Of a DNA stretch of 64,000 nucleotides, positions 1 through 64,000 are shown one piece after another (the first letter of the stretch is position 1; each line of letters starts with the position of its first letter). The stretch is taken from NCBI GenBank assembly GCA_017538105.1, contig JAFYJN010000041.1:1-64000 (forward strand), given 5' to 3'. The position numbers were made by a program, and so were the translations under genes. Below the pieces are notes generated by a model. The model was not told the DNA's origin. It saw only the letters and a list, made by a program, of their open reading frames with translations, and made no database searches. This stretch comes from Prevotella sp. (GTDB lineage: Bacteria; Bacteroidota; Bacteroidia; Bacteroidales; Bacteroidaceae).

Positions 1-153
1 ATATCCATACTGAGCGAGTTGGTTGGCCAGTTGCACCTGTGCGATACCGTCGCTGGGTTGGTTGGAACTTTTACCGTTGTCGTCCATGGCGTTCTGTGCG
101 GAGGCACCCAAAGCCATCAGCCCCATGGCTGCGATCATAAATAACTTTTTCAT
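1..153 (-). CDS. N-terminus of a secreted protein (partial)
   Basis: Only the first 51 codons are inside the window; the gene runs off the left edge. The product begins with a lysine pair, a hydrophobic stretch and an Ala-Ser-Ala-Gln cleavage-like site at about residues 17-20, so a type I signal peptide is likely and the protein should be exported to the periplasm or beyond. The mature N-terminus is polar (Asp, Asn, Ser, Gln). No domain can be recognised from this fragment. The ATG lies about 46 nt downstream of the predicted transcription start of a strong Bacteroidetes-type promoter, which supports the start. Function unknown. Confidence 0.75.
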   Translation of the reverse strand, partial: MKKLFMIAAMGLMALGASAQNAMDDNGKSSNQPSDGIAQVQLANQLAQYGY

Positions 154-205
154 TGTTTTTAGGTTTTAATGGGTTTGTAATTGTTGTTATTGTTTTTTCT
201 GTTTG

Positions 206-237
206 CAAAATTAAAGCAAGAATTGTCGTTTTCCAAA
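206..237 (-). promoter_or_regulatory. Bacteroidetes-type promoter for the gene at 1-153
   Basis: Reading the minus strand, TTTG (237-234), a spacer of exactly 20 nt and TAATTTTG (213-206) match the Bacteroidetes primary sigma consensus TTTG-N19-21-TAnnTTTG. Transcription would start near 199. Confidence 0.75.
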
Positions 238-308
238 TATTTGTCTCCTTATCGTATCAACCCCATAAGTTTAAGTGTGAAATGTATGCTTTTGAATATA
301 GAATGTTG

Positions 309-369
309 CAACACTCAACATTCAACACTCAACACTCAACATTCAACATTCCTCACTCCTCACTCTCCC
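309..369. repeat. Heptamer array at the stop codon of the TPR gene
   Basis: Seven-base words CTCAACA, TTCAACA and then CTCCTCA follow one another in register. Read on the minus strand they are TGTTGAG-type words. The array begins inside the last codons of the TPR gene (stop at 362-360) and extends into the intergenic space. The same word is found at 35.7, 36.7 and 41.3 kb. Confidence 0.85.
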
Positions 370-2060
370 ACCAATTGTATAGGTGCTTCGTAGGTCTCCT
401 CTTTCAGCACGTCGAGCAGGGCTTTCTTCTCCACATCGAACGTCGCCTTGTATTCGGTCAGCAGTGCCTCATAGTCGCCGTAGCCTTTCAGTGCCTGCAG
501 GTCCTCATCGCGTTCCACCTTGAAGAAGTTGCGGAAGCCGTTCTCGAACTGCTGTCTGAGATAGTTCACTGCCATGGGCTTGTCGCCGATGAGAGCCATC
601 AGACATGCAGCGCCGAACTCACTTACATTCTCTGGGTCGTCGGCCTGTCGTTTCTCAAACAGTTCACGCGCCTTGGCGGTATTTCCCAGCAAGGCGAAGG
701 CATACTCCGCGTTCGACGAGTCTTCTTCTATCGCCTCGTCGGTGGTGCACCGCGTAAAACATTCTCGTGCCTTGTCCATCATACCGTTCTCGCGGTAAAT
801 CTTCCCTTGGAATACGGCATTGTTGGCATCGGACCTCAACTCCTCAGGCATCATTTCCATGGTGCGCAGGGCACCGGCATAGTCACCGGCATAGTATTTG
901 TACCATAACATGTCGCCTAACCATGCGTTGTAATCCTCGGAATCCTTTTCGGGCATAATTTTTTCATGCAAGGCAATGGCTTCTTGTGTCTTTCCACTTT
1001 CAAATGTATAGCCCACGTATTTGTTGTACAGACTTTTCTGCGAGTCGTCAAGACTGTCTAAGGGGGTGGCACCCAATGCCTTTCGGAAGTAATCGGCTGC
1101 CTGTTCGTAGAGCGCATATCCCGCAAATTTTTCAGCTATTTGTTCATAGAGCGGTTCGTCGCTCGTCTTCGAGGCGCGCAGCAGGTAACGCAGGCTCTCC
1201 GGCTCTTTTTCGGCATTGCCGTAGATATAGCTGATGGCGAAATTATACACCGTTGGGTCACTCACCTTGTGTGTTTCAGCCTCGATGCGTGAAACCACTT
1301 TTTCTTGCAGCTCGGTGCTGTCGCCCAACGAACAGAGGTAGCTGAAAGAGTTGCGGCTGTATTCCATGCCGAAAGCCTTCACGGCATCATCGATGCCCTT
1401 GTCGTCGTTATTCTGTGCCAGGTAAGCCTGTGAGCGGTCGATGTATACCGTCTCGTCGTTGCGGTCGAACTCCAGGGCTTGGTCGTAAAACCTGATGGCC
1501 GCCGCCGGGTCGCCCTGCGCCATCTTGTTGCGTCCCAAGAACTGATAGGCATCCACCTTTTTCACGTCATTCTTCGTCAGCGCCAGTCGTAGCTCTTTTT
1601 CCGCACCCTCATAGTCACCGCGAGAGGTGAGCACCTGTGCGAGCATCATCGAGGGAGCCGCGATGGAGGGGTTCGTGCGCTGTGCCGCACGTATGTCGGC
1701 CACTAAACCGTCGAAGTCTTCCCGTATGCGCCACTTGGCGGAAGCACGCCAGAAATAGGCATATCCTAAGTTTTCCTTGTCTTTCTTGGGCAATAGGCGC
1801 ACGGCTTGGTCGAGATACGTGATGGCCGTGTCGGCTTCCAGACTGGCGTATAGTCCTCCCCTATACAGCCATGCGTAACCGTTTTTGGGGTGTTTGCGTA
1901 CCTCCTCACTCAGCAGCGAGTCGGCGGTGAAGAAGTCTCCCTCTTCTAGGGCCTCCTTGGCTTTCGTGTAGTCGGGAGATGTCGGTTCCTTTACGTCTTG
2001 TGCGTGGGTGTTGACGATGGTGACAATAGCCAGTAAGAACGTGAAAAGCAGTTTTTTCAT
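360..2060 (-). CDS. Secreted tetratricopeptide-repeat protein
   Basis: 566 residues. An N-terminal signal peptide (residues 1-20, ending in Thr-His-Ala-Gln) is followed by TPR-like helical repeats over most of the length, for example a stretch around residues 55-100 with the pattern of alternating Ala/Gly/Tyr positions (YAWLYRGGLYASLEADTAI) and another around 175-215 (AQGDPAAAIRFYDQALEF). TPR proteins are protein-binding scaffolds; partner and role cannot be read from the sequence. It is preceded by its own promoter at 2102-2134. Its last codons run into a heptamer array, so the C-terminal residues may not be ancestral. Likely periplasmic. Confidence 0.85.
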   Translation of the reverse strand: MKKLLFTFLLAIVTIVNTHAQDVKEPTSPDYTKAKEALEEGDFFTADSLLSEEVRKHPKNGYAWLYRGGLYASLEADTAITYLDQAVRLLPKKDKENLGYAYFWRASAKWRIREDFDGLVADIRAAQRTNPSIAAPSMMLAQVLTSRGDYEGAEKELRLALTKNDVKKVDAYQFLGRNKMAQGDPAAAIRFYDQALEFDRNDETVYIDRSQAYLAQNNDDKGIDDAVKAFGMEYSRNSFSYLCSLGDSTELQEKVVSRIEAETHKVSDPTVYNFAISYIYGNAEKEPESLRYLLRASKTSDEPLYEQIAEKFAGYALYEQAADYFRKALGATPLDSLDDSQKSLYNKYVGYTFESGKTQEAIALHEKIMPEKDSEDYNAWLGDMLWYKYYAGDYAGALRTMEMMPEELRSDANNAVFQGKIYRENGMMDKARECFTRCTTDEAIEEDSSNAEYAFALLGNTAKARELFEKRQADDPENVSEFGAACLMALIGDKPMAVNYLRQQFENGFRNFFKVERDEDLQALKGYGDYEALLTEYKATFDVEKKALLDVLKEETYEAPIQLVGE

Positions 2061-2101
2061 TGTTGAGCAAGTTTAGTTATTCCTTTTTTCTTCTCTTTCT
2101 G

Positions 2102-2134
2102 CAAAAGTACGTTTTTCTTGTTATAGCAAAGAAA
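2102..2134 (-). promoter_or_regulatory. Promoter for the TPR gene
   Basis: The minus strand carries TACTTTTG (2109-2102), a full match to the TAnnTTTG -7 element. The -33 box is weaker: TTTG at 2130-2127 is only 17 nt away, and TTTC at 2134-2131 has 21 nt spacing. Predicted start near 2095, about 35 nt before the ATG. Confidence 0.6.
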
Positions 2135-2158
2135 AAAATGCAAAAAAGTTTTCAAATA

Positions 2159-2190
2159 TTTGCATGATTGTTGAAATCGCATTACCTTTG
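2159..2190 (+). promoter_or_regulatory. Upstream tmRNA promoter (P1)
   Basis: TTTG (2159-2162), 20 nt, TACCTTTG (2183-2190): a full match to the Bacteroidetes consensus. Transcription would start about 105 nt before mature tmRNA, so a 5' leader would need processing. A 12-base direct repeat (TGAAATCGCATT at 2172-2183 and 2204-2215) brackets the start region. Confidence 0.6.
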
Positions 2191-2239
2191 CGGTCCAAAA
2201 TGCTGAAATCGCATTCCGCCGACAGTGGTTGGCATGGTA

Positions 2240-2272
2240 TTTGCGGTGGAAGTTTTTGCTATCATACCTCTG
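2240..2272 (+). promoter_or_regulatory. Proximal tmRNA promoter (P2)
   Basis: TTTG (2240-2243), 21 nt, TACCTCTG (2265-2272), one mismatch to the -7 consensus. It would start transcription near 2279, about 24 nt before the mature 5' end of tmRNA. Confidence 0.55.
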
Positions 2273-2302
2273 CCACTTCATGTGCAGAAAAACTCAAAAA
2301 AA

Positions 2303-2701
2303 GGGGTTGACTGGATTTGACAGCGGGTAGAAATGGTACGTAAGCACGCGGAGTGACGGCTGTGTACTCCTTAATCCATTCGGTCGAAAAATTAATTGGC
2401 AACAATTCGTATGCTCTCGCTGCCTAATCGAAGTACAGTAGATTACAGGCTCAATCCGGTTACTAGGTAGCTGGACGAGACGTCGCTCCGGGGATGTAGT
2501 CCCGAATCTCCCGGGTTCAGCGGCGCAGTAAAATCGGGAATAGTCGGCGTATGCTCCGATGCGTCGATGAAGATTTAGGGGCTAAGGTCGCGGTTGGTGG
2601 TCCAGGTCTTGCCACGGCACGAAAACCCAGTCTGGAATAAGCGTGTAGAAAGCGTATGGTTTCCTCGTTTGGACGCGGGTTCGACTCCCGCCAGCTCCAC
2701 C
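2303..2701 (+). ncRNA. ssrA: tmRNA (transfer-messenger RNA)
   Basis: tmRNA rescues ribosomes stalled on broken mRNAs and adds a degradation tag. The 5' end GGGGTTGACTGG and the 3' end GGTTCGACTCCCGCCAGCTCC form the tRNA-like domain: GGGGTTG pairs with CAGCTCC and a T-arm GGTTCGA is present. The tag reading frame is 2398-2427, encoding GNNSYALAA followed by TAA. The resume codon is inferred as GGC by analogy with Bacteroidales tags; the frame stays open upstream (GTC GAA AAA TTA ATT), so a longer tag cannot be excluded. The encoded 3' end is ACC; the final A would be added by the CCA enzyme. About 399 nt, a usual length. Confidence 0.95.
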
Positions 2702-2715
2702 TTGATATTGAAAGC

Positions 2716-2743
2716 GAATCGCCCGGACATGTCCGGGCGATTC
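2716..2743. terminator. Perfect 28-nt palindromic terminator after tmRNA
   Basis: GAATCGCCCGGACA and its exact reverse complement abut at the centre, giving 14 paired bases each side. It lies between the 3' end of tmRNA and the 3' end of the convergent polysaccharide operon, so it can serve both strands. T-runs are weak. Its centre CCGGACATGTCCGG recurs in the terminator at 51838-51865. Confidence 0.75.
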
Positions 2744-2770
2744 TGTGTATGTTAGGCAATCTCGTTGGTG

Positions 2771-3649
2771 TCAGAAATCGATGATGGGTACCTTTTCCCA
2801 ATCAACGATACTATTGGCTTGTTCAAGGTTGACATAGTCCTTCGAAGTCAACAATTTCCGTAATTTGGGCCAGGCACCCTTTTTACCCAGGTTGGCCTTG
2901 ATGTGCCGTTTATGTCGTGCAAGGAAAGTTCCTGGTTCTTTAAAGTATTCCTCGTATTCTTCACGGCTCATCGGTTTGTTCTGTTCAACCAATAAATCCT
3001 CGATATGCAGATAGCATATCGAATAATCCGTTTTTCTCATCTGTTGACGCATGAACCAAAGAGGGAAGAAACGGAAATAACCTCCTCCAGAATATGCCAT
3101 GTCCTTTCCAAGCACTGATGTCATCGCAATGGGAAACTCCTTAATCTCCACGCCATTACGTTTGACGAAAGCAGGTCCTTTTGCTCCAAAGTCGGGGAAC
3201 CCACCGAAATCTCTTGTTGCGGGATACACCGATGAGTCTCGTTCTATTCCACACTCAGCCAACACTTCGAAAGCCCATGTGTTGTTTTCTCCTATGGAAA
3301 AGGCTGGTGCCCTGTAACTCTTAACCTTTTGTCCGATGCATTGTTCCAAACTGTCGATGGCCGTTCGTGTATCTTCCCTACATTCTTTTTCGGTCATCTT
3401 GTTTAGCCAGGTGTGAGTGTTGGAGTGGCATCCTATTTCATGTCCTTTGGCGGCTATTTTTTTGATGACCTCTGGGAATTCTTCAGCCATCTTTCCCACG
3501 CAGAAGAATGTGGCTTTGCATCCATTCTCATCCAAAGCGATTAAAATGTTCTCCAACATTTCGTCATATTTCTGGAATATCTCCTTCGACTCACCATGAG
3601 TCACTTTTGAGATATACCACTCTTCGATGTCAAAAGATATGATTTTCAT
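2771..3649 (-). CDS. Polysaccharide deacetylase (NodB homology domain)
   Basis: 292 residues. The NodB-type metal site is visible: Asp7 in SFDIEEWY and the His-x3-His pair in GCHSNTHTWL (His75, His79); a later SYRAPAFSI stretch matches the substrate-groove motif. The arrangement resembles the exopolysaccharide-associated deacetylases that begin with FDVEDWF-like sequence. Expected reaction: removal of N-acetyl groups from a saccharide, here probably a lipid-linked repeat or polymer intermediate. No signal peptide, so cytoplasmic action is likely. Last gene of the polysaccharide operon, 13 nt after the GNAT gene. Confidence 0.85.
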   Translation of the reverse strand: MKIISFDIEEWYISKVTHGESKEIFQKYDEMLENILIALDENGCKATFFCVGKMAEEFPEVIKKIAAKGHEIGCHSNTHTWLNKMTEKECREDTRTAIDSLEQCIGQKVKSYRAPAFSIGENNTWAFEVLAECGIERDSSVYPATRDFGGFPDFGAKGPAFVKRNGVEIKEFPIAMTSVLGKDMAYSGGGYFRFFPLWFMRQQMRKTDYSICYLHIEDLLVEQNKPMSREEYEEYFKEPGTFLARHKRHIKANLGKKGAWPKLRKLLTSKDYVNLEQANSIVDWEKVPIIDF

Positions 3650-3662
3650 CTTTTAGAATTAA

Positions 3663-4490
3663 CTAGGCCACATCATAATCTATCAACTGATAGAACACAT
3701 TATCTTCAGTCATGGCAGGGAGTTTTCCTCCCGTCAAGTCTTGGAATATCAGGTGGAAAGGCGAGTGTTTAACGAATCTGGGCACATTCATAAGCGACCA
3801 TGGCAATTTTGCCCCTAAGCCTACGTATAGCTTTAGCCCAATAGAGTATTTTTTCTCCTTGAGTTGCATATCATTTAGGAGGCTTTCGTTCAATGTGCCC
3901 ATCAAGGTCTTCACGCCATGACCATAATTCCCGAGGATATGGTTGCCCTGTCGGAAATAATCACCCTTCGACAGACGCCACTTTAGTATTTCTGATGTCC
4001 AATGACGTTTGTAGGTTTTGTTCCCGTCTTCTTCTACTTTTGTCCCCACGCCGATTTTTACGTTCAGGCGGGTGATGGAAGAAAAGCCACAATGTTTGAC
4101 AAACCTGGGAAAACTGTTGCCGTTGGTGATGGCGTACAGAAACTCATAACCCTGTTGTCGGGCTTCTTCCACCGCCATATTGGTCAATGTGGAGAAAAGA
4201 CCTTTTCCTTGGTGGTCGGGGTGAGTGACGACAGCCATCGAACGGGCACATCTTACTACACGCCCGTCCACCTCCATCAATTCGGGTACGAACGACTGGT
4301 GGGCCACAATCTTGCCGTTGTCGATGGCATTGAATGAGATAACTCCACCACAAGGGTTGTCCACATACCAAAAACGAAACAGACTCTTATCAAAAGCATC
4401 AGCTCGCTCTGGATACACCGCCTTCTGTAGTTCGACCAACAAATCAAGTTCATCGTCGTTCTTAAAATCCAGTTTCTTGTACTCCATCAT
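3663..4490 (-). CDS. GNAT-family acetyltransferase
   Basis: 275 residues. The acetyl-CoA loop is seen as HPDHQGKGLFSTLTNMAVEE at about residues 90-109 (Q/R-x-x-G-x-G/A pattern QGKGLF), followed by a GYEFLYAITN strand. The C-terminal half is longer than in simple GNAT enzymes and unassigned. The start overlaps the stop of the upstream glycosyltransferase by 4 nt, so translation is probably coupled. In this context it may acetylate an amino sugar, but the substrate is not shown by the sequence. Confidence 0.75.
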   Translation of the reverse strand: MMEYKKLDFKNDDELDLLVELQKAVYPERADAFDKSLFRFWYVDNPCGGVISFNAIDNGKIVAHQSFVPELMEVDGRVVRCARSMAVVTHPDHQGKGLFSTLTNMAVEEARQQGYEFLYAITNGNSFPRFVKHCGFSSITRLNVKIGVGTKVEEDGNKTYKRHWTSEILKWRLSKGDYFRQGNHILGNYGHGVKTLMGTLNESLLNDMQLKEKKYSIGLKLYVGLGAKLPWSLMNVPRFVKHSPFHLIFQDLTGGKLPAMTEDNVFYQLIDYDVA

Positions 4491-5653
4491 TTTATTTCTA
4501 TTGAGTCAAGCACTTGTAGCATGTATTGGCGGACAATACGTTGGTCATAGTTTTCAACGATATATTTTCGCGCTTCACGACCCATATTTCGTGTGAAGTC
4601 TTTGTCGAAGAATTTCTCTATATTCTGGGCAATGGCTTGTGGCTTAATGTCGGTATAGACACCAGTCTCGTTTTCCTTGATGGAGTCGATACATCCTGTC
4701 GATTTGGAAACGATGACGGGGATGCCCATGGCACAGGCTTCAAGCACCACCGTGGGGAAACCCTCACGATAGGATGGCAGTACAAGCACATCCATCAGTA
4801 AGTAATACTTTTGGATATCGGAATAAGGTATCCTTCCGGTGAATACCACCTCGGGGTTGTCGAGCAGTGTGTCCAATACCTCCTGTGGAACGGCATCACG
4901 TTTCTCCGGCTCACCGATGATGAACAGTTTGATGGATTTATCGGGATGTTTCTCTTTCAGAATGCGGAAAGCCTGGCTCAATTCCACCACACCCTTATCG
5001 CGTACCAACCGTCCGCTAAAGCCGATGATGAAATTGTCTTTGCTAATACCATATTTTTCTTTCAGGGTGGCAATTTCTTCTACCGATACTTTTTCCGGAT
5101 TGAATTTCTCCAAAGCATCCACGCCGTTGCACGACCCTTTGCCAAGTACCACCTGTTTCTCCGTCTTGTCAATTTTGTCTTCCAACCTGCGCTTGGCAAC
5201 GGACGGACTCACGCACACCACCTTTTTGGCGAAGGCCACGTCAAATTTCTGTTCCCAGATGACCAGTTTCCTGACAAGACCGCTCATCGTATCATGGAGT
5301 ACCCCGTGAGCCACCATCACCTTTGTCTTCCTTCCACTGATAAGGCTGGCGCAGGTCGTGATTAACGATGCCTTCGGGAAATAATGGGCTACGATGATGT
5401 CGATTTTGTTTTTCCTGATATATCGGGCAATCTTGAACACCGCTTTTATATCTTTGATGGGTGCCAGTTGGCGACTGATTTCAACAGGTTGGTATTTGAT
5501 TCCCTGTTTTTTTGCGAAAGCCTCCAGATTGTCACCTTCGGAGCATATGAGATGCATCTCATAGTCACCTTTTTCTTGGAAAAAGGAAAACTGGTCGCCG
5601 ATGAAAGCTTCAGCCGACCCTGCGAGTGTGATGATTTCGAGAACTCGTTTCAT
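4487..5653 (-). CDS. Glycosyltransferase family 4
   Basis: 388 residues with the GT-B layout: N-terminal Rossmann domain, then a C-terminal nucleotide-sugar domain opening with IIGFSGRLVRDKGV at about residue 208. The EX7E element of retaining GT4 enzymes is present (EGFPTVVLE). Transfers a sugar from a nucleotide donor to the growing lipid-linked repeat at the inner membrane. Overlaps its neighbour upstream by 1 nt and the GNAT gene downstream by 4 nt. Donor and linkage cannot be told. Confidence 0.85.
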   Translation of the reverse strand: MKRVLEIITLAGSAEAFIGDQFSFFQEKGDYEMHLICSEGDNLEAFAKKQGIKYQPVEISRQLAPIKDIKAVFKIARYIRKNKIDIIVAHYFPKASLITTCASLISGRKTKVMVAHGVLHDTMSGLVRKLVIWEQKFDVAFAKKVVCVSPSVAKRRLEDKIDKTEKQVVLGKGSCNGVDALEKFNPEKVSVEEIATLKEKYGISKDNFIIGFSGRLVRDKGVVELSQAFRILKEKHPDKSIKLFIIGEPEKRDAVPQEVLDTLLDNPEVVFTGRIPYSDIQKYYLLMDVLVLPSYREGFPTVVLEACAMGIPVIVSKSTGCIDSIKENETGVYTDIKPQAIAQNIEKFFDKDFTRNMGREARKYIVENYDQRIVRQYMLQVLDSIEIK

Positions 5654-6699
5654 TACTCTGTTTCACCAAAATATGCTTTTCTCAAAGCTTTTTTATATGC
5701 TTTTATGTCGTTAATTTTCTGCGACTTGGTTATGCAGTTGTCCGAAAGCTTGGTTCTGAGGGCAGTGTCATTTGCCACCAGATTGATTTTCTTGGCCAAC
5801 TCATCGTCGTCATTGCTCAGGAAACCTGTCACGCCATCGTCGATCAGGTCAACCAACCCATCAGTCGGTGTGGTTACGATGGGCGTTCCCAATGCCATGG
5901 CTTCAAGGGCGCACATGGGTGTTCCTTCCCAGCGCGAAGTCATAAGCATCAGTTTGGCATCTTTCAGGATTTTCAACGGGTTGGATTGGAATCCTAACAT
6001 GTCGACATTGTCTTCTAGATGCAACTCTCTCCATTTGTCCATGACTTCCTTCTCCAATTCTCCTGTTCCTACAACAGCCACTTTCAGAGATGGATTTTGC
6101 TGCACTGCCTTTTTGATGACAGCGAGTAAACGCAATGGGTTTTTGGGTTCGGAAAAACGTCCCAGAAAAATAACATCATATTCATAGTCGGAAAGATCCT
6201 TATTTGCCTTTTCTGCCAATAGTCCTATATCCAGAATGTTACTTAGGACAGAACTCTTTTTCCTAAACCATTTATGGAAACGGTATCCTTCATATGCGCT
6301 TTTCGATACATAGAAGATATGGCTAGCTTTGTATGCAGGCAACAAAAAACCTACCGATTTTTTGCTGATTTTCCTGTTGGCATATTCATTGTTGTGCAGG
6401 TGTAGTACCAGCCGAGTCTTGCCACATGCCAGGGCCGTGGTCATGCTGGCTTTCATGTCATGGGCATGGATCACATCTGGTTTTTCGCGGTCAAAAACTG
6501 TTTTCAACTCGTTTTTGCTCATGTGTTTGATGGGAATGAACCGGATGTTTCTTTCTTTCAATGCTTCCCTTATCTGTCCGTCAGGACTCACATAAGCCAT
6601 CTCCACGTTTTTGTCTTCACGGAACATGGCTATTATTTGGCAGATAACATTCTCGCCGCCCGAGAAATGGTCGGTATTCGCTATGTGTAGTATCTTCAT
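5653..6699 (-). CDS. Glycosyltransferase family 4
   Basis: 348 residues. N-terminal domain with the early glycine motif SGGENVICQI, and C-terminal donor domain with VIFLGRFSEPKNPLRLL and the EX7E motif EGTPMCALE near residue 260. A retaining GT-B enzyme, probably adding one residue of the repeat unit. Directly coupled (1-nt overlap) to the following GT4 gene. Confidence 0.85.
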   Translation of the reverse strand: MKILHIANTDHFSGGENVICQIIAMFREDKNVEMAYVSPDGQIREALKERNIRFIPIKHMSKNELKTVFDREKPDVIHAHDMKASMTTALACGKTRLVLHLHNNEYANRKISKKSVGFLLPAYKASHIFYVSKSAYEGYRFHKWFRKKSSVLSNILDIGLLAEKANKDLSDYEYDVIFLGRFSEPKNPLRLLAVIKKAVQQNPSLKVAVVGTGELEKEVMDKWRELHLEDNVDMLGFQSNPLKILKDAKLMLMTSRWEGTPMCALEAMALGTPIVTTPTDGLVDLIDDGVTGFLSNDDDELAKKINLVANDTALRTKLSDNCITKSQKINDIKAYKKALRKAYFGETE

Positions 6700-6730
6700 T
6701 TCAGTAGTAAATAATCTGTTTTGGGGAGGT

Positions 6731-7591
6731 TTATTTCTCCTTCATATGCATCAACCACCCTATTGGCTTGACCACATTCCAATACCAGCTCAATTTTGGC
6801 TTTTCAGTTCCTTTCTTCGCACATAGTCGGAAACGCCAGTAGTTGATGGCCGCCTTTATCTTTTCCTTCACTGGAATAGGGTAGGTGGTCAGTTCCTGGT
6901 AACATAGCATTGAAGCCACCGGACTCTCCATGCGTATGCGCACGATGCGCGAGGTGAGACCATCGGGTTGGTATTCGGCAATGTATATGGGACGATTGAT
7001 AAAATGGAGTTGGTATTTTGCTGCGATACGGTTCCATGTCAATGCTTCAGGCGAAAACCGTTCTCCATCAATCTCTGGCATAGGTATTTCTTTAAGTACT
7101 CGAGTGAGGAACACCTCTTTCAAGTCGCCCGTGACATGATGCTTGAATCTTATGTCCAAAGAACTGCAGTCAATGGTATCTTTGGGCAGTCCCGACCCGA
7201 TGATTTTTCCGTCTTTTTCACAGTCCAGACCGCAGACACCACCGATGAGTGGATTGTCGCGTACTCCCTCATAAGCTTCAGCTACTACTTGCAAAGCATC
7301 ATCTGTCAGTTGGTCGTCGCTGTCTGCGATGAAAAACAATTCTCCGCACGCTTCTTTTACACCTCGATTTACAGCACGATGTTTCCCCCCGTTGGGCGTC
7401 TTAATATAGCGGATGGGATAATCATGTTTTCCGGCCATGATGCCCTTCATCACCTCTTCGGTGTCGTCCGTGCTGCCATCGTCCACCACAATCCATTCAA
7501 AATCTTTGAATGTCTGACGGCAGATACTCTCAAAGAGTGTGGGCAGCAGATGTCCCCGGTTATATGTCGGTGTGAAGACTGTAATCAACAT
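6731..7591 (-). CDS. Glycosyltransferase family 2
   Basis: 286 residues. GT-A fold signature at the N-terminus (TVFTPTYNRGHLLPTLFESI), donor-binding WIVVDDGSTDDTEE, and the metal-binding DXD-like pair in FFIADSDDQL near residue 92. An inverting enzyme of polysaccharide assembly. The C-terminal half is typical of capsule-cluster GT2 proteins. Its ATG directly follows an octamer array at 7592-7628. Confidence 0.85.
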   Translation of the reverse strand: MLITVFTPTYNRGHLLPTLFESICRQTFKDFEWIVVDDGSTDDTEEVMKGIMAGKHDYPIRYIKTPNGGKHRAVNRGVKEACGELFFIADSDDQLTDDALQVVAEAYEGVRDNPLIGGVCGLDCEKDGKIIGSGLPKDTIDCSSLDIRFKHHVTGDLKEVFLTRVLKEIPMPEIDGERFSPEALTWNRIAAKYQLHFINRPIYIAEYQPDGLTSRIVRIRMESPVASMLCYQELTTYPIPVKEKIKAAINYWRFRLCAKKGTEKPKLSWYWNVVKPIGWLMHMKEK

Positions 7592-7628
7592 GGTTAAAAG
7601 GTAAAAAGGTAAAAGAGTAAAAAGGTAA
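7592..7628. repeat. Octamer array GGTAAAAA
   Basis: Four to five copies of an eight-base word (GGTTAAAA, GGTAAAAA, GGTAAAAG, AGTAAAAA, GGTAACC) fill most of the space between the acetyltransferase stop and the start of the GT2 gene. On the minus strand this is a T-rich leader just before the GT2 start codon. Confidence 0.75.
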
Positions 7629-7654
7629 CCTTTGGGAGGGTAGAGGTGGGTCTC

Positions 7655-8239
7655 TTATAACTTTCTAATGATTCGAGCCGGATTGCCTACGGCAAGAACA
7701 CCATCGGGTAGGTCGTGGATTACCACTGATCCGGCACCTACCACGCACCATTTTCCTATTTTCACACATTGGATAACCGTGCTTCCCGCACCAATCCACG
7801 TTCCTTCGCCCACCTCAGAGTCACCACAAATGGTGGCGTTGGGAGACACATGTACATAGTCGCCTATCCGGCACTCATGGTCGATGGTTGCCCCCGTGTT
7901 GATGATGCAGTGCTTTCCGATGGTTGCCTCAGTTTGTATGACGGCCCCCTGCATCACCACCGATCCCTTATCCACGGTTGCCGTGGGAGAGATGATGGCC
8001 GATGGATGGATGGCTGTGGCATAGTCAGCTTGCCATTTCTCGTCGAGCATCTTTCGCACCCTGTTGCTGCCAATGCTGAAGATGACGGGTCCCTCGCCCT
8101 GATAATCATGTCTGACGGCTTTTCCCGACAATGAGTTAATAGCTATATTGTCATCGAACAGACATTCCACATCCAATCCGTTGGCTTTGAGAATGTCGAC
8201 AATCACTTTTGCATGGCCACTTGCTCCGTATAGATACAT
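7655..8239 (-). CDS. Sugar O/N-acyltransferase, NeuD/PglD type
   Basis: 194 residues. An N-terminal Rossmann-like domain (MYLYGASGHAKVIVDILKAN) precedes a left-handed beta-helix made of hexapeptide repeats (IGKHCIINTGATIDHECRIG, then VSPNATICGDSEVGEGTWIG) ending in GNPARIIRKL. This is the architecture of NeuD (sialic acid O-acetylation) and PglD (acetylation of UDP-4-amino sugars). Since a PglC-like initiating transferase is close by (8884-9492), a PglD-like role is attractive, but no PglE/PglF partners are in the window. Confidence 0.85.
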   Translation of the reverse strand: MYLYGASGHAKVIVDILKANGLDVECLFDDNIAINSLSGKAVRHDYQGEGPVIFSIGSNRVRKMLDEKWQADYATAIHPSAIISPTATVDKGSVVMQGAVIQTEATIGKHCIINTGATIDHECRIGDYVHVSPNATICGDSEVGEGTWIGAGSTVIQCVKIGKWCVVGAGSVVIHDLPDGVLAVGNPARIIRKL

Positions 8240-8258
8240 TGTGTATTTTATTTTCAGA

Positions 8259-8340
8259 CAACAATGAACAACTTATAACAACACTAATAGTTGTTGTATT
8301 TTAATTGTTATTGTTGTGTCTTGTTGTATTGGTTGTTTTT
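8259..8340. repeat. Inverted decamer arrays after the broken GxxExxY gene
   Basis: The left arm consists of ten-base words ACAACAATGA, ACAACTTATA, ACAACACTAA. The right arm has TTGTTGTATT, TTAATTGTTA, TTGTTGTGTC, TTGTTGTATT, GGTTGTTTTT. The arms are complementary in kind, so the RNA could fold back. The right arm ends 1 nt from the stop codon of the GxxExxY pseudogene. Confidence 0.75.
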
Positions 8341-8341
8341 A

Positions 8342-8773
8342 CTACATAGTTTGTAAGATGCGGCCATCCATACCAATGATATTGTTTTCATCTATGTCAA
8401 ACAGATATCGTTCAATAATGGCGTATTTAGGGAAAAAGTTTACCAAGATTCCGCATGTTTTTTTTCAACAGCCGCATGTAGTTGAATAGTTGCGCACGAT
8501 GATTAGCAATCAGCTCAGAAACAGATTTACATTCAACAATAATATTGTCTTTGCACAAGAAATCTAGACGGTATTCTGCTGACATGAGTTTACCACGATA
8601 AGATGGGTGGAATGATAATTCTCGTTTGTATGGATACCTTGTTCTTCCAATTCCATCTGAAACCCTTCTTGATAACAGTATTCGTTCAGTCCTGGCCCTA
8701 GTTCTTTATGTACAGAATGAATAGCCCCTACCACATCAAACATATGGCTTCTCATTTTCTGTATATCAAGCAT
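8342..8773 (-). pseudogene. GxxExxY protein, broken by two frameshifts
   Basis: The N-terminal frame (from 8773) reads the family hallmark GPGLNEYCYQEGF, i.e. G-x-x-E-x-x-Y, then runs out of frame after ELEEQGI. The next frame continues the family sequence with YRGKLMSAEYRLDFLC and the nuclease-like core NIIVECKSVSEL (D..ExK). A second shift falls at a run of eight T (8458-8465), after which CGILVNFFPKYAIIERYLF resumes in a third frame down to TAG at 8344-8342. Together the pieces make one ordinary PF13366-type protein. Either a true pseudogene or a phase-switched/sequencing-error case at the homopolymer. Confidence 0.85.
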
Positions 8774-8829
8774 TGAACTATTCTTATATCATTAATTAGA
8801 CGTAAACTATAAACATCCAACATTTTTGC

Positions 8830-8875
8830 TTAATATGTTGTTTCCTGTTGTTCTAGTTGTTTCCAATTATTAGGG
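8830..8875. repeat. TTGTTG decamers upstream of the GxxExxY pseudogene
   Basis: Degenerate ten-base words (TATGTTGTTT, CCTGTTGTTC, TAGTTGTTTC) lie on the 5' side of the pseudogene and resemble the right arm at 8291-8340. The broken gene is therefore bracketed by related repeats. Confidence 0.5.
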
Positions 8876-8883
8876 GTGGGTTT

Positions 8884-9492
8884 TTAATTCTTTCCATTAA
8901 ACGGTTCCATGGTGGCGGAACCTTCGTGTGCGATACCGCTGCGCTTGAGCACCGCCTTGATGGTGAGCCAGACAACCTTCAGGTCAGTCATGAACGACAG
9001 ATGGTCCACGTACCACACGTCGTACTCGAATTTCTCCGTCCATGATATGGCGTTGCGCCCGTGACACTGTGCCCACCCGGAAATGCCCGGTCGCACCTCA
9101 TGCCGTCGCGCCTGACGCTCTGAATAGAGTGGGAGGTATTGCACCAACAAAGGCCTGGGTCCAATGAGTGACATGTCTCCTTTCAACACGTTCCAGAACT
9201 GCGGCAACTCGTCAATTGATGTGGAGCGCACGAAACGTCCTACTTTTGTCAGGCGTTGCTCATCCGGCAACAGTTCCCCGTTCACGTCGCGCTCGTCAGT
9301 CATCGTCTTGAATTTCACCACACGGAAGATTCTCGCGTTCTTCCCGGGACGCTCCTGGAAGAAGAACGCTCCCGCGCCCTTGTTGGCGAAATGCAACCAA
9401 ACAGTCACCACCAACAACAACGGGGAGAGGCAGATGAGAGCCAATAATGCCACAATAAAGTCGATGACGCGTTTGAAGAAATGACGATACAT
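8884..9492 (-). CDS. Initiating undecaprenyl-phosphate sugar-phosphate transferase (short, PglC type)
   Basis: 202 residues, the minimal monotopic form. A single N-terminal hydrophobic helix (residues 10-30) is followed by FFFQERPGKN, FRVVKFKTMTDERD (the catalytic Asp-Glu pair lies here), RSTSIDELPQFWNVLKGDMS and the PRPLL motif, then RPGISGWAQCHGRN. It transfers a sugar-1-phosphate from a UDP-sugar to undecaprenyl phosphate on the cytoplasmic face, starting repeat-unit synthesis. Its presence with Wzx and an EpsG-type polymerase makes this a Wzx/Wzy-type locus. Confidence 0.92.
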   Translation of the reverse strand: MYRHFFKRVIDFIVALLALICLSPLLLVVTVWLHFANKGAGAFFFQERPGKNARIFRVVKFKTMTDERDVNGELLPDEQRLTKVGRFVRSTSIDELPQFWNVLKGDMSLIGPRPLLVQYLPLYSERQARRHEVRPGISGWAQCHGRNAISWTEKFEYDVWYVDHLSFMTDLKVVWLTIKAVLKRSGIAHEGSATMEPFNGKN

Positions 9493-9531
9493 GAAAATAT
9501 AATCTACTCGATTTTTATAATACTACAAATT

Positions 9532-9864
9532 TCACCATGTACGTTTGATTGCCCTTGTGATGAGACAGTCTTTCCAGAAGGCGAAACCTGTGGCCGACGG
9601 TGTGTAATACACCAAATCGGGCTTGAATTCTCGGATGGCTATTTTGATACGTCGGCGCAAACTGAACACCGAGCCGATCTTCTTCAGCGAGAATCGTCCT
9701 ACACTTTCCACGGTGGTTGACGTGGAGAGATTGATGAACCGGCATTCGAAGGCCTCATTGATGGCAGTGCTGTCCTGTATCGTCTTGCCCACCATGGCGG
9801 CGCCGTGAACGGGTGGCGGCGTATGGAGCACGAAAAGAATCTTTTTACGAGTTGTTGTTGTCAT
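9532..9864 (-). pseudogene. Truncated glycosyltransferase (N-terminal domain only)
   Basis: From ATG at 9864 the 110 residues read KKILFVLHTPPPVHGAAMVG and continue like the acceptor domain of a GT4 enzyme, up to a LITRAIKRTW segment that in intact homologues leads into the rest of the domain. A TGA follows at once and 40 nt later the next gene begins; no trace of the donor domain remains. A family member would have about 370 residues, so about 260 are lost. Starts 5 nt after the stop of the preceding gene. Probably non-functional. Confidence 0.75.
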
Positions 9865-9869
9865 CACAA

Positions 9870-10784
9870 CTATTTCTTCTTTTTCAGTTTGTTCTTGCCT
9901 CGGCGGAGGATTTGAGCGGAGAATCGGCTTATGAAAGATGTCATGAAACGTCGGCGACATGTCGACTTTGACGGCAGTTCAATGTTTAGTCCATAGTCAC
10001 GCAGCAGGGCCGGTCTCGTAAGCAATTTGTGGTGTAGTGTCATCTTCACGTCGTTGTCCACGTTGCCCGCATGAATCACCTCCACCCACATTGGGCATTT
10101 ACGATCATCCACCAGCTCAATGCGCAGGTTCTTGTATTTGAAGATGGAGAAATGCCAGAACCCCCACACCGTGCGGTTTTTCTCCTTCAGTCGCTCGTAG
10201 TATGAAAGGAAATGGTTGTTTTTGTAGGGTATGCGTACCGCCAGATTCATCTCCTCGTAGTACTGTATGCCGTAGGAATATGAGATGATGGTATCGAAGT
10301 GCAATCCCTCCACCCTCTGCTGTATATCCTCCACGAAACGGCAGTGCAGCGCATCATCATTGTCAAGGTAGGTCGTCAACAGATGTCCCACAGACTTGTC
10401 CGCCCACCGAAGAATCTCCCTACGGAAGATATCCTGAAAATGCGAAGCCTCTCCCTTCTTCACAAACACAGGGTGAAACCGCTCGTCCTCCTCGGCATAA
10501 CGCCCAATGACAGCCTTGTGCTCTTTGTCGGTACCCTCGTCGAACAGACAGATCCATTGGAAGTTGCGACATGTCTGTGCCTTGAGAGATGGCCATGTAT
10601 ATCGTTCGAACAGTCTGAAACGTTCGTCAAGCCATTCTGCCGTCTGTATCGCCTGATGCGCCTTGTCCTCATGCCACCACAAACGGATGTTGAAGCGGGT
10701 GAGGATGAAATGATTGGCAGAACCCACCCCATCCCTCCCCAAGGGAGGGCGTGATGAGTGACAAGAGTCAATAGTTTCGGACAT
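9870..10784 (-). CDS. Putative rhamnosyltransferase-like glycosyltransferase (PF11316 type)
   Basis: 304 residues. From about residue 25 the sequence matches the start of the putative rhamnosyl transferase family: NHFILTRFNIRLWW, then ERYTWPSLKAQTCRNFQWIC and LTTYLDNDDALH (the acidic cluster expected of a GT-A enzyme). The first 23 residues (RPPLGRDGVGS and around) are encoded by a C-rich hairpin repeat at 10733-10749, so the N-terminus seems to be recruited from repeat DNA; no better ATG exists downstream. A donor of rhamnose is a family name, not shown here. Confidence 0.8.
   Translation of the reverse strand: MSETIDSCHSSRPPLGRDGVGSANHFILTRFNIRLWWHEDKAHQAIQTAEWLDERFRLFERYTWPSLKAQTCRNFQWICLFDEGTDKEHKAVIGRYAEEDERFHPVFVKKGEASHFQDIFRREILRWADKSVGHLLTTYLDNDDALHCRFVEDIQQRVEGLHFDTIISYSYGIQYYEEMNLAVRIPYKNNHFLSYYERLKEKNRTVWGFWHFSIFKYKNLRIELVDDRKCPMWVEVIHAGNVDNDVKMTLHHKLLTRPALLRDYGLNIELPSKSTCRRRFMTSFISRFSAQILRRGKNKLKKKK
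10733..10749. repeat. C-rich hairpin repeat inside a coding N-terminus
   Basis: CCCTCCC, loop CAA, GGGAGGG: a perfect 7-bp stem. Same family as the elements at 34299-34358, 38664-38684 and 40109-40127. Here it is read in frame near the N-terminus of the gene at 9870-10784. Confidence 0.75.
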
Positions 10785-10787
10785 TTA

Positions 10788-11603
10788 TTAGTTAAGTGCG
10801 AAGGCCTGCGCCTGGTGCACATGGCGTTGGTCCTCCGGCGGCAGTTGCATATAGTCGTTGTACAAATATCGAAGATAGGCATCGTATTTTTCGGCACCAT
10901 ACAGTTCGATGTTCTCGAACTTGTACAATGTAGGTTTGCCGAACACCTCTTTGGGCACCACTTCCTTCAGTCCCCATGCCCCGAAATAGTTAGCATAACA
11001 AGTGTATTTCTCTACATCACCCATGGCCCGGGCTGAGAGTTGCTTGTCTTGGTGTCGCGGAATCCTCGTGCGGCTGATGGGGATGAGCAACTGAGCCGTT
11101 TTCGCCAACAACTTCTTCGGCAGAGGTCTGTTCTTCGCCTCCACAAACAACAATTTCTGAAACTTGAACAATGCCCTTGTACGGAAGTTCCCCGACCATA
11201 CTCCCTGTTTCTCGTCACAGTGGTCCAGTGGAAAAATGTCGATGTTCACTCCCAGTGTCTCGTTGCCGCGCGGCTGGAACTCCTCCTCCACCCGTGTCGT
11301 CACGTCCATTACCTTGGCGAACCCCATCATGGCATATTCCGATGTCGCATAGGTAATGAGTTTGTATGGTTCAGGCAATTCTTTTGTCGCCACCTCCACG
11401 AACCTAACATAGTGTTCCCGTGGAATGCCGAAGTCCATATCGTCGTCCCAAGGAATGAATCCCTTGTGACGAATCGCCCCCAACATCGACCCACCAAGCA
11501 TATAATACGGAATCCCATGCTCCTCACATAGATGGTGGAAAGCCGAAGCAATCTCTAGCAACCGAAGGTGTATGTCATTTAGGGTTAGTGGGCGCATAGA
11601 CAT
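10788..11603 (-). CDS. LicD-family phosphotransferase
   Basis: 271 residues. The LicD core GSMLGAIRHKGFIPWDDD is present near residues 37-55; these residues form the metal-dependent nucleotidyltransferase-fold active site. LicD proteins move a phosphorylated small group (phosphocholine, or ribitol/glycerol phosphate in fukutin relatives) from a CDP donor onto a glycan. A second LicD lies at 19772-20716, and a LicC-like nucleotidyltransferase at 36817-38631 could make the donor. The group transferred here is unknown. 3 nt before the next gene. Confidence 0.85.
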   Translation of the reverse strand: MSMRPLTLNDIHLRLLEIASAFHHLCEEHGIPYYMLGGSMLGAIRHKGFIPWDDDMDFGIPREHYVRFVEVATKELPEPYKLITYATSEYAMMGFAKVMDVTTRVEEEFQPRGNETLGVNIDIFPLDHCDEKQGVWSGNFRTRALFKFQKLLFVEAKNRPLPKKLLAKTAQLLIPISRTRIPRHQDKQLSARAMGDVEKYTCYANYFGAWGLKEVVPKEVFGKPTLYKFENIELYGAEKYDAYLRYLYNDYMQLPPEDQRHVHQAQAFALN

Positions 11604-11619
11604 GGGGTAAGGTCATTTT

Positions 11620-12819
11620 TCATTTCAACAATCCGAACACTTCCGCTGCCACTTTCTCGCGGTTGTGCTCTCGCAACACCGCTTGTCGTCCCTTTTCCGC
11701 CATCTGTTCGTAATGTTCACGGTTTCGCGGGATATCCGTTAGCAAGGCCAGCAATTCCTCTTTTGTGTTGTATTCCAGGCATGTCACACCATCCTCCACG
11801 GCTATGTTCTCCAGCGCATAGTTCGTGCCGATGACCAGCAGACCATTGACGAAGGCATCCAAAACCTTCCCTTTCGTCCCTGTTCCAATGGCAATGGGAG
11901 TGAGTTGGATGTCATGCTTGCGCACTTCTTCAACATAATCGGGGGCGAAGGAGATATGCTCCACATCATACCCCGCTTCTTTCAGCGTCTTCGCATGCTG
12001 TTCCCATCCCTTGCCGAGGAATGTGATAACGAAGTTTTCGCGTAACGTAAACTGTTGGGCCTTCGCCAATGTCTCCACCATCTCGTCAGCCCGTTCCTTC
12101 ATATAGAAGTCGTATCGCCCGGCAATGAGCAGTTTTATCTTAGGTTGTCCGAAAGAGATGACTTTCTGTGGTTCCGCGATTTCATAGCGGGGATGTCGTA
12201 TGAAATTCGCGTTGAGACTGGGGTTGATGTTCAAAAGGAAGTCCCTGTCCGCTTCACCCACTAGGTGATAGGCAATATTGTCAGAAGCGTCATATTCCTC
12301 TTCCATGCGATAGTGCTTACGGTAATTGGCAAGGATTTTCCAGTATTCCGTCTTTCTGTCCATGGTCGAGTGCAAAGCCAAACGACGGTAAAAATGCAGG
12401 CTATAACAGTCGGGAACGGTGTGTAGCCGTCGGTATTCTTTTAGTTGTTTTAATATACCCGAAAATTCCTGGCTGTATACCCAGACAAGGTCGGGATGGA
12501 GGTCCTTTATCTCCTCTATCGTCTTAGTCGACAGCTTGTGATAGTAATTGATGGGGTATCTCATGAATAGTCGGAGGAACGACAGGTGTAACCGGAACAG
12601 CCACGCCATCCATTTTGGTTTTTCCAACAAGTGGATTTTCACGTTCAATTCCTTCTCCACCTCGTTGATGGTCTCTGCCGACAGCGTGTTTTGGTTGTAA
12701 CTGTATATGGTGATGTCCATGTCTTTGGGCCGTTCCACCATCAGATGGTACGGATGACCTGACGGCCCGCGCATGTTCTCCTTGTAGGGCGTCACGGGAG
12801 TGATGAAGACAACTTTCAT
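11620..12819 (-). CDS. Glycosyltransferase, GT-B fold
   Basis: 399 residues. Begins with KVVFITPVTPYKENMRGPSG, a glycine-rich acceptor-domain entry, and the donor domain contains IKLLIAGRYDFYMKERADEM and IAIGTGTKGKVLDAFVNGL, where a Lys-centred loop replaces the usual EX7E glutamates. This points to the GT4/GT1-like group in a diverged form. Part of the polysaccharide assembly line; acceptor and donor are unknown. Confidence 0.75.
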   Translation of the reverse strand: MKVVFITPVTPYKENMRGPSGHPYHLMVERPKDMDITIYSYNQNTLSAETINEVEKELNVKIHLLEKPKWMAWLFRLHLSFLRLFMRYPINYYHKLSTKTIEEIKDLHPDLVWVYSQEFSGILKQLKEYRRLHTVPDCYSLHFYRRLALHSTMDRKTEYWKILANYRKHYRMEEEYDASDNIAYHLVGEADRDFLLNINPSLNANFIRHPRYEIAEPQKVISFGQPKIKLLIAGRYDFYMKERADEMVETLAKAQQFTLRENFVITFLGKGWEQHAKTLKEAGYDVEHISFAPDYVEEVRKHDIQLTPIAIGTGTKGKVLDAFVNGLLVIGTNYALENIAVEDGVTCLEYNTKEELLALLTDIPRNREHYEQMAEKGRQAVLREHNREKVAAEVFGLLK

Positions 12820-12874
12820 TATTATCTAAGAAGTAAAGGAGTTATGTGGTTAATGGAGTTAAGCCATTACCATG

Positions 12875-14191
12875 TTATTGCTTTCTGTTCAGAAGTCGTT
12901 GTATTGTGTTGAGCAATTTGTTAGGTTCATTCTCCGTCACTAAAATGCTTTCTTTGCAGCCCGCAGCCTGACCAGCCTCCACATCCCGCCATCCGTCGCC
13001 AATCAAGTAGGATTGTGACAGGTCGATGTTGAAATCTTCTGCTGCCTGCAGTAGCATTCCCGGTTTCGGCTTACGACAAGTACAGTTGCATTTATATTCG
13101 GGACGTTCGCCCTCAAACCCCTTGTCGGTATGGTGAGGACAGAAATAGATGGCATCCACAAATGCGCCATGCAGTCCCAGTTCAGTTTCCATCTTCTTAT
13201 GGATTCTTTGCAGCTCATCAAACGTGCATTCGCCACGAGCTATCTGTGGTTGGTTGGTCACCACGATGGCCAAGTATTCCGATTGGTTGATTTGATGGAT
13301 GGCCTCTGCGGCACCCTCTATCAATTCTAAATCTTCGGCTTTCAGCAAGAAACCCTTGCTGACATTGATGGTACCATCCCGGTCGAGAAATATCGCTTTC
13401 TGCTTGTTCCTTAAGTTTCGTGCCGCGGGTTTACCGTTGATGATATCTTTTTCCGTCTCATGGAATCGTTCAGGCGTACCCATGTCCTTAATATATTCCG
13501 GTGTGGGGTAGGCGAAAATCTTTCCAGTGGGAATATATGGTTTTAGCACATCACGGTCTAGGTCAATCTTGTCTGGTGTTTCCGGATGGCGGGGCACATG
13601 ATGCTGGCGCACCTCATCCAACAATTTTGGAGAGATGATTTCAATGCCAGCATTCACGCAGTTGCGGTAGTATGTCCGCTCATCCTCCTTGTTCATCCAT
13701 CGCAACACACGGTGTGTTTCCACGGGCATCCCGCCTGGTGTTTGTGGCGGTAGGATCTCCGTCACCAACAACGAACTGTCGAAGGGGTGGCCGTTGGGAT
13801 GTGCCACTAGGGATGCCCACGCTTCGTGTTCATGGTGGAAACGGATGAACTTTTCAAAGTCCACGTCCAGCATCACGTCACCACAGAGCAACAGGAAATC
13901 GTCCGTCAGCTGTGGCATCTGAAAGAGAGCTCCAGCTGTTCCTAGCGGATGGTCTTCTACGAAATAAGAGATGTTGACCCCGAAACGCTGCCCATCAGCG
14001 AAATTATCTTTGATAACATGTCCCAGATGACCTATTACCAATGTGATGTCCGTCAGGCCGCATTGACGCAGGTTGTCAATTTGGTATTCCAGGATGGGTT
14101 TCCCACAGATCTCAATCATCGGCTTGGGCACATCGTTTTTGATGGAAGCGATGCGCGTCCCCTTGCCACCGGCCATGATAACTATTTTCAT
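12875..14191 (-). CDS. Fused HddC-type nucleotidyltransferase and GmhB-type heptose phosphatase
   Basis: 438 residues, two enzymes in one chain. Residues 1-235: sugar-1-phosphate nucleotidyltransferase with MAGGKGTRIASIKNDVPKPM, GHLGHVIKDNF and a metal-binding LCGDVMLDVD. Residues 255-438: HAD-IIIA phosphatase with AIFLDRDGTINVSKGF (nucleophile Asp), VVTNQPQIARGE, the zinc loop CPHH...CNCTCRKPKPGML and the late acidic motif LIGDGWRDVEAG. GmhB dephosphorylates D,D-heptose-1,7-bisphosphate; HddC then activates heptose-1-phosphate with GTP. With gmhA and hddA close upstream this completes GDP-D-glycero-alpha-D-manno-heptose synthesis. Confidence 0.88.
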   Translation of the reverse strand: MKIVIMAGGKGTRIASIKNDVPKPMIEICGKPILEYQIDNLRQCGLTDITLVIGHLGHVIKDNFADGQRFGVNISYFVEDHPLGTAGALFQMPQLTDDFLLLCGDVMLDVDFEKFIRFHHEHEAWASLVAHPNGHPFDSSLLVTEILPPQTPGGMPVETHRVLRWMNKEDERTYYRNCVNAGIEIISPKLLDEVRQHHVPRHPETPDKIDLDRDVLKPYIPTGKIFAYPTPEYIKDMGTPERFHETEKDIINGKPAARNLRNKQKAIFLDRDGTINVSKGFLLKAEDLELIEGAAEAIHQINQSEYLAIVVTNQPQIARGECTFDELQRIHKKMETELGLHGAFVDAIYFCPHHTDKGFEGERPEYKCNCTCRKPKPGMLLQAAEDFNIDLSQSYLIGDGWRDVEAGQAAGCKESILVTENEPNKLLNTIQRLLNRKQ

Positions 14192-14210
14192 TGTTTGTTC
14201 ACAAAATATG

Positions 14211-14453
14211 TCACACTGAAATCTCAGAAATACACAGAAATATTGTAGGATGTTTTTCTGTGGCTTTCCGTGCTATCTGTGAGTTTTTTTTCTCACACAG
14301 AAATCTCAGAAATACACAGAAATTTGGTGGTTGTTTTTTCTGTGGTTTTCCGTGCTATCTGTGAGCTTGTTTGATTTTATGTCACACTGAAATCTCTGAA
14401 ATACACAGAAATATAGTGGATGTTTTTCTGTGGCTTTCTGTGTTATCTGTGAG
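14211..14453. repeat. Three hairpin units built of CTGTG/CACAG decamers
   Basis: Units at 14211-14283, 14292-14365 and 14382-14453. Each has a left arm of ten-base words (CACACTGAAA, TCTCAGAAAT, ACACAGAAAT) and a right arm (TTTTTCTGTG, GCTTTCCGTG, CTATCTGTGA) of opposite sense, so each can fold. The last unit ends 1 nt before the stop codon of the GxxExxY gene. No open frame or promoter is seen in this 263-nt gap. Confidence 0.88.
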
Positions 14454-14454
14454 A

Positions 14455-14829
14455 CTAATTGACGACTCGGAAAATGGCATCGTGGAGAATATCATCCACA
14501 TTGAAATTTACGAGAATACCTAATCTTTTGTCTGAAAGTTTAAGATATGTAAGCAGTTGTTTGAAAAAGACATTTTGCAATTCACTGACAGACTTCAATT
14601 CAACAATCACCTTGCTTTCTACCAATAAATCCAAACGAAGATGCGTATTAAGCAAATGCCCATCATAAAAGATTGGAATCTCTTTTTGCCTTTCTACCTT
14701 TAAACCCCTCTTCACCAACTCTAATACCAATGCCTCTTCATATACACATTCAAGTAGGCCGGGCCCCATCTTTGTATATACATCATAGATAGCACCCCTT
14801 ATCTGGTATGAGATCTCATTCTCCGTCAT
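14455..14829 (-). CDS. GxxExxY protein, PD-(D/E)XK nuclease-like
   Basis: 124 residues, full length for the family. The signature GPGLLECVYEEAL (Gly-x-x-Glu-x-x-Tyr) is at about residues 23-35 and the nuclease-like core LRLDLLVESKVIVELKSV at about 63-80 supplies the Asp and the Glu-x-Lys expected of the PD-(D/E)XK fold. C-terminal GILVNFNVDDI is also conserved. Biological role unknown. It interrupts the heptose cassette between the HddC-GmhB fusion and gmhA, 13 nt from gmhA. Its stop codon touches a decamer hairpin array, as does that of the broken paralogue at 8342-8773. Confidence 0.88.
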   Translation of the reverse strand: MTENEISYQIRGAIYDVYTKMGPGLLECVYEEALVLELVKRGLKVERQKEIPIFYDGHLLNTHLRLDLLVESKVIVELKSVSELQNVFFKQLLTYLKLSDKRLGILVNFNVDDILHDAIFRVVN

Positions 14830-14842
14830 TTATATCCGGAAA

Positions 14843-15487
14843 TTATCCGAAGAAATGGTCTTCCAACATCAAGCACAGGCAATGATATACGGGAAGGTGC
14901 AGTTCCTGTATTTTGTACGTTTCCGTTTCAGGCACTTGGATGCAAACATCGGCAATAGCGGATAGCTTGCTTTCGCGCTGTCCTGTCAGTCCAATCACTT
15001 TCAGCCCTTTGGCCTTTGCCGTCACAGCCGCAAAGAGCACATTGCGGCTGTTGCCCGACGTGGAGATGCCCAGATACACATCCCCCGCCTTGCCATAACC
15101 ATTCACCTGTTGTGCGAAGATGAGTTCCGGCTCACTGTCGTTCATGAAGGCCGTGGTCAGTGATGAATGACCTGTCAACGAGATGGCGGGCAGCGCTCCT
15201 TGCAGGTTCTCAGCGAGTATCGCCCCCAGTTCGGGATGAACCTTTTTCATCGTTTCCGCCTGGTCGGCAAATACTTTTCGCTTGAGTTTAAACTCCTTCA
15301 TCAGCTCACCCACGATATGCTCTGAGTCCGATGCTGATCCTCCGTTGCCCGACACCAACAATTTCCGTCCTTGTGCAAAGGCGGTTTCGAGTATGTCATA
15401 AGCTTGGCTGATCCGCTCTTCGCATACACTAAGCATGGGATGGCGCAAAATCAGCGTCTCAATATGTTTTTTTATTTTTTCGTCCAT
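14843..15487 (-). CDS. gmhA: Sedoheptulose-7-phosphate isomerase
   Basis: 214 residues. A SIS-domain sugar isomerase: KLLVSGNGGSASDSEHIVGE near residue 42 is the GmhA phosphate-binding hallmark, followed by LGISTSGNSRNVLFAA and VIGLTGQRESKLSAIADVC. Converts sedoheptulose-7-phosphate to D-glycero-D-manno-heptose-7-phosphate, the first step of heptose precursor synthesis in the cytoplasm. Directly follows the HddA-type kinase gene (16 nt). Confidence 0.92.
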   Translation of the reverse strand: MDEKIKKHIETLILRHPMLSVCEERISQAYDILETAFAQGRKLLVSGNGGSASDSEHIVGELMKEFKLKRKVFADQAETMKKVHPELGAILAENLQGALPAISLTGHSSLTTAFMNDSEPELIFAQQVNGYGKAGDVYLGISTSGNSRNVLFAAVTAKAKGLKVIGLTGQRESKLSAIADVCIQVPETETYKIQELHLPVYHCLCLMLEDHFFG

Positions 15488-15503
15488 TTTTAATAGTCAT
15501 AGA

Positions 15504-16559
15504 TTAACCTTTCAAATGTGCCACGGAGTCGGTAGGATATATTTTCCATCCGTGAGCGCCGCCCTCGGTGAATTGGAAAGGCATGATGAAACCACCGAGT
15601 GTGGAGAGGGCTTCTTTCACCGCCACTTTCTTTGTCGGTTCCACCACAAACATGATGAAACCGCCGCCCCCGGCACCTGATACCTTGCCAGCCTTTGCCC
15701 CGGCGGCAATAGCCACCTCCATAGCCTCTTGTATAACGGGGTTGGTGATACCCTTAGCCATGCGTTTTTTGTTTTCCCAACCCTGGTGAAGTATTTCCGC
15801 AAAAGCATCGATGTCACCCTTCAGCACTGCCAGTTTCATGTCAATAGCACTCTGTTTGATGAGATGCATCGCTTCGATGGCATCGTTGTTGCCTTTTGAC
15901 GTGTTCGACCGCTGTTCATCGATGATTTTGGCACTCGCCCGCGAAGCCCCTGTGAAATACAGCAGGATGGAAGCCTCCAACTCATCGAGAATCCATCGCT
16001 TAATCTTCAACGGATTCACGATAACCAGGTCATCTTTCAAAAACTCCATGAAGTTAAAACCTCCGAAGGCCGCCGCGTATTGGTCTTGTTTCCCTCCGCT
16101 GAGTGCCAAATCCTTTCGTTCTATCTCGTATGCCAACCGCGATATCTCATAGTCGCCAAGAGGAAGGGACAGCCATTCCACAAATGCCTTGAGTATGCAT
16201 ACCACCATCGATGATGATGTTCCTAGACCCGATCCTATCGGAGCATCATTGTGCGTGGTAATCCGGAAACTGAGCGGACCTGTTTGGAAATCCTTCACCA
16301 CTCGGTTGTATACACCCTTGATGAGTATCGCTTTGCCGTCTATCTCCAACCGCTCCGTGACAGGAAGTGTTTGATGGCAGTTGGCATCAAACGAGTCGAT
16401 GGTTATTTTTCCATCCGTCGTCTCCTCAATGGTACAGTAGGTATACAAGTTTATGGTGGCATTGAGAATCAAACCACCATATATGTCGCTGTAAGGGCTT
16501 ACGTCAGAGCCACCACCGGCCAGTCCCAACCGCAAGGGCGCTTTACTTCGTATAATCAT
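15504..16559 (-). CDS. hddA: D-glycero-alpha-D-manno-heptose-7-phosphate kinase (GHMP family)
   Basis: 351 residues. GHMP-kinase motifs are visible: [20 protein letters not shown] at the N-terminus, the ATP loop [15 protein letters not shown] near residue 108 and the C-terminal [16 protein letters not shown]. Phosphorylates heptose-7-phosphate at the anomeric carbon in the alpha configuration, committing it to a GDP rather than an ADP donor. Overlaps the upstream acyltransferase gene by 4 nt. Confidence 0.88.
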
Positions 16560-17575
16560 TTTTTTGTTATAATATTCCAGAAATATAATCGGATTTTATC
16601 TAATAAGATTGAGATAGAAAACACACTTAGCATAAAAACGAACACCAATAGGATAAATACAATACCAGAATTATTATTGAATATTTTTCCAATAAACAGT
16701 GCATAATAGCCTCGAAGAATTATCTCATTTCCATGAGTAAGATATACAGCAAAGGCGGAAATGGCTACCCAATTAATAAAGTTATTCTGAAATTTTAATC
16801 TTGAAAAAGCAATTAAAAGAATAATCGCGGCACAAATCATGAAAGGGCTAGAATAAGCATATAACCTACCAGCGATGGGGTAACCTTTGTATGTAATAAA
16901 CGACGACAATAATGCTAGTGCAAATATTATCAATATGAACAATCCTGTCAACTTCGCAAACCCCCATCTATACCATGGTTGGGGATATAGGCGTAAATAT
17001 CTGGCAGTTAAATAAAGTCCTAAAAAAGAAATAGGAGAATACCCGCCACCAATCCATGGCGTACTATCCGCAAAACACCAACCATAAATAGTTTGAAATA
17101 CATAAAAGGCAATGATTGTCTTCAATAGTTGCCTAGAAGAACAACTCTCGGCAAATGTATTGAGAACAGGTGCAAGTATCATTAAGACCAAATATGCTTT
17201 AACAAACCATAACTGATTGGAAGGAATTAGGAAAACATAGGAAAATATATTTAGATTCAAGTATTTATCTTTATCAATAATAATAAGAACGCAAAAGGCT
17301 AGAATTGTAAAGAAAAGAACTTGAAATAACAATTTGAAAAAAGACTTTAAAGTAGGTCTTATTCCAAACCACCCTGAAATTAATACAAATAGATTTACTC
17401 CTACACTTGATAAGCCATAAAAGAAGAAAAATGAATAAGTATAACCAAAATTGTTGTGGGATTGCTCGATTGTAGGAAGTCCCCCTAAAGACATACTTGT
17501 AGCATGAATGATTAGGATGAGAAACATTGCGAAAATACGCAATAATTCCATGTTCGATTGTCTGATAGAAGCCAT
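16556..17575 (-). CDS. Membrane acyltransferase, family 3
   Basis: 339 residues with about ten hydrophobic helices. The N-terminal [20 protein letters not shown] contains the conserved Arg and the catalytic-site His of acyltransferase-3 proteins, which O-acetylate surface sugars at the inner membrane. A second possible start is Met9; the first Met is kept because it is adjacent to the preceding gene. The gene is clearly AT-rich compared with the heptose genes next to it, which suggests separate origin. Confidence 0.85.
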
Positions 17576-17583
17576 CTTAAAGT

Positions 17584-18738
17584 CTATCTATAGAATTTGT
17601 CTTCATCATAATTATGGTCGTACTCATACAATTCCCAGGTATAGTCTCCATCTCTATATCCATCAGTGAAAAATGTCTTGTATGGATAAAGATTTAAATA
17701 GGCTTGCCATGCAATGAAGATACGCATATATAGAAATAAACTCACAACAATCAAGACCATAGATATGGAGTTCGCATATTTTATTCTTGTTGCCAAAGAA
17801 GTAAGCGTGGCTATCAAACCAATGAAGAAACACCAAGAAAGACGCCCACCATTCTCTGACTGAATAAATACCAACAACACTCCGCAAAAAATTATGGCCA
17901 TATTTAGCAATATTATCTGTAACTTGTTATGGCCAACTTTTTCGTAGTTGTTGAGAATAAAGAATAAGAAAAATACAGCCTCTATAAAATATGCAATACG
18001 AAATCCAGAACCCACTTCGTAACCTGCCATTCGTGATGTGTCACCAGACACATCAGCATAGGCGTCATAAAGGGAGTTGATAGGTCCCCATAGTCCTATG
18101 AGAAAGCATGCTAGCATGATCCAAACAACACTGTCCTTTGAAAACTTCTTAATAGGCATGAAATAAAAAGGAACAAATAACAGCGTGGAGTTATGGAAAG
18201 TGGCAGAAATAACAGCTATTAGAAGAAATTTCCATTTTTTTCGTTTCTCTATATAGGGTATGGAATGCCAAATAATGCTCACTGCAAGAATCTGTCGTAG
18301 ATAGGTGAATGTGAAAAAAAACATCAAAGCCAGGAAAAGTACAATGGCAAATGGATAATTTTCAACATATTTTTTTAATGCTACAAATAATGATGAATAT
18401 ATGAGAAAAGTGACAATTAGTATAAAAATGTATCTATTTCTGGTTATAAAACCAATAAGTACATTTAACATGTCAAACCCTAATTCGCTAGGATATTGTT
18501 CGAAAATCAATGTTTTATAAAAAGGGACTCCCGCTTTTAACTGATCTGCAACATAATCGAAAAGTTCACCATAAATATATCGGTCATACCCTCCTAACAT
18601 ATCAGCAATTCCCACAAAAATGGCCAAACCACCAACATAGGTCAATAAGAACGTGTAATTCCTATATTTTGAAGGTTTTTCTGCTGTAAGCAAATAAACA
18701 AATACTGGAATCAAAAAAATAGTCAGATATAATAGCAT
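17584..18738 (-). CDS. EpsG-family membrane protein, probable Wzy polymerase
   Basis: 384 residues, about ten to eleven transmembrane segments. The N-terminal pattern ADMLGGYDRYIYGELFDYV and the central TYLRQILAVSIIWHSIPYIE are typical of EpsG proteins, which polymerise lipid-linked repeats in the periplasm. It is the only polymerase candidate in the window, next to an initiating transferase and a Wzx flippase. AT-rich like its neighbour. Polymerase activity is inferred from family and context. Confidence 0.8.
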   Translation of the reverse strand: MLLYLTIFLIPVFVYLLTAEKPSKYRNYTFLLTYVGGLAIFVGIADMLGGYDRYIYGELFDYVADQLKAGVPFYKTLIFEQYPSELGFDMLNVLIGFITRNRYIFILIVTFLIYSSLFVALKKYVENYPFAIVLFLALMFFFTFTYLRQILAVSIIWHSIPYIEKRKKWKFLLIAVISATFHNSTLLFVPFYFMPIKKFSKDSVVWIMLACFLIGLWGPINSLYDAYADVSGDTSRMAGYEVGSGFRIAYFIEAVFFLFFILNNYEKVGHNKLQIILLNMAIIFCGVLLVFIQSENGGRLSWCFFIGLIATLTSLATRIKYANSISMVLIVVSLFLYMRIFIAWQAYLNLYPYKTFFTDGYRDGDYTWELYEYDHNYDEDKFYR

Positions 18739-18789
18739 GATTGAAACGCTTTTATTCTAATTATTGCATTATAATCAAAACCACCGTTT

Positions 18790-19779
18790 CTATTTTAGTA
18801 AGAACTCACGGTTGAGTATAAAACTCATTGCCCATCGTTTGAAATTCCGAATGGGTAAATGCAAAGGATAGAATTTGTGTTCTTTTAATTTTGCCAGCAC
18901 AGCCTCGTTCACCCCATTTCCCCTCCATTCTTCCCTGTTCTTATATAGGTTGTACACACATCCGAACAAGGCACCATCGGCATGGTCTTGGATTTTTCTC
19001 GATAGTTCTTTGTCCTTATCTTTAAATGATTGTGCCAACTTATAAAAAGAATCCACTATTTCCACTTTGTCGGATTGGTATTTAATCCATTTAGCCCCTG
19101 TCTTTGTATGGCTGATGGAACCATTTCGAATGATGTAATTATAGATGATGTCATTCTTGAATATCACCTTTTCGGCTACAGCCATCATCCGATATGTAAA
19201 TTCCACGTCTTGTTGAGTAAGGCCCTTTTTGAAACGCAAATTGTTCTTTAATAAAAAATCACGCCTCAACAGTAATGCGCATACAGAACTAGGCATAAAA
19301 CCTTTGATAATGGCTTCGCGCCCAGAAATAATAACATCATGTGGAACTTTTGAGTGTGTTGCTCCAAAGCCCTTCCGCTTAGTTGTCTTATCTCCCATCT
19401 TAAAGCACCATTCAAAAACAAAGTCAAATACATCGATGTTTTTGTCATTTTCAAGAACGTTTATGATGGGTGTAAGATCAGATGATACCAAGTCATCTGA
19501 ATCAACAAACCAAATATATTTTGTCTCAGCATTGTCGATACCCGTATTCCGAGCCATACTCAATCCGCCATTTTCCCTATTGACCATTCGAAGGTTGTCA
19601 TGGTCTTTCATTAGTCTTTCAACGATTTCCGGCCCTTTGTCTTTGGAGCCATCGTTTACTACGACTACATCAAACAACTCAATGGGCAGATTCGACCCGT
19701 AAATGGAGGCAACGATTCGCTCCATATAATTCTCCGAGTCGTACATCGGGATGACGATGGACAGCTTTTTCTCAATCAT
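18790..19779 (-). CDS. Glycosyltransferase family 2
   Basis: 329 residues. GT-A signature KLSIVIPMYDSENYMERIVA, donor site VVVNDGSKDKGPEIVE and metal-binding YIWFVDSDDLV near residue 95. A later GLTQQDVEFTYRM segment matches the E/D-D acceptor-side motif of capsule GT2 enzymes. Overlaps the LicD gene upstream by 8 nt. Confidence 0.87.
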   Translation of the reverse strand: MIEKKLSIVIPMYDSENYMERIVASIYGSNLPIELFDVVVVNDGSKDKGPEIVERLMKDHDNLRMVNRENGGLSMARNTGIDNAETKYIWFVDSDDLVSSDLTPIINVLENDKNIDVFDFVFEWCFKMGDKTTKRKGFGATHSKVPHDVIISGREAIIKGFMPSSVCALLLRRDFLLKNNLRFKKGLTQQDVEFTYRMMAVAEKVIFKNDIIYNYIIRNGSISHTKTGAKWIKYQSDKVEIVDSFYKLAQSFKDKDKELSRKIQDHADGALFGCVYNLYKNREEWRGNGVNEAVLAKLKEHKFYPLHLPIRNFKRWAMSFILNREFLLK

Positions 19780-20716
19780 ATTGTATTCCTTTTTCTTTCA
19801 GCACTTCTGCAAATGGCCTTCCTGTATCAAGCACTTTGAAGGTATGCATGGCAAAACCTGTTTTTACGGGTTCCATATAATTGCCGTATTTCATCTTCAG
19901 ATATTCATCATAGTGTGGAGGAATGGGCATTTTCGTAAACTCAAAGTCCATCATCACCAAATGGTCATAATCCGTTTTCAGCGACCTGTCGTTCTTCTGA
20001 AGGAAACTCAGTTCACCGATATAGGGGATGTCATTCCTGTCGTTATATCGTTGGCAAACCTCCTCAAACTTGGCAAAGAGCTTCTTTTGGTATGCGCCTC
20101 CCACCTTTGTTCCCGTTAACTTGAATTTCAGATAATAGAGTAACCGTACCATCTTCCTGGGCAAAGATGCACCCTTCTCCATGCAATAATCCATCCTATT
20201 GCATGTCATCACCCTCTGGTATTGCGAGAATAGTTTCACGGCTTCGCTCCATTGCTGTTCAAACAACTGTTCATCGTCAATATACGCATCCAATGGGAAG
20301 ATGTCGATAAAGATGCCATGCTTGGTGAGATATGGGTTTTCGTAACCTGTCGTGTCAAGGTTGAGTAACTTGGCGTCACCATATACGAAATGTGGGTCAA
20401 CGTGGAAGTTTTCAAAGAAATACGGATGCTTGAATTCATCGGCCGCCACTTTGCAGAGTACCTCATAGTCCTCACGAGGCATCATGAAGTCCAGATCGTC
20501 ATCCCAAGGGATGAATCCTTTGTGGCGGACAGCTCCCAGAATCGTTCCCGCGTTGGCCGCAAGTCGCAGTCCATGTTTGTCGCATACCCTTTTTAATTCT
20601 GCATACAAGTCCAATTCAATGGCCCACACCTCTTTCATCTGGCGGTCAATCTTGTGACCCCATCGTTCTTCTTCCTCGAAAAACTGTTTTGGAATGTCAA
20701 TTTTTAAATCAACCAT
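19772..20716 (-). CDS. LicD-family phosphotransferase (second copy)
   Basis: 314 residues. The LicD core NAGTILGAVRHKGFIPWDDD lies at about residues 56-75, followed by DLDFMMPREDYEVL. Predicted to transfer a phospho-substituent from a nucleotide donor to the glycan in the cytoplasm. It is not a close duplicate of the LicD at 10788: it is longer and differs outside the core, so the two probably act on different positions or groups. Coupled to the following GT2 gene by an 8-nt overlap. Confidence 0.87.
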   Translation of the reverse strand: MVDLKIDIPKQFFEEEERWGHKIDRQMKEVWAIELDLYAELKRVCDKHGLRLAANAGTILGAVRHKGFIPWDDDLDFMMPREDYEVLCKVAADEFKHPYFFENFHVDPHFVYGDAKLLNLDTTGYENPYLTKHGIFIDIFPLDAYIDDEQLFEQQWSEAVKLFSQYQRVMTCNRMDYCMEKGASLPRKMVRLLYYLKFKLTGTKVGGAYQKKLFAKFEEVCQRYNDRNDIPYIGELSFLQKNDRSLKTDYDHLVMMDFEFTKMPIPPHYDEYLKMKYGNYMEPVKTGFAMHTFKVLDTGRPFAEVLKEKGIQYD

Positions 20717-20728
20717 GTCAATTGCGAC

Positions 20729-22012
20729 TTACAGTCTGCCATCGATTTGTGTTTTTTCCAGAATGCCCTTCACATCGAATACCACGCCACATTTGCTGTC
20801 TTTCAAAAATTCACGAACGTCAACATCCTTGAATTCGTTGTGCGCTACACAAAGGATAACGGCATCGAATTTTCCTTTCAGTTGCGACATGTCACCTTCG
20901 AACAGGTTGATGCCGTATTCTTTTTTCACGATAGCCGGCATGGCCCAGGGATCAAACACCTGCGCATTCACATGATACTCCTTGAGGGCTTGGTAGATGT
21001 TCACGACCTTGGTATTGCGCACATCGGGACAGTTCTCCTTAAACGTGAATCCCAGCATCAAAATATTGGAGTTAAGCACCTGAATGCCCTTTTTGAGCAT
21101 CAGCTTGATGGTCTCGTTGGCTACATATTCGCCCATGCCATCGTTCATCCGTCGTCCTGCGAGAATAATCTCCGGGTTATACCCATGTCGCTGGGCACAC
21201 TGTGCCAGATAATACGGGTCAACACCTATGCAATGGCCGCCCACTAGACCGGGCTTGAAAGGCAGGAAGTTCCATTTTGTGGAAGCCGCCTCCAGCACAT
21301 CCTGTGTGTCAATACCCATCTTGTTGAATATTTTCGACAGCTCATTGACGAAAGCGATGTTGATGTCACGTTGTGAATTCTCGATTACCTTGGCGGCTTC
21401 GGCCACTTTTATCGAAGGAGCTTTGTGCGTGCCTGCGGTGATGACGCTGGCATAGACATTGTTGACGATGTCGGCGATTTCCGGAGTGGAGCCAGAGGTC
21501 ACTTTCTTGATATGTTCCACCGTATGCTGCTTGTCACCTGGGTTGATGCGCTCAGGAGAGTAACCAGCAAAGAAGTCGGTGTTGAACTTCATTCCCGATA
21601 CCTTTTCTACCACTGGAATGCACTCGTCTTCTGTCACACCGGGATAGACAGTGGATTCAAATACCACAATGTCATTTTTCCCTATCACCTTGCCTACCGT
21701 TTCACTTGCCTTATACAAAGGTGTGAGGTCGGGATTGTTGTTCTCGTCAACAGGCGTGGGAACCGCCACTACATAGAAATTGCAATCGCGTATTTTATCT
21801 AGTTCGGTAGTACACACGAATCCATGTTTGGAAATGGCTTCCTGTAACAGTTCATCGGCTACCTCCAATGTGGCATCATGTCCACCCATCAAAGCATCGA
21901 CACGACTTTGGTTCATGTCAAATCCAACTGTAGGGTATTTTGTCGAGAAAAGACGAGCCAATGGCAGACCCACATACCCGAGGCCGATAACGCATATTTT
22001 AATATTTTCCAT
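20729..22012 (-). CDS. UDP-N-acetylhexosamine 6-dehydrogenase (WbpO/TviB type)
   Basis: 427 residues. NAD-binding ICVIGLGYVGLPLARLFSTK at the N-terminus, central AEAAKVIENSQRDINIAFVN and the catalytic-cysteine motif GLVGGHCIGVDPYYLAQ near residue 250, then the C-terminal domain with LGFTFKENCPDVRNTK. The start MENIKICVIGLGYVGLPLA is like TviB/WbpO, which oxidise UDP-GalNAc to UDP-GalNAcA. With the epimerase gene just upstream this gives an acidic sugar donor. UDP-ManNAc as substrate cannot be excluded. Confidence 0.87.
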   Translation of the reverse strand: MENIKICVIGLGYVGLPLARLFSTKYPTVGFDMNQSRVDALMGGHDATLEVADELLQEAISKHGFVCTTELDKIRDCNFYVVAVPTPVDENNNPDLTPLYKASETVGKVIGKNDIVVFESTVYPGVTEDECIPVVEKVSGMKFNTDFFAGYSPERINPGDKQHTVEHIKKVTSGSTPEIADIVNNVYASVITAGTHKAPSIKVAEAAKVIENSQRDINIAFVNELSKIFNKMGIDTQDVLEAASTKWNFLPFKPGLVGGHCIGVDPYYLAQCAQRHGYNPEIILAGRRMNDGMGEYVANETIKLMLKKGIQVLNSNILMLGFTFKENCPDVRNTKVVNIYQALKEYHVNAQVFDPWAMPAIVKKEYGINLFEGDMSQLKGKFDAVILCVAHNEFKDVDVREFLKDSKCGVVFDVKGILEKTQIDGRL

Positions 22013-22024
22013 ATTTTGAATTGA

Positions 22025-23005
22025 TTATAAATTTTCCCAATACCATTTTGTGGCTTCTTTCAAGCCATCTCGTAAACTATATTTCGGGGCATATCCCAAG
22101 AGGGATTTTGCCTTGTCGATGCAAGCGAGAGAGTGGGGGATGTCGCCCAGTCGGTTTGGTCCGTGAACGGGTTCCACGTCAAGGATACGGCTGTCGTATT
22201 CGCCCATAAATTCTTTCATGTATCCCACCAGTTGGTTCAGGGTGGTTCGCTCTCCGAATGCCACATTGTATATCTGGTTCACCGCATCGGGATTGGTTGT
22301 CTCGAGTGCCAGCATGTTCATTTGGATAACATTGTCTACGTAGGTAAAATCTCGGCTAAATTCCCCATCTCCATTGATAACAGGAGCGGTAAGCGATTTC
22401 AGTTGTTTGAAGAAAAGAGGAATCACCGCGGCATATGCCCCATGGGGATCTTGCCTACGTCCGAACACGTTGAAATACCTTAGTCCAATGAACTCTATTC
22501 CATAAGTGCGGGCGAAGACGTCGGCATACAGTTCATCCACATATTTCGTGATGGCATACGGCGAAAGAGGTCTTCCTATCACATCCTCCACCTTGGGAAG
22601 CGTCTTACTGTCACCGTAGGTGGAACTGCTGGCTGCGAAAACAAATCGTTTTACGCCTGCATCTCTTGCGGCTACCAACATATTCAGAAATCCGCTGATG
22701 TTGACAGCATTTGTTGTGATGGGGTCTTTGATGGAACGGGGCACGGAACCTAATGCCGCTTCATGAAGTACATATTCCATGCCTTCAACTGCTTTCTTGC
22801 AGTCATCAAGGTTCCTGATGTCGCCTACCTGCAATTCAAAACGCCCATTATAGGTATCAAAAAACGGCAGGAGATTCTCAATATGCCCTGTGGCAAAATT
22901 GTCCAAAACCCTGACAGAATGGCCTTCTGCCAATAGATGCTCACACAGATTGGAGCCGATAAATCCGGCACCGCCGGTTACTAATACTTTCATTAAATTA
23001 TGCAA
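22025..23005 (-). CDS. UDP-N-acetylglucosamine 4-epimerase (WbpP/TviC type)
   Basis: 326 residues, an extended short-chain dehydrogenase. NAD motif VTGGAGFIGSNLCEHLLAEG, Ser/Thr of ASSSTYGDS, catalytic YAITK (SPYAITKYVDELYADVF) and LRYFNVFGRRQDPHGAYAAV. The last segment is typical of the group that interconverts UDP-GlcNAc and UDP-GalNAc. Pairs with the 6-dehydrogenase 12 nt downstream to make UDP-GalNAcA. The ATG could also be Met5 (22993), nearer to the Rossmann strand. Confidence 0.87.
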   Translation of the reverse strand: MHNLMKVLVTGGAGFIGSNLCEHLLAEGHSVRVLDNFATGHIENLLPFFDTYNGRFELQVGDIRNLDDCKKAVEGMEYVLHEAALGSVPRSIKDPITTNAVNISGFLNMLVAARDAGVKRFVFAASSSTYGDSKTLPKVEDVIGRPLSPYAITKYVDELYADVFARTYGIEFIGLRYFNVFGRRQDPHGAYAAVIPLFFKQLKSLTAPVINGDGEFSRDFTYVDNVIQMNMLALETTNPDAVNQIYNVAFGERTTLNQLVGYMKEFMGEYDSRILDVEPVHGPNRLGDIPHSLACIDKAKSLLGYAPKYSLRDGLKEATKWYWENL

Positions 23006-23010
23006 TTGTA

Positions 23011-24549
23011 TTATTGTTTCTTTTTCCTTATTTTAGATTTCACAAATACTTTCACCTGGTCTCTTACATTCTGGTCAAATACGAAATAATAGGCTGTCAC
23101 TATGACAAAGGATGTGCATAATAAGGCGATGGTGAAGAATGAAATAAAAGGACTTGAAATTAATTTAGCGATGATGGCCGCTAACCCTAAACTAACTAAT
23201 GCTATAGCAAATAAAGGTAGATATGTCTTTTTCAAGAATACCCTCGCCGAGAATGTGTGCATAATACGTTTCAATAATATAATATAGACGATTGTAGAGA
23301 TTGGACAACTTACTAATGTTAAGATATATGCCCATTCATACGAATGTGTAAGTTTTAAGATGATGTATGTGCCCAATAAAACTGCTACATAAAATATACA
23401 TAATGATATGTTTAAGTACTTAATCTTTCCAGAAGCAATGATTGCCGAATTAATAAAAGTATTAAAACTATTAAAGAAATTGGCGAATAAAAGAATCTGA
23501 CAAATAACAACTGCGCCTGAAGGCACTTCCTTCAGCCAAACAGACATCAAAAAATCCATATTGAAAATGAAAGGGATTGTAGTCAAGATTGTTACCAAAG
23601 CTGTAAACTTTGTACCCAACCCTATCAGCTCGTTAACCCTTTGAAAATTAGAAACTGAATAAGACTTGATAATTTGCGGATTAAAAGCTGCCTTGATATT
23701 TTTAGTAAAAGTATATAGAAGTCCTTGCACTTGCAAAGCCACACCTGCCGCAGCATTCAGCAATGTTCCAAAGAAACGGTTAATCAGAATGTTGACACCT
23801 TGATTTTTGAGAGTAAGTGATATACTTCCTAACATGCTCCAACTGGAGAATGTTATCATCTCCTTAAACAAAGGCTTGTCGAAACGAAGTGTAATATGGC
23901 ATTCCTCGAAATGCTTAACACAATAATAACGATAATAAATTCTAAAGGTGATAGCCAACACCATAATTAAGATGCTATACATGATAAGGTCGTCACCCGA
24001 GAAAACCAACAAGAATGCAGCTATCCCTAATTTACATATTGCAATAACAACAGCTATGTAAGCAAAGACCGTCATGTGCTCATGTGAAGTTATTGAAGCG
24101 TCATAGGGTGTTTGAGTTATACTCATGGCAAAATTAACAACTGTAGCCTGATATACCCAGTTGGCCGCCACCATTCTCCCTTCAGGAATGACCAATTGGG
24201 TGTTGATGAACCATAAACCTATGGTTTCTGCCACCAACACAAAAATCCCAGCCAACCCTATATGTACCCATGCTGCCGTGGAAAAGGTCTTTTTCAGGTT
24301 GTCTAGGTCTTTCTTGCCCAAAGCGAAAGTAAGGAATCGGGATGTGGCTCCTCCCAAAGCAGCTACTAACACATCAATGAGCACTATGGTTCCACCGACA
24401 ACATTGTAGATACCATAGTCAGATACGCCCAAGGCTTGCAACACTATACGAGAAGTATAGAAACTAATAGCCATGGTGACGAACATACGGATATACAACA
24501 CCGTAGCGTTCTTGGCTATCAGTTTGTTACCTGTCAATTGTTCACCCAT
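23011..24549 (-). CDS. wzx: Polysaccharide flippase
   Basis: 512 residues, 12-14 transmembrane helices, MOP superfamily. N-terminal region with RMFVTMAISFYTSRIVLQAL, GVSDYGIYNVVGG and LGGATSRFLTFALGKKD matches the Bacteroidetes group of Wzx-like exporters. It would flip the finished undecaprenyl-linked repeat to the periplasmic face for the EpsG-type polymerase. Ends 6 nt before the epimerase gene. Confidence 0.87.
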   Translation of the reverse strand: MGEQLTGNKLIAKNATVLYIRMFVTMAISFYTSRIVLQALGVSDYGIYNVVGGTIVLIDVLVAALGGATSRFLTFALGKKDLDNLKKTFSTAAWVHIGLAGIFVLVAETIGLWFINTQLVIPEGRMVAANWVYQATVVNFAMSITQTPYDASITSHEHMTVFAYIAVVIAICKLGIAAFLLVFSGDDLIMYSILIMVLAITFRIYYRYYCVKHFEECHITLRFDKPLFKEMITFSSWSMLGSISLTLKNQGVNILINRFFGTLLNAAAGVALQVQGLLYTFTKNIKAAFNPQIIKSYSVSNFQRVNELIGLGTKFTALVTILTTIPFIFNMDFLMSVWLKEVPSGAVVICQILLFANFFNSFNTFINSAIIASGKIKYLNISLCIFYVAVLLGTYIILKLTHSYEWAYILTLVSCPISTIVYIILLKRIMHTFSARVFLKKTYLPLFAIALVSLGLAAIIAKLISSPFISFFTIALLCTSFVIVTAYYFVFDQNVRDQVKVFVKSKIRKKKQ

Positions 24550-24581
24550 ATTTTGTCAGCAGCAGTTCCTTGTAAACCTTT

Positions 24582-25565
24582 TTATTCGTTTGAGAAAACT
24601 ATCTTATAGATACCCGTTCCCCCACTGGCAATGAATATTTCTCCGTCAACCTCGAAAATGTCCTCTGGCTCCCATTTGGCACCAAAGTCAGACTTAAGGT
24701 CAATCAGTTTATAACGATGGTTTTCCAAATCAATTATTCTCATCTTATTATCGCTTTTTCCTTCCATGGTGATGAGCAAACCGTTAATAAATATGCCCCC
24801 TTGCTTATAATAAGCGGGATCGTTCAGTATTACCCATCTTGAGACAATGTCATTTTCTTTTAATTTTATGACTTTTCCGTCTTCAATTTTTGGAAGTCTG
24901 AATTGATAGATGTAAAAGTCCGTAATTGGACTGGTTTTTCCCGCATATACGTAAATAAAACCATTCTTCTTATCTAAAATGGCGTCAGGTGAGTATTGCA
25001 AAGGTTTTTCCTTTTCACATGGTAAATCAATTCTTTGCACCGTTTCTATTTTGTAGTTCTCGCCTTGTTTGAAAATACGGTCTACCACGATACATCTTGC
25101 GTATTTGCCATATTGACTAGAATAAAGAAGTGGAAATTCATCTTGAGAGTCATATAATGTATTGCTGAAATCAGCGTTGTTGCAGGGGTAATTCTCGTTA
25201 TACTCGGGCTGGATAGTAGTGATTAGCTGTTTGTTTTTGATATCTATAATATCAAGTAGAGAGTGTCCACCTTCAAACTGACATAAATAGCCATTATAAG
25301 CATCTCCTCCTTGTTTGCCACGATTCCCCCTTGGCTGCCTCATCCAATAATCTACTTTTTCAATGTTAAAATGGATGCTTTCATCTTTGTCCAAAACGAT
25401 AAAGTCGTTGGCAATGATAATGGTATCTTTTTTGTCATTATTATCAACGATAACGGTATCTCGCTTGGTGTTTTCATCAATAATCATGTCATCCTGTTCC
25501 CTATTGGAACACGACAATAAAACTAATAGACTCAATAAAGATATGGACTTCAAATATTGCTTCAT
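24582..25565 (-). CDS. Lipoprotein of unknown function in the polysaccharide locus
   Basis: 327 residues. Signal peptide with a lipobox (LVLLSCSN, Cys19), then a short Asp-rich linker with a repeated valine-aspartate-asparagine pattern (DTVIVDNNDKKDTIIIANDF). The remaining 270 residues are beta-rich, with repeated strand-turn units such as DAILDKKNGFIYVYAGKT, GGIFINGLLITMEGKS and EPEDIFEVDGEIFIASGGTG, reminiscent of a beta-propeller. No catalytic motif is recognised. It is the only lipoprotein in the locus and sits between the flippase and the CDP-glycerol genes. Confidence 0.7.
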   Translation of the reverse strand: MKQYLKSISLLSLLVLLSCSNREQDDMIIDENTKRDTVIVDNNDKKDTIIIANDFIVLDKDESIHFNIEKVDYWMRQPRGNRGKQGGDAYNGYLCQFEGGHSLLDIIDIKNKQLITTIQPEYNENYPCNNADFSNTLYDSQDEFPLLYSSQYGKYARCIVVDRIFKQGENYKIETVQRIDLPCEKEKPLQYSPDAILDKKNGFIYVYAGKTSPITDFYIYQFRLPKIEDGKVIKLKENDIVSRWVILNDPAYYKQGGIFINGLLITMEGKSDNKMRIIDLENHRYKLIDLKSDFGAKWEPEDIFEVDGEIFIASGGTGIYKIVFSNE

Positions 25566-25631
25566 TCAATAACGGTGTGAAGTCAAAGTGGCAAAGAAGA
25601 ATATAGAAAAAGGAACGTCTGTGATGTGTGG

Positions 25632-26861
25632 TTAGGAGGCGTTAGTGTCTTTTTTTATATTTAAATAGTCTAATAAATCTAAACAATAATGGGTGGAAGG
25701 AGTTATTGCGCAACTACGCACTTCATTTCTCTTCTCTTTATGGGGGTCTTTTTGCATACCGATGTCTTTTAAAAATGTAATCATGTCATTAAAGTTATAT
25801 AAATGATGACCAGGCATAAACTCAAGTGGATTGTCAAATATGAACCCCCGGGAATCTTTATAATCTTTATAGTCATCCAATGTAAATCCAATAGGTTTAT
25901 CTACCAATAAATAATCAAATGCTACTGAAGAGTAATCCGTGATAAGGGCATCAGTTTGAGATAAGAAACAATACAATTGAACATCTTCCTTTTCAAAATC
26001 AGAATTGTCTATTTCTTTAATTGATTCAAATGTGTCAAATGGAATGTTGTATTCTTTTTGAAAAGGGTGTAATTTTATTAGAATTATTATGTTATTATCT
26101 TTACAAACGCTATCCAATTGAGTCCAATCTTTTTTTTGTTGAACAATGGGGAAATTTATCATTTCTTTAGTATCATTGAATTTCCCATTCTTGTCAACGC
26201 GATAAGTAGGCATCCATAGAATAATTCTGGTATTATCGTTTTTCTTATATTTTTGAGCCATTCTAACTGCTCGGTCATCCTTTTTCAACATCCAATCATA
26301 CCGAGGATAACCTTTTGCAAGAATATATTTTTCATCAACATTCCAAAAATAGGCCTTCGTTTTAATAAATAAAGGACCGGGAACAAGGGCAATATCAAAA
26401 TTTCTTATGTTATGCCCGTCACGGCTTGAACGATCTTTATAACTACACCCATGCCATAATCGAATATAATGTTGGTCCTTTCGACCATAATTTCGATCTA
26501 CGATCATTTCATGAGTGCTCATTAAATAGTTGGCAGTGTGTATTAGCTTTAAATGTTTTAGTTTATAAGTACCATTTGGGTTCATTGAGGAGAAAAACAC
26601 TATTGGAGAATCTTTATAGACATCTTTGTATTTTTGGGGATTTTTTACATCAAAAAAAATGTTATAGTATTCCGTATAATTTTTTTCAACCATGTATTCT
26701 GCTAATGCTCTGGCATTATCTGAAAAGTCAGGTGTACTTCTAAAAATTATATTTTTCTTTTTTATAGGAAGGAATTTCTTACAACACCAAATAACAATAA
26801 TTTCCAGAACGATGTGGAACCTACGCAGATTAGTCCGAATAAAGTTTATAAACTTCTCCAT
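25632..26861 (-). CDS. CDP-glycerol glycerophosphotransferase (TagF/TarF-like)
   Basis: 409 residues. Family motifs: IRLWHGCSYKDRSSRDG (residues 132-148), ILAKGYPRYDWML, IILWMPTYRVDKNG, IILIKLHPFQKE and the C-terminal donor site ITDYSSVAFDYLLVDKPIGF. These enzymes transfer glycerol-phosphate (or ribitol-phosphate) from a CDP donor; in Gram-positives they build teichoic acid. Together with the TagD-like gene 28 nt upstream it suggests a glycerol-phosphate substituent or backbone. Strongly AT-rich. Confidence 0.87.
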   Translation of the reverse strand: MEKFINFIRTNLRRFHIVLEIIVIWCCKKFLPIKKKNIIFRSTPDFSDNARALAEYMVEKNYTEYYNIFFDVKNPQKYKDVYKDSPIVFFSSMNPNGTYKLKHLKLIHTANYLMSTHEMIVDRNYGRKDQHYIRLWHGCSYKDRSSRDGHNIRNFDIALVPGPLFIKTKAYFWNVDEKYILAKGYPRYDWMLKKDDRAVRMAQKYKKNDNTRIILWMPTYRVDKNGKFNDTKEMINFPIVQQKKDWTQLDSVCKDNNIIILIKLHPFQKEYNIPFDTFESIKEIDNSDFEKEDVQLYCFLSQTDALITDYSSVAFDYLLVDKPIGFTLDDYKDYKDSRGFIFDNPLEFMPGHHLYNFNDMITFLKDIGMQKDPHKEKRNEVRSCAITPSTHYCLDLLDYLNIKKDTNAS

Positions 26862-26889
26862 AATTCTTGAGATGATAGAATGATTTCAG

Positions 26890-27321
26890 TTACTCATCTT
26901 TAACATTTTGGTCGTTCTTTTCTCTCAATATAGTAGAAGAAACGCCTTCTGTATGAGGTAAGAAAACAACGTCAACATTATGTTGGGCTAATTTTTCTTT
27001 GGTCTCCATCCATCTTGGGTTTCCATACCAATCATCCCCAATAAAAATAGCGTTGAAATGAACTTTTTCCAATATTAATTCCTTATCCAAAGTGTTAACA
27101 ATTATACATTGATCAACAGCTTTTAGATTTTCGATGATTGTCGCTCGTTCTTTTTCTTTTATGACGGTCTCTTTATGTTTATAATCTTTGACCAACTCAT
27201 CAGAATTGACACCAACTATAAGATAGTCACATTGCTCTTTGGCCCTATTAATTATGTTGAGGTGACCAATGTGGAACATGTCGTATACTCCTTGAGTATA
27301 TCCGATTTTGTATTTCTTCAT
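26890..27321 (-). CDS. Glycerol-3-phosphate cytidylyltransferase (TagD-like)
   Basis: 143 residues, the usual TagD length is about 130. The HxGH motif is seen in GVYDMFHIGHLNIINRAK (residues 12-29), and the C-terminal VVFLPHTEGVSSTILREK carries the conserved R-T/S-x-x-I-S-type signature in altered form (EGVSSTI). Makes CDP-glycerol from CTP and glycerol-3-phosphate, presumably for the TagF-like enzyme downstream. A closely related activity on another polyol phosphate is possible. Confidence 0.87.
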   Translation of the reverse strand: MKKYKIGYTQGVYDMFHIGHLNIINRAKEQCDYLIVGVNSDELVKDYKHKETVIKEKERATIIENLKAVDQCIIVNTLDKELILEKVHFNAIFIGDDWYGNPRWMETKEKLAQHNVDVVFLPHTEGVSSTILREKNDQNVKDE

Positions 27322-27326
27322 TATTG

Positions 27327-28310
27327 TTATATTGATAAAATATAATCAACCAAATGTTTTGGCGAGAATTCATTGTTATATTTGTAATCAACGGGTTCTT
27401 CGTTGACAAGCCAATCAATATCAATGTCCTCAATTGTATTGAATATTTTCATCCACCGGGGATTATAAAAAGGGAAATTGACGATATATGGGTTGTTAGT
27501 GAGCAATTTCTTGTTCATACTAACGGCCTCAAAGTAGCGCAACGTAGCTCCACTTTGCCCTTCCTGCATTATTTCAATAATACATTTTGACTGCTGGATA
27601 TGTTGTAAAACCTCTTCATAAGGACGCCATCTTTGGGAGTAACAAGCTCCAGGCAGGTGGTTGATGTCCATATTGTCAATGGGCATTAAAAAGAAGTCGC
27701 ATTTTACGCCAAGGGACGTTAACCGATTGTACATGTTGTATATTAATTCAGTACGTCCTCCCTTCAAACCTCCGACAAAGAATACATCTTTGCTGGACAA
27801 TTTGGAGGAATCAACTTTTAGAGATGAATAGTAATTGAAACCTAGAGTAGTATAATTGTACTTCTTGGCATCATTGAAATCAAATGTGAAAATATTATCC
27901 CATTTAAATTTATTGATTTTGGGTCGAACTTTCCTCATAATTGGACTCTGCGCTTCCATTGAATTAATAAGATAAAGAGAAATTTTGAGGGAAGGATTTA
28001 TTTTTCTACATTTTCTCAATTCAGACAACTCAACAGCATTCAGCGCACCATCAATTAACAAAAGGTGGTCGATATCCTTCACAATCTTGTATATATCATA
28101 ATAGTCCAACCAATGATGATGAAAGGGCAACCATTTCAAATTGTTATAAATCTGAAAATAAAAGTATTGAAGATATACCATGAATTTATTGCTATATTTT
28201 TTCCATTCAGTGCATCTTAGATGACAACGTTCGTCTGTTTCCAAATCTCTCCATAATCCAAGATGTCGATTTGTAGAAGGATATAACAATAATATTTTTT
28301 TTGTTGGCAT
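27327..28310 (-). CDS. Unassigned GT-B-like glycosyltransferase candidate
   Basis: 327 residues without a signal peptide. N-terminal KKILLLYPSTNRHLGLWRDL looks like a Rossmann strand and loop; the C-terminal half contains QQSKCIIEIMQEGQSGATLR (residues 237-256), where a Glu-x-x-Gln-Ser-Gly-Ala-Thr-Leu-Arg-x-x-Glu pattern resembles the donor-side EX7E-like region of GT-B enzymes. Its place between CDP-glycerol genes and two GT2 genes supports a transferase role. Family not identified with certainty. Confidence 0.55.
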   Translation of the reverse strand: MPTKKILLLYPSTNRHLGLWRDLETDERCHLRCTEWKKYSNKFMVYLQYFYFQIYNNLKWLPFHHHWLDYYDIYKIVKDIDHLLLIDGALNAVELSELRKCRKINPSLKISLYLINSMEAQSPIMRKVRPKINKFKWDNIFTFDFNDAKKYNYTTLGFNYYSSLKVDSSKLSSKDVFFVGGLKGGRTELIYNMYNRLTSLGVKCDFFLMPIDNMDINHLPGACYSQRWRPYEEVLQHIQQSKCIIEIMQEGQSGATLRYFEAVSMNKKLLTNNPYIVNFPFYNPRWMKIFNTIEDIDIDWLVNEEPVDYKYNNEFSPKHLVDYILSI

Positions 28311-28364
28311 ATTTTTCTATGTCCTAAGGTAATACTTCAGCTTCGTATGATATATTATATTACT

Positions 28365-29363
28365 TCATTTGAACTTGGAAAGTAAATGTGCCCGAATCAA
28401 TCTTAACCGATATGTTGCCCGCATTAGAAAATAACTACTCTCGAAAAAACGTACCATTTTGCCGCCGCGTAATTTCTTGTAGCAATGTTTATTATCTTTC
28501 AAATAGCGTTTACAATAATTAAAGCCTTCTTTATTGCTATTTTGAGTGGATAAAAAAAGCATATATCGATATTTGTCGAATATGGACATCTCTATAGCTT
28601 CTTTATATTTCATATCCTTATCAGCAAAAAACGCTTTGGTTATTTCATATGATTTTAGTACTTGTGACTGTAAGTTCCAATCGGTTTCATAATTATAAGT
28701 GTATGAGTTGGTATTTTGCCGATTATAATGAACAATGAAATTGGGAATGCCAGCTGCGATTTTCGAGAAATAGAATAGGCGTGGCGTTACACAAAAATCT
28801 TCACTAAGATTGACGCTTTCTTCAAATGTTATATGATTGTTTTTGAAAAGAGCAGTTTTTATTAATCTACAATGAAGAACAGGGCTTACCGCTTGGTCTG
28901 TCAACAAACCAAGCAATGTGGATTCTCTATCTTTGTCGTAGCCTAATGTTTTGTAAGGGACCTCACCTTGACTGGTATGTTCAATGATTCTTCCTGTAAC
29001 AATGTCTGCTCCTGTTTCCAATTGCTTATTTACAAGAAGTTCTATGGCATTTGGCTCCATCCAATCATCAGAATCAAGGAAGAAAAGGAACTCCGTATTA
29101 CAAGCTTCGACAAGAGCGTTACGAACAACTGCTATTCCTCGATTCCGTTCATGATGAATGATACGTACTTTTGGAGTTCGATGAGGATAATCATTTATAA
29201 CTTGTTTGAGAATCTCTATACTGTTGTCTGGTGAACAGTCGTCTACAAATATAAAATCAATATTCTCAAAAGTCTGTTCAAAAGCGCTTCTGGCACTTTT
29301 TTCAATCCATCTCTCAACTTTATAGATGGGGATGAGGATGCTTACAGTAGAACGCTCTTTCAT
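28365..29363 (-). CDS. Glycosyltransferase family 2
   Basis: 332 residues. GT-A fold: TVSILIPIYKVERWIEKSAR, DFIFVDDCSPDNSIEI and the DXD-type LFFLDSDDWMEPNA near residue 95. An NLSEDFCVTPRL stretch follows the E-D acceptor motif of bacterial capsule GT2 enzymes. AT-rich, part of the 25-34 kb block. Confidence 0.85.
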   Translation of the reverse strand: MKERSTVSILIPIYKVERWIEKSARSAFEQTFENIDFIFVDDCSPDNSIEILKQVINDYPHRTPKVRIIHHERNRGIAVVRNALVEACNTEFLFFLDSDDWMEPNAIELLVNKQLETGADIVTGRIIEHTSQGEVPYKTLGYDKDRESTLLGLLTDQAVSPVLHCRLIKTALFKNNHITFEESVNLSEDFCVTPRLFYFSKIAAGIPNFIVHYNRQNTNSYTYNYETDWNLQSQVLKSYEITKAFFADKDMKYKEAIEMSIFDKYRYMLFLSTQNSNKEGFNYCKRYLKDNKHCYKKLRGGKMVRFFESSYFLMRATYRLRLIRAHLLSKFK

Positions 29364-29463
29364 ATCCTATAAAAAATTAATTTAGGGCTCGTTAAATATT
29401 AATTAATTACCCCCATGCTGAAATAACTTGGCTGATAAAGTTCGTCCCTTTATCATGTTCTTT

Positions 29464-30252
29464 TCAATGAAAAAAATGAATGATTTTTCGAATACGAGTA
29501 AAATATTTGTATAATCGACTTTCAACTATTCCGTTATACTTATAAAATAAATCATGGTATTCTCTATCCAACAATTCTATATGATTACTTAATAATAATA
29601 TACGCACTTCTTTCTTTTTTTCTTCAAAACTGTTATTTCTAGATTTGGTTAACTTTCTATAATAGAATAACACTTCATTTATCTTATATACTTCACCACC
29701 ATCTTCCAATATAGAGAGCCAAAAATCCCAATCCTCCCAACCAATATTCATATTTGGATTATATCCACCAACTCTATCAAAATCTTCTCTTCTAAATAGG
29801 CTTGTATTCACCATACAATTACCAATTAACATATTAGATAGAGAAAAAGGTCTCAAAACCTTTTCGCCTTGAACCTCTCCAAAATAATCCACTCTACAAC
29901 AGACTATTTTAATCTTGCTGTCTTTTCTTATCGCTTCTACAGACTTTTCCAAAAAAGTCTTCTCTATTTTATCATCACCATCTAATGGTAAAATAAATTC
30001 CCCTTGACTCTTTAATACTCCATTATTACGTGCAACAACAACTCCTTGGTTCTCCTGAGATAGATATATGAAGCGTTTGTCACGAGCAACATAATCTAGA
30101 GCCACATCTTCCGTATTATCAATTGAACCATCGTTAACAATAATACATTCCCAATTGTTGAATGTTTGAGCAAGAAGGGATTCAAGTGCATCAGGCAGAT
30201 ATTGTGCCTTATTATAGCATGTCACGATAACTGATACGATAGGTTTACTCAT
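29464..30252 (-). CDS. Glycosyltransferase family 2
   Basis: 262 residues. VSVIVTCYNKAQYLPDALES, CIIVNDGSIDNTEDVAL and FILPLDGDDKI (metal site) identify the GT-A core; GWEDWDFWLSIL near residue 170 is the usual ED motif on the acceptor side. Inverting transferase of repeat-unit assembly. About 100 nt without a gene separate it from the next GT2 gene; nothing is recognised there. Confidence 0.87.
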   Translation of the reverse strand: MSKPIVSVIVTCYNKAQYLPDALESLLAQTFNNWECIIVNDGSIDNTEDVALDYVARDKRFIYLSQENQGVVVARNNGVLKSQGEFILPLDGDDKIEKTFLEKSVEAIRKDSKIKIVCCRVDYFGEVQGEKVLRPFSLSNMLIGNCMVNTSLFRREDFDRVGGYNPNMNIGWEDWDFWLSILEDGGEVYKINEVLFYYRKLTKSRNNSFEEKKKEVRILLLSNHIELLDREYHDLFYKYNGIVESRLYKYFTRIRKIIHFFH

Positions 30253-30261
30253 TATGATTAA

Positions 30262-31347
30262 TCATTTATTTGAAAAGGCAGAATGTGTCGCATCCAAATA
30301 TGCTGTTCCGTATTTCTGGTCTGGTTCAAGATAATTACCTTCACCCCACTCGTTCCATGATTTTATGAAAAGAATCTGTTCTTTTTCTTTTCTTGAGCTT
30401 AGTATTTCAACACACTGTTTACATAGATACTCCCATCTTTCAGGCGTGCTCCCTTTCATAATTATCCACTTATAGGCACTTCTGGGAGTATGATCAAAAT
30501 CGGGGTCGATACATGGCATTAATGTGTTGTTGCCCTTAAGGAGTTCCAATGATTCTTTTATGTAATCATCATAATTAACCAGAAATGGCTTATGGATTTT
30601 TAATCGAAATTTCCTAATAGCCCTTTTAACATAAGACGTTCTAAAATTCCAATATGTATCAATAAGACTGTCAAATACCATTATGTCATATGGGGAATGA
30701 TCAAAACTGTTAAATTTACTCATACCCTGAGAAAGAGCAAAAAAACAGAAACCTTCCAGTCCGTTTTCTTTAGCCAGCTGGTTCCAGACATCTATAAACG
30801 TTTTGGCATCAGGAAAGTCCTTTGGTTCAAATATGCCAAACAGACATTTTCCGTCAACCTTGATGTAACGTTTATCCTTAAATGCAGGAAGCATTGCATA
30901 AAAATGTTCTTTATAATCTTGCACTCCAGGGTAAGTCTGTTCTATTAGCATACGGCCTGGTTCATTAGGCTTCCATGTTTTTGCCTTCCATGAATGGTTT
31001 GCCCAGCATAGGCAGAATGGATAATCAGGTTTTCCACTTTCAACCACCTCTCTAAATACACGGTCGAGAAGACGCCTACCTGCAAACCAATAATGCCAAT
31101 AGCAGAAGCCTTCAATACCTGCTTCACGTGCCATCTGTGCCTGTCGTTCCCTAATTTCTGGTACTCTTAAATCGTAAAAGCCAAGGTCCCTCGGAAGTCT
31201 CGGTTGGTAATGTCCTTTGAATAGGGGCTTGGCCCTAGTCACATTAGTCCATTCTGTAAAACCTGGCTCCCACCACTCATCATTCTCAGGAGTTGGGAAG
31301 AACTGAGGCAAATAAAAGGCTATTGCACGAACTTTTCGATTATTCAT
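30262..31347 (-). CDS. WbsX-like glycosyltransferase/glycoside hydrolase 99-like protein
   Basis: 361 residues. The family opening AIAFYLPQFFPTPENDEWWE and the following GFTEWTNVTRAKPLFKGHYQ are diagnostic of WbsX domain proteins, found in O-antigen loci. Later IEGFCYWHYWFAGRRLL and FIKSWNEWGEGNYLEPD match the conserved (beta/alpha)8-type core, related to GH99 endomannosidases. Whether it builds or trims the glycan is unresolved for this family. Confidence 0.85.
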   Translation of the reverse strand: MNNRKVRAIAFYLPQFFPTPENDEWWEPGFTEWTNVTRAKPLFKGHYQPRLPRDLGFYDLRVPEIRERQAQMAREAGIEGFCYWHYWFAGRRLLDRVFREVVESGKPDYPFCLCWANHSWKAKTWKPNEPGRMLIEQTYPGVQDYKEHFYAMLPAFKDKRYIKVDGKCLFGIFEPKDFPDAKTFIDVWNQLAKENGLEGFCFFALSQGMSKFNSFDHSPYDIMVFDSLIDTYWNFRTSYVKRAIRKFRLKIHKPFLVNYDDYIKESLELLKGNNTLMPCIDPDFDHTPRSAYKWIIMKGSTPERWEYLCKQCVEILSSRKEKEQILFIKSWNEWGEGNYLEPDQKYGTAYLDATHSAFSNK

Positions 31348-31537
31348 TTTTTGAAATTATAGATGTTTTTTTATCCAACAAGCCATCAACGATTTTTGTA
31401 TAGTAAATTAACTATATTGGAAAACGTTCAAGAATTGTTATATTTATGTATGGAATAAATACTATGAATTACAAATCTTTGTAGTGGGGAAGCTAGGCTA
31501 AGCTTAATCTGATAGGGCTTGTATTTTTATTGGAGGT

Positions 31538-32692
31538 CTATTTGTTCTTTGTTCTTTCTTCGTCATAAGCCTTTTCTATTTCGAAAACGACTTTTTCAAC
31601 ATCTGGCTCTGGCAGATTGTTTATTTCGCAAACCCTATTGTAGATTCCATTCTTCTCAAATGCACCTTTAAACTTATAACTATATGCCAGTCCGAAGACA
31701 GGCGTGTTGGTAAATATGGCTGCATAATTGGCATGCATCCGTGTCCCAACAAAAAAGTCCATTTGAGAAATCAAATACTTAACTTTGGGGGAAATCAAAT
31801 CTTTGTCTATAAAATGAACGTTTGTCTTATTATCCAATCCATCATAAAAAATCTTGGAAGCCTCCATGTCGTCATTGTTCTTCTCAGGCTTATTCACATT
31901 GTACGAATGAGGAATAATATAGACATGACAACCTTTTGATTGGAATAATTTCACAAGTTCGGTCATTAACTTTGGATACGCATCAAATTGTCCGACTAAA
32001 TTCCCGAATTTATTAGAAAATGCCAAGCCACTTACGTTTATGCCAACACATGGTTTCTGTATTTCTATAGGAAACGGTAGGGGCTGCATATAAAATGATA
32101 AATCATTTTTTTCTTCATATGGCAGGTTGTTCTTAACTAATTCATCAACAAAATTAGTATCTCGAACGTATATTTTTATTGCTTTCCTCAGAATGTTTAG
32201 AATTCGCTGTTTATTGTTATCCTCATGGAAGGGACCGATTGTTTGAGGCATAATAATAAATGGAATATTGAGTTCTGTTGCAAAATTCATTTCTGGAAGC
32301 CGCGAATTCAGTAGTCTCTCACCATAGATGTCAGTGAGGCCATCACCACCATTTAACGCTGCAACAAGTTTCAAATCCGTTATCGTCTTTCTGAACAGAG
32401 TATTAATGAAAAGTAGCTTATACTTATACAACCATTTCTCAAAAAACCACGTTGTTATTGTATGGTATTTCCATTTTCGCCCATTGATGTCCAATTCTAT
32501 TGTGTCACATATAGGATGATTACGTAGGGGATTACGATAGAATCGGTATCTGATGAGTTCATAATCCTCATCAATATAACCATATTTTAGCAAGAAAGCG
32601 ATAGCTCCATATCCAAGAGCTGCTGTTCCTCGGTTATTAGATCTGATATTAAAATCAGATAACATTAGATACTTTTTCATACTCTTTCCCAT
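31538..32692 (-). CDS. Polysaccharide pyruvyltransferase-family protein
   Basis: 384 residues. PF04230-type features: an N-terminal NRGTAALGYGAIAFLLK, ALNGGDGLTDIYGERLL, a linker IPFIIMPQTIGPFHEDNNK and the C-terminal GTRMHANYAAIFTNTPVFGL, in which Arg and His are the phosphoenolpyruvate-site residues of CsaB-like enzymes. Expected to add a pyruvate ketal to a sugar, giving a negative charge. Overlaps the acetyltransferase gene by 16 nt. The 190 nt upstream (31348-31537) hold no recognised feature. Confidence 0.82.
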   Translation of the reverse strand: MGKSMKKYLMLSDFNIRSNNRGTAALGYGAIAFLLKYGYIDEDYELIRYRFYRNPLRNHPICDTIELDINGRKWKYHTITTWFFEKWLYKYKLLFINTLFRKTITDLKLVAALNGGDGLTDIYGERLLNSRLPEMNFATELNIPFIIMPQTIGPFHEDNNKQRILNILRKAIKIYVRDTNFVDELVKNNLPYEEKNDLSFYMQPLPFPIEIQKPCVGINVSGLAFSNKFGNLVGQFDAYPKLMTELVKLFQSKGCHVYIIPHSYNVNKPEKNNDDMEASKIFYDGLDNKTNVHFIDKDLISPKVKYLISQMDFFVGTRMHANYAAIFTNTPVFGLAYSYKFKGAFEKNGIYNRVCEINNLPEPDVEKVVFEIEKAYDEERTKNK

Positions 32693-33255
32693 TGTCGGGT
32701 TTCGAAATTATATTTCTTTATAATTTTTGCCGGATTTCCTGCAACAATAGAATAATCAGGCACATCCTTGGTTACAACTGCCCTTGCGGCAACAATCGAG
32801 TGCTTTCCAATATGTACGCCTGAAAGTATTTCACATCCAAATCCCAACCAACAGTCATCTTCAATAATGACAGGGCCTTTGGAAATTAGTTTCTGCTTTT
32901 TCACCGGCAAGTTTATATCCTCATAACCATGTGAATGATCTGTAATGTGGACATAGCCTGCAAAAAGAACATTGTTGCCTATCTGAACTTTATCTATTGC
33001 TGCGAAACTGTTTCTAATGCCTATCGAGCAATAGTCTCCAATGATGATTTGGGGAGTATAGGAAATGCCTGCAAACCTTGTGCAAGGTAGAAAATATGTA
33101 TGTTTCCCAATCCCTACACCTTTTCCAAAATGTAAAAGATTGGGATGTTGAAAAGTAACATGGCTTCCTATTAACACTTTACTTGATGTAGAACCAAATT
33201 TGTTCCTCCAATAGAGCCAACGAAAAGACCTGATTATTCTGTTGAAAAAATGCAT
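32677..33255 (-). CDS. Hexapeptide-repeat acetyltransferase
   Basis: 192 residues, left-handed beta-helix. Hexapeptide units VLIGSHVTFQHP, IGKHTYFLPCT, IIGDYCSIGIRNS and VIIEDDCWLGFGCEILSGVH lead to the closing DYSIVAGNPAKIIKKY. The His of HITDHSHGYED is placed like the catalytic His of CatB/WcaF-type O-acetyltransferases. Likely O-acetylates one sugar of the repeat. Overlaps both neighbours. Confidence 0.87.
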   Translation of the reverse strand: MHFFNRIIRSFRWLYWRNKFGSTSSKVLIGSHVTFQHPNLLHFGKGVGIGKHTYFLPCTRFAGISYTPQIIIGDYCSIGIRNSFAAIDKVQIGNNVLFAGYVHITDHSHGYEDINLPVKKQKLISKGPVIIEDDCWLGFGCEILSGVHIGKHSIVAARAVVTKDVPDYSIVAGNPAKIIKKYNFETRQWERV

Positions 33256-34196
33256 TAAAATACCTTATATAGGATTCTCACAAAACGATTATGCAATTTT
33301 AGAAATGATTCGGAAGAAGTAGCAATCTTTTTATAATATGAACCGTCTTTCCCCATATAACTTAATAATTTGTTAAAAGTGCGATGCTCACAAGCTTTAG
33401 CCTTCTGTTCTATGGTTCCTAATTGTGATTTGATGTAGGTTTCTTCGTTAATCTCTTTTAGTTCCAATTCTTTATCGTCTAGCATATTATTAATAGTTTC
33501 TATGCCAAACGTGCTACTTATTATTACAACCGAATTGCCAATTTTGTCATTTTCAATATATTCCTTCAACCAAGGATCAGCCAAAGACACGTCACAATCT
33601 TGAGAGGTTTTCTTCGTACAATATAAGCAACGCTTAGGTCTAAATAATAAAGATTTATGCATTAGTGTCCAAGGGTACGTATAATTCTTCTTTTTTATTG
33701 TACTCCCATCATCCAATACAATCTTTATTCCACTAGGCCATCCATCACCTCGATATTGAATATGGCTGACACTCTCCTTCTTTATTTTGAGTAATTTATA
33801 ATAATACCATGTACCTTCTACAGTTGTTTGTCCTGAACAACAAAGCGAAATAATGAAATTTTCAATATTATTTTTATCCAATAAACTTTTAATTGGCTTA
33901 ACTTGACATGGCATACATGTTAATACGATACCATCTTTTATTTCATTGATGTTGTTTTTTATAAAACTATATAAAGAGATATCTTGATAGATGCTACCAC
34001 AATTATTATAGTCGTCATAGTTATGAATAATATGTGGCTCATATTGGCATTTTACTTTATTAAACTCAAAAGTAATAGCGGTTCCAAATCTATGATGAGT
34101 CAAAAGATATTTTATTATAGCGGAACCGACACCTCCAGAAGAAGAAGCATTTCTTAAATCAAAGTTTGAGGTATAACCAATATAGTATTTGCACAT
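33255..34196 (-). CDS. Coenzyme F420 hydrogenase beta-subunit-like protein
   Basis: 313 residues. Matches the FrhB-type C-terminal domain seen in many polysaccharide loci beside pyruvyltransferase genes. Visible are NASSSGGVGSAIIKYLL, the cysteine pairs LTCMPCQVKPIK and RCLYCTKKTSQDCD, and VSLADPWLKE. The two ferredoxin clusters that often precede this domain are missing, so the protein starts directly with the flavin/iron-sulfur part. Redox chemistry on a sugar or pyruvyl intermediate is possible; the function of these loci members is unknown. 1-nt overlap with the acetyltransferase gene. Confidence 0.78.
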   Translation of the reverse strand: MCKYYIGYTSNFDLRNASSSGGVGSAIIKYLLTHHRFGTAITFEFNKVKCQYEPHIIHNYDDYNNCGSIYQDISLYSFIKNNINEIKDGIVLTCMPCQVKPIKSLLDKNNIENFIISLCCSGQTTVEGTWYYYKLLKIKKESVSHIQYRGDGWPSGIKIVLDDGSTIKKKNYTYPWTLMHKSLLFRPKRCLYCTKKTSQDCDVSLADPWLKEYIENDKIGNSVVIISSTFGIETINNMLDDKELELKEINEETYIKSQLGTIEQKAKACEHRTFNKLLSYMGKDGSYYKKIATSSESFLKLHNRFVRILYKVF

Positions 34197-34238
34197 AAAC
34201 TTAGCGCATATTTATATACACAATTCTTGATGTATGTT

Positions 34239-34284
34239 ACACCCAGTATTTGGAGGTTTCTTTCTCGATGGGAATGTCGGGTAA
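34239..34284 (-). pseudogene. Orphan 3' end of an ornithine-cyclodeaminase-like gene
   Basis: 46 nt match the last codons of the gene at 35649-36677 (positions 35651-35696) with three differences. Translated it reads LPDIPIEKETSKYWV and stop, against LPDIPIEKETSKFWV in the intact gene; two differences are silent and one is Phe to Tyr. It is a leftover gene end on the far side of the ATPase gene, not a random match. Confidence 0.85.
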
Positions 34285-34298
34285 TGTTGTGGGAGCCT

Positions 34299-34358
34299 CC
34301 CCCTGGCCCCCTCCAGTAGAGGGGGAAGTTGCCCCCTGGCCCCCTCCAGTAGAGGGGG
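34299..34358. repeat. Two identical C-rich hairpin repeats
   Basis: A 27-nt unit occurs at 34299-34325 and again at 34332-34358 without a mismatch. Each unit contains CCCCCTC, loop CAGTA, GAGGGGG, a perfect 7-bp stem. Member of the same family as 10733-10749, 38664-38684 and 40109-40127. Confidence 0.88.
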
Positions 34359-34427
34359 GAATGGGGAGTTTGGGGAGGGTTGGTTGTATCATTTTTTCGT
34401 GTGGTGGAATAGGATGTTGTGAAAGGT

Positions 34428-35576
34428 TTAGTGTTTAGGGTAGAGGGGAAGACCATTCTCACGTCTTAGCCAGAGTTCAAAGACGGGATCTACGAAACGA
34501 TAACCGGCGCCTTGTTTCTCGATGAAATCTCTTTCTATAAGCACTTTCTTGTTGCGTGAGATGGTTTGCGCCCCGCCCAGACCATACCTGTTGATGGTAT
34601 CGTGGGCATTGAGATGTTTCTCGCCCATAATGAGAGCTTTCAGCATGGCTCGTTGCGAGGGTGCCAGACTGTCTGTGTCGTTCTCATATACCGGGGCGTT
34701 GGTGTCGATGAGTGTTTCAAGCTGCTGTTCGACAATCTGTTCGGTGGCTTCTTTTCTTGTGGCACTCCACACGAAGAAACTCAGCTGTTGAACATACCAG
34801 GAATGATCATCCACCAATCTGCATATCTTCTCCGCCAGCGTCGTGCTGATGGTCTTGCCATAATCGGCAAAGCCTCTCATAATATATGGTATCCAGTGCT
34901 CCATTGATATTTTTGAGATATACATTGTCTGGCCGAACCTATAGAAAGGATGGTGGGAGTTCTCAAAGATGTCAAGCATCATGTGCCGTTTGCTGCCGTA
35001 AAGACAATAATTTACATACTGATGCTGTTGCCATACGGAACGGAGCATCCCTTCCATCTTTTTCCATGTGGGCAGCTTAGCCAGTTGCTGGAACTCGTCG
35101 ATGCAGATGATGACGTGCAGACCACGATCCTCGGCAATTTTTTCCGGCATTTGCAATATCTCGTCGGCACTTTTCTGAAGAGGCTGGTAACTAAGGTCGA
35201 GTTCTATGGCATTGAGCGGGTCGCTTTTCAGGGTGATGCTTGGGGTCAGGGCATGTATGTATTTCTTCACCCATTCCATGCTCTTCTTGATGTTTGAAGA
35301 TAAACCGTTAATGACTGCAGAGGCATAAGCATTGTAGAAGTCGGTTTCGCTGTGAATGCGGAAAGCATCGATGAAGCATACACGCACCTTCTTGTCTTCC
35401 TCCGTCATCTCTTCCATGGTGGTTTTAACCAGAGATGACTTGCCCCACCTACGAGGAGATATGAGCATGACGTTAATGCCGTGGGAGAGATAGTTTTTCA
35501 GCTCTTGCCGTTCTTCTTGGCGGTCGATGAAATTCTCTTTCTCAGCCAGATAGCCGTAAACGAATGGTCTGTCCAT
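34428..35576 (-). CDS. AAA ATPase of the archaeal-type ATPase family
   Basis: 382 residues. Walker A region MLISPRRWGKSSLVKTTMEE (residues 37-56; GKS with the P-R-R-x-G lead typical of PF01637 proteins), Walker B LHVIICIDEFQQLAKLP, and a C-terminal winged-helix-like part (GLGGAQTISRNKKVLIERDF, FVDPVFELWLRREN). Such single-gene ATPases are common in Bacteroidales and resemble stand-alone STAND/AAA regulators or mobile cargo; the role is unknown. It is flanked on one side by a copied gene end (34239-34284), which suggests insertion or allele exchange here. Confidence 0.8.
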   Translation of the reverse strand: MDRPFVYGYLAEKENFIDRQEERQELKNYLSHGINVMLISPRRWGKSSLVKTTMEEMTEEDKKVRVCFIDAFRIHSETDFYNAYASAVINGLSSNIKKSMEWVKKYIHALTPSITLKSDPLNAIELDLSYQPLQKSADEILQMPEKIAEDRGLHVIICIDEFQQLAKLPTWKKMEGMLRSVWQQHQYVNYCLYGSKRHMMLDIFENSHHPFYRFGQTMYISKISMEHWIPYIMRGFADYGKTISTTLAEKICRLVDDHSWYVQQLSFFVWSATRKEATEQIVEQQLETLIDTNAPVYENDTDSLAPSQRAMLKALIMGEKHLNAHDTINRYGLGGAQTISRNKKVLIERDFIEKQGAGYRFVDPVFELWLRRENGLPLYPKH

Positions 35577-35648
35577 ATTAAAAAATCAAGAGAAGTTGAG
35601 TCAAGTAGAATTGAGTTGTTGGGCGCAACGAGTGACGAGTGTTGAGGG

Positions 35649-36677
35649 CTACACCCAGAACTTAGAGGTTTCTTTCTCGATGGGAATGTCGGGTAAGAAG
35701 TTGAGTGTTGAGTGTTGAGCGTTGAGTGTACGCTCGGGAATAGCTCCTAGTTGATGAGTGGCGAGTTCGTAGAGTTTGGCGGCGAAGACCACGTCGTGGA
35801 GACCGAGACCGTAGTTGTAGTCAATGATACGCTGTTGGTCGTTGCGTCGGCCGGGGTCGCGGCCGGCGAGAACCTCGCCAATCTCATTGTAGTCGCGGTA
35901 CTGGGGGAAATACTTGAATCCGCGCACATGGTCGGTGTCATCGCCGAAGACACGGTCGAAAGTGGTGTCGCAGTTCTGCAACCCGCGCATGTGGACTGGA
36001 ATGACGGTGGTACCGGGCCGGAACGTCTGTTCGTCTTCAACGAGTAACCCTTGGGCATTGGTGATGCAGCTGATGAACACGTCGGAGCGACGAGCCACCT
36101 CGTTGATGTCGTCGACAATCTCGAAAGACACATTTTTATATTCCTTGAACCGCTCGGCGAAGAGTTCGGCCTGGTCTTTGTAGCGTACGAGGAGTACGGG
36201 GAAATGGCGCTCAGGCTCCTGTTCGAGGATACAGAGCAGGGTGGCGCGGGCGGTGTTGCCCAGTCCCACCATACCGTAGGTTGTGGCGTCGCTCTTGCGG
36301 AGCGTCATCGACGATACGGCGGCGACGGCACCGGTGCGCATGGTGGTAATCCAGTCGGTGTCGACGAGGGCGAGGAGCTCACCTGTTACGGCATCGTAGA
36401 GTAGCATGTCGCTGCCGAGGCTGGGCACGGATTGGAGCAGACGGTGCACCACCTTGATGCCGAAATAACGGCGATGGAAACCGCTGTCGGGTATTGCTGT
36501 GGGGTGGGGCAGCAGACAGGGCATGGAGGTGAAGAACTCTCCGTCCTCAGGATGTACGCTGATCTTGGCTGGCAACTGTGCCAGCTGTTTCATGGCGAAG
36601 CTTTCCCTTATCCATTGGATGCAGGTGGTGGGCGGTATGCCCAGGCTGCGGATGATATGTTCGGAGAGAAGTTTCAA
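35649..36677 (-). CDS. Ornithine cyclodeaminase/mu-crystallin family enzyme
   Basis: 342 residues. Early Lys-rich active-site part FGIKVVHRLLQSVPSL, the conserved VDTDWITTMRTGAVAAVSS and the NAD loop YGMVGLGNTARATL are clear. The family includes ornithine cyclodeaminase, ketimine reductases and SbnB, all NAD(P)-dependent amino-acid enzymes. The start is a TTG at 36677-36675; no ATG is nearby and a heptamer array lies directly upstream. Near the C-terminus the array word is read in frame (RTLNAQHSTLNF) before the ancestral end. Pairs with the nucleotidyltransferase-aminotransferase gene upstream. Confidence 0.82.
   Translation of the reverse strand: MKLLSEHIIRSLGIPPTTCIQWIRESFAMKQLAQLPAKISVHPEDGEFFTSMPCLLPHPTAIPDSGFHRRYFGIKVVHRLLQSVPSLGSDMLLYDAVTGELLALVDTDWITTMRTGAVAAVSSMTLRKSDATTYGMVGLGNTARATLLCILEQEPERHFPVLLVRYKDQAELFAERFKEYKNVSFEIVDDINEVARRSDVFISCITNAQGLLVEDEQTFRPGTTVIPVHMRGLQNCDTTFDRVFGDDTDHVRGFKYFPQYRDYNEIGEVLAGRDPGRRNDQQRIIDYNYGLGLHDVVFAAKLYELATHQLGAIPERTLNAQHSTLNFLPDIPIEKETSKFWV
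35699..35729. repeat. Heptamer array inside the coding end of the cyclodeaminase-like gene
   Basis: Words TTGAGTG, TTGAGTG, TTGAGCG, TTGAGTG in register, read on the minus strand as in-frame codons for TLNAQHSTLN. It separates the catalytic body from the last 15 conserved residues. A further short run (GAGTGACGAGTG) lies at 35628-35642, just after the stop. Confidence 0.85.
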
Positions 36678-36680
36678 GAA

Positions 36681-36835
36681 TGTTGAGTGTTGAGTGTTGA
36701 ATGTTGAGTGGTCGCTGCGCGATGAAGAATGGTGAATTATGAATTATGGATGTTGAGTGTTGAATGTTGAGTGATGAGTGACGAGTGATGAGTGACGAGT
36801 GATGAATGTTGAGTGTTTAGTGTTGAGTGTGGAGT
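36681..36835. repeat. Long heptamer array between the cyclodeaminase-like and NTase-aminotransferase genes
   Basis: Runs of TGTTGAG/TGTTGAA (36681-36712) and TGTTGAG, TGATGAG, TGACGAG, TGTTTAG, TGTGGAG (36750-36835) flank a spacer GGTCGCTGCGCGAT plus AATTATGAATTATG. The array holds the stop codon of the upstream gene (36817-36819) and ends directly before the TTG start of the downstream one. Nearly the same spacer occurs at 41291. Confidence 0.88.
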
Positions 36836-38631
36836 GCTGCAATGAGGCGTGCGTTGTCGGCGTGGTTGCGCACGGCGATGCGCATGTATTGGCGGCCATC
36901 AAGACCAACTTTGCCAGAGCAGTCGCGCATGAGGATGTTGTGGCGCTTGAGCATGGTGATGACCAGTTGGGCGGCGTTCTTCGGCGGCAATACCTCGCAG
37001 AGGAAATAGTTGGCTTGTGAGGGCATGACGCGGAGGAACGGAATCTGGCGCAGTTGGCGTTCGAAGTCGTCGCGTTCGTCAATGAACCGTTGGCAAGCGC
37101 GATGGTATTCCTTCTCGTATTTGCTGAAAATCTGCATGAAATATTCAGCGAAGGAGTTGATGTTCCAGATGCTCACTTTCTTCTTCATGCGGCTGATGAG
37201 GTCGGTGTCGGCGCTGCAGAGAATGCCCAGGCGTATGCCCGGCACACCGTAGCTCTTCGAGATGCTTTTCATGACCACCATAGTGGGGTAGGTCTCGAGG
37301 ATATCGTCGCGGATGAGCGAGTTGTTCTCGTAGCCTACGGTGAAGTCGACGAAACTCTCGTCCACCACCAAGCGTATGCCTTGTTCGTGGCACCATTTAG
37401 CCAATGTCATTACATCGGAGGTGGGGATGAAGTTGCCCGATGGGTTGTCGGGGTTGATGAGCACCAGATTGTCTGCGTGGTGCTCGCTGAAATAATCCAT
37501 TAGGTCCTGTGCGCTATAGCGGTAGTCGTCGTTCTGCGGTATGAACGTCACCAGGTTGCCTTTCTCTCGTCGGTTGGGATATTCCTCGAAAGTGGGTCGC
37601 ACCACGCCCAGTGTTCCCGGGAGCATCTCCATGAGCGCCTTGATGAGTTCGGCGGCGCCATTACCCGGAATGATGTATTCCTCTTTCACTCCCCAGCATT
37701 TGCTGGCCAGGAGTGTGTTCACCTTCATGCCCGACGGGTATTCGGCAATGAGTGTGCGGAAATAGGCCTCCAGCTCGTCGATGATGCGCGACTCGTTGAA
37801 GTAGGGGTTCACCAGATAGCAGTAGTCGAGCATCTTGGGGAACCGCCAGAAACCGCCATAACGACCGTAATACTTTGGCAGCACGTCCTTCTCGTCGGCG
37901 AAGAGCGCCTCGGCGATGTCGAGGTCTTGTTTGTCGTCGATTTCATACCATTTCGCCTCGCCAACGGGCAGTGCCTTCAGGTCGTGGCTGTTGAGGAACG
38001 AGATGATGCGCAGCACGTTCTCGTAGTATTCGTTGCTGCCCACGGCCTTGGTGTAGGCATCGAGGAAGGGCAGGTATTTGTTGCGTGAGAAATCGCGTGA
38101 GAACTTGTAGATGTTGAGCGTCTTGTAGTAGCGGGGTGCGTCGTCGTAACGGAAGTCGGCCTTCGGGATGAAGTTGACGATATTGTGGTCGCTGTCGATG
38201 CGCACCATGGTTCCGTCCATCCAACTCTCGTATTTAGCCACTAATGCCAGATTCGGCCTAGAGTCGTCGATAAGGGACTGAAGGATGGACTTCTCAACAA
38301 TGAGGTCCGACTCGAGCAGCAGCGTGTCGTCCTGTGCCATCTGTTCGCGTGCCAGCCACAAGGAGTAGATGTTGTTCGTGCGGTCGTAGATGGGGTTGTT
38401 GACGTATTCTATCTGCAACCGGTCGTCGTAACGCTGGCCGATGTATTCGATGAGGTTCTGCGCCTGGTAGCCCACCACGATGACCACACGTTGGATGCCC
38501 AACTCAGCGAGCAGTGACAGGGTGCGGTCGATGAGGCGCACACCATTCACCGGCAACATGCATTTGGTGTTGTCGCGGGTGTATTCGCCGAGGCGTTTGC
38601 CCATGCCGGCTGCGAGGATGATGGCTTGCAT
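36817..38631 (-). CDS. Fused nucleotidyltransferase and PLP-dependent aminotransferase (PntC/LicC-like fusion)
   Basis: 604 residues. Residues 1-235: MobA/LicC-type nucleotidyltransferase with IILAAGMGKRLGEYTRDNTK and LLESDLIVEKSIL. Residues 245-604: fold-type I aminotransferase of the HisC/CobD group with GNGAAELIKALMEMLPG, LVLINPDNPSGNFIPTSDVM, RLVVDESFVDFTVGY and the PLP-lysine segment MKSISKSYGVPGIRLG. The same domain order is known in fused phosphonate cytidylyltransferase-transaminases (PntC of Treponema), but no PepM is in the window. It may make a CDP-activated amino compound for the two LicD proteins. The C-terminal LHTQH comes from a heptamer array. Confidence 0.82.
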   Translation of the reverse strand: MQAIILAAGMGKRLGEYTRDNTKCMLPVNGVRLIDRTLSLLAELGIQRVVIVVGYQAQNLIEYIGQRYDDRLQIEYVNNPIYDRTNNIYSLWLAREQMAQDDTLLLESDLIVEKSILQSLIDDSRPNLALVAKYESWMDGTMVRIDSDHNIVNFIPKADFRYDDAPRYYKTLNIYKFSRDFSRNKYLPFLDAYTKAVGSNEYYENVLRIISFLNSHDLKALPVGEAKWYEIDDKQDLDIAEALFADEKDVLPKYYGRYGGFWRFPKMLDYCYLVNPYFNESRIIDELEAYFRTLIAEYPSGMKVNTLLASKCWGVKEEYIIPGNGAAELIKALMEMLPGTLGVVRPTFEEYPNRREKGNLVTFIPQNDDYRYSAQDLMDYFSEHHADNLVLINPDNPSGNFIPTSDVMTLAKWCHEQGIRLVVDESFVDFTVGYENNSLIRDDILETYPTMVVMKSISKSYGVPGIRLGILCSADTDLISRMKKKVSIWNINSFAEYFMQIFSKYEKEYHRACQRFIDERDDFERQLRQIPFLRVMPSQANYFLCEVLPPKNAAQLVITMLKRHNILMRDCSGKVGLDGRQYMRIAVRNHADNARLIAALHTQH

Positions 38632-38663
38632 TTAGGAATGACTGATGATGGATACCTCCCCCT

Positions 38664-38684
38664 GCCCCCCTCCAAAGGAAGGGG
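38664..38684. repeat. C-rich hairpin repeat in the operon leader
   Basis: CCCCCCTCC, AAA, GGAAGGGG form a near-perfect stem. With the preceding ATACCTCCCCC (38653-38663) it closely resembles the element at 40097-40127 after the purH-type gene. Confidence 0.8.
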
Positions 38685-38889
38685 TAAAAGAATAAGAAAG
38701 TGCTCTGGAAATTTCGTGTAGGTGCTTGGGGGACACGGATAATACGTGATTTGACTAATGGGGGCGTATGGGTGAGCGTTTCGCTTTTCAGCTAAGGGCA
38801 TATTCTCACCTCTTCCTGTCGTTTTGTAGCAACGGGAATAACATTAGGAAGAAAAGATGCCCTCAGTGAAATGGCGAGTGGCCGCATGG

Positions 38890-38935
38890 GAGCGCATTTC
38901 GTTCCTGTTTTTGGCATTACAGGGAATGTGCGCTC
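38890..38935. other. Strong stem-loop in the polysaccharide operon leader
   Basis: GAGCGCATTTCGTTCCTGT (38890-38908) can pair with ACAGGGAATGTGCGCTC (38919-38935) with small bulges. A second possible stem (GGGCAT/ATGCCC, about 38798-38863) follows on the minus strand. If transcription starts near 38961, both lie in a leader of about 330 nt that could control read-through. The rest of 38632-38967 shows no gene. Confidence 0.5.
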
Positions 38936-38967
38936 GCAGTTTAGCGCAAATCGCTGAATCGCGCTGC

Positions 38968-38975
38968 AAAGATAC
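38968..38975 (-). promoter_or_regulatory. Probable -7 element for the polysaccharide operon
   Basis: The minus strand reads TATCTTTG, a full TAnnTTTG match. No TTTG-like -33 box is found at the expected 19-21 nt. It is the best candidate for the start of the long minus-strand operon. Confidence 0.45.
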
Positions 38976-39058
38976 TATTTTTTTTAAAGACATAGGGGGC
39001 AAAAGGGCATATTTTTTATTATCAGGGGGGTAAAAGTGTGTTTTTTTGATGTATAACA

Positions 39059-39206
39059 ACAAAATCGACACATAGACTTGGAAAATGACAGATGAACATA
39101 AGGATTTTTGACATAGGAACAAATGAACATATATTTTTGACACATGAACATAGGGACATGTTTTTTCGACATATGAACATAGGGACATAAATGTTGACAC
39201 ATAAAC
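39059..39206. repeat. Left arm of a GAACATA/GGACATA array
   Basis: About five irregular units of 23-29 nt, each containing GACA and GAACATA, often followed by GGGACAT and a T-run. The words are the reverse complement of those in the right arm at 39220-39352. No gene is seen; short open frames on the minus strand are repeat-encoded. Confidence 0.75.
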
Positions 39207-39219
39207 GTTGACTGGATAA

Positions 39220-39352
39220 TTATGTCCTTTTGTTCTTATGTCTAATTCAATTTGTTCTTATGTCTAATTCAATTTGTTCTTTTGTCTAAACCGATTTGTT
39301 CTTTTGTCTAAACCGATTTGTTCTTGTGTCCATACTATTTGTTCTTATGTCC
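39220..39352. repeat. Right arm: tandem 22-nt repeats
   Basis: Four full 22-nt units at 39236-39257, 39258-39279, 39280-39301 and 39302-39323: the first two are identical to each other and so are the last two. A 21-nt unit (39324-39344) and partial units at both ends complete the block. Each unit starts TTATGTC or TTTTGTC and ends TTTGTTC. The block stops 56 nt before the promoter of the purH-mre operon. Confidence 0.88.
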
Positions 39353-39407
39353 TTTTAACTGATACACATCAAGTTTTTATTTTGCGTGAAAAAATCATCG
39401 ACTCTTA

Positions 39408-39439
39408 TTTAATAATTCGCTGAAAAATGATTAACTTTG
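39408..39439 (+). promoter_or_regulatory. Promoter of the purH-mreBCD-mrdA-rodA operon
   Basis: TTTA (39408-39411), 20 nt, TAACTTTG (39432-39439): a full -7 and near-full -33 match. Predicted start near 39446, giving a leader of about 48 nt. Confidence 0.72.
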
Positions 39440-39493
39440 CAGTCCTATATTGTCATTAAAAAAGTAATAACCATATAACTGATTGATATTCAA

Positions 39494-40090
39494 ATGGCTG
39501 ACATAAAATCTATCAAGAGGGCGCTCGTTTCGGTGTTTCACAAGGACGGACTGGACGACTTGCTCTGCAAACTCAACGAAGAAGGTGTTAAATTTCTCTC
39601 CACGGGAGGAACGCAGAAATTCATTGAGTCGCTGGGCTACGAGTGCCAGACGGTGGAGAGCGTTACCACCTATCCTTCAATACTTGGCGGCAGGGTGAAG
39701 ACGCTGCATCCGAAAGTATTCGGCGGTATCCTTGGCCGTCGCGAAGAAGAAGGCGACCGCGAGCAGATGGCGCAGTACGACATTCCCGAGATAGACCTGG
39801 TGATAGTGGACCTATATCCTTTCGAAGACACTGTGAAGAGCGGTGCCTCCGACGCCGACATCATTGAGAAGATTGACATCGGTGGCATCTCGCTTATCCG
39901 TGCCGGAGCGAAGAATTTCCGCGACGTGGTGATTGTGCCGAGCAAGGCCGAATATGGCGTGTTGCTCGACATCCTGAACAAAAAGGGTGCGCAGACCGAC
40001 ATCGACGACCGCAAGATGTTTGCCGAAAGGGCTTTTGCCGTCAGTTCACACTACGACACCGCCATTCATGAGTGGTTCGCGGAAAATTGA
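39494..40090 (+). CDS. purH: Stand-alone IMP cyclohydrolase domain of PurH
   Basis: 198 residues. MGS-like domain of PurH: ALVSVFHKDGLDDLLCKL, EEGVKFLSTGGTQKFIESLG, the RVKTLHPKVFGGILGRR loop and IDIGGISLIRAGAKNFRDV. Closes the ring of FAICAR to give IMP, the last step of purine synthesis. Usual PurH is bifunctional with about 510-530 residues; here the protein ends right after the cyclohydrolase domain and no AICAR-formyltransferase remnant follows. The formyltransferase must be encoded elsewhere, or this copy is cut down. First gene of the operon. Confidence 0.88.
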   Translation: MADIKSIKRALVSVFHKDGLDDLLCKLNEEGVKFLSTGGTQKFIESLGYECQTVESVTTYPSILGGRVKTLHPKVFGGILGRREEEGDREQMAQYDIPEIDLVIVDLYPFEDTVKSGASDADIIEKIDIGGISLIRAGAKNFRDVVIVPSKAEYGVLLDILNKKGAQTDIDDRKMFAERAFAVSSHYDTAIHEWFAEN

Positions 40091-40096
40091 TTAAAT

Positions 40097-40127
40097 ACCT
40101 CCCCCCAACCCCCTCCGAAGGAAGGGG
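40097..40127. repeat. C-rich hairpin repeat after the purH-type gene
   Basis: Begins with TACCTCCCCCC and contains CCCCCTCC, GAA, GGAAGGGG (40109-40127). It is nearly the same element as at 38653-38684. The remaining space up to mreB has another small stem (CACCTAATC near 40177 with GATTAGGTG near 40200) that may attenuate or stabilise the operon mRNA. Confidence 0.8.
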
Positions 40128-40232
40128 ACAGTTAGTCAATAGAAATACACTTCACCCTCAATATGAAACCCTAAGCCCCACCTAATCTCCTTCTTGAGGG
40201 ATTAGGTGAAGACTTACAAACATAATAAAAAG

Positions 40233-41255
40233 ATGGGATTCTTTTCATTCATACAAGAGATAGCGATGGACCTTGGCACCGCCAACACCATCATTATCAG
40301 TGACGACAAGATTGTAGTTGACGAACCATCGGTGGTGGCTCTTGACCGTAGGACCGACAAGATGATTGCCGTGGGCGAGAAAGCCAAGCTTATGCACGAG
40401 AAGACGCATGAGAACATACGTACCATCCGTCCGTTGCGCGACGGCGTGATAGCCGACTTTACAGCCTGTGAGCAGATGATGCGCGGACTCATCAAGATGG
40501 TGCATACGGGCAGTAAACTCTTCTCTCCTTCGCTGCGCATGGTGATCGGTGTGCCCAGTGGCTCTACTGAGGTGGAGCTGAGGGCGGTGCGCGACTCGGC
40601 GGAGCATGCCGATGGGCGCGACGTGTACCTCATCTTCGAGCCCATGGCGGCAGCCATCGGCATTGGCATCGATGTGGAAGCCCCCGAAGGCAACATGATT
40701 GTGGACATCGGTGGCGGTTCGACGGAGATTGCCGTCATATCGCTCGGTGGTATCGTATCGAACAACTCCATCCGCGTGGCCGGCGACGAATTGACGTCGG
40801 ACATCCAGGAATATATGAGCCGCCAGCACAATGTGAAGGTGAGTGAGCGCATGGCCGAGCGTATCAAGATACATGTGGGGTCGGCACTCACCGACCTGGG
40901 CGACGAGGGGCCGGAAGACTATATCGTACACGGCCCGAACCGCATCACCGCACTGCCCATGGAGGTGGCGGTGTGTTACCAGGAGGTAGCGCATTGCCTG
41001 GACAAGACGGTGGCAAAGATTGAGAACGCCGTGCTCTCGGCTCTTGAGAAGACGCCGCCTGAGCTCTATGCCGACATCGTGCACAACGGCATCTACCTGA
41101 CGGGTGGCGGTGCCCTGCTACGTGGGCTTGACAAACGTCTCTACGAGAAAATCAACATCCCCTTCCACATCGCCGAGGACCCGCTCCATAGTGTGGCCAA
41201 GGGTGCGGGCATCGCCCTAAAGAACGTTGACCGCTTCTCATTCCTCATGAGGTAG
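40233..41255 (+). CDS. mreB: Rod-shape actin homologue MreB
   Basis: 340 residues from the ATG at 40233, chosen because homologues start with MGFFSFIQEIAMDLGTANT; an in-frame ATG nine codons upstream adds only a polar KTYKHNKK piece. Actin-fold nucleotide motifs: MDLGTANTIIISDDKIVVDE (phosphate 1), IVDIGGGSTEIAVISLGG (phosphate 2) and IYLTGGGALLRGLDKRL (adenosine). Polymerises on the inner membrane and guides the elongasome. Followed by a long heptamer array before mreC. Confidence 0.96.
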   Translation: MGFFSFIQEIAMDLGTANTIIISDDKIVVDEPSVVALDRRTDKMIAVGEKAKLMHEKTHENIRTIRPLRDGVIADFTACEQMMRGLIKMVHTGSKLFSPSLRMVIGVPSGSTEVELRAVRDSAEHADGRDVYLIFEPMAAAIGIGIDVEAPEGNMIVDIGGGSTEIAVISLGGIVSNNSIRVAGDELTSDIQEYMSRQHNVKVSERMAERIKIHVGSALTDLGDEGPEDYIVHGPNRITALPMEVAVCYQEVAHCLDKTVAKIENAVLSALEKTPPELYADIVHNGIYLTGGGALLRGLDKRLYEKINIPFHIAEDPLHSVAKGAGIALKNVDRFSFLMR

Positions 41256-41256
41256 T

Positions 41257-41450
41257 TCGAGTGACGGGTGACGAATGACGAGTGACGAATGGTCGCTTCG
41301 CGATTACGAATTACGAATGACGAATTCTTCATTCCACATTCTTCATCGCGAAGCGACCATTTCACATTCCACACTCAACACTTCACACTCAACACTTCAC
41401 ACTCAACACTTCACACTCAACACTCAACATTCAACACTCAACATTATTAA
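41257..41450. repeat. Heptamer arrays converging on a 17-bp inverted repeat, mreB-mreC gap
   Basis: The left arm has TGACGAG/TGACGAA words (41261-41290); the right arm has CACTCAA/CACTTCA words (41362-41450). Between them lies a perfect inverted repeat, AATGGTCGCTTCGCGAT (41288-41304) and its complement (41345-41361). The block starts 2 nt after the mreB stop and ends 3 nt before the mreC start, so the whole gap is repeat. Confidence 0.9.
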
Positions 41451-41453
41451 ACC

Positions 41454-42323
41454 ATGCGCAACCTGATTGCCTTTTTCAAGCAATATAGCCACTGGATGGT
41501 GTTTCTGCTGCTCGAGGTGGTGAGTGTGGTGCTGTTGTTCCAATACAACAGCTATCACGGCAGCGTATGGTTCTCGTCGGCCAACGCCGTGACGGGGAAG
41601 ATTATGGAGATTGACGCGTGGATAGGGACTTTCTTCAGCATGGGCGACGCCAACCAAGACCTCACGGCCCGCAACATCCAGTTGGAGCAGGAGGTGGCCG
41701 CGCTGCGAGAGCAGGTGGAAACGTTGCAGCGACGTGACAGCACGTGGAAACCATCGGCGCAGGACCAGTTGCTCAGCGCCTTCAAGACCATTCCCGCCAA
41801 GGTGGTGGGCAATTCGGTGAGCCGTCCCGACAACCTCATCACCATCAACAAAGGAACGGCCGATGGCGTGCGGCCAGACATGGGCGTTGCCTGTGGCACC
41901 GGTGTCGTGGGTATCGTGTATATGGCGTCGGCCCATTATGCCGTGGTGCTGCCAGTGCTCAACGCCCGTTCGAACATCAGCTGTCGCATCCGTGGCCGCG
42001 GCTATTTTGGTTACCTGCACTGGAATGGTGGGCTAAGCGACCAGGCCTTCGTTGACGATGTGCCCCGCCATGCCAAGTTCGAGGAGGGCGACACCATAGA
42101 GACCAGTGGTTATAGCGACGTGTTCCCACCGGGAATCCTTGTGGGACATATCATGAAGAGCCATGACTCGAAGGATGCCCTGTCGTACCGTCTGCAGGTG
42201 AAACTGTCGACCGATTATGCGCGGCTGCGTGACGTGAGTGTCATCGACAATGCCTCGCTCAAGGAACGCCTTGACATCCTCAGGGAGGCGGAAGACTCCA
42301 TCAAACCGCAACGCAAGCAATGA
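41454..42323 (+). CDS. mreC: Cell-shape protein MreC
   Basis: 289 residues. An N-terminal membrane helix (WMVFLLLEVVSVVLLFQY), a coiled-coil (about residues 75-98, ARNIQLEQEVAALREQVETL) and a beta-rich periplasmic domain with DNLITINKGTADGVRPDMGV and the DVFPPGILVGHI motif typical of MreC. It links MreB filaments to PBP2/RodA. Overlaps mreD by 4 nt, so translation is coupled. Confidence 0.93.
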   Translation: MRNLIAFFKQYSHWMVFLLLEVVSVVLLFQYNSYHGSVWFSSANAVTGKIMEIDAWIGTFFSMGDANQDLTARNIQLEQEVAALREQVETLQRRDSTWKPSAQDQLLSAFKTIPAKVVGNSVSRPDNLITINKGTADGVRPDMGVACGTGVVGIVYMASAHYAVVLPVLNARSNISCRIRGRGYFGYLHWNGGLSDQAFVDDVPRHAKFEEGDTIETSGYSDVFPPGILVGHIMKSHDSKDALSYRLQVKLSTDYARLRDVSVIDNASLKERLDILREAEDSIKPQRKQ

Positions 42324-42835
42324 GATTCGAGATATTCAGACATATCGCACTGTTTTGCTTGCTGGCACTCGTTCAGGTGCTGGTGCTCAACCACATCCAT
42401 ATAGCCGGTGTGGCCACGCCCTTGTTGTATGTCTATTTCATTGAGATTTTCCGGCGCAATTATTCGAGGCACGCCTTAGTGTGCTGGGGATTCGCCCTCG
42501 GGTTGCTCATGGACACTTTCCAGAACACTCCGGGTGCCGCCGCGGCATCGCTCACCCTCCTTGCTTTCGTACAGCCCGAGTTGCTCGACCTGTTCCTCAC
42601 ACGTGAACAGGCCGACGACATGAGTCCCTCGAAAGCCAGCCTGGGGCGCTTGCCTTTCTTCTATTTCACCACCCTGTGCACCTCGCTGTTCTGCATCGTC
42701 TTCTTCCTGCTCGAGTCGTTCTCGTTCTTCAACTGGGTGTCGTGGTTGGAACGTTCGCTGGGCAGCATCGCCTTGACCGAGGTGCTCATCATGGCCATCG
42801 ACACGTTGAGGAAGAAAAAAGAAAGGAAGGAGTGA
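42320..42835 (+). CDS. mreD: Cell-shape membrane protein MreD
   Basis: 171 residues, five to six membrane helices. Begins RFEIFRHIALFCLLALVQVL, with PLLYVYFIEIFRRNYSRHAL and GFALGLLMDTFQNTPGAAAA as in MreD (the D-x-x-x-x-x-P-G motif after the third helix). Partner of MreC in the elongasome. Its TGA overlaps the mrdA ATG by one base. Confidence 0.9.
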   Translation: MRFEIFRHIALFCLLALVQVLVLNHIHIAGVATPLLYVYFIEIFRRNYSRHALVCWGFALGLLMDTFQNTPGAAAASLTLLAFVQPELLDLFLTREQADDMSPSKASLGRLPFFYFTTLCTSLFCIVFFLLESFSFFNWVSWLERSLGSIALTEVLIMAIDTLRKKKERKE

Positions 42836-44682
42836 TGAAAGACTATGAACTGGAGAAACGGCGCTATGTGATTGGCGGGGTGGCCATCATCATCGTCGTG
42901 GTGTTCATCATTCGTCTGTTCACGTTGCAGATTATGAGCGATGACTACAAACGCAACGCCGACAGCAACGCTTTCCTGAAAAAGGTGGAGTTCCCCTCAA
43001 GGGGCAATATCTCTGACCGCAACGGTAAGTTGCTCGTTTACAACCAGCCGTCGTACGACATCATGGTGGTGGTGAACGAGGCCCGTAGCCGCATCGACAC
43101 CACGGAGTTGTGCAACACTCTGAATATCACCAAGGATTATTTCATCAGGCGTATGCGCGACATTCAGGACCGTTCGAAAAACCCTGGATACTCGCGTTTC
43201 ACGCAGCAGCTATTCATGACCCAGCTCAGCGACCAGGAGTTCAGCGTGTTTCAGGAAAAAGCTTACCGTTTCCCCGGTTTCTATATCCAGAAACGCTCCA
43301 TCCGACAATATGAATACCCCAATGCCGCGCTGTTATTGGGCGACGTGGCCGAGGCATCGCCTGAGGACATCAAGCGCGACGGCTATTACCAGCCCGGCGA
43401 TTATATCGGCAAGCAAGGCATAGAGCGGAGTTACGAAGAAGAGTTGCGCGGCACGAAGGGGGTGCAGGTGCTCTTACGCGATGCCCACGGCCGCATTCAG
43501 GGCAATTACCAGAATGGCGAGTTCGACACCCAGCCCATTCCCGGCAAGGATCTCACGCTGAGCATCGACATTGAACTTCAGCGTCTGGGCGAGCGCCTCA
43601 TGGAGGGCAAACTGGGCAGCATCGTTGCCATAGAACCGAAAACCGGCGAGGTGCTTTGTCTCGTTAGTTCGCCTTCTTACGACCCGCGTCTGATGATTGG
43701 CCGCCAACGTGGCAAGCATCATGCCGAGTTGGCGCGCGACCCCCTGAAGCCCCTGCTTAACCGTGCCATCATGGGTATGTATCCGCCAGGATCCACCTTC
43801 AAGACCTCGCAGGCCCTCACTTTTCTTTCCGAGGGCATCATCGACCAGGACACAAAATACCCCTGTCACCGCGGTTTCGTCTTCTCTGGCATGAGGGTGG
43901 GGTGCCACGGTCACGGTTCGCCGCTAAACCTTGTGCCCGCCATCGGCACATCGTGCAACGGCTATTTCTGCTGGGGACTGTACCACATGCTCACCAACAA
44001 GAAATACGGTTCGCTTCATAATGCCGTGAACACCTGGCGCGACTATATGGTGAGCATGGGTTTCGGTTACAAACTCGGCATTGACCTGCCCGGCGAAAAA
44101 CGTGGCATGATACCCAACGGCGATTTCTACGACAATGCGTTCAAGAACGGGTGGAGCGCGTTGGGTGTCATCAGTATCGCCATCGGACAGGGAGAGGTGA
44201 CCCTCACCCCGCTGCAGATAGCGAACCTCGGAGCCACCATCGCCAACCGTGGCTTTTTCTATACCCCCCATGTGGTGAAGTCGGTGGGTGGAGAACCGCT
44301 CGACGCCACATTCACCACACCGCGCTATACCAAAGTGCCGCCCGAGGCTTATAAATTGGTGGTCGAGGGTATGCGCAGGGCCGTCACTGGAGGAACTTGC
44401 CGGCGCGCCAACCGTAGTGACTATGCGGTATGCGGCAAGACAGGAACCGCGCAGAACCGCGGTCGTGACCATAGCGCCTTCATGGGCTTTGCACCCATGG
44501 AAGACCCCCAGATAGCCGTGGCCGTGTATGTGGAGAACGGTGGTTTTGGTGCCGTCTATGGTGTGCCCATCGGCGCGTTGATGATGGAACAGTTTATCAA
44601 AGGAAAGTTGTCGGCCAGCAGCGAGGCACAGGCGTCGGCGATACAGAAGAGACATATCTCCTATGGCAAAACGGACAGATAA
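42835..44682 (+). CDS. mrdA: Penicillin-binding protein 2 (elongation transpeptidase)
   Basis: 615 residues from ATG 42835, preceded by GGAAGGAG, one of the clearest ribosome-binding sites here. One membrane helix (IGGVAIIIVVVFIIRLFTL), then the dimerisation domain (RGNISDRNGKLLVYNQPSYD) and transpeptidase domain with the nucleophile motif YPPGSTFKTSQAL, the SxN motif IGTSCNGYF and KTGTAQNRG. Cross-links peptidoglycan during elongation; target of beta-lactams. A longer open frame beginning at 42676 is not used because it overlaps mreD by 160 nt. Confidence 0.95.
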   Translation: MKDYELEKRRYVIGGVAIIIVVVFIIRLFTLQIMSDDYKRNADSNAFLKKVEFPSRGNISDRNGKLLVYNQPSYDIMVVVNEARSRIDTTELCNTLNITKDYFIRRMRDIQDRSKNPGYSRFTQQLFMTQLSDQEFSVFQEKAYRFPGFYIQKRSIRQYEYPNAALLLGDVAEASPEDIKRDGYYQPGDYIGKQGIERSYEEELRGTKGVQVLLRDAHGRIQGNYQNGEFDTQPIPGKDLTLSIDIELQRLGERLMEGKLGSIVAIEPKTGEVLCLVSSPSYDPRLMIGRQRGKHHAELARDPLKPLLNRAIMGMYPPGSTFKTSQALTFLSEGIIDQDTKYPCHRGFVFSGMRVGCHGHGSPLNLVPAIGTSCNGYFCWGLYHMLTNKKYGSLHNAVNTWRDYMVSMGFGYKLGIDLPGEKRGMIPNGDFYDNAFKNGWSALGVISIAIGQGEVTLTPLQIANLGATIANRGFFYTPHVVKSVGGEPLDATFTTPRYTKVPPEAYKLVVEGMRRAVTGGTCRRANRSDYAVCGKTGTAQNRGRDHSAFMGFAPMEDPQIAVAVYVENGGFGAVYGVPIGALMMEQFIKGKLSASSEAQASAIQKRHISYGKTDR

Positions 44683-46132
44683 GCAACCCAGCGTGTTAGG
44701 TTCACTCGACTGGTGGACCATCGCCATCTACGTGGCGCTCCTCTCCTTCGGGTGGGTGAGTGTCTGCGGAGCCAGCTACACCTATGGCGACACCGACATC
44801 TTCAGCCTGAGCACACGTTCGGGCATGCAGATTGTGTGGATAGGCACGTCGATACTGCTTGGTCTGGTCATACTCTTGCTTGACGACCGTTATTACGACA
44901 CTTTCGCCTATGTCATCTACGGACTGATGATGTTCCTGCTCTTCGCCACCATCTTCAATCCCCATGAGATCAAAGGCTCAAGGTCGTGGCTGGTCATGGG
45001 TCCCGTGCGATTGCAACCCGCTGAGTTCGCCAAATTCGCCACGGCATTGGCCGTGAGCAAATATATGAGCTCCTATGGTTTCAGCATGCAGCGCATGAAA
45101 CAATTCTTCGCTGCCTGTGGACTCGTCTTCCTGCCCATGCTGCTCATAGTGGGCCAGAAAGAAACAGGCTCGGCATTGGTTTACATGTCGTTCTTCCTCA
45201 TGTTCTACCGTGAGGGAATGCCTGGCAGCATCCTCTTCACCGGAGTGGCTATGGTGGTGTATTTCGTGATGGGCATTCGCTACGAGCAGGTGATGCTGCT
45301 GGGTACGCCCACCTCGGTGGGAAAATTCGTGGTGTTGCTGTTGGTGCAACTCTTCTCTGCCGGCATGGTGTATGTGTATTGCGACGACAAGCGCAAGAGC
45401 CTGAGCATGTTGGGGTATATGCTGTTCGTCACTGTAGGATTCCTGTTGTTCTCGCTTTATGTCATACCTTTCGACATCGTGTGGGTGCAGCTGGTGGTGT
45501 GTGCCGCCCTCATTGGCTATCTGCTGTACCAGTGGATGAGCACGCGAAAGACCAATTTCCTGCTTGTGGCCTTGTTCGCCGTAGGGTCGATAGTGTTTTT
45601 CTATAGTGCCAGCTACGTACTCAACTCGGTGATGGAGCCCCACCAGCGTACGCGTATCAACGTGTTGCTGGGGTTGGACGACGACCTGAGCGGTGCCGGT
45701 TACAATGTCCATCAGAGTGAGATTGCCATTGGTTCGGGCGGTTTGGAGGGAAAAGGTTTTCTCAATGGCACGCAGACGAAGTTGAAGTTTGTGCCCGAGC
45801 AAGACACCGACTTCATCTTCTGCACCGTGGGTGAGGAGGAAGGTTTTTTGGGCAGTGCCGGTGTGTTGTTGCTGTTTCTAGCCCTCATCTTGCGACTCAT
45901 CCATTTGGCTGAGCGTCAGCCGTTTAAATTTGGGCGGGTATATGGCTATAGTGTGGTGAGCATCTTCCTTTTCCATGTGTTTATCAATGTGGGAATGGTG
46001 CTCGGACTGACGCCCGTCATTGGCATCCCGTTGCCTTTCTTCAGTTATGGTGGCTCGTCATTGTGGGGTTTCACCATCTTGTTGTTTATCTTCCTCCGCA
46101 TCGATGCCGGGAGGAATATAATAAGAACTTAG
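44663..46132 (+). CDS. rodA: SEDS glycosyltransferase RodA
   Basis: 489 residues, about ten helices. SEDS features: LDWWTIAIYVALLSFGWVSV at the N-terminus, GSRSWLVMGPVRLQPAEFAK, VGQKETGSALVYMSFF (the catalytic region around the conserved Asp/Glu) and the C-terminal GLTPVIGIPLPFFSYGGSS. Polymerises glycan strands with PBP2. Overlaps mrdA by 20 nt. It is longer than most RodA proteins (370-430), the extra length lying in the mid region around residues 225-300. The stop codon TAG lies in the first word of a decamer array. Confidence 0.94.
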   Translation: MAKRTDKQPSVLGSLDWWTIAIYVALLSFGWVSVCGASYTYGDTDIFSLSTRSGMQIVWIGTSILLGLVILLLDDRYYDTFAYVIYGLMMFLLFATIFNPHEIKGSRSWLVMGPVRLQPAEFAKFATALAVSKYMSSYGFSMQRMKQFFAACGLVFLPMLLIVGQKETGSALVYMSFFLMFYREGMPGSILFTGVAMVVYFVMGIRYEQVMLLGTPTSVGKFVVLLLVQLFSAGMVYVYCDDKRKSLSMLGYMLFVTVGFLLFSLYVIPFDIVWVQLVVCAALIGYLLYQWMSTRKTNFLLVALFAVGSIVFFYSASYVLNSVMEPHQRTRINVLLGLDDDLSGAGYNVHQSEIAIGSGGLEGKGFLNGTQTKLKFVPEQDTDFIFCTVGEEEGFLGSAGVLLLFLALILRLIHLAERQPFKFGRVYGYSVVSIFLFHVFINVGMVLGLTPVIGIPLPFFSYGGSSLWGFTILLFIFLRIDAGRNIIRT

Positions 46133-46185
46133 GGGAACTTAGGAAAACCTAGGACAGCCTAGGACAACCTATTAAAAACCTATGG
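46126..46185. repeat. Decamer array between convergent rodA and gldH
   Basis: Six ten-base words in register: AACTTAGGGG, AACTTAGGAA, AACCTAGGAC, AGCCTAGGAC, AACCTATTAA, AAACCTATGG. The first word contains the rodA stop codon. CCTAGG is self-complementary, so the RNA can fold on either strand. No other terminator is seen between the two genes. Confidence 0.85.
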
Positions 46186-46198
46186 TAATAGCCATTAA

Positions 46199-46705
46199 CT
46201 ATTCTCTTTTAAGAAGATGTATCCCCACTTCCGTCACGCCAGGTAGTGAGCGGCGTAGCATGTTGTGATGGATGCGTATGGCGAGTGAGTCGCCTTCGTT
46301 GATGTGCAGAAAACGGAAGGGCAGTTCTTGCTGATAAATTGACAAGCCCCGACCTATTGGCTTGCCTTGTTGGTCGTAGATGGGTAGGTTTAGCGTGTCG
46401 GTGAGGAGTTTGCCCGAAGGGAATAACTGCTGTTCGATCACCAAGGAGAGGCGCAAGAAGGGATAGCTGCCTTCGGTGCGCAAACCGAGTTCTTCCACAT
46501 AGGGACCGCCCTCGTCGAGAGGTGACACGTAGAATGTGAGCACGCTGTCTTTCTCCCATCCTCTCACGTCGGTGTGTCGATAGTCCACATATCGGGTGTT
46601 GGGAAAGCAGGATGTCAACAAACCCATCGCCAACACTCCGGTGGCTAATGCCGCCAGTACTCGTCGTCGTGTTGTCTGGATGCTTGCGAGCATTTTTCCC
46701 GTCAT
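46199..46705 (-). CDS. gldH: Gliding-motility-type lipoprotein GldH
   Basis: 168 residues from ATG 46705, supported by AAGGAGAAAG just upstream. A longer frame reaches 46936 but overlaps ricT. Signal peptide TRRRVLAALATGVLAMGLLT with lipobox TSC (Cys33), then YVDYRHTDVRGWEKDSVLTF and ITYQQELPF-like sequence (LSIYQQELPFRFLHINEGDS) typical of GldH. GldH is an outer/inner membrane-linked lipoprotein widespread in Bacteroidetes, also in non-gliding ones. Follows ricT after 37 nt. Confidence 0.87.
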   Translation of the reverse strand: MTGKMLASIQTTRRRVLAALATGVLAMGLLTSCFPNTRYVDYRHTDVRGWEKDSVLTFYVSPLDEGGPYVEELGLRTEGSYPFLRLSLVIEQQLFPSGKLLTDTLNLPIYDQQGKPIGRGLSIYQQELPFRFLHINEGDSLAIRIHHNMLRRSLPGVTEVGIHLLKRE

Positions 46706-46742
46706 TCTTTCTCCTTGGCCTTTTGGGTGCTCCTTCTTTCTA

Positions 46743-47981
46743 CTAGGCCTTGTGGTGTCGCGATTCCCGTTGCTGCGCGGGTCTGTCGTCCTGCCTACCT
46801 CTTGGTCCTTGGTCCTTGCCTTTCGTCCCTTGTCCTCTGTTTCTTGGTCCTTGGTCCTTGCCTTTCGCTCCTTGTCCTTTGTCCTTCCCCCCTTTTTTCT
46901 TGCGCTTGTTTTTGTCGAAACGCGTGATGCTCTCATTCTCCAAGAGGTCGAGAGGTCGCTCTTCCTGTTGCACTTGGTCGTCGTCGAGCAGCGACAGCGG
47001 TTTCTCTCCCCTTTTGTTCATCTCGATGATGTCGTTAGCCCTTGCAGAGCTGATGGTGCACAGGTTGGCAGCCATGCGTTTGTCGGTGGAATAGGTGACC
47101 AGTCCGGCCAATATGTCGCTTTTGAACAAGTAGTAATCGTTGTCGGCCGTTTGGAGTACCACCTCGCGCGCGGGCATTAGTTTTCCCGCTTCCATATAGT
47201 TGTCCACCTCGTAGTTGAGGCAGCATTTCAGTTTGGCGCACATGCCCGCCAGTTTCTGCGGGTTGAGTGATATGTCCTGGAAGCGTGCCGCGGCGGTGCT
47301 TACCGACACGAAGTTCTTCATCCATGTGGCGCAACACAGTTCACGTCCGCAGGGGCCGGTGCCACCGATGCGCCCTGCTTCCTGTCGTGCTCCAATCTGT
47401 TTCATCTCGATGCGTACATGGAAAGTTTCCGCCAACACTTTGATGAGTTGTCGGAAGTCGACACGTTCGTCGGCGATATAGTAGAAGATGGCTTTGTTGC
47501 CGTCGCCTTGGTATTCCACGTCGCCGATTTTCATCTGCAGACCCAGGTCCTTGGCGATTTGGCGGCTCTGTATCATCGTGCCGTGTTCGCGGCTTTTCGC
47601 CTCATGGTATTTGTCCATGTCGACGGGTTTGGCTATGCGGTAGATGCGTCGAATATCCTCTTCCGACTTCAGGTTGGCTTTTTTCACCTGCAATCGCACC
47701 AGTTGTCCGGTAAGCGTCACCACTCCGATGTCGTGTCCCGGATTTGCCTCCACTGCCACAATGTCGCCTTTTTTCAGGTCAAGGTGGTTCACGTTGTGGT
47801 AATAGCCTTTTCGGGTGTTCTTGAACTGCACCTCCACCAGGTCGGTGCTGGTGTCGTTGCCGGGGATGTCGGCCAGATAGTCGTAGGTGTTCAACTGCTT
47901 GTCTTGTCGACCGCATCCGCGTCGGCAAAGTCCTCGGTCGCAGCCGCTCACCATTTTGAAGGTCATATTTTTGTAGTCCAT
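46743..47981 (-). CDS. ricT: RicT/PSP1-domain protein with a repeat-derived tail
   Basis: 412 residues. The PSP1 domain is evident from ADIPGNDTSTDLVEVQFKNT through TGQLVRLQVKKANLKSEEDI and the cysteine motifs CDRGLCRRGC, CGRELCCATWMKNF and GMCAKLKCCLNYEVDNY, which in RicT help bind iron-sulfur clusters. RicT-type proteins act in RNA processing (Y-complex) in Bacillus; the role in Bacteroidales is not settled. The last 60 residues (KKKGGKDKGQGAKGKDQGPR and on) are translated from heptamer repeats and are low-complexity basic sequence. Confidence 0.87.
   Translation of the reverse strand: MDYKNMTFKMVSGCDRGLCRRGCGRQDKQLNTYDYLADIPGNDTSTDLVEVQFKNTRKGYYHNVNHLDLKKGDIVAVEANPGHDIGVVTLTGQLVRLQVKKANLKSEEDIRRIYRIAKPVDMDKYHEAKSREHGTMIQSRQIAKDLGLQMKIGDVEYQGDGNKAIFYYIADERVDFRQLIKVLAETFHVRIEMKQIGARQEAGRIGGTGPCGRELCCATWMKNFVSVSTAAARFQDISLNPQKLAGMCAKLKCCLNYEVDNYMEAGKLMPAREVVLQTADNDYYLFKSDILAGLVTYSTDKRMAANLCTISSARANDIIEMNKRGEKPLSLLDDDQVQQEERPLDLLENESITRFDKNKRKKKGGKDKGQGAKGKDQGPRNRGQGTKGKDQGPRGRQDDRPAQQRESRHHKA
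46795..46893. repeat. Heptamer array CTTGGTC inside the 3' end of ricT
   Basis: CTTGGTC, CTTGGTC, CTTGCCT, TTCGTCC, CTTGTCC occur, then the same series again (46849-46890), each seven bases long. The array is open in frame and encodes the GKDQGPR-type tail. Word differs from the TGTTGAG arrays but the period is the same. Confidence 0.8.
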
Positions 47982-48002
47982 AGGATGTTTGTTTCTTTCA
48001 AA

Positions 48003-49139
48003 TCACGCCTTGATGACCACCGTGATGCTCAGAGCCATGTTGTAGAACACGATTCTGGCATTGGCATTCTGTGATATGTCACGAATGGCTCGTTGTATGA
48101 TGTCGCTGATGGTCAGCACGTTGCGTTCGTTAACGAAACGTGCGAAGTTCTTGGCGAAGTTTTCTTCGTCGATGGTCATGTAGTTGAGTTCCGGATGTTG
48201 GAAATTGTACATGAAGTTTTCGCGTATGAGGCGAAGGAAATAATGAAGCATTCGTTTCTGCTGTTCGCGCCCCATGGCGGCAGCCGTTTCCGCCCATTTT
48301 TTCATGGCTCGAACGTCGCGTTGGTAGGCGATGCGCATGAACTGTATGAACAGGTCGAGGAACGTGCGGTTCTCGTGGTTGGCGTCCAGCTCGTCGAGTG
48401 CTTGCAGCCAGTTGCCTGTCACCACATGGGCGATGCGTTTGGCTGAAGCTTCGTCGATGCCCCGTAGGTTCACCAACGCCTCTTCCACTTCTTTGTCGCT
48501 GAGTCGGTGCAACGTGATGGGTTGTGTGCGGCTTCGTATGGTCTCGAGCAGCAGTTCGGGTTGTTCGCTCACCAGGATGAAGAGTGTCTGCTGGGGCGGT
48601 TCCTCCAGCAATTTGAGGATTTTGTTGGCCGCTGCGGCATTCATGCGTTCCGGAAGCCACATGATGTTGATTTTGTAGCCGCCTTGCGACGACATCAACG
48701 ACAGTTTGCGCTGCAACTCATCGCTCTCGCGCACGGTGATGATGCTCTGCTGGTTCTCTACGCCAATCTCCTCCAGCCACTGGTTGAGAGTGAAGTAAGG
48801 GCCTTTCTGCAACAGCCTGTGCCATTCTCGTATGAAGTCGTCGCTGATGGGTTTATAATCGGACGGGCTACCCTTGGGCTTGATGGTGGGGAAGGTGAAA
48901 TGCAGGTCGGGATGTTCCCATTTTGCCAGCATGGCACATTGCGGGCAATGACCACAAGCTTCCTCGCCGGGTGCGTGGTTCTTGCAGAGTAGGGCGGAGG
49001 CGAAGGCCAGGGCAAGCGCCATTTTTCCATCGCCTGGAGGGCCTTGGAACAACATGGCATGAGGTACCTTGCCGCTGGCGGCCATGGCCAGCAGGTGTCG
49101 CTTGGTATCTTCCTGTCCTATTACTTCTGAGAAACGCAT
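48003..49139 (-). CDS. holB: DNA polymerase III subunit delta'
   Basis: 378 residues. Clamp-loader AAA fold: VIGQEDTKRHLLAMAASGKV, a P-loop-like AMLFQGPPGDGKMALALAFA, the zinc cysteines in CGHCPQC (with an upstream Cys52) and the SRC-type region RTQPITLHRL. Delta' is a structural member of the clamp-loader that helps load the sliding clamp. Here the P-loop retains GK but has Met instead of Ser/Thr, as expected for a non-hydrolysing subunit. Followed by ricT after 21 nt. Confidence 0.9.
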   Translation of the reverse strand: MRFSEVIGQEDTKRHLLAMAASGKVPHAMLFQGPPGDGKMALALAFASALLCKNHAPGEEACGHCPQCAMLAKWEHPDLHFTFPTIKPKGSPSDYKPISDDFIREWHRLLQKGPYFTLNQWLEEIGVENQQSIITVRESDELQRKLSLMSSQGGYKINIMWLPERMNAAAANKILKLLEEPPQQTLFILVSEQPELLLETIRSRTQPITLHRLSDKEVEEALVNLRGIDEASAKRIAHVVTGNWLQALDELDANHENRTFLDLFIQFMRIAYQRDVRAMKKWAETAAAMGREQQKRMLHYFLRLIRENFMYNFQHPELNYMTIDEENFAKNFARFVNERNVLTISDIIQRAIRDISQNANARIVFYNMALSITVVIKA

Positions 49140-49156
49140 GTAGTTGAAATTTATCA

Positions 49157-49238
49157 GGAGGAGTTTAGGAGTATAGGAGTATAGACAATGGCCTGTGTGT
49201 GGTAATCTCTTGCTCCTTACTCCTTGCCCCTTGCTCCT
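49157..49238. repeat. GGAGTATA / CTTGCTC inverted arrays before holB and after metF
   Basis: Left arm GGAGTTTA, GGAGTATA, GGAGTATA (49160-49183, period 8). Right arm CTTGCTC, CTTACTC, CTTGCCC, CTTGCTC (49209-49236, period 7). The arms are of opposite sense (GGAG against CTCC). The right arm ends 4 nt from the metF stop at 49243. Confidence 0.78.
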
Positions 49239-49242
49239 ATCG

Positions 49243-50199
49243 TCACATCAATCTTTGTACCACCTCTTTCACACTTTCGATGGCCGACACCGTGTAGAAA
49301 TGAATGTTGGTCACGCCATGGGCGTAGAGTTCGCGGCATTGGGCTGTACACCACTCGATGCCCAGTTCTCGGGCCGAAGTGTCGTCGTGGCATTTCAATG
49401 CTTCCGCTGCCAGTGCCTGAGGAATGTCGCAGTGGAATGTCTTGGGCACAGTGGTGATTTGGCTCAGCTTGGCGAAGGGCTTGATGCCCGGGATGATGGG
49501 GATGGTGATGCCCATGGCGCGTGCCTGTTCCACAAACGAGAAATATTTCTCATTGTCGTAGAACAACTGCGTCACGGCATATTGCGCGCCCAGATCCTGT
49601 TTCATCTTCAGGTAGAGCATATCCTGCTCGAGATTGGGCGCTTCTTCGTGCTTTTCGGGATAGCAGGCCACGCCGAAACTGAACGGCTGTCCAGGATGTT
49701 TCATCTGGCTACCGTCGGCGAAGAATCCCTCGTTGAATCGCGTTACCTGTTGTATGAGGTCGGTGGTGTGGCTGTGTCCGCCTGGGGTGGGAGTGAACAT
49801 CTTGTCGTCCTGGGCTTTGTCGCCTCGCAGCAGCAGCAGGTGGCGAATGCCCAGAAACTGCAGGTCGAGCAATTCGTATTCGATGTTTTCAATAGTCGTG
49901 CCGCTGCAGATGACGTGTGGGATGACAGGAATGCCGAAACGCTGCTGTATGGCGGCGGCGATGGCTATGGTTCCTGGGCGGCGGCGTATGCGCTGTCGTT
50001 CGAGCAATCCCCCTTCCACCTCGCGATACACGTATTCGCTGTGGTGGGTGGTGATGTTGATGTATAAGGGGTCAAGTTCTTTTAGGATGGCGATGGTTCG
50101 GAAAAGGTTTTCCGTGCCTGTGCCTTTCAGAGGGGGCAGCACTTCGAAAGAGAAGTGTCGCCCTTGAAGACCCTTGTTGAAAAGATCGAATAGTAGCAT
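49243..50199 (-). CDS. metF: 5,10-methylenetetrahydrofolate reductase
   Basis: 318 residues, the usual size of the bacterial enzyme. FSFEVLPPLKGTGTENLFRT at the N-terminus (the catalytic Glu and flavin part), PHVICSGTTIENIEYELLDL, HLLLLRGDKAQDDKM and AVTQLFYDNEKYFSFVEQAR are family hallmarks. Reduces methylene-THF to methyl-THF with a flavin, feeding methionine synthesis. No promoter match was seen upstream, only the terminator of the transporter gene at 50222-50244. Confidence 0.94.
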   Translation of the reverse strand: MLLFDLFNKGLQGRHFSFEVLPPLKGTGTENLFRTIAILKELDPLYINITTHHSEYVYREVEGGLLERQRIRRRPGTIAIAAAIQQRFGIPVIPHVICSGTTIENIEYELLDLQFLGIRHLLLLRGDKAQDDKMFTPTPGGHSHTTDLIQQVTRFNEGFFADGSQMKHPGQPFSFGVACYPEKHEEAPNLEQDMLYLKMKQDLGAQYAVTQLFYDNEKYFSFVEQARAMGITIPIIPGIKPFAKLSQITTVPKTFHCDIPQALAAEALKCHDDTSARELGIEWCTAQCRELYAHGVTNIHFYTVSAIESVKEVVQRLM

Positions 50200-50221
50200 C
50201 GCAAATTCAACGTTTAAAAGT

Positions 50222-50244
50222 GGGCGGGCCGTTAAAAGCCCGCC
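50222..50244 (-). terminator. Terminator of the sugar transporter gene
   Basis: GGGCGGGC (50222-50229), eight-base loop, GCCCGCC (50238-50244). On the minus strand it is followed by CACTTTT, a short T-run. Confidence 0.7.
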
Positions 50245-50256
50245 TCTAAAGATTTC

Positions 50257-51729
50257 TTATTTCTCTTTCTTCCACAGACGGCTCATGTCTTCGAGCGTCT
50301 TACCCTTCGTTTCGGGTACCAAGCGCCAGACGAACAGGGCCGCCAGCACGCAGATGATACCGTAGAGTCCGTAGGTGAACCAGTGACCGAAGTCGTCGCC
50401 CTCGCTCAGGTGCATGTTGAACATCGGCACGAAGGTGGAGCTGACAATGAAGTTGAAAATCCACTGGAAGGCCACGGCAATGGCTACAGCGGCGCCACGG
50501 ATGGTGTTGGGGAAGATTTCGGCGATGAGCACCCAGGTGATGGGTCCCCACGACATCATAAACGAAGCCGAATAGACCATGATGCTGATGGCAGTCACCA
50601 TCTCCATGCCGGCGTGTCCGAAGGTTACGGCAACGCCGAAGGCACCAATGGCCATGCCGATGCTACCAGTTATAAGCAACGGTTTGCGGCCCCATTTCTC
50701 CACGGTGAAGATGGCCACGAGGGTGAAGAGGATATTGATAATACCCATGACCACAGTCACCACCATCGGGTTCTCCATGCCCATGTCGCCAAAGATACGC
50801 GGTGCGTAATAAAGCACGGCGTTGATACCCACAGCCTGTTGGAACACACTGAGCATGATGCCCACGAAGATGACAAGGAAACCATAGGTGAACAGTTTCT
50901 CGGTCTTTACGGTGATGGTCTCCTTGATATTGTGAAGGATGGTGGCTGCCTTCTCGCTGCCGTTGATGCGTGCGAGGATGCCCAGGGCTTTCTCATCCTT
51001 GCCTACTGAAACAAGGTAACGCGGCGTTTCGGGGACGAAGCAGATGAGCAGAGCGAAGAGACCAGCGGGTACAGCTTCAGATCCGAACATATAACGCCAG
51101 CCAGTGGCGATGGTCCAGGGGTCGCTGCCCGGGGCGATGGCGTTCACGCCTTGCCCTATCGACTCGATGATGGGGTTGGTATGCTCACCCAAGATGAGGA
51201 AGTTGACAAAGTAAACCACCAACTGGCCGAAAATAATGGCGAACTGGTTCCATGATACCAACATACCACGGATGTTTGAAGGTGCCACTTCACCGATGTA
51301 CATGGGGCAGATGGCAGAAGCCAAACCTACTCCAATACCACCGATGACACGGTAGATGTTGAACGTAATAAGTAGCGAGAATGTTGGTTCACCATGCTTG
51401 AAGAACAGGAACTCGGGATTCATCGAACCTAATGCGGAGATGAAGAACAGGATGCCAGCGATGATGAGTGAGCGTTTGCGTCCCAGTCGTGTGGCCAACA
51501 GTCCAGAGAGTGCCGATCCGATGATGCAGCCAATGAGCGCCGATGCCGAGGTAAATCCGTGCAAGCCATCGGTGTAGGTGAAGTCTTTTGCTCCCATGAA
51601 GAAGGCTTGCAGACCTTTCTCTGCACCAGAGATGACGGCTGTGTCGTAGCCGAAGAGCAGTCCGCCCAGAACGGCCACCAAAACGATGCTAAAGAGATAG
51701 GCTTTGCTGCCTGTTTGGTTTTCTTTCAT
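50257..51729 (-). CDS. MFS sugar/proton symporter (XylE-like)
   Basis: 490 residues from the ATG at 51729; the open frame continues upstream to 51852 but through promoter and terminator sequence. Twelve membrane helices. Sugar-porter signatures: VLGGLLFGYDTAVISGAEKG, ATRLGRKRSL, VPETPRYLVSVGKDEK, QQAVGINAVLYYAPRIFG and the C-terminal RLVPETKGKTLEDM. The QQ-x-x-G-x-N-x-x-x-Y-Y element lines the sugar site in XylE/GLUT proteins. Likely imports xylose, glucose or a similar monosaccharide. Own promoter at 51785-51816. Confidence 0.92.
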   Translation of the reverse strand: MKENQTGSKAYLFSIVLVAVLGGLLFGYDTAVISGAEKGLQAFFMGAKDFTYTDGLHGFTSASALIGCIIGSALSGLLATRLGRKRSLIIAGILFFISALGSMNPEFLFFKHGEPTFSLLITFNIYRVIGGIGVGLASAICPMYIGEVAPSNIRGMLVSWNQFAIIFGQLVVYFVNFLILGEHTNPIIESIGQGVNAIAPGSDPWTIATGWRYMFGSEAVPAGLFALLICFVPETPRYLVSVGKDEKALGILARINGSEKAATILHNIKETITVKTEKLFTYGFLVIFVGIMLSVFQQAVGINAVLYYAPRIFGDMGMENPMVVTVVMGIINILFTLVAIFTVEKWGRKPLLITGSIGMAIGAFGVAVTFGHAGMEMVTAISIMVYSASFMMSWGPITWVLIAEIFPNTIRGAAVAIAVAFQWIFNFIVSSTFVPMFNMHLSEGDDFGHWFTYGLYGIICVLAALFVWRLVPETKGKTLEDMSRLWKKEK

Positions 51730-51784
51730 TGTGAATAGGTTTTGGTTATTGATGTTGTAATTGTTCTTTCCCTGTTTAATCTTG

Positions 51785-51816
51785 CAAAAGTAAGCATTTT
51801 TTTCCGCTTTGCCAAA
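51785..51816 (-). promoter_or_regulatory. Promoter of the sugar transporter gene
   Basis: TTTG (51816-51813), exactly 20 nt, TACTTTTG (51792-51785), a full match. Predicted start near 51778, giving a leader of about 49 nt. It sits directly behind the terminator of the SusC/SusD operon. Confidence 0.8.
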
Positions 51817-51824
51817 AATCACGG

Positions 51825-51865
51825 CACAAAAAAGAAAACCGCAGCCGGACATGTCCGGCTGCGGT
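51825..51865 (-). terminator. Rho-independent terminator of the SusC/SusD operon
   Basis: A perfect 28-nt palindrome at 51838-51865 (ACCGCAGCCGGACA and its complement) is followed on the minus strand by TTTTCTTTTTT. Its centre CCGGACATGTCCGG is the same 14-mer as in the tmRNA terminator. Confidence 0.9.
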
Positions 51866-51906
51866 GAGAGAAGCCTATTTTGATATAGGAGAGTGAGAGG
51901 TTATTC

Positions 51907-53724
51907 TTATTTGTTGATCACCTTCTTGCCATCGCGGATGACGATGCCCTTGTAAGAGCCGTTCACCTGCTGGCCATTGAGGTTGTAAATCTTGCTCTTG
52001 CTCTGCTGGTCGGCTTTCACCACGGTCACGTTCTCGATGCCAGTGGCAGAGGCAGCAAGTTCTTTCGCCTCTTCGATGGTGATATCGCCCTGTACCACGA
52101 TGATGGGGTCGGACTCCACTTCATAACCCTTTACGTGAGTGATGGCGTAGCGGGCGTTGCGTGTTTCAGAGGCACTTCCGGTATTCACTTCCACGGTGGC
52201 GTCGGCAGGCAGCGGATCAGCATAGAAGATAATGGCGGCGATGAGGTCGTCAACGGTAATCTCCATTTCAGCGTCAACCAATTCCTGAACCTCGACACCC
52301 AGCCATTCCTTAGCGTCATCGTCCATCTCCACTTCGTAGTTGGGAGCACCTTGGTCGTCAAACCAGCGGGTTGGTGTGGTGAAAGGAACGTAGTTGAAGC
52401 CTACACCACCATCGTCCATAGCTTCGCCCGTTTCAGCGTCGAGACGGACCTCGGTGAGCGGTAACACCTCGCCCGTTGTCGGGTTGATGAAAATGTCGGT
52501 GTTGTATTTTACGTACATGCCATTGATACCTACGTTCATGGCGATGTCGGCGCTGTACTGGACGTATTGCTCTTCGCCGTCATTCCAGACACCCCAGATT
52601 GTACCGTTTTCTACAGTCTCATCTTCGATGGGAACGCGCAGGCCGTAGATACCGAAATCGACGAGATCGCTTTCGAAACCAGTAAAGGCCAATACAAACT
52701 CCTCGTTAACCACAACGGGTTTTTCCACGATGTTGCCGAAGGCATTCACTTGTTTGTTGGTGAATAGCAATGTTCCTTCGTAGATGGTCTGTTGGTTACG
52801 TTCATCTTCAGTTACGAAGTCGAGAGTGTCACCCGGTTCACAGACGAGGGTGGCGATGATGTTGTCCATATCGGCCACCTTGATGGTACCCCAGCGGGCC
52901 TCATAATCCTTAACACCGCAAATATGGCAGTACAGTTTTCCGCCTTCTTTGAAAGGATCCCTTGAGAACGAGCTACCTACAGCATATATGTTTTCAATGT
53001 AGATAGGAGCCTGCGGCTTGCCAAAATACTGCTCGGCACGATAGCTGGTGAAGGTGTATTCGTCTTCCTCCATGATACCAGAACCATACATATTGTCGCT
53101 CAACAATCCCCATGTGGCATAAGGACCATAATAGGTGCCGTTATAGAGATAAGCGGCATGGTCGTCAGTGGCCTTGAATGCGGTTACGGAGTCGGTGAGG
53201 ATACGGGTGGTGTAGTTGGAACTAACGCGTTGGTAATACACGCTGTTCTGGCTCAAATCCCATGAGTTACTGCCATCGCCGGTATAGAGTGTCGGACAAT
53301 AGTACATAGCCATTGGCGGCAGGGCAAAGGGCAGGTTGTATTCTTCATCGGCCTCATCTTGGAGTGATACTTTGCCACTGGAAGTCTCGATGCCCCATTC
53401 TGTTCTTTTCGGATCGGTGGCTCTGTTGATGAATGGTGTCTCATCCCAAGGAGCAACCAATACCATGTTGTTATAATAGCCATAACCGTCGGCAGTGAAG
53501 CCAAGCCAGAAGCTGCCAATGGGACGGTTGTAGTACAGACCATCGGCTGCCGAGCGAGCGGGGCCAGCGGCACGTGTGGGCGTTGCCTCTGTTCGCATGG
53601 TCATCTTTTGTTCAAGACGGGGGAGGAAATCACGTTGGCTGAGCGTGCGCTCTCCTTTCTTTTCCTGGGCAAAGCCCGATGTTGCCATCATGGCGGCAAC
53701 GGCTAAAAGTAAAACTTTTTTCAT
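51907..53724 (-). CDS. Secreted protein of the SusC/SusD operon, unknown function
   Basis: 605 residues from the ATG at 53724, where MKKVLLLAVAAMMATSGFAQ forms a clear signal peptide; a frame extension to 53787 has no such start. The body is rich in Tyr, Asp and Asn and looks beta-structured; no catalytic motif is recognised. The end (KIYNLNGQQVNGSYKGIVIR followed by DGKKVINK) is the short C-terminal module common on secreted Prevotella proteins. Last gene of the operon, with the strong terminator 42 nt after the stop. Probably a cell-surface protein working with the SusC/SusD pair. Confidence 0.75.
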   Translation of the reverse strand: MKKVLLLAVAAMMATSGFAQEKKGERTLSQRDFLPRLEQKMTMRTEATPTRAAGPARSAADGLYYNRPIGSFWLGFTADGYGYYNNMVLVAPWDETPFINRATDPKRTEWGIETSSGKVSLQDEADEEYNLPFALPPMAMYYCPTLYTGDGSNSWDLSQNSVYYQRVSSNYTTRILTDSVTAFKATDDHAAYLYNGTYYGPYATWGLLSDNMYGSGIMEEDEYTFTSYRAEQYFGKPQAPIYIENIYAVGSSFSRDPFKEGGKLYCHICGVKDYEARWGTIKVADMDNIIATLVCEPGDTLDFVTEDERNQQTIYEGTLLFTNKQVNAFGNIVEKPVVVNEEFVLAFTGFESDLVDFGIYGLRVPIEDETVENGTIWGVWNDGEEQYVQYSADIAMNVGINGMYVKYNTDIFINPTTGEVLPLTEVRLDAETGEAMDDGGVGFNYVPFTTPTRWFDDQGAPNYEVEMDDDAKEWLGVEVQELVDAEMEITVDDLIAAIIFYADPLPADATVEVNTGSASETRNARYAITHVKGYEVESDPIIVVQGDITIEEAKELAASATGIENVTVVKADQQSKSKIYNLNGQQVNGSYKGIVIRDGKKVINK

Positions 53725-53771
53725 ATTTGCTTTGTTTTTAAAATGTTGGTAATTGTTCATTATCTTTTTTG

Positions 53772-53805
53772 AATTCCCGGCCGACATTCCTGCCGGCCAG
53801 GAATT
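53772..53805. other. Stem-loop between operon genes
   Basis: AATTCCCGGCCG and CGGCCAGGAATT pair over 12 positions with one mismatch, loop of 10. No T-run follows on the minus strand, so it is not a classical terminator; it may adjust the ratio of the last gene to the upstream ones by processing or attenuation. Confidence 0.55.
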
Positions 53806-53832
53806 ATGTCAATGTAATCAAGTTTCAATCAA

Positions 53833-55173
53833 TTAGTTCCACCTTGCCACGAACCACATGTCGGGATCGCTGGTCAAGGCCACTTTCACATAGCGCAGGT
53901 TAAACGCCGTGGTGGCGGCCGTGATGGTCAGGTGCTGTCCCATCATCTCAATGAGCTGCTTCAGTGCGGGTATCTTGTCGAGAGTATTCTGACCCGCGCT
54001 TTCCGCTGGACCAGTGTATTGCAGTGTCACACCCGTGTCGTCTTTCTGCATGTTGTAGAAGAAGTCGGGTCTTGATGTTCCTCCCATGTTGTAGGTTACA
54101 CGGATGCGAGGTTGCCCGGCATCCTGGCGGAGTACCATATTGGTAAGGCTGCCGCCGAAAGCTTTAAACTGCTGGTTGGCCTCGTTCCATAATGCCTTGA
54201 ATTTGTCTGACATCTCAGAACTGGTCTGCCATTGCCAACGGTGGTGCTCACTGGCAATCTCTTCGTAGAAGAATTTGACGGGGTCCTCACCCACAATATA
54301 TACCTCGCTGTTCTCGGTGCTTACGAAACGGTCAAGTTCTGGGTCGTAACGGAAATCCTGTGCTTCGGGCTCATCTTCGTCAACAAAGATGGTTTCGCGG
54401 AAGCGCAGGTAATAGTCATCGTAACGCTTGGTGATGAGGAAGTGGTAGTGATAACCAGTTGTCACAGGGTCGTTACCATCGAGATACACCAAAGGTATGG
54501 TGGTGCTGGCTTCATCGAAACCATATTTCGAATCCTTTACCATCATATAGATGCGGTTGGGTACCGTAGAGGCAAACATGGTGGATGTGAAACTGTTCAC
54601 GTCGTTGAAGTAAGTTTCATAGTCCGTACCCTCTTCCAATGGTGTGAGCAGGGAGTAGGTTCCACGCTTTTTGCCCTTCAGCATCATGTAGGAAGCGTCT
54701 TCGGGTGCGTCGACAATGACGAACTCATAGTCGCCGCCGATACCCGTACCCGTCTCATTGTCATCCGTTGATGGCACGTCTTCAGGACTGGAGAAGATGT
54801 GGAACAGACGGTTGTAGGAGTTGAACGACAGCACAGGTCCGTTGTCGGTGATTACGTCCCACACCGATGTGGCTTCGTCGTATTTGTTGTCGGTGAAGGC
54901 ATTGCGCATAGCCACCCTGACCGAGTGGTCGGGGTTGAAGTCGCATAGTATCAAGTAACCGTTGCCGTAGGGCACTTCATTGTCGTTGGTGGGGTAGTAT
55001 TGCATGGCCCATCCGGCGGGTTGTGCTTCCAAGCGTGCAGAGTAAACGTCTTTGATTTCGTTGAGTCGTTCTGCGGCGGTCTTGTCGAAGAGGTCATCCT
55101 CTTCGCTTACACAGGAGGTGGCCAGCAATCCACCCGCCAACAGCAGCGACATGGTCAATATCTTGTTCATCAT
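53833..55173 (-). CDS. DUF4302-type lipoprotein
   Basis: 446 residues. Signal peptide and lipobox LLATSCVSEEDD (Cys21), then the opening DKTAAERLNEIKDVYSARLE and PAGWAMQYYPTNDNEVPYGN, which is characteristic of DUF4302 lipoproteins encoded in SusC/SusD operons that also hold a zinc metallohydrolase. Function unknown; a surface lipoprotein that binds or processes the imported substrate is plausible. 12 nt after the metallohydrolase gene. Confidence 0.8.
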   Translation of the reverse strand: MMNKILTMSLLLAGGLLATSCVSEEDDLFDKTAAERLNEIKDVYSARLEAQPAGWAMQYYPTNDNEVPYGNGYLILCDFNPDHSVRVAMRNAFTDNKYDEATSVWDVITDNGPVLSFNSYNRLFHIFSSPEDVPSTDDNETGTGIGGDYEFVIVDAPEDASYMMLKGKKRGTYSLLTPLEEGTDYETYFNDVNSFTSTMFASTVPNRIYMMVKDSKYGFDEASTTIPLVYLDGNDPVTTGYHYHFLITKRYDDYYLRFRETIFVDEDEPEAQDFRYDPELDRFVSTENSEVYIVGEDPVKFFYEEIASEHHRWQWQTSSEMSDKFKALWNEANQQFKAFGGSLTNMVLRQDAGQPRIRVTYNMGGTSRPDFFYNMQKDDTGVTLQYTGPAESAGQNTLDKIPALKQLIEMMGQHLTITAATTAFNLRYVKVALTSDPDMWFVARWN

Positions 55174-55185
55174 AGTGTTTCCTTT

Positions 55186-56586
55186 TTATTTGATCTGTAA
55201 TGCTTTGTATTGATTCACTTCATCGAGCAGCACTTCCATCACGCTACGTGACGGGTCGGAAGCGCTGGGTGATGTCAACGCATTGACGTAACGTCCCCAG
55301 TCGTCGAACTTGAAACTGCCGTCTTCATTGGTGGCGTATTGACGACGTTGAATCTCTTCGCGCATGGCATCGATGTCGATGTTGAAAGCACTCATCATCC
55401 AATCGCGTACCATCTGCAGCTTGTCGAGAATCAGCTGACGGCCGTTGATTTTGTCGATACCGCCATCGGTCAGGTTGTCGTAAACCACTTTGCCATCTGA
55501 GTCGGTCATAGCCGAACCGTCACCATTTCGACTAATCACCTTGCGTACGATGTGATATTCACCGTTGCGTTGAGGATTGAGGTAGCCGATACTGTCGAGG
55601 CTTACCCCCGACTTGTTGGCGAAATGGTAGTAGAACACATTGTCGCCCATCTCATGATAGAGTTGGGAACCGAAGAAGGAACCGCCGTTTTTCTTGATGT
55701 TGCTCAGTGTCTCGTTGTCGCTGATGACCTTTCCGTCGTTGTCGAGGAATTTGCCTTGGCGTCCGAGGAACCATGTCACGTCGGCTGGGGTGAAATAGAA
55801 TGCCACATCCTTCATCTCAAGGTCTTCCCAGTCATAATAGGCTGTTGCGAGCAGGTTGTCCCACGATTTTTGGTTGGCGGTGAGGTAAGTGGAAAGGATT
55901 TCCACCCAGTCCTCACGTGCCTGTTCCGAGGCATACGGAGTGACGAAACCCCACGATGCCGTCAGCGAGTCGTGCTTGTTGCTCCAGTCCAGCGGGTCGT
56001 AGTGACCGTTTGAGAGCAGGTCGAACGACAGTGGGCGTTGGCTTGTCTGGTCGAGGATATGTCCGAACTCGTGGTGCATCACGTGGAAGAAATACTCGTT
56101 CATCAGGTCGATGTTGTTCTCATCCAGGTTGTTCACCTTATAGAGGGTGATTTTCAGACCGCCCTCAGCGGTACCCAGTGTTTCTGTTCCCGATGTGGGG
56201 TTATAGGATGCCGAGCCGATGACGTGGATGATACGTGGGCTGTTCTGTTTGAGGAACTCCACGCCGCCAAACTGTTTGTATACATCGTACCACAAGTATT
56301 TGGAGAGCACGGCCAGCTTGACACTATTCTCATAGCTGGCGGGTATCAGGTTCTTCTGTTTGTCGGAGCCGATATCCTCCATCTTGTAGATAAACTTCAA
56401 GTTGTAGGGCTCAAGGAAATTTTTCTTGATGAAGGTGTCAAGTGGGAAAGTATATGCCGAACGGTCCAACGGATAGTCGTTGGTGTCGAATATGGTGGGA
56501 CCGAAATCGTCATCGCTGCATGCTGCGAAGGTCCCCGTGAGTGCGATGGCCGCACCCAATAGCCAATTGTTCAGTTTGCATTTCAT
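55186..56586 (-). CDS. Substrate-import-associated zinc metallohydrolase lipoprotein
   Basis: 466 residues. Lipobox TGTFAACSDDD (Cys22). The zinc motif HExxH is seen in HVMHHEFGHILDQTSQR near residue 170, the basis for gluzincin/metzincin-like peptidase fold. Members of this group are encoded with SusC/SusD pairs and are thought to cleave a peptide or glycopeptide before import; this is inference from context. A later SSYDWSNKHDSLTASWGF-like region (DWSNKHDSLTASWG) and EDWVEILSTYL may supply the third zinc ligand (Glu). Confidence 0.85.
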   Translation of the reverse strand: MKCKLNNWLLGAAIALTGTFAACSDDDFGPTIFDTNDYPLDRSAYTFPLDTFIKKNFLEPYNLKFIYKMEDIGSDKQKNLIPASYENSVKLAVLSKYLWYDVYKQFGGVEFLKQNSPRIIHVIGSASYNPTSGTETLGTAEGGLKITLYKVNNLDENNIDLMNEYFFHVMHHEFGHILDQTSQRPLSFDLLSNGHYDPLDWSNKHDSLTASWGFVTPYASEQAREDWVEILSTYLTANQKSWDNLLATAYYDWEDLEMKDVAFYFTPADVTWFLGRQGKFLDNDGKVISDNETLSNIKKNGGSFFGSQLYHEMGDNVFYYHFANKSGVSLDSIGYLNPQRNGEYHIVRKVISRNGDGSAMTDSDGKVVYDNLTDGGIDKINGRQLILDKLQMVRDWMMSAFNIDIDAMREEIQRRQYATNEDGSFKFDDWGRYVNALTSPSASDPSRSVMEVLLDEVNQYKALQIK

Positions 56587-56604
56587 ATCGTGGTTCCTCC
56601 TTTG

Positions 56605-58335
56605 TTATTTGATGTAGATGAATTTCGACTGCGGCTCGATGGATGCGCGCTGCGAGTCGTCGGAACTGGGCGAATAGGTGCGCGAGGGTTCCATACCGGC
56701 GGCGATGGCGTCCTGTGGTACTTCCACGGCGCGGCGCTCGTCGTTCCAAGTGAGTCTGTACTCAACATTGTTGGCACCCACGAAATGTGAGTATTCCATA
56801 CCCCAGCGTTTCAGGTCGAAGAAGCGGAGACCGTCCCAGTTGGTTTCAAAGCGTCGGAAATCGTTCAGGCAGTTCATGTAAGGAACTCCTTCTGCGGGAA
56901 GCACGGCAGCGGGACTCATGTTGGTTAGGAAATCCCAGTTGTCCAAGCAGTTGGGGTTGCTGCTGTTGGCGTAGTAACTGTTGATGATGTCCTGTGACAA
57001 GTCGGCCATACCGCCATTGGCACCCCATGAGATGAGGTTGGTAGGCGAGAACGACTGGTTCGACTTCTCATAGTTAATCAGGTCTTCGAGTGCGCTGGCA
57101 TAGTTGCCCAGCATGATGTATGCCTCGGCGCGTTCGAGCAGCAGTTCGTTACAGGTAAACTCACGCTTGATGGTGTGAACATAGCCGATGCCCGCAATCT
57201 TGTCGGTGTATTCAAACTCTTCGTACACCTTGCCAGAGCAATAACCATAGTCTTCGCCTGTCCAGAATGTCATTCCCGACACGTATGCGGTGGGGTTGAC
57301 CACCCAACGGCTCCACATGGGGCTGTTGTGGTAGAACAAATCTTTCACCACCTCGCCGTTCTGTGCGTAGCGGTTACCCAGTCCGCGACGGAACATGAGT
57401 GAGTGGGTGTCGATGAGCATCAGGTTATTGGGCGATGCGGGATCCTGCCACACTTTGGCGTAGTCGCTGCCATAAGTACATTCATCGAACTTAGAGAAGT
57501 CCATCAGTTTGGAGATAATGTTCTCGTTATCGGTACCCAGCACGTAGTTGGCATGTTCGATTACCTTGTTCCAATCGCGTTTGTATAGGTAGAAACGTGC
57601 GGCGAAGGCGTGTGCGGCGTTGAGGTTGAAACGCCACTTCGGCAACTTGTAGTTACGTTCGCTCAGATTGGCGAGTCCCTCTTCCAAGTCGGCCTGAATC
57701 TTGGCGTAAGTGTCGGTCACCGTGCCACGGCTGTATTCTACAATTACCTTCTCCTCAGGTTCGGTCATGTAGGGTATGCCCTTGTCGGCACGACTCAGTT
57801 CGTCGGTCTTATAGGCCTGCGAGAACACGTTCACCAAGATGAAGTGGCAATAGGCGCGGATAAGGAGTGCTTCGGCGCGTGATGCGGTGAGCGATGGCGT
57901 CATATTCTGCCCGTGATCGGAAATCTCGTCAATGGCTTGCAGCGCGTGGTTCACGCTGGCGATGGCACCATAGAACGTTTCCCAAAGGAAGCCCGGGGTG
58001 TCCTGCGAGGTGGACGACTTGGCGGGGTCGAAACGGAACATCTCATCGTCAACACGGTCGTAAGACGACAGGTTGTAGTGGGTTAACACCTGTTCGGCGT
58101 TGGGACTGGCAGGTAGGTGCGGCGCATTGTTGTCCATGATGTTATCGCTGGAAATCTCGCAAACCCAGGCATAGCTGCCACTGGGATAGCAAGAGATAAG
58201 CAACTGTGCCACTTTTTCTTCATTGTCGATTTCGATACGCTCGTCGGGCAACTTGTCGAGGAAACTGTCGCTGCACGAAGTGAGCGTGAGTGCCGCCAAG
58301 GCCATCAACATTATGATATATCTTGTTGTCTTCAT
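56605..58335 (-). CDS. SusD/RagB-family substrate-binding lipoprotein
   Basis: 576 residues. Lipobox LTLTSCSDSFLD (Cys21). SusD features: the TPR-rich helical body (ALLIRAYCHFILVNVFSQAY around residue 165), NAAHAFAARFYLYKRDWNKV and the C-terminal FFDLKRWGMEY typical of the family. SusD caps the SusC channel on the cell surface and captures the substrate. Spacing to SusC is 87 nt, filled by a heptamer array. The partner metallohydrolase gene suggests a peptide-like substrate rather than a plain glycan. Confidence 0.93.
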   Translation of the reverse strand: MKTTRYIIMLMALAALTLTSCSDSFLDKLPDERIEIDNEEKVAQLLISCYPSGSYAWVCEISSDNIMDNNAPHLPASPNAEQVLTHYNLSSYDRVDDEMFRFDPAKSSTSQDTPGFLWETFYGAIASVNHALQAIDEISDHGQNMTPSLTASRAEALLIRAYCHFILVNVFSQAYKTDELSRADKGIPYMTEPEEKVIVEYSRGTVTDTYAKIQADLEEGLANLSERNYKLPKWRFNLNAAHAFAARFYLYKRDWNKVIEHANYVLGTDNENIISKLMDFSKFDECTYGSDYAKVWQDPASPNNLMLIDTHSLMFRRGLGNRYAQNGEVVKDLFYHNSPMWSRWVVNPTAYVSGMTFWTGEDYGYCSGKVYEEFEYTDKIAGIGYVHTIKREFTCNELLLERAEAYIMLGNYASALEDLINYEKSNQSFSPTNLISWGANGGMADLSQDIINSYYANSSNPNCLDNWDFLTNMSPAAVLPAEGVPYMNCLNDFRRFETNWDGLRFFDLKRWGMEYSHFVGANNVEYRLTWNDERRAVEVPQDAIAAGMEPSRTYSPSSDDSQRASIEPQSKFIYIK

Positions 58336-58357
58336 ATCTTTGAGTTTTTTATTGTAA

Positions 58358-58422
58358 AAGTGAAGAGTGAAGAGTGAAAAATAAATTTGAACACTAAACT
58401 CTAAACCTTCAACACTAAACCA
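58358..58422. repeat. Heptamer arrays between SusC and SusD
   Basis: Left TGAAGAG, TGAAGAG, TGAAAAA (58361-58381); right CACTAAA, CTCTAAA, CCTTCAA, CACTAAA (58392-58419). Arms are of opposite sense. The right arm touches the stop codon of SusC (58423-58425). Confidence 0.78.
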
Positions 58423-61400
58423 TTAAATACCTAGTCTGACAGTAAGCGTGAACTGTTTTGACAACGGCGAGGCCACACCACCCGAGTTGACGAATTCGGG
58501 GTCTTGGCCGTTGAGTTTCTTGTCGGAATAAATCAAGAAGAGGTTTGTGGCATCGAGTTTCAGCGAGGCGCTGCTCAGACCGATGTGCTGCAGCAGTGTG
58601 GGCTTGAAGTCGTAGGTCAGCGAGATGTCTTTCATGCGGATGAAACCACCGTCGGCCACACGTGCTGTTGAATAGTTGTAGGCATTGTATGCCCAACCGA
58701 GATACATGTCGTTGTAGTACTGGCGTACGGAAGCGATAGCGGGGATGCTGGTCACTTTCTCGTCACCCGGGGTCACCCAACGGTTCTTGAATTCCTTAGG
58801 CATGGCGCTTTGGTCGGAATAGCCGGCGGAGAACACCGGGTCAAGACGCAGTTTGTTGCCAAAGGAATAGGTGATGAACACGTTCAGACGCCAGTTCTTC
58901 CACTGCAGCATGTTGTTCAGACCACCGGTGATGGTCGGTTCCACGCTACCTTCGTATTTCATGAAATCGAGTTTCTCATACTCCTGGAAATTGATGTCGG
59001 TAGTGGTAACCTCTCCGAACTCATTCATGATGGTCGGGATACCTTCGTCGTTCAGTCCCATGAATGGGATGGAGAACAGCGCACGGTGCGGATAGCCTAC
59101 GCGGGTGTAGCCGCTGGGCTGCACCAGGTCAATCACACGGGCCTGTGAGAGCAGGTCGGTGATGGTGGTCTTACAGTAGGAGAACGTAAGGTCGGTGTTC
59201 CATCGCCAGTCGTTGGTAACGATGTTCTGCGATGACAGGGTGGCCTCGATACCATGTGAGCGCATGGAAGCCACGTTGGCGTATTTCTGTCCGAGCAGCT
59301 GGGTGTGAACGTAACCCATCAGGTCGTAGTTGTCGCGCCAGTAGAAGTCGGAAACGAGGTTCAGGCGGTTGCCCAGGAAACCGAGGTCGATACCGAGGTT
59401 GAACTCGTATTTCTTCTCGTAGGTCAGTTCCTTGTTGGCGTATTGCGTCAGCTCGATGGCTGTCTCCTGCTGGTCGCCCGTGGGACGCCACAGGTTGGAG
59501 GAGCGGAAGATGGCACGGGCGTTCGAGGCGGCGCTCTGCTCACCCGTCAGCGAGTAGCTCAGACGCAATGTGGCGTGCGACACGGCACCGCGTGTCTTCT
59601 CCATCCACTTCTGGAAGAACGGCTCCTCATGGGCGTTCCATGCTGCCGATACGTTCCATGTGGGTAGCCAACGCGAGCTGCGGGCTTTGCCCAGACGGTT
59701 CGAACCGTCGTAACGCCATGTGAAGTTGAACACATAACGTCCTTTGTAGGAGTAGTTACCGTTAGCCACGTAAGCCAGACGACGGTTCCACGATTTGGCG
59801 AAGGAGATGAGTTCTGCACCCTCTTCCTTGGCCTGCTTGAAGAAATAGTAGTTGTTGGTCCACAAGCGGGCGGCGTTGTAGTCCACACCGTAGTCGTTAT
59901 GCTCTGAAGCGTCGTAGTCGGCTTTGTTGGCTTCCATACCTCCGAAGAGATTGAGGATGTGGGTGTCGTTCCATACATGGTTGTAGGTAATGGTGCCACG
60001 GAAGTCAAGTTGCTTGACGCTGTTGCGGTTGATGGTGTAGATACCTCCTGATTCCATCACCGACATTGGCAGCGAGTTGGGCTGGTCAGGGTCGGTGTAG
60101 AGGTATTTATTGTTGTACATGATGTTGGGGTTGTTCACACCGGCACGGTAGGCTTCGGCCTGGTTCGAGGCATTCAGCACGATGTGCTCACGGTCGGAAC
60201 GGTTGATACGGTAGGCGCCCAACAGATTGATTTCCAGTCCGAGGATCGGTTTCCAGTTCAGTTCGCCTTGGAACTTCATGTCCATCACGTTCACATCGAT
60301 ATAGTTGTTGTCCAACTCCTGGAAGATGTTGAACGGGGCGTAGTTACGTGTGTACACGTCGTTGGGGTCAAGTGTACGTGAGGTGTTCAGCGCGAAGCTG
60401 AAGGGGTTGATGTCGAAGTTACGGCTCACGTTACCACTCACCACGTCGACGCTCTGGTTCAAAGTTCCCGGCGCTTTCTGGTCGCGGTACGACATATTCG
60501 TACGCATGGTCACCATCAAGTTCTTCGACAGGTTGTACGAGGCGTTGAGGTTACCTGTGTAACGCTCCACCTTGCTGTCTTTCGACCATCCCGGGTCGTA
60601 CATGGCCGACACCGAGGCATAGAGGCTCGACCTTTCTGTACCGGCACTTACACTCACGGAGTGGTCCATCATGATGTTATTGTTGAACAGCAGGTCGAAC
60701 CAGTCGGTGTTACGGAACTCTGCCTGCTGCAGGAAGCCGTTCATGGCCGCCTCGGTATAAGGCAGTCCGTAGGTGCCGTTGGTGGCATTGTACTGGTCGA
60801 TGAGCGAGTACATACGTCCGTACAGACCGGCGGAGGCGCTGTTAGCTACCTGTGAGAACTCCAGCCATCCTTTGGCGGCCATCTCTTTGTAGATACCCAT
60901 CTGCTCCTGTGAGTTGCTGATGTTGTACTCGCCATAGCTGGGCTTCAAACGGTAGGTGAACTCACCCGTGTAGTTGATGCTGGTGTGGCCGGCACGTCCT
61001 TTCTTTGTGGTGATGACCACCACACCTGCCATTGCGCGTGCACCATAAATAGATGTGGCGCTACCGTCTTTAAGTACCTGGAAGCTTTCGATGTCGTCGG
61101 CGTTCAGTCCGGCGATGGCATTGGAAATCAGCGTCTCGGCGTCACCTGACGACAGATCGTCGGCCGACACGTTTACCGCATCTTCCATGATCACACCATC
61201 GACCACCCACAGTGGCGATGAGCTACCGTAGATAGACGTGGCGCCACGCACGCGGATTTTCGGTGCCGTACCGAATGTGCTCGACACGTTCTGCACACTC
61301 ACACCTGCCACATGGCCTTCGAGAGAACGGGTGACGTCGGCCACACCGCTCAGTCGTGTCTTGTCGGCATCGACTTTCGTCGTGGCGCCGGTGAACATAC

Positions 61401-61740
61401 GTTTGTCAAGTTTCTGCATACCGGTGACCACTACTTCGCCGTCGATGGTCTGCGACTCGGATTCCAACTTGATGGTCATGTTTTGACCACCTCTCAACAC
61501 CTGTGTCTTGAAGCCGATGTAAGTGACCTCTATCTGAGGGTTCGCTTGGCTGTAGTTCAGGGAGAACTTGCCGTCGATGTCGGTCACGGCGGCCACCTTT
61601 GTACCTTTGATGGTGATGGTGGCTCCAATGGCGGGTTCGCCACTGTCTTCAAGAACGGTTCCTGAAATGGTATGCTGGGCATAAGCCATTCCCAAAGAAA
61701 GGAATAGGCATGCCAACATCAAGAATAGTCTTCTCTTCAT
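58423..61740 (-). CDS. SusC/RagA-family TonB-dependent outer-membrane transporter
   Basis: 1105 residues. Signal peptide ending MAYAQ (residue 22), a carboxypeptidase-like beta domain (HTISGTVLEDSGEPAIGATI), the TonB box region GEVVVTGMQKLDKR, the plug (VRGATSIYGSSSPLWVVDGV and DGSATSIYGARAMAGVVVIT) and a long barrel ending in FTLTVRLGI. Imports the substrate delivered by SusD with TonB energy. First gene of a five-gene operon, with a promoter at 61796-61827 and leader of about 49 nt. No anti-sigma or hybrid sensor gene is beside it in the window. Confidence 0.95.
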   Translation of the reverse strand: MKRRLFLMLACLFLSLGMAYAQHTISGTVLEDSGEPAIGATITIKGTKVAAVTDIDGKFSLNYSQANPQIEVTYIGFKTQVLRGGQNMTIKLESESQTIDGEVVVTGMQKLDKRMFTGATTKVDADKTRLSGVADVTRSLEGHVAGVSVQNVSSTFGTAPKIRVRGATSIYGSSSPLWVVDGVIMEDAVNVSADDLSSGDAETLISNAIAGLNADDIESFQVLKDGSATSIYGARAMAGVVVITTKKGRAGHTSINYTGEFTYRLKPSYGEYNISNSQEQMGIYKEMAAKGWLEFSQVANSASAGLYGRMYSLIDQYNATNGTYGLPYTEAAMNGFLQQAEFRNTDWFDLLFNNNIMMDHSVSVSAGTERSSLYASVSAMYDPGWSKDSKVERYTGNLNASYNLSKNLMVTMRTNMSYRDQKAPGTLNQSVDVVSGNVSRNFDINPFSFALNTSRTLDPNDVYTRNYAPFNIFQELDNNYIDVNVMDMKFQGELNWKPILGLEINLLGAYRINRSDREHIVLNASNQAEAYRAGVNNPNIMYNNKYLYTDPDQPNSLPMSVMESGGIYTINRNSVKQLDFRGTITYNHVWNDTHILNLFGGMEANKADYDASEHNDYGVDYNAARLWTNNYYFFKQAKEEGAELISFAKSWNRRLAYVANGNYSYKGRYVFNFTWRYDGSNRLGKARSSRWLPTWNVSAAWNAHEEPFFQKWMEKTRGAVSHATLRLSYSLTGEQSAASNARAIFRSSNLWRPTGDQQETAIELTQYANKELTYEKKYEFNLGIDLGFLGNRLNLVSDFYWRDNYDLMGYVHTQLLGQKYANVASMRSHGIEATLSSQNIVTNDWRWNTDLTFSYCKTTITDLLSQARVIDLVQPSGYTRVGYPHRALFSIPFMGLNDEGIPTIMNEFGEVTTTDINFQEYEKLDFMKYEGSVEPTITGGLNNMLQWKNWRLNVFITYSFGNKLRLDPVFSAGYSDQSAMPKEFKNRWVTPGDEKVTSIPAIASVRQYYNDMYLGWAYNAYNYSTARVADGGFIRMKDISLTYDFKPTLLQHIGLSSASLKLDATNLFLIYSDKKLNGQDPEFVNSGGVASPLSKQFTLTVRLGI

Positions 61741-61795
61741 ATAAACCTCTCGTTATTTAATAATACTATTGTTGACGTGTTTGGATAACAGTTTG

Positions 61796-61827
61796 CAAAT
61801 ATAATTTTTTTTTGCACAACTACCAAG
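61796..61827 (-). promoter_or_regulatory. Promoter of the SusC/SusD operon
   Basis: CTTG (61827-61824), 20 nt, TATATTTG (61803-61796): full -7, one mismatch in -33. Predicted start near 61789. Confidence 0.75.
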
Positions 61828-61938
61828 TTTTTAACAAAAAAATTAGCTTTTCATGGATAAATCCTGCAATTATATACTTTTTAAACATAGTTTAGTAAAA
61901 AAATGTTTGTGTTGGAGAGAGGCACTTGATATACATCA

Positions 61939-61980
61939 ATTCCGCATATATATTCGAGTTTTTGAATATATATGCGGAAT
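61939..61980. other. Perfect 17-bp inverted repeat, eight-base loop
   Basis: ATTCCGCATATATATTC and its complement surround GAGTTTTT. It lies 26 nt after the stop of the coiled-coil lipoprotein gene and about 110 nt upstream of the SusC promoter. It may terminate the lipoprotein mRNA or be an operator; no T-run follows it on the minus strand. Confidence 0.7.
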
Positions 61981-62005
61981 GTATGGGGCGAAGGGAAATG
62001 CTGTG

Positions 62006-62857
62006 TTATTTCACCATAATCACCAAGTATTTGCTGGTGCTCCAGAACTGTTGTGGGTTGGTTATGCGAAGGATATACTGTCCGTTGGCATCGGTGTTGA
62101 GCGTATAGGAACCTGCGGGATGCGAGGTCATCATCGTCGCTTTTTTGGAGTAGAGCTTGATTTCCTTGTCCACACGGATGTCAATTTTCGTGAAGTAGTT
62201 TTTATTGAAGTGGCTCTTCAACACTTCACCTTTCGACAGGATACCCTGTTCCTTGAGTTCGCTCTTGGTGCCGAATACATAGTATGCCGTGTTCAGTTCA
62301 CGGTCTTGCTCGGTGATGGTTTGTGTCTTTTGGCTACTCTCAGTCTTCAGCTCTGCCACGTCGTTGTTGAGCGTGCTGATGGTTTGGTCGAGCTCAGTGA
62401 TATGAATGTCCTTGGCTTCGAGTTGCTGGCGCAACTGTTGCAGTTGTTTGTCTTTCTCTTCGAGTTGGAGAACCAAGCCGTCGAGCGTCTTCTTCAGTTC
62501 GTCGCCTTTGACGGTGCTCTCGCGCAGTTGTTGGCGCAGTTTGTCGATGAGTGTGCGGTTCTCCTTCATCTTCTCTTGGATGAACTGCAGATTCTCGCGT
62601 ATCTGTTGTGGTTTGTTACTGCCTTCACCGTCCTTGGCGAGAGTTACGCGGTCTTCTGCCTCGTTGATCTGGCGGAATCCCTCCTGTATCTCATTCAGCG
62701 TTGCCATCATGTCGTTGATCTCGTTGTCGCGCTGGTCGAGTATCTTCTGCAGTGAGTCATTCTGATACACTTGCGGGTTGACCTCGGGTGTTTTCTTCTC
62801 TTCCTTGCAGGCCACGACAGCCAGCAGACAGAGGGTGATAAAGAAAAGTTTTTTCAT
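62006..62857 (-). CDS. Coiled-coil lipoprotein, possibly Cbp1-like
   Basis: 283 residues. Lipobox LCLLAVVACKEEKKT (Cys17). Residues 35-195 form a long coiled-coil rich in Gln, Leu, Glu and Lys (for example LEEKDKQLQQLRQQLEAKD and TLNNDVAELKTESSQKTQT), then a compact beta-rich end domain (NTAYYVFGTKSELKEQGILS to the C-terminus). The layout agrees with what I recall of the Cbp1 collagen-binding adhesin family of Bacteroides; that name is tentative. Starts 4 nt after the rsmI stop, so likely co-transcribed. Confidence 0.65.
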   Translation of the reverse strand: MKKLFFITLCLLAVVACKEEKKTPEVNPQVYQNDSLQKILDQRDNEINDMMATLNEIQEGFRQINEAEDRVTLAKDGEGSNKPQQIRENLQFIQEKMKENRTLIDKLRQQLRESTVKGDELKKTLDGLVLQLEEKDKQLQQLRQQLEAKDIHITELDQTISTLNNDVAELKTESSQKTQTITEQDRELNTAYYVFGTKSELKEQGILSKGEVLKSHFNKNYFTKIDIRVDKEIKLYSKKATMMTSHPAGSYTLNTDANGQYILRITNPQQFWSTSKYLVIMVK

Positions 62858-62861
62858 TATT

Positions 62862-63548
62862 TCAATTATTTGTTGTATCCTTTTTCCCTGCTACCACCAC
62901 GACGATTTCGCCACGGGGTGGGGTAGTCGTGAAGTGGGCTTGCAATTCGGCAAGACTGCCCCTCACTGTCTCTTCGTGCACCTTTGATATCTCGCGTGAC
63001 ACCGAAACACGGCGGTCGCCGCCGAACACCTCGGCCATCTGCGAAAGTAGTTTCACCAGTCTGTAGGGTGATTCATAGAACACCATGGTGCGTGACTCAT
63101 CCGCGAGAGCTTGCAGACGGCTCTGTCGTCCTTTCTTTTGCGGAAGAAAGCCCTCAAAGCAGAAACGGTCGCATGGCAGTCCGGAGCAGACGAGTGCGGG
63201 AACGAAAGCGGTGCTTCCCGGCAGACATTGCACCTCGACGCCCGCTTCCACGGCTTCGCGCACGAGGAAAAAGCCTGGGTCGCTGATACCCGGTGTTCCT
63301 GCATCGCTGATGAGGGCCACATCCATCCCCCCCTTGAGCCGTTCGATGATAGATGACGTAGTGCCATGTTCATTGTATTTGTGGTGTGACATGAGGTGGT
63401 TGCTGATGTCGAAATGTTTCAGCAGTACCGACGATGTGCGTGTATCCTCAGCCAACACCAGACCCACCTCTTTCAGTAGGCGAATGGCACGGAAGGTCAT
63501 GTCCTCGAGATTGCCCACAGGGGTGGGTATGATGTAGAGTATGCCCAT
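62862..63548 (-). CDS. rsmI: 16S rRNA (cytidine-1402-2'-O)-methyltransferase
   Basis: 228 residues. SAM-binding tetrapyrrole-methylase fold: GILYIIPTPVGNLEDMTFRA, LVLAEDTRTSSVLLKHF, ALISDAGTPGISDPGFFLVR and CLPGSTAFVPALVCSGLPCD are the RsmI hallmarks. Methylates the ribose of C1402 in the decoding centre. Shorter than E. coli RsmI (286), lacking the C-terminal extension, as usual in Bacteroidetes. The promoter sits so near the ATG that the mRNA should be leaderless. Confidence 0.93.
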   Translation of the reverse strand: MGILYIIPTPVGNLEDMTFRAIRLLKEVGLVLAEDTRTSSVLLKHFDISNHLMSHHKYNEHGTTSSIIERLKGGMDVALISDAGTPGISDPGFFLVREAVEAGVEVQCLPGSTAFVPALVCSGLPCDRFCFEGFLPQKKGRQSRLQALADESRTMVFYESPYRLVKLLSQMAEVFGGDRRVSVSREISKVHEETVRGSLAELQAHFTTTPPRGEIVVVVAGKKDTTNN

Positions 63549-63556
63549 AATCGGCG

Positions 63557-63588
63557 CAAATATAGTTCAAATAATCTTTACACACAAA
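63557..63588 (-). promoter_or_regulatory. rsmI promoter giving a leaderless mRNA
   Basis: TTTG (63588-63585), 20 nt, TATATTTG (63564-63557), a full match. With the usual 6-7 nt to the start point, transcription begins near 63550, only about 2 nt from the ATG at 63548. Confidence 0.78.
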
Positions 63589-63603
63589 AAAACGGGGCAT
63601 TTC

Positions 63604-63635
63604 TTTGCAATTTTTAAAACGTCTTTGTATTTTTG
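63604..63635 (+). promoter_or_regulatory. tdk promoter
   Basis: TTTG (63604-63607), 20 nt, TATTTTTG (63628-63635), a full match. Start near 63642, leader about 20 nt. Divergent from the rsmI promoter. Confidence 0.8.
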
Positions 63636-63661
63636 CAAGAAATAATGCGTTTTTTTGCGAT

Positions 63662-64000
63662 ATGAACGGAGAATCAAGACGTCCGGGGCGCATCGAGGTG
63701 ATTTGTGGCTCGATGTTTTCGGGAAAGACCGAAGAGCTGATACGTCGCCTGAAACGGGCGAAGTTTGCCAAACAGCGTGTGGAGATTTTCAAGCCCACCA
63801 TCGACACTCGTTATTCAGAGGAGGAGGTGGTGAGTCACGACCAACATTCCATCATGAGCACACCCGTTGACAGCAGTTCTTCGATACTCCTGCTCTCTGC
63901 CGACATGGATGTGGTGGGCATTGACGAGGCGCAATTTATGGATATGGGTATCGTCGAGGTGTGCAACACGTTGGCCAACCGTGGCGTCCGTGTCATCGTG
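63662..64000 (+). CDS. tdk: Thymidine kinase (partial)
   Basis: 113 residues are in the window; the 3' half is cut. Type II thymidine kinase: P-loop [20 protein letters not shown] (residues 9-28), then [20 protein letters not shown] and the DEAQF Walker B motif in [13 protein letters not shown]. Phosphorylates thymidine for salvage. The ATG is chosen because family members begin a few residues before the P-loop strand and it follows a perfect promoter by 27 nt. Confidence 0.93.

Follow-up and report, generated by a model that had tools for sequence, protein, structure and literature searches.

The 64-kb window (the whole 64,000-nucleotide stretch of Prevotella sp. DNA that was analysed) contains short words that are repeated in register close to the ends of protein-coding genes, and two genes of the GxxExxY family, one of which is degenerate. 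The genes were called with our own codon-score caller and their start positions are approximate. The features are as follows.

309..365, minus strand: TGTTGAG/TGAGGAG array of period 7, overlapping the stop of a TPR gene (360-2060, minus)
7592..7628, plus strand: AAAAAGGT array of period 8 that sets in at the start codon of ORF 6731-7591 (minus) and is followed by a GC-rich dispersed repeat
8240..8345, no strand assigned: irregular ACAACA / TTGTTG arm, adjoining the degenerate GxxExxY gene
8457..8737, minus strand: degenerate gene of the GxxExxY family (PF13366), with two separate partial matches of 51.8 and 32.1 bits
14207..14453, no strand assigned: three tandem hairpins of about 82 nt, each with opposing 10-nt words ACACAGAAAT / TTTCTGTGG
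14455..14829, minus strand: GxxExxY (PDDEXK_3, PF13366) gene, 124 aa, 134.8 bits
35700..35729, plus strand: GTTGAGT array inside a minus-strand ornithine cyclodeaminase-like gene, in the 3' part
36678..36836, plus strand: TGTTGAG/TGACGAG array with a TCGCTGCGCGA core, running from the start of the ORF 35649-36677 (minus) into the end of 36817-38631 (minus)
41258..41291, plus strand: left arm of TGACGAG words, 2 nt past the mreB stop
41292..41357, no strand assigned: centre between the mreB-mreC arms, GGTCGCTTCGCGAT and its inverted copy
41358..41443, minus strand: right arm of TGTTGAG words (CTCAACA on the plus strand), with the mreC start 10 nt further on
46125..46171, no strand assigned: AACCTAGGAC array of period 10 where the stops of 44663-46132 (plus) and 46199-46936 (minus) converge
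46801..46886, minus strand: CTTGGTC array of period 7 inside a coding sequence, not among the positions of the earlier sequence-only reading
49159..49184, plus strand: left arm AGGAGTAT of period 8, found also in the related genomes G019 and G207
49209..49238, minus strand: right arm AAGGAGC (CTTGCTC on the plus strand) of period 7; the metF (MTHFR) stop lies 4 nt away
58359..58378, plus strand: left arm AGTGAAG of period 7
58390..58420, minus strand: right arm built of AACACTA words; a SusC-like gene (TonB plug domain) has its stop 2 nt away

The sequence-only reading had placed arrays at ten positions; in-register words were found at nine. At 8259-8340, the remaining one, there is a loose palindrome, which Tandem Repeats Finder does not list. 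The tmRNA alone exceeded the gathering score in an Rfam search. Array lengths vary between close species: the array at 36678..36836 is present in G019 and shorter in G207. The gap that holds the degenerate GxxExxY gene at 8457..8737 has no such gene in G019 or G207, and the gap that holds the intact one with its hairpins (14192-14842) measures a single nucleotide in G207 and 73 nt in G019.

We found that the short-word arrays are real and are distributed genome-wide. In 859,331 bp, or 24% of the genome, 196 arrays exceeded our threshold, 84 of them with period 7, 64 with period 8, 18 with period 10 and none with period 5. A scan of contig C59 (202,710 bp) and of positions 1-260,000 of contig C5 gave 26+26 segments at period 7, 17+17 at period 8 and none at periods 4-6; three Markov shuffles of these stretches gave a mean of 0.0 segments at periods 7-10, which places the arrays far beyond chance. 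Extrapolation from this 24% of one genome leads us to expect hundreds of ORF-less arrays per genome.

The arrays had been described as fixed to gene ends, nearly all of them touching or containing a stop codon. Stops do account for 52 of the 88 oriented arrays that lie within 20 nt of a gene border, but 36 lie at starts, and it is gene borders in general that are used. In gaps with at least 20 nt of slack, no more than 15 nt separated 68/134 arrays from a border, where 40.0 would be expected. In 77 of the 88 near-border arrays (78/93 in four other genomes; 34 versus 2 at start borders alone) the G-rich strand leads away from the gene and into the gap; the 5' arm is G-rich and the 3' arm C-rich on both strands. 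The opposition of the arms is stricter than had been claimed: among the 29 gaps with at least two arrays the G-rich strand runs plus then minus in 25, plus-plus in two, minus-minus in one and mixed in one. The two arms often differ in word, and 98 of the 128 array-bearing gaps hold only a single plus or minus array.

This polarity does not stem from a general base skew at gene ends. The GC skew of array-free gaps is -0.16 to +0.02 after stops, where that of arrays is +0.30, and its sign in the first 20 nt is opposite to that of the arrays; before starts it has the same sign as in the arrays and is weaker (-0.15 to -0.02 versus -0.60). Nor is it produced by open-frame ascertainment, in which arrays in the C-rich sense lengthen genes, since this leaves the start borders unexplained. 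The arms immediately upstream of starts are C-rich and G-poor (C 0.26, G 0.07), a composition that would suit sites for a translational or post-transcriptional regulator of the kind proposed for TAACTGA repeats, such as ladders to which S1, Csp or Csr proteins bind. We regard such a role as extremely unlikely, given that stops are at least as rich in arrays as starts and that most mreB-mreC orthologues have no array, the median gap over 80 related loci being 14 nt. A clear array (score of at least 13, in scanned gaps of at least 35 nt) was found in 12 of these 80, with words that are nearly all unlike one another. Comparison of orthologous gene ends therefore bears out the earlier view that no single element of fixed sequence has spread.

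That the RNA would fold was another part of the sequence-only reading, and the arrays might accordingly be RNA elements that are selected on the transcript, whether as RNase III processing sites, as terminators acting in both directions or as 3' stem-loops that protect the mRNA. The G-rich 5' and C-rich 3' arms on both strands would suit such a role, and the mreB-mreC gap (41256-41453) folds far better than shuffled sequence, with z scores of -4.6 on the plus strand and -3.6 on the minus strand. Several window arrays fold no better than shuffles, however; on the plus strand z is 0.1 for both 7592-7654 and 36678-36836. The arrays are not restricted to 3' gene ends, as intrinsic terminators would be, and some lie between genes of the same strand. 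Arm complementarity (score of at least 15) within a gap hardly exceeds that across different gaps (9% versus 5%). Moreover, the arm mismatches of ORF-bearing elements, read as sense RNA, are less often G-U than A-C (28 versus 52; 41 versus 57). A main role as terminators or 3' stem-loops is rejected on these grounds, and we consider an origin of the arrays as RNA elements highly improbable.

The two-armed layout can be accounted for by two protein families. PF05635 (23S_rRNA_IVP, here bIVP) is represented in 52 of 60 genomes of the genus, this one included; here it has four loci, three of them above the curated cut-off, and a bIVP protein of this genome matches PDB 2gsc with an E value of 1.4e-25. 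Within the genus, inverted repeats with a score of at least 14 across the ORF were found in 93% of 28 bIVP loci, in 80% of another 20 and in 89% of 27 GxxExxY loci, and phylum-wide in 75% of 28 bIVP and 68% of 28 GxxExxY loci. These counts follow the removal of loci with short flanks or no ORF (4/32, 0/20 and 1/29 for bIVP; 4/31 and 1/29 for GxxExxY), and the broken GxxExxY loci L219 and L220 and the weak bIVP locus L224 of this genome stood outside the test. Flanks mismatched between different loci of the same set reached this score in 16, 16, 13, 8 and 10%, in the order in which the sets are given above, and served as the phylum control; 5% of 700 ordinary genes, drawn from genus stretches only, did so. 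Thirteen of the 32 bIVP loci adjoin sdhB and are not independent; the 17 usable loci away from sdhB scored 11-43, 15 of them at least 14. At the window's intact GxxExxY gene, no right arm matches (score 10). The period of the arms differs with the cargo, being mostly 7-8 for bIVP and mostly 9-10 for GxxExxY, and the G-rich polarity is seen in the GxxExxY arms of only 4/27 genus loci and 1/28 phylum loci.

The arrays also share words with these elements. The word had been said to change from locus to locus; this is correct in that the many different words exclude one single dispersed repeat, but the choice is not free, because a lexicon recurs: TGTTGAGTGTTGAG occurs 26 times in the genome and its reversed control not at all. 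Among 178 array words, which include those of arrays inside genes, 66 are exact matches to arm words of bIVP elements in other genomes of the genus, against 6.0 (maximum 11) after shuffling. GxxExxY arm words gave one exact match in 178, and 17 versus 5.5 when one mismatch was allowed; no exact match was found to the arm words of bIVP elements from distant members of the phylum (0/178). A purely local process of self-copying, as had been argued, finds no support, since words are shared among many loci and with the arms of ORF-bearing elements in other genomes. A common inner cap to the arms, attractive by eye, is weakly enriched by count (30 inner versus 16 outer in 247 arrays; 14 versus 10 in 73 bIVP arms); recurrent 10-mers number 164 inner and 98 outer, but a different dispersed repeat accounts for most of the outer ones.

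Relatives have empty sites at 14192-14842 in the window, described above, and at two further gaps. At sdhB-sdhA, bIVP adjoins sdhB in 5 of 30 fetched loci (G000, G065, G034, G083, G021), and 20 of the loci listed have no ORF; the gap is about 5-30 nt in 14, including G019 at 96% identity. Four further loci (G065, G014, G090, G084) are weakly anchored. By eye, no word arrays were seen in the ORF-less gaps listed and no target-site duplication was obvious. The two arms at this site change in concert, with a mean score of 21.7 for a locus's own arms (11 loci); when one arm was taken from a different locus, the mean was 13.0 (110 pairs). For the C28 gap, 15 of 30 fetched loci were taken according to alignment coverage and kinship: 11 had neither ORF nor array and three, by eye, had arrays without an ORF. 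In G019 this gap holds an ORF-less element whose left arm uses the AAAATTAA word of the G000 bIVP element.

The array-only alleles at C28 raise the possibility that arrays there may precede the ORF. The arrays might then be independent repeat DNA, generated by slippage and spread by recombination, into which bIVP and GxxExxY genes home in the manner of group I/II introns or homing genes; the differences in array length between close species, and the small number of ORFs relative to ORF-less arrays, agree with this. Against it stand the ORF-less relatives at the sdh site, in which by eye no word array was seen, and a word that is common to both arms with a period that follows the type of ORF, which means that arms and ORF must be linked. 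We judge homing into arrays to be unlikely.

We think it probable that small palindromic insertion elements lying between genes have these arrays as their arms; the elements would be similar to the intervening sequences (IVS) of 23S rRNA and mostly ORF-less. A full element would begin with an outer arm of tandem 7-10-nt words (in some cases 11-12), continue with an inner part and then a loop or small ORF, and close with a mirror-image arm; the ORF would encode either a 23S_rRNA_IVP-type four-helix-bundle protein or a GxxExxY PD-(D/E)XK-type protein, either of which may act on the arms. Such elements would insert into gaps of only about 1-40 nt and occupy them completely, and the arms would touch gene ends for this reason. 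The word would be lineage-specific, alike on both arms and changing between species, and the identity of the arms would be kept by copying at the level of DNA and not by selection for an mRNA stem. The ORF-less majority may be derivatives of ORF-bearing copies, as MITEs are of transposons. Such descent is not forced, given the great excess of arrays without an ORF: 196 arrays were counted in 24% of the genome, against seven ORF loci in the whole of it.

Several known systems resemble these elements in part. The STRR heptanucleotides of cyanobacteria and the heptanucleotide stems of tRNA-Leu introns are likewise built of degenerate 7-nt words, sometimes as opposing arms of a stem; we know of no link between them and bIVP or GxxExxY. 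MITEs and REP/REPIN sequences are short ORF-less palindromes that are dispersed between genes and are taken to depend on ORF-bearing relatives, but the ends described here have no fixed sequence; words are shared between arrays and bIVP elements. The 23S rRNA IVS has palindromic ends around a PF05635 four-helix-bundle ORF, as in Coxiella, where it is 428 nt long with a 28-bp terminal stem (PMC4990558), and small ORF-less forms are described from five species (PMC2672173). The PF05635 ORF and the complementary termini are found here too, but most arrays have no ORF, their stems are tandem 7-12-nt words that differ by lineage, and the insertions read by eye, in this genome and at orthologous sites, lie between protein genes and not inside an rRNA gene. 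TAACTGA heptamers of Beggiatoaceae, Cyanobacteria and some Bacteroidetes are described as intergenic, near genes and missing from close relatives, with indels mostly in 7-nt steps and with speculation about a repeat-binding protein as the mobile part (PMC4679880). Tandem heptamers between genes are common to both systems; what is described of TAACTGA concerns one word as a possible regulator site, whereas we find many words, two-armed polarity and ORF families, and arrays at both gene borders and not only in forward sense upstream of starts. TAACTGA is not among the words listed for the window or the 45 commonest array words of the 859,331 bp. PF05635 is also reported to be homologous to Avd of diversity-generating retroelements (PMC10053308).

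Tentatively, these observations may point to a class of mobile elements whose ends are recognised by the geometry of repeats and not by their sequence, each lineage having its own 7-10-nt word that is iterated, mirrored on both arms and changed in concert, and the cargo protein determining the period (7-8 for bIVP, 9-10 for GxxExxY). Such a class could have seeded hundreds of gaps per genome and would give two orphan protein families a common role. Our interpretation brings together the unexplained heptamer arrays between bacterial genes, two orphan protein families (PF05635, the bIVP kin of Avd, and PF13366, GxxExxY) and the question of how rRNA IVS arose. It bears on gains of 100-600 nt in short gaps such as mreB-mreC and sdhB-sdhA, and it opens to experiment the question of why the arms are repeats with a protein-specific period. 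If it is true, Bacteroidota would harbour a large family of intergenic elements, of which the rRNA IVS are the visible tip.

Nine of the ten gene-end places at which the sequence-only reading had seen a word repeated in register are arrays by Tandem Repeats Finder and by direct reading; the exception, 8259-8340, reads as a loose palindrome, ACAACA/TTGTTG. A per-period log-odds scan of two stretches of this genome, contig C59 (202,710 bp) and contig C5 (1-260,000), found 26 and 26 segments, respectively, of period 7, 17 and 17 of period 8, 4 and 5 of period 9 and 3 and 6 of period 10, with zero at periods 4-6; three shuffles of the same DNA gave 0.0 segments at periods 7-10. Extended to 859,331 bp, which is 24% of this genome of 3.61 Mb, the sample contained 196 arrays. 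Samples of G019 and G028, genomes of the same genus, had identical period peaks.

Arrays by period in 859,331 bp of this genome
Period 6: 3
Period 7: 84
Period 8: 64
Period 9: 11
Period 10: 18
Periods 11-13: 16

Coding DNA gains arrays too, since some lie within called coding sequence (window 46801-46886; C5 217557-217787 and 165388-165424). Upstream of an ORF at window 39494-40090 is an array pair of longer period (39088-39351; 29-nt and 22-nt units), whose opposing words, GACATAxGAACA and TGTTCTTATGTC, repeat the two-armed layout. A second dispersed palindrome, CCCTCCC-TTTGGGAGGG..GGGGTGGG, occurs at window 7629-7654, in the outer flanks of several arrays of this genome and at other gaps in relatives. 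A tmRNA gene (Rfam RF00023, 140 bits) lies on the + strand of the window at 2303-2702.

The earlier description of two opposing arms holds as a stricter rule of polarity. We read 179 arrays on their G-rich strand, 19 of them within genes, 70 far from a border and the rest within 20 nt of one. That strand was + in 41 of the 44 arrays at a left gap border and - in 38 of the 46 at a right one; at start codons alone the rule was followed 34 times and broken twice. The order + then - was found in 25 of 29 multi-array gaps, even when the words differed. A second polarity count gave 77 against 11 in this genome and 32:10, 13:3, 10:1 and 23:1 in G019, G028, G207 and G167. Array-free gap DNA has a weak skew, which at stops is of opposite sign to that of the arrays. 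Because the polarity is seen in all four gene orientations, it belongs to the gap and is not tied to the direction of transcription.

Two orphan gene families, GxxExxY (PF13366) and bIVP (23S_rRNA_IVP, PF05635), lie between complementary arms. The window holds two GxxExxY loci:
Window 8457-8737: broken GxxExxY (PF13366) gene
Window 14455-14829: intact GxxExxY (PF13366) gene, 134.8 bits
Elsewhere the genome carries one more PF13366 locus, and PF05635 is matched four times, once under the cut-off, and in most cases opposing word arms flank these loci. We scored inverted repeats across the ORF (threshold at least 14), with flanks paired between different loci as the control. The threshold was reached in relatives by 93% of 28 bIVP loci, best per genome (mismatched flanks 16%), and 89% of 27 GxxExxY loci (13%); by 80% of 20 further bIVP loci (16%); and phylum-wide by 75% of 28 bIVP loci (8%) and 68% of 28 GxxExxY loci (10%). 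Among ordinary genes (n=700) the figure was 5%. Scores of at least 25 were found for 46% of bIVP, 55% of further bIVP and 63% of GxxExxY loci, for 14% and 21% of the phylum-wide bIVP and GxxExxY loci, and for 0-3% of mismatched flanks. The families occur in 45 (bIVP) and 29 (GxxExxY) of 61 phylum genomes, this one included. Periods beside bIVP are mainly 7 (46/130) and 8 (44/130; three sets pooled), and beside GxxExxY mainly 9 (27/56) and 10 (13/56). Four phylum GxxExxY loci (L372, L374, L378, L379) have CACGAA, CACAGA, CGCAGAG or CACATAG arm words, for example CGCAGAG..CTCTGCG, a style of arm common in environmental genomes. In the part of the open-licence full-text literature covered, we found no paper linking either family to intergenic word arrays; PF05635 is reported within rRNA insertions of CPR bacteria (PMC11270868) and in cas loci (PMC3936711).

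The words of this genome recur: AGTGTTG/AATGTTG, AGAGGTG, AAGGGGC, AAAAAGGT, AAAAGATT, AGGAGTTT, AGTTTGGG, AAAGGAAGAT and others do so, and TGTTGAGTGTTGAG occurs 26 times and is present in seven of 60 genomes searched (own counted), all seven of the genus. Because words recur across loci, they are not invented afresh at each one; each lineage owns a word set. The mreB-mreC gap, which contains the window array 41258-41443, has a median length of 14 nt at 80 loci, the majority from records with Prevotella or Prevotellaceae in the title. A clear array (score at least 13, gaps of at least 35 nt scanned) is present in 12 of the 80, nearly all differing in word (GTTTACG, GGTAGAA, TAGATAA, AAAAGTAA, AGTTAACGA, GGTTTCA and others). 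G019 has the window words there and G167 (85% identity) has GTTAAGA arms. In G065 (C63, 1466-1762) a bIVP match adjoins mreB on the side opposite this gap.

With its own ORF-bearing elements left out, and with identity counted up to rotation and strand, 66 of 178 array words of this genome were exactly bIVP arm words of other genus genomes (shuffled 6.0, maximum 11), and 142 matched with one mismatch allowed (shuffled 59.0). GxxExxY arm words matched one of the 178 exactly, and 17 with one mismatch (shuffled 5.5); bIVP arms from elsewhere in the phylum matched none of the 178 exactly. These common words tie the ordinary ORF-less arrays to bIVP-type elements and show arm words to be lineage-specific.

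The elements fill gaps of almost no length, which is why arms touch gene ends. The sdhB-sdhA gap of this genome holds bIVP between arms TTTGGTCG.. and ..CGACTAAA; in G019 (gene 96% identical) it is ~10 nt long. bIVP is present there in five of 30 fetched loci, and the 20 ORF-less loci compared comprise 14 with a ~5-30 nt gap only and six with other filler. Thirteen of 32 fetched bIVP loci (L221-L253) adjoin sdhB, and many relatives are empty there; bIVP beside sdhB reflects either an ancient insertion with frequent loss or a preferred site. At a site on contig C28 the ORF occurs in this genome only, ORF and array are both absent from 11 of 15 loci, and three of 15 (G014, G068, G019), judged by eye, have arrays without an ORF. 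The G019 element opens with the AAAATTAA word of this genome's bIVP element and holds GGAGTTAA..TTCGC..GGACATTAC, found also in an arm of another bIVP element of this genome, L222. The gap of the intact window GxxExxY gene is 1 nt in G207.

At the sdh site an arm matches its own partner better (mean 21.7, 11 loci) than the partner from another locus (13.0, 110 pairs), so the two arms change in step. Were sense mRNA pairing the driver of arm likeness, G-U should exceed A-C among arm transitions. The G-U:A-C counts, in which orthologues are not independent, were 28:52 (p 0.01) for 24 bIVP elements and 41:57 (p 0.13) for 23 GxxExxY elements, the opposite of that expectation. This suggests that the arms are kept alike by DNA-level copying from one to the other, for example by template switching in a hairpin.

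Xcc0516, a protein of the same family as bIVP, is reported to form an assembly of five four-helix bundles (work cited in PMC10053308), and the bIVP protein of this genome matches that structure (PDB 2gsc); a ladder of evenly spaced words would be its natural partner. The proposed mechanism starts with the entry of a palindromic element into a short gap; its ORF product would bind the iterated arms, and copies lacking the ORF would be mobilised in trans.
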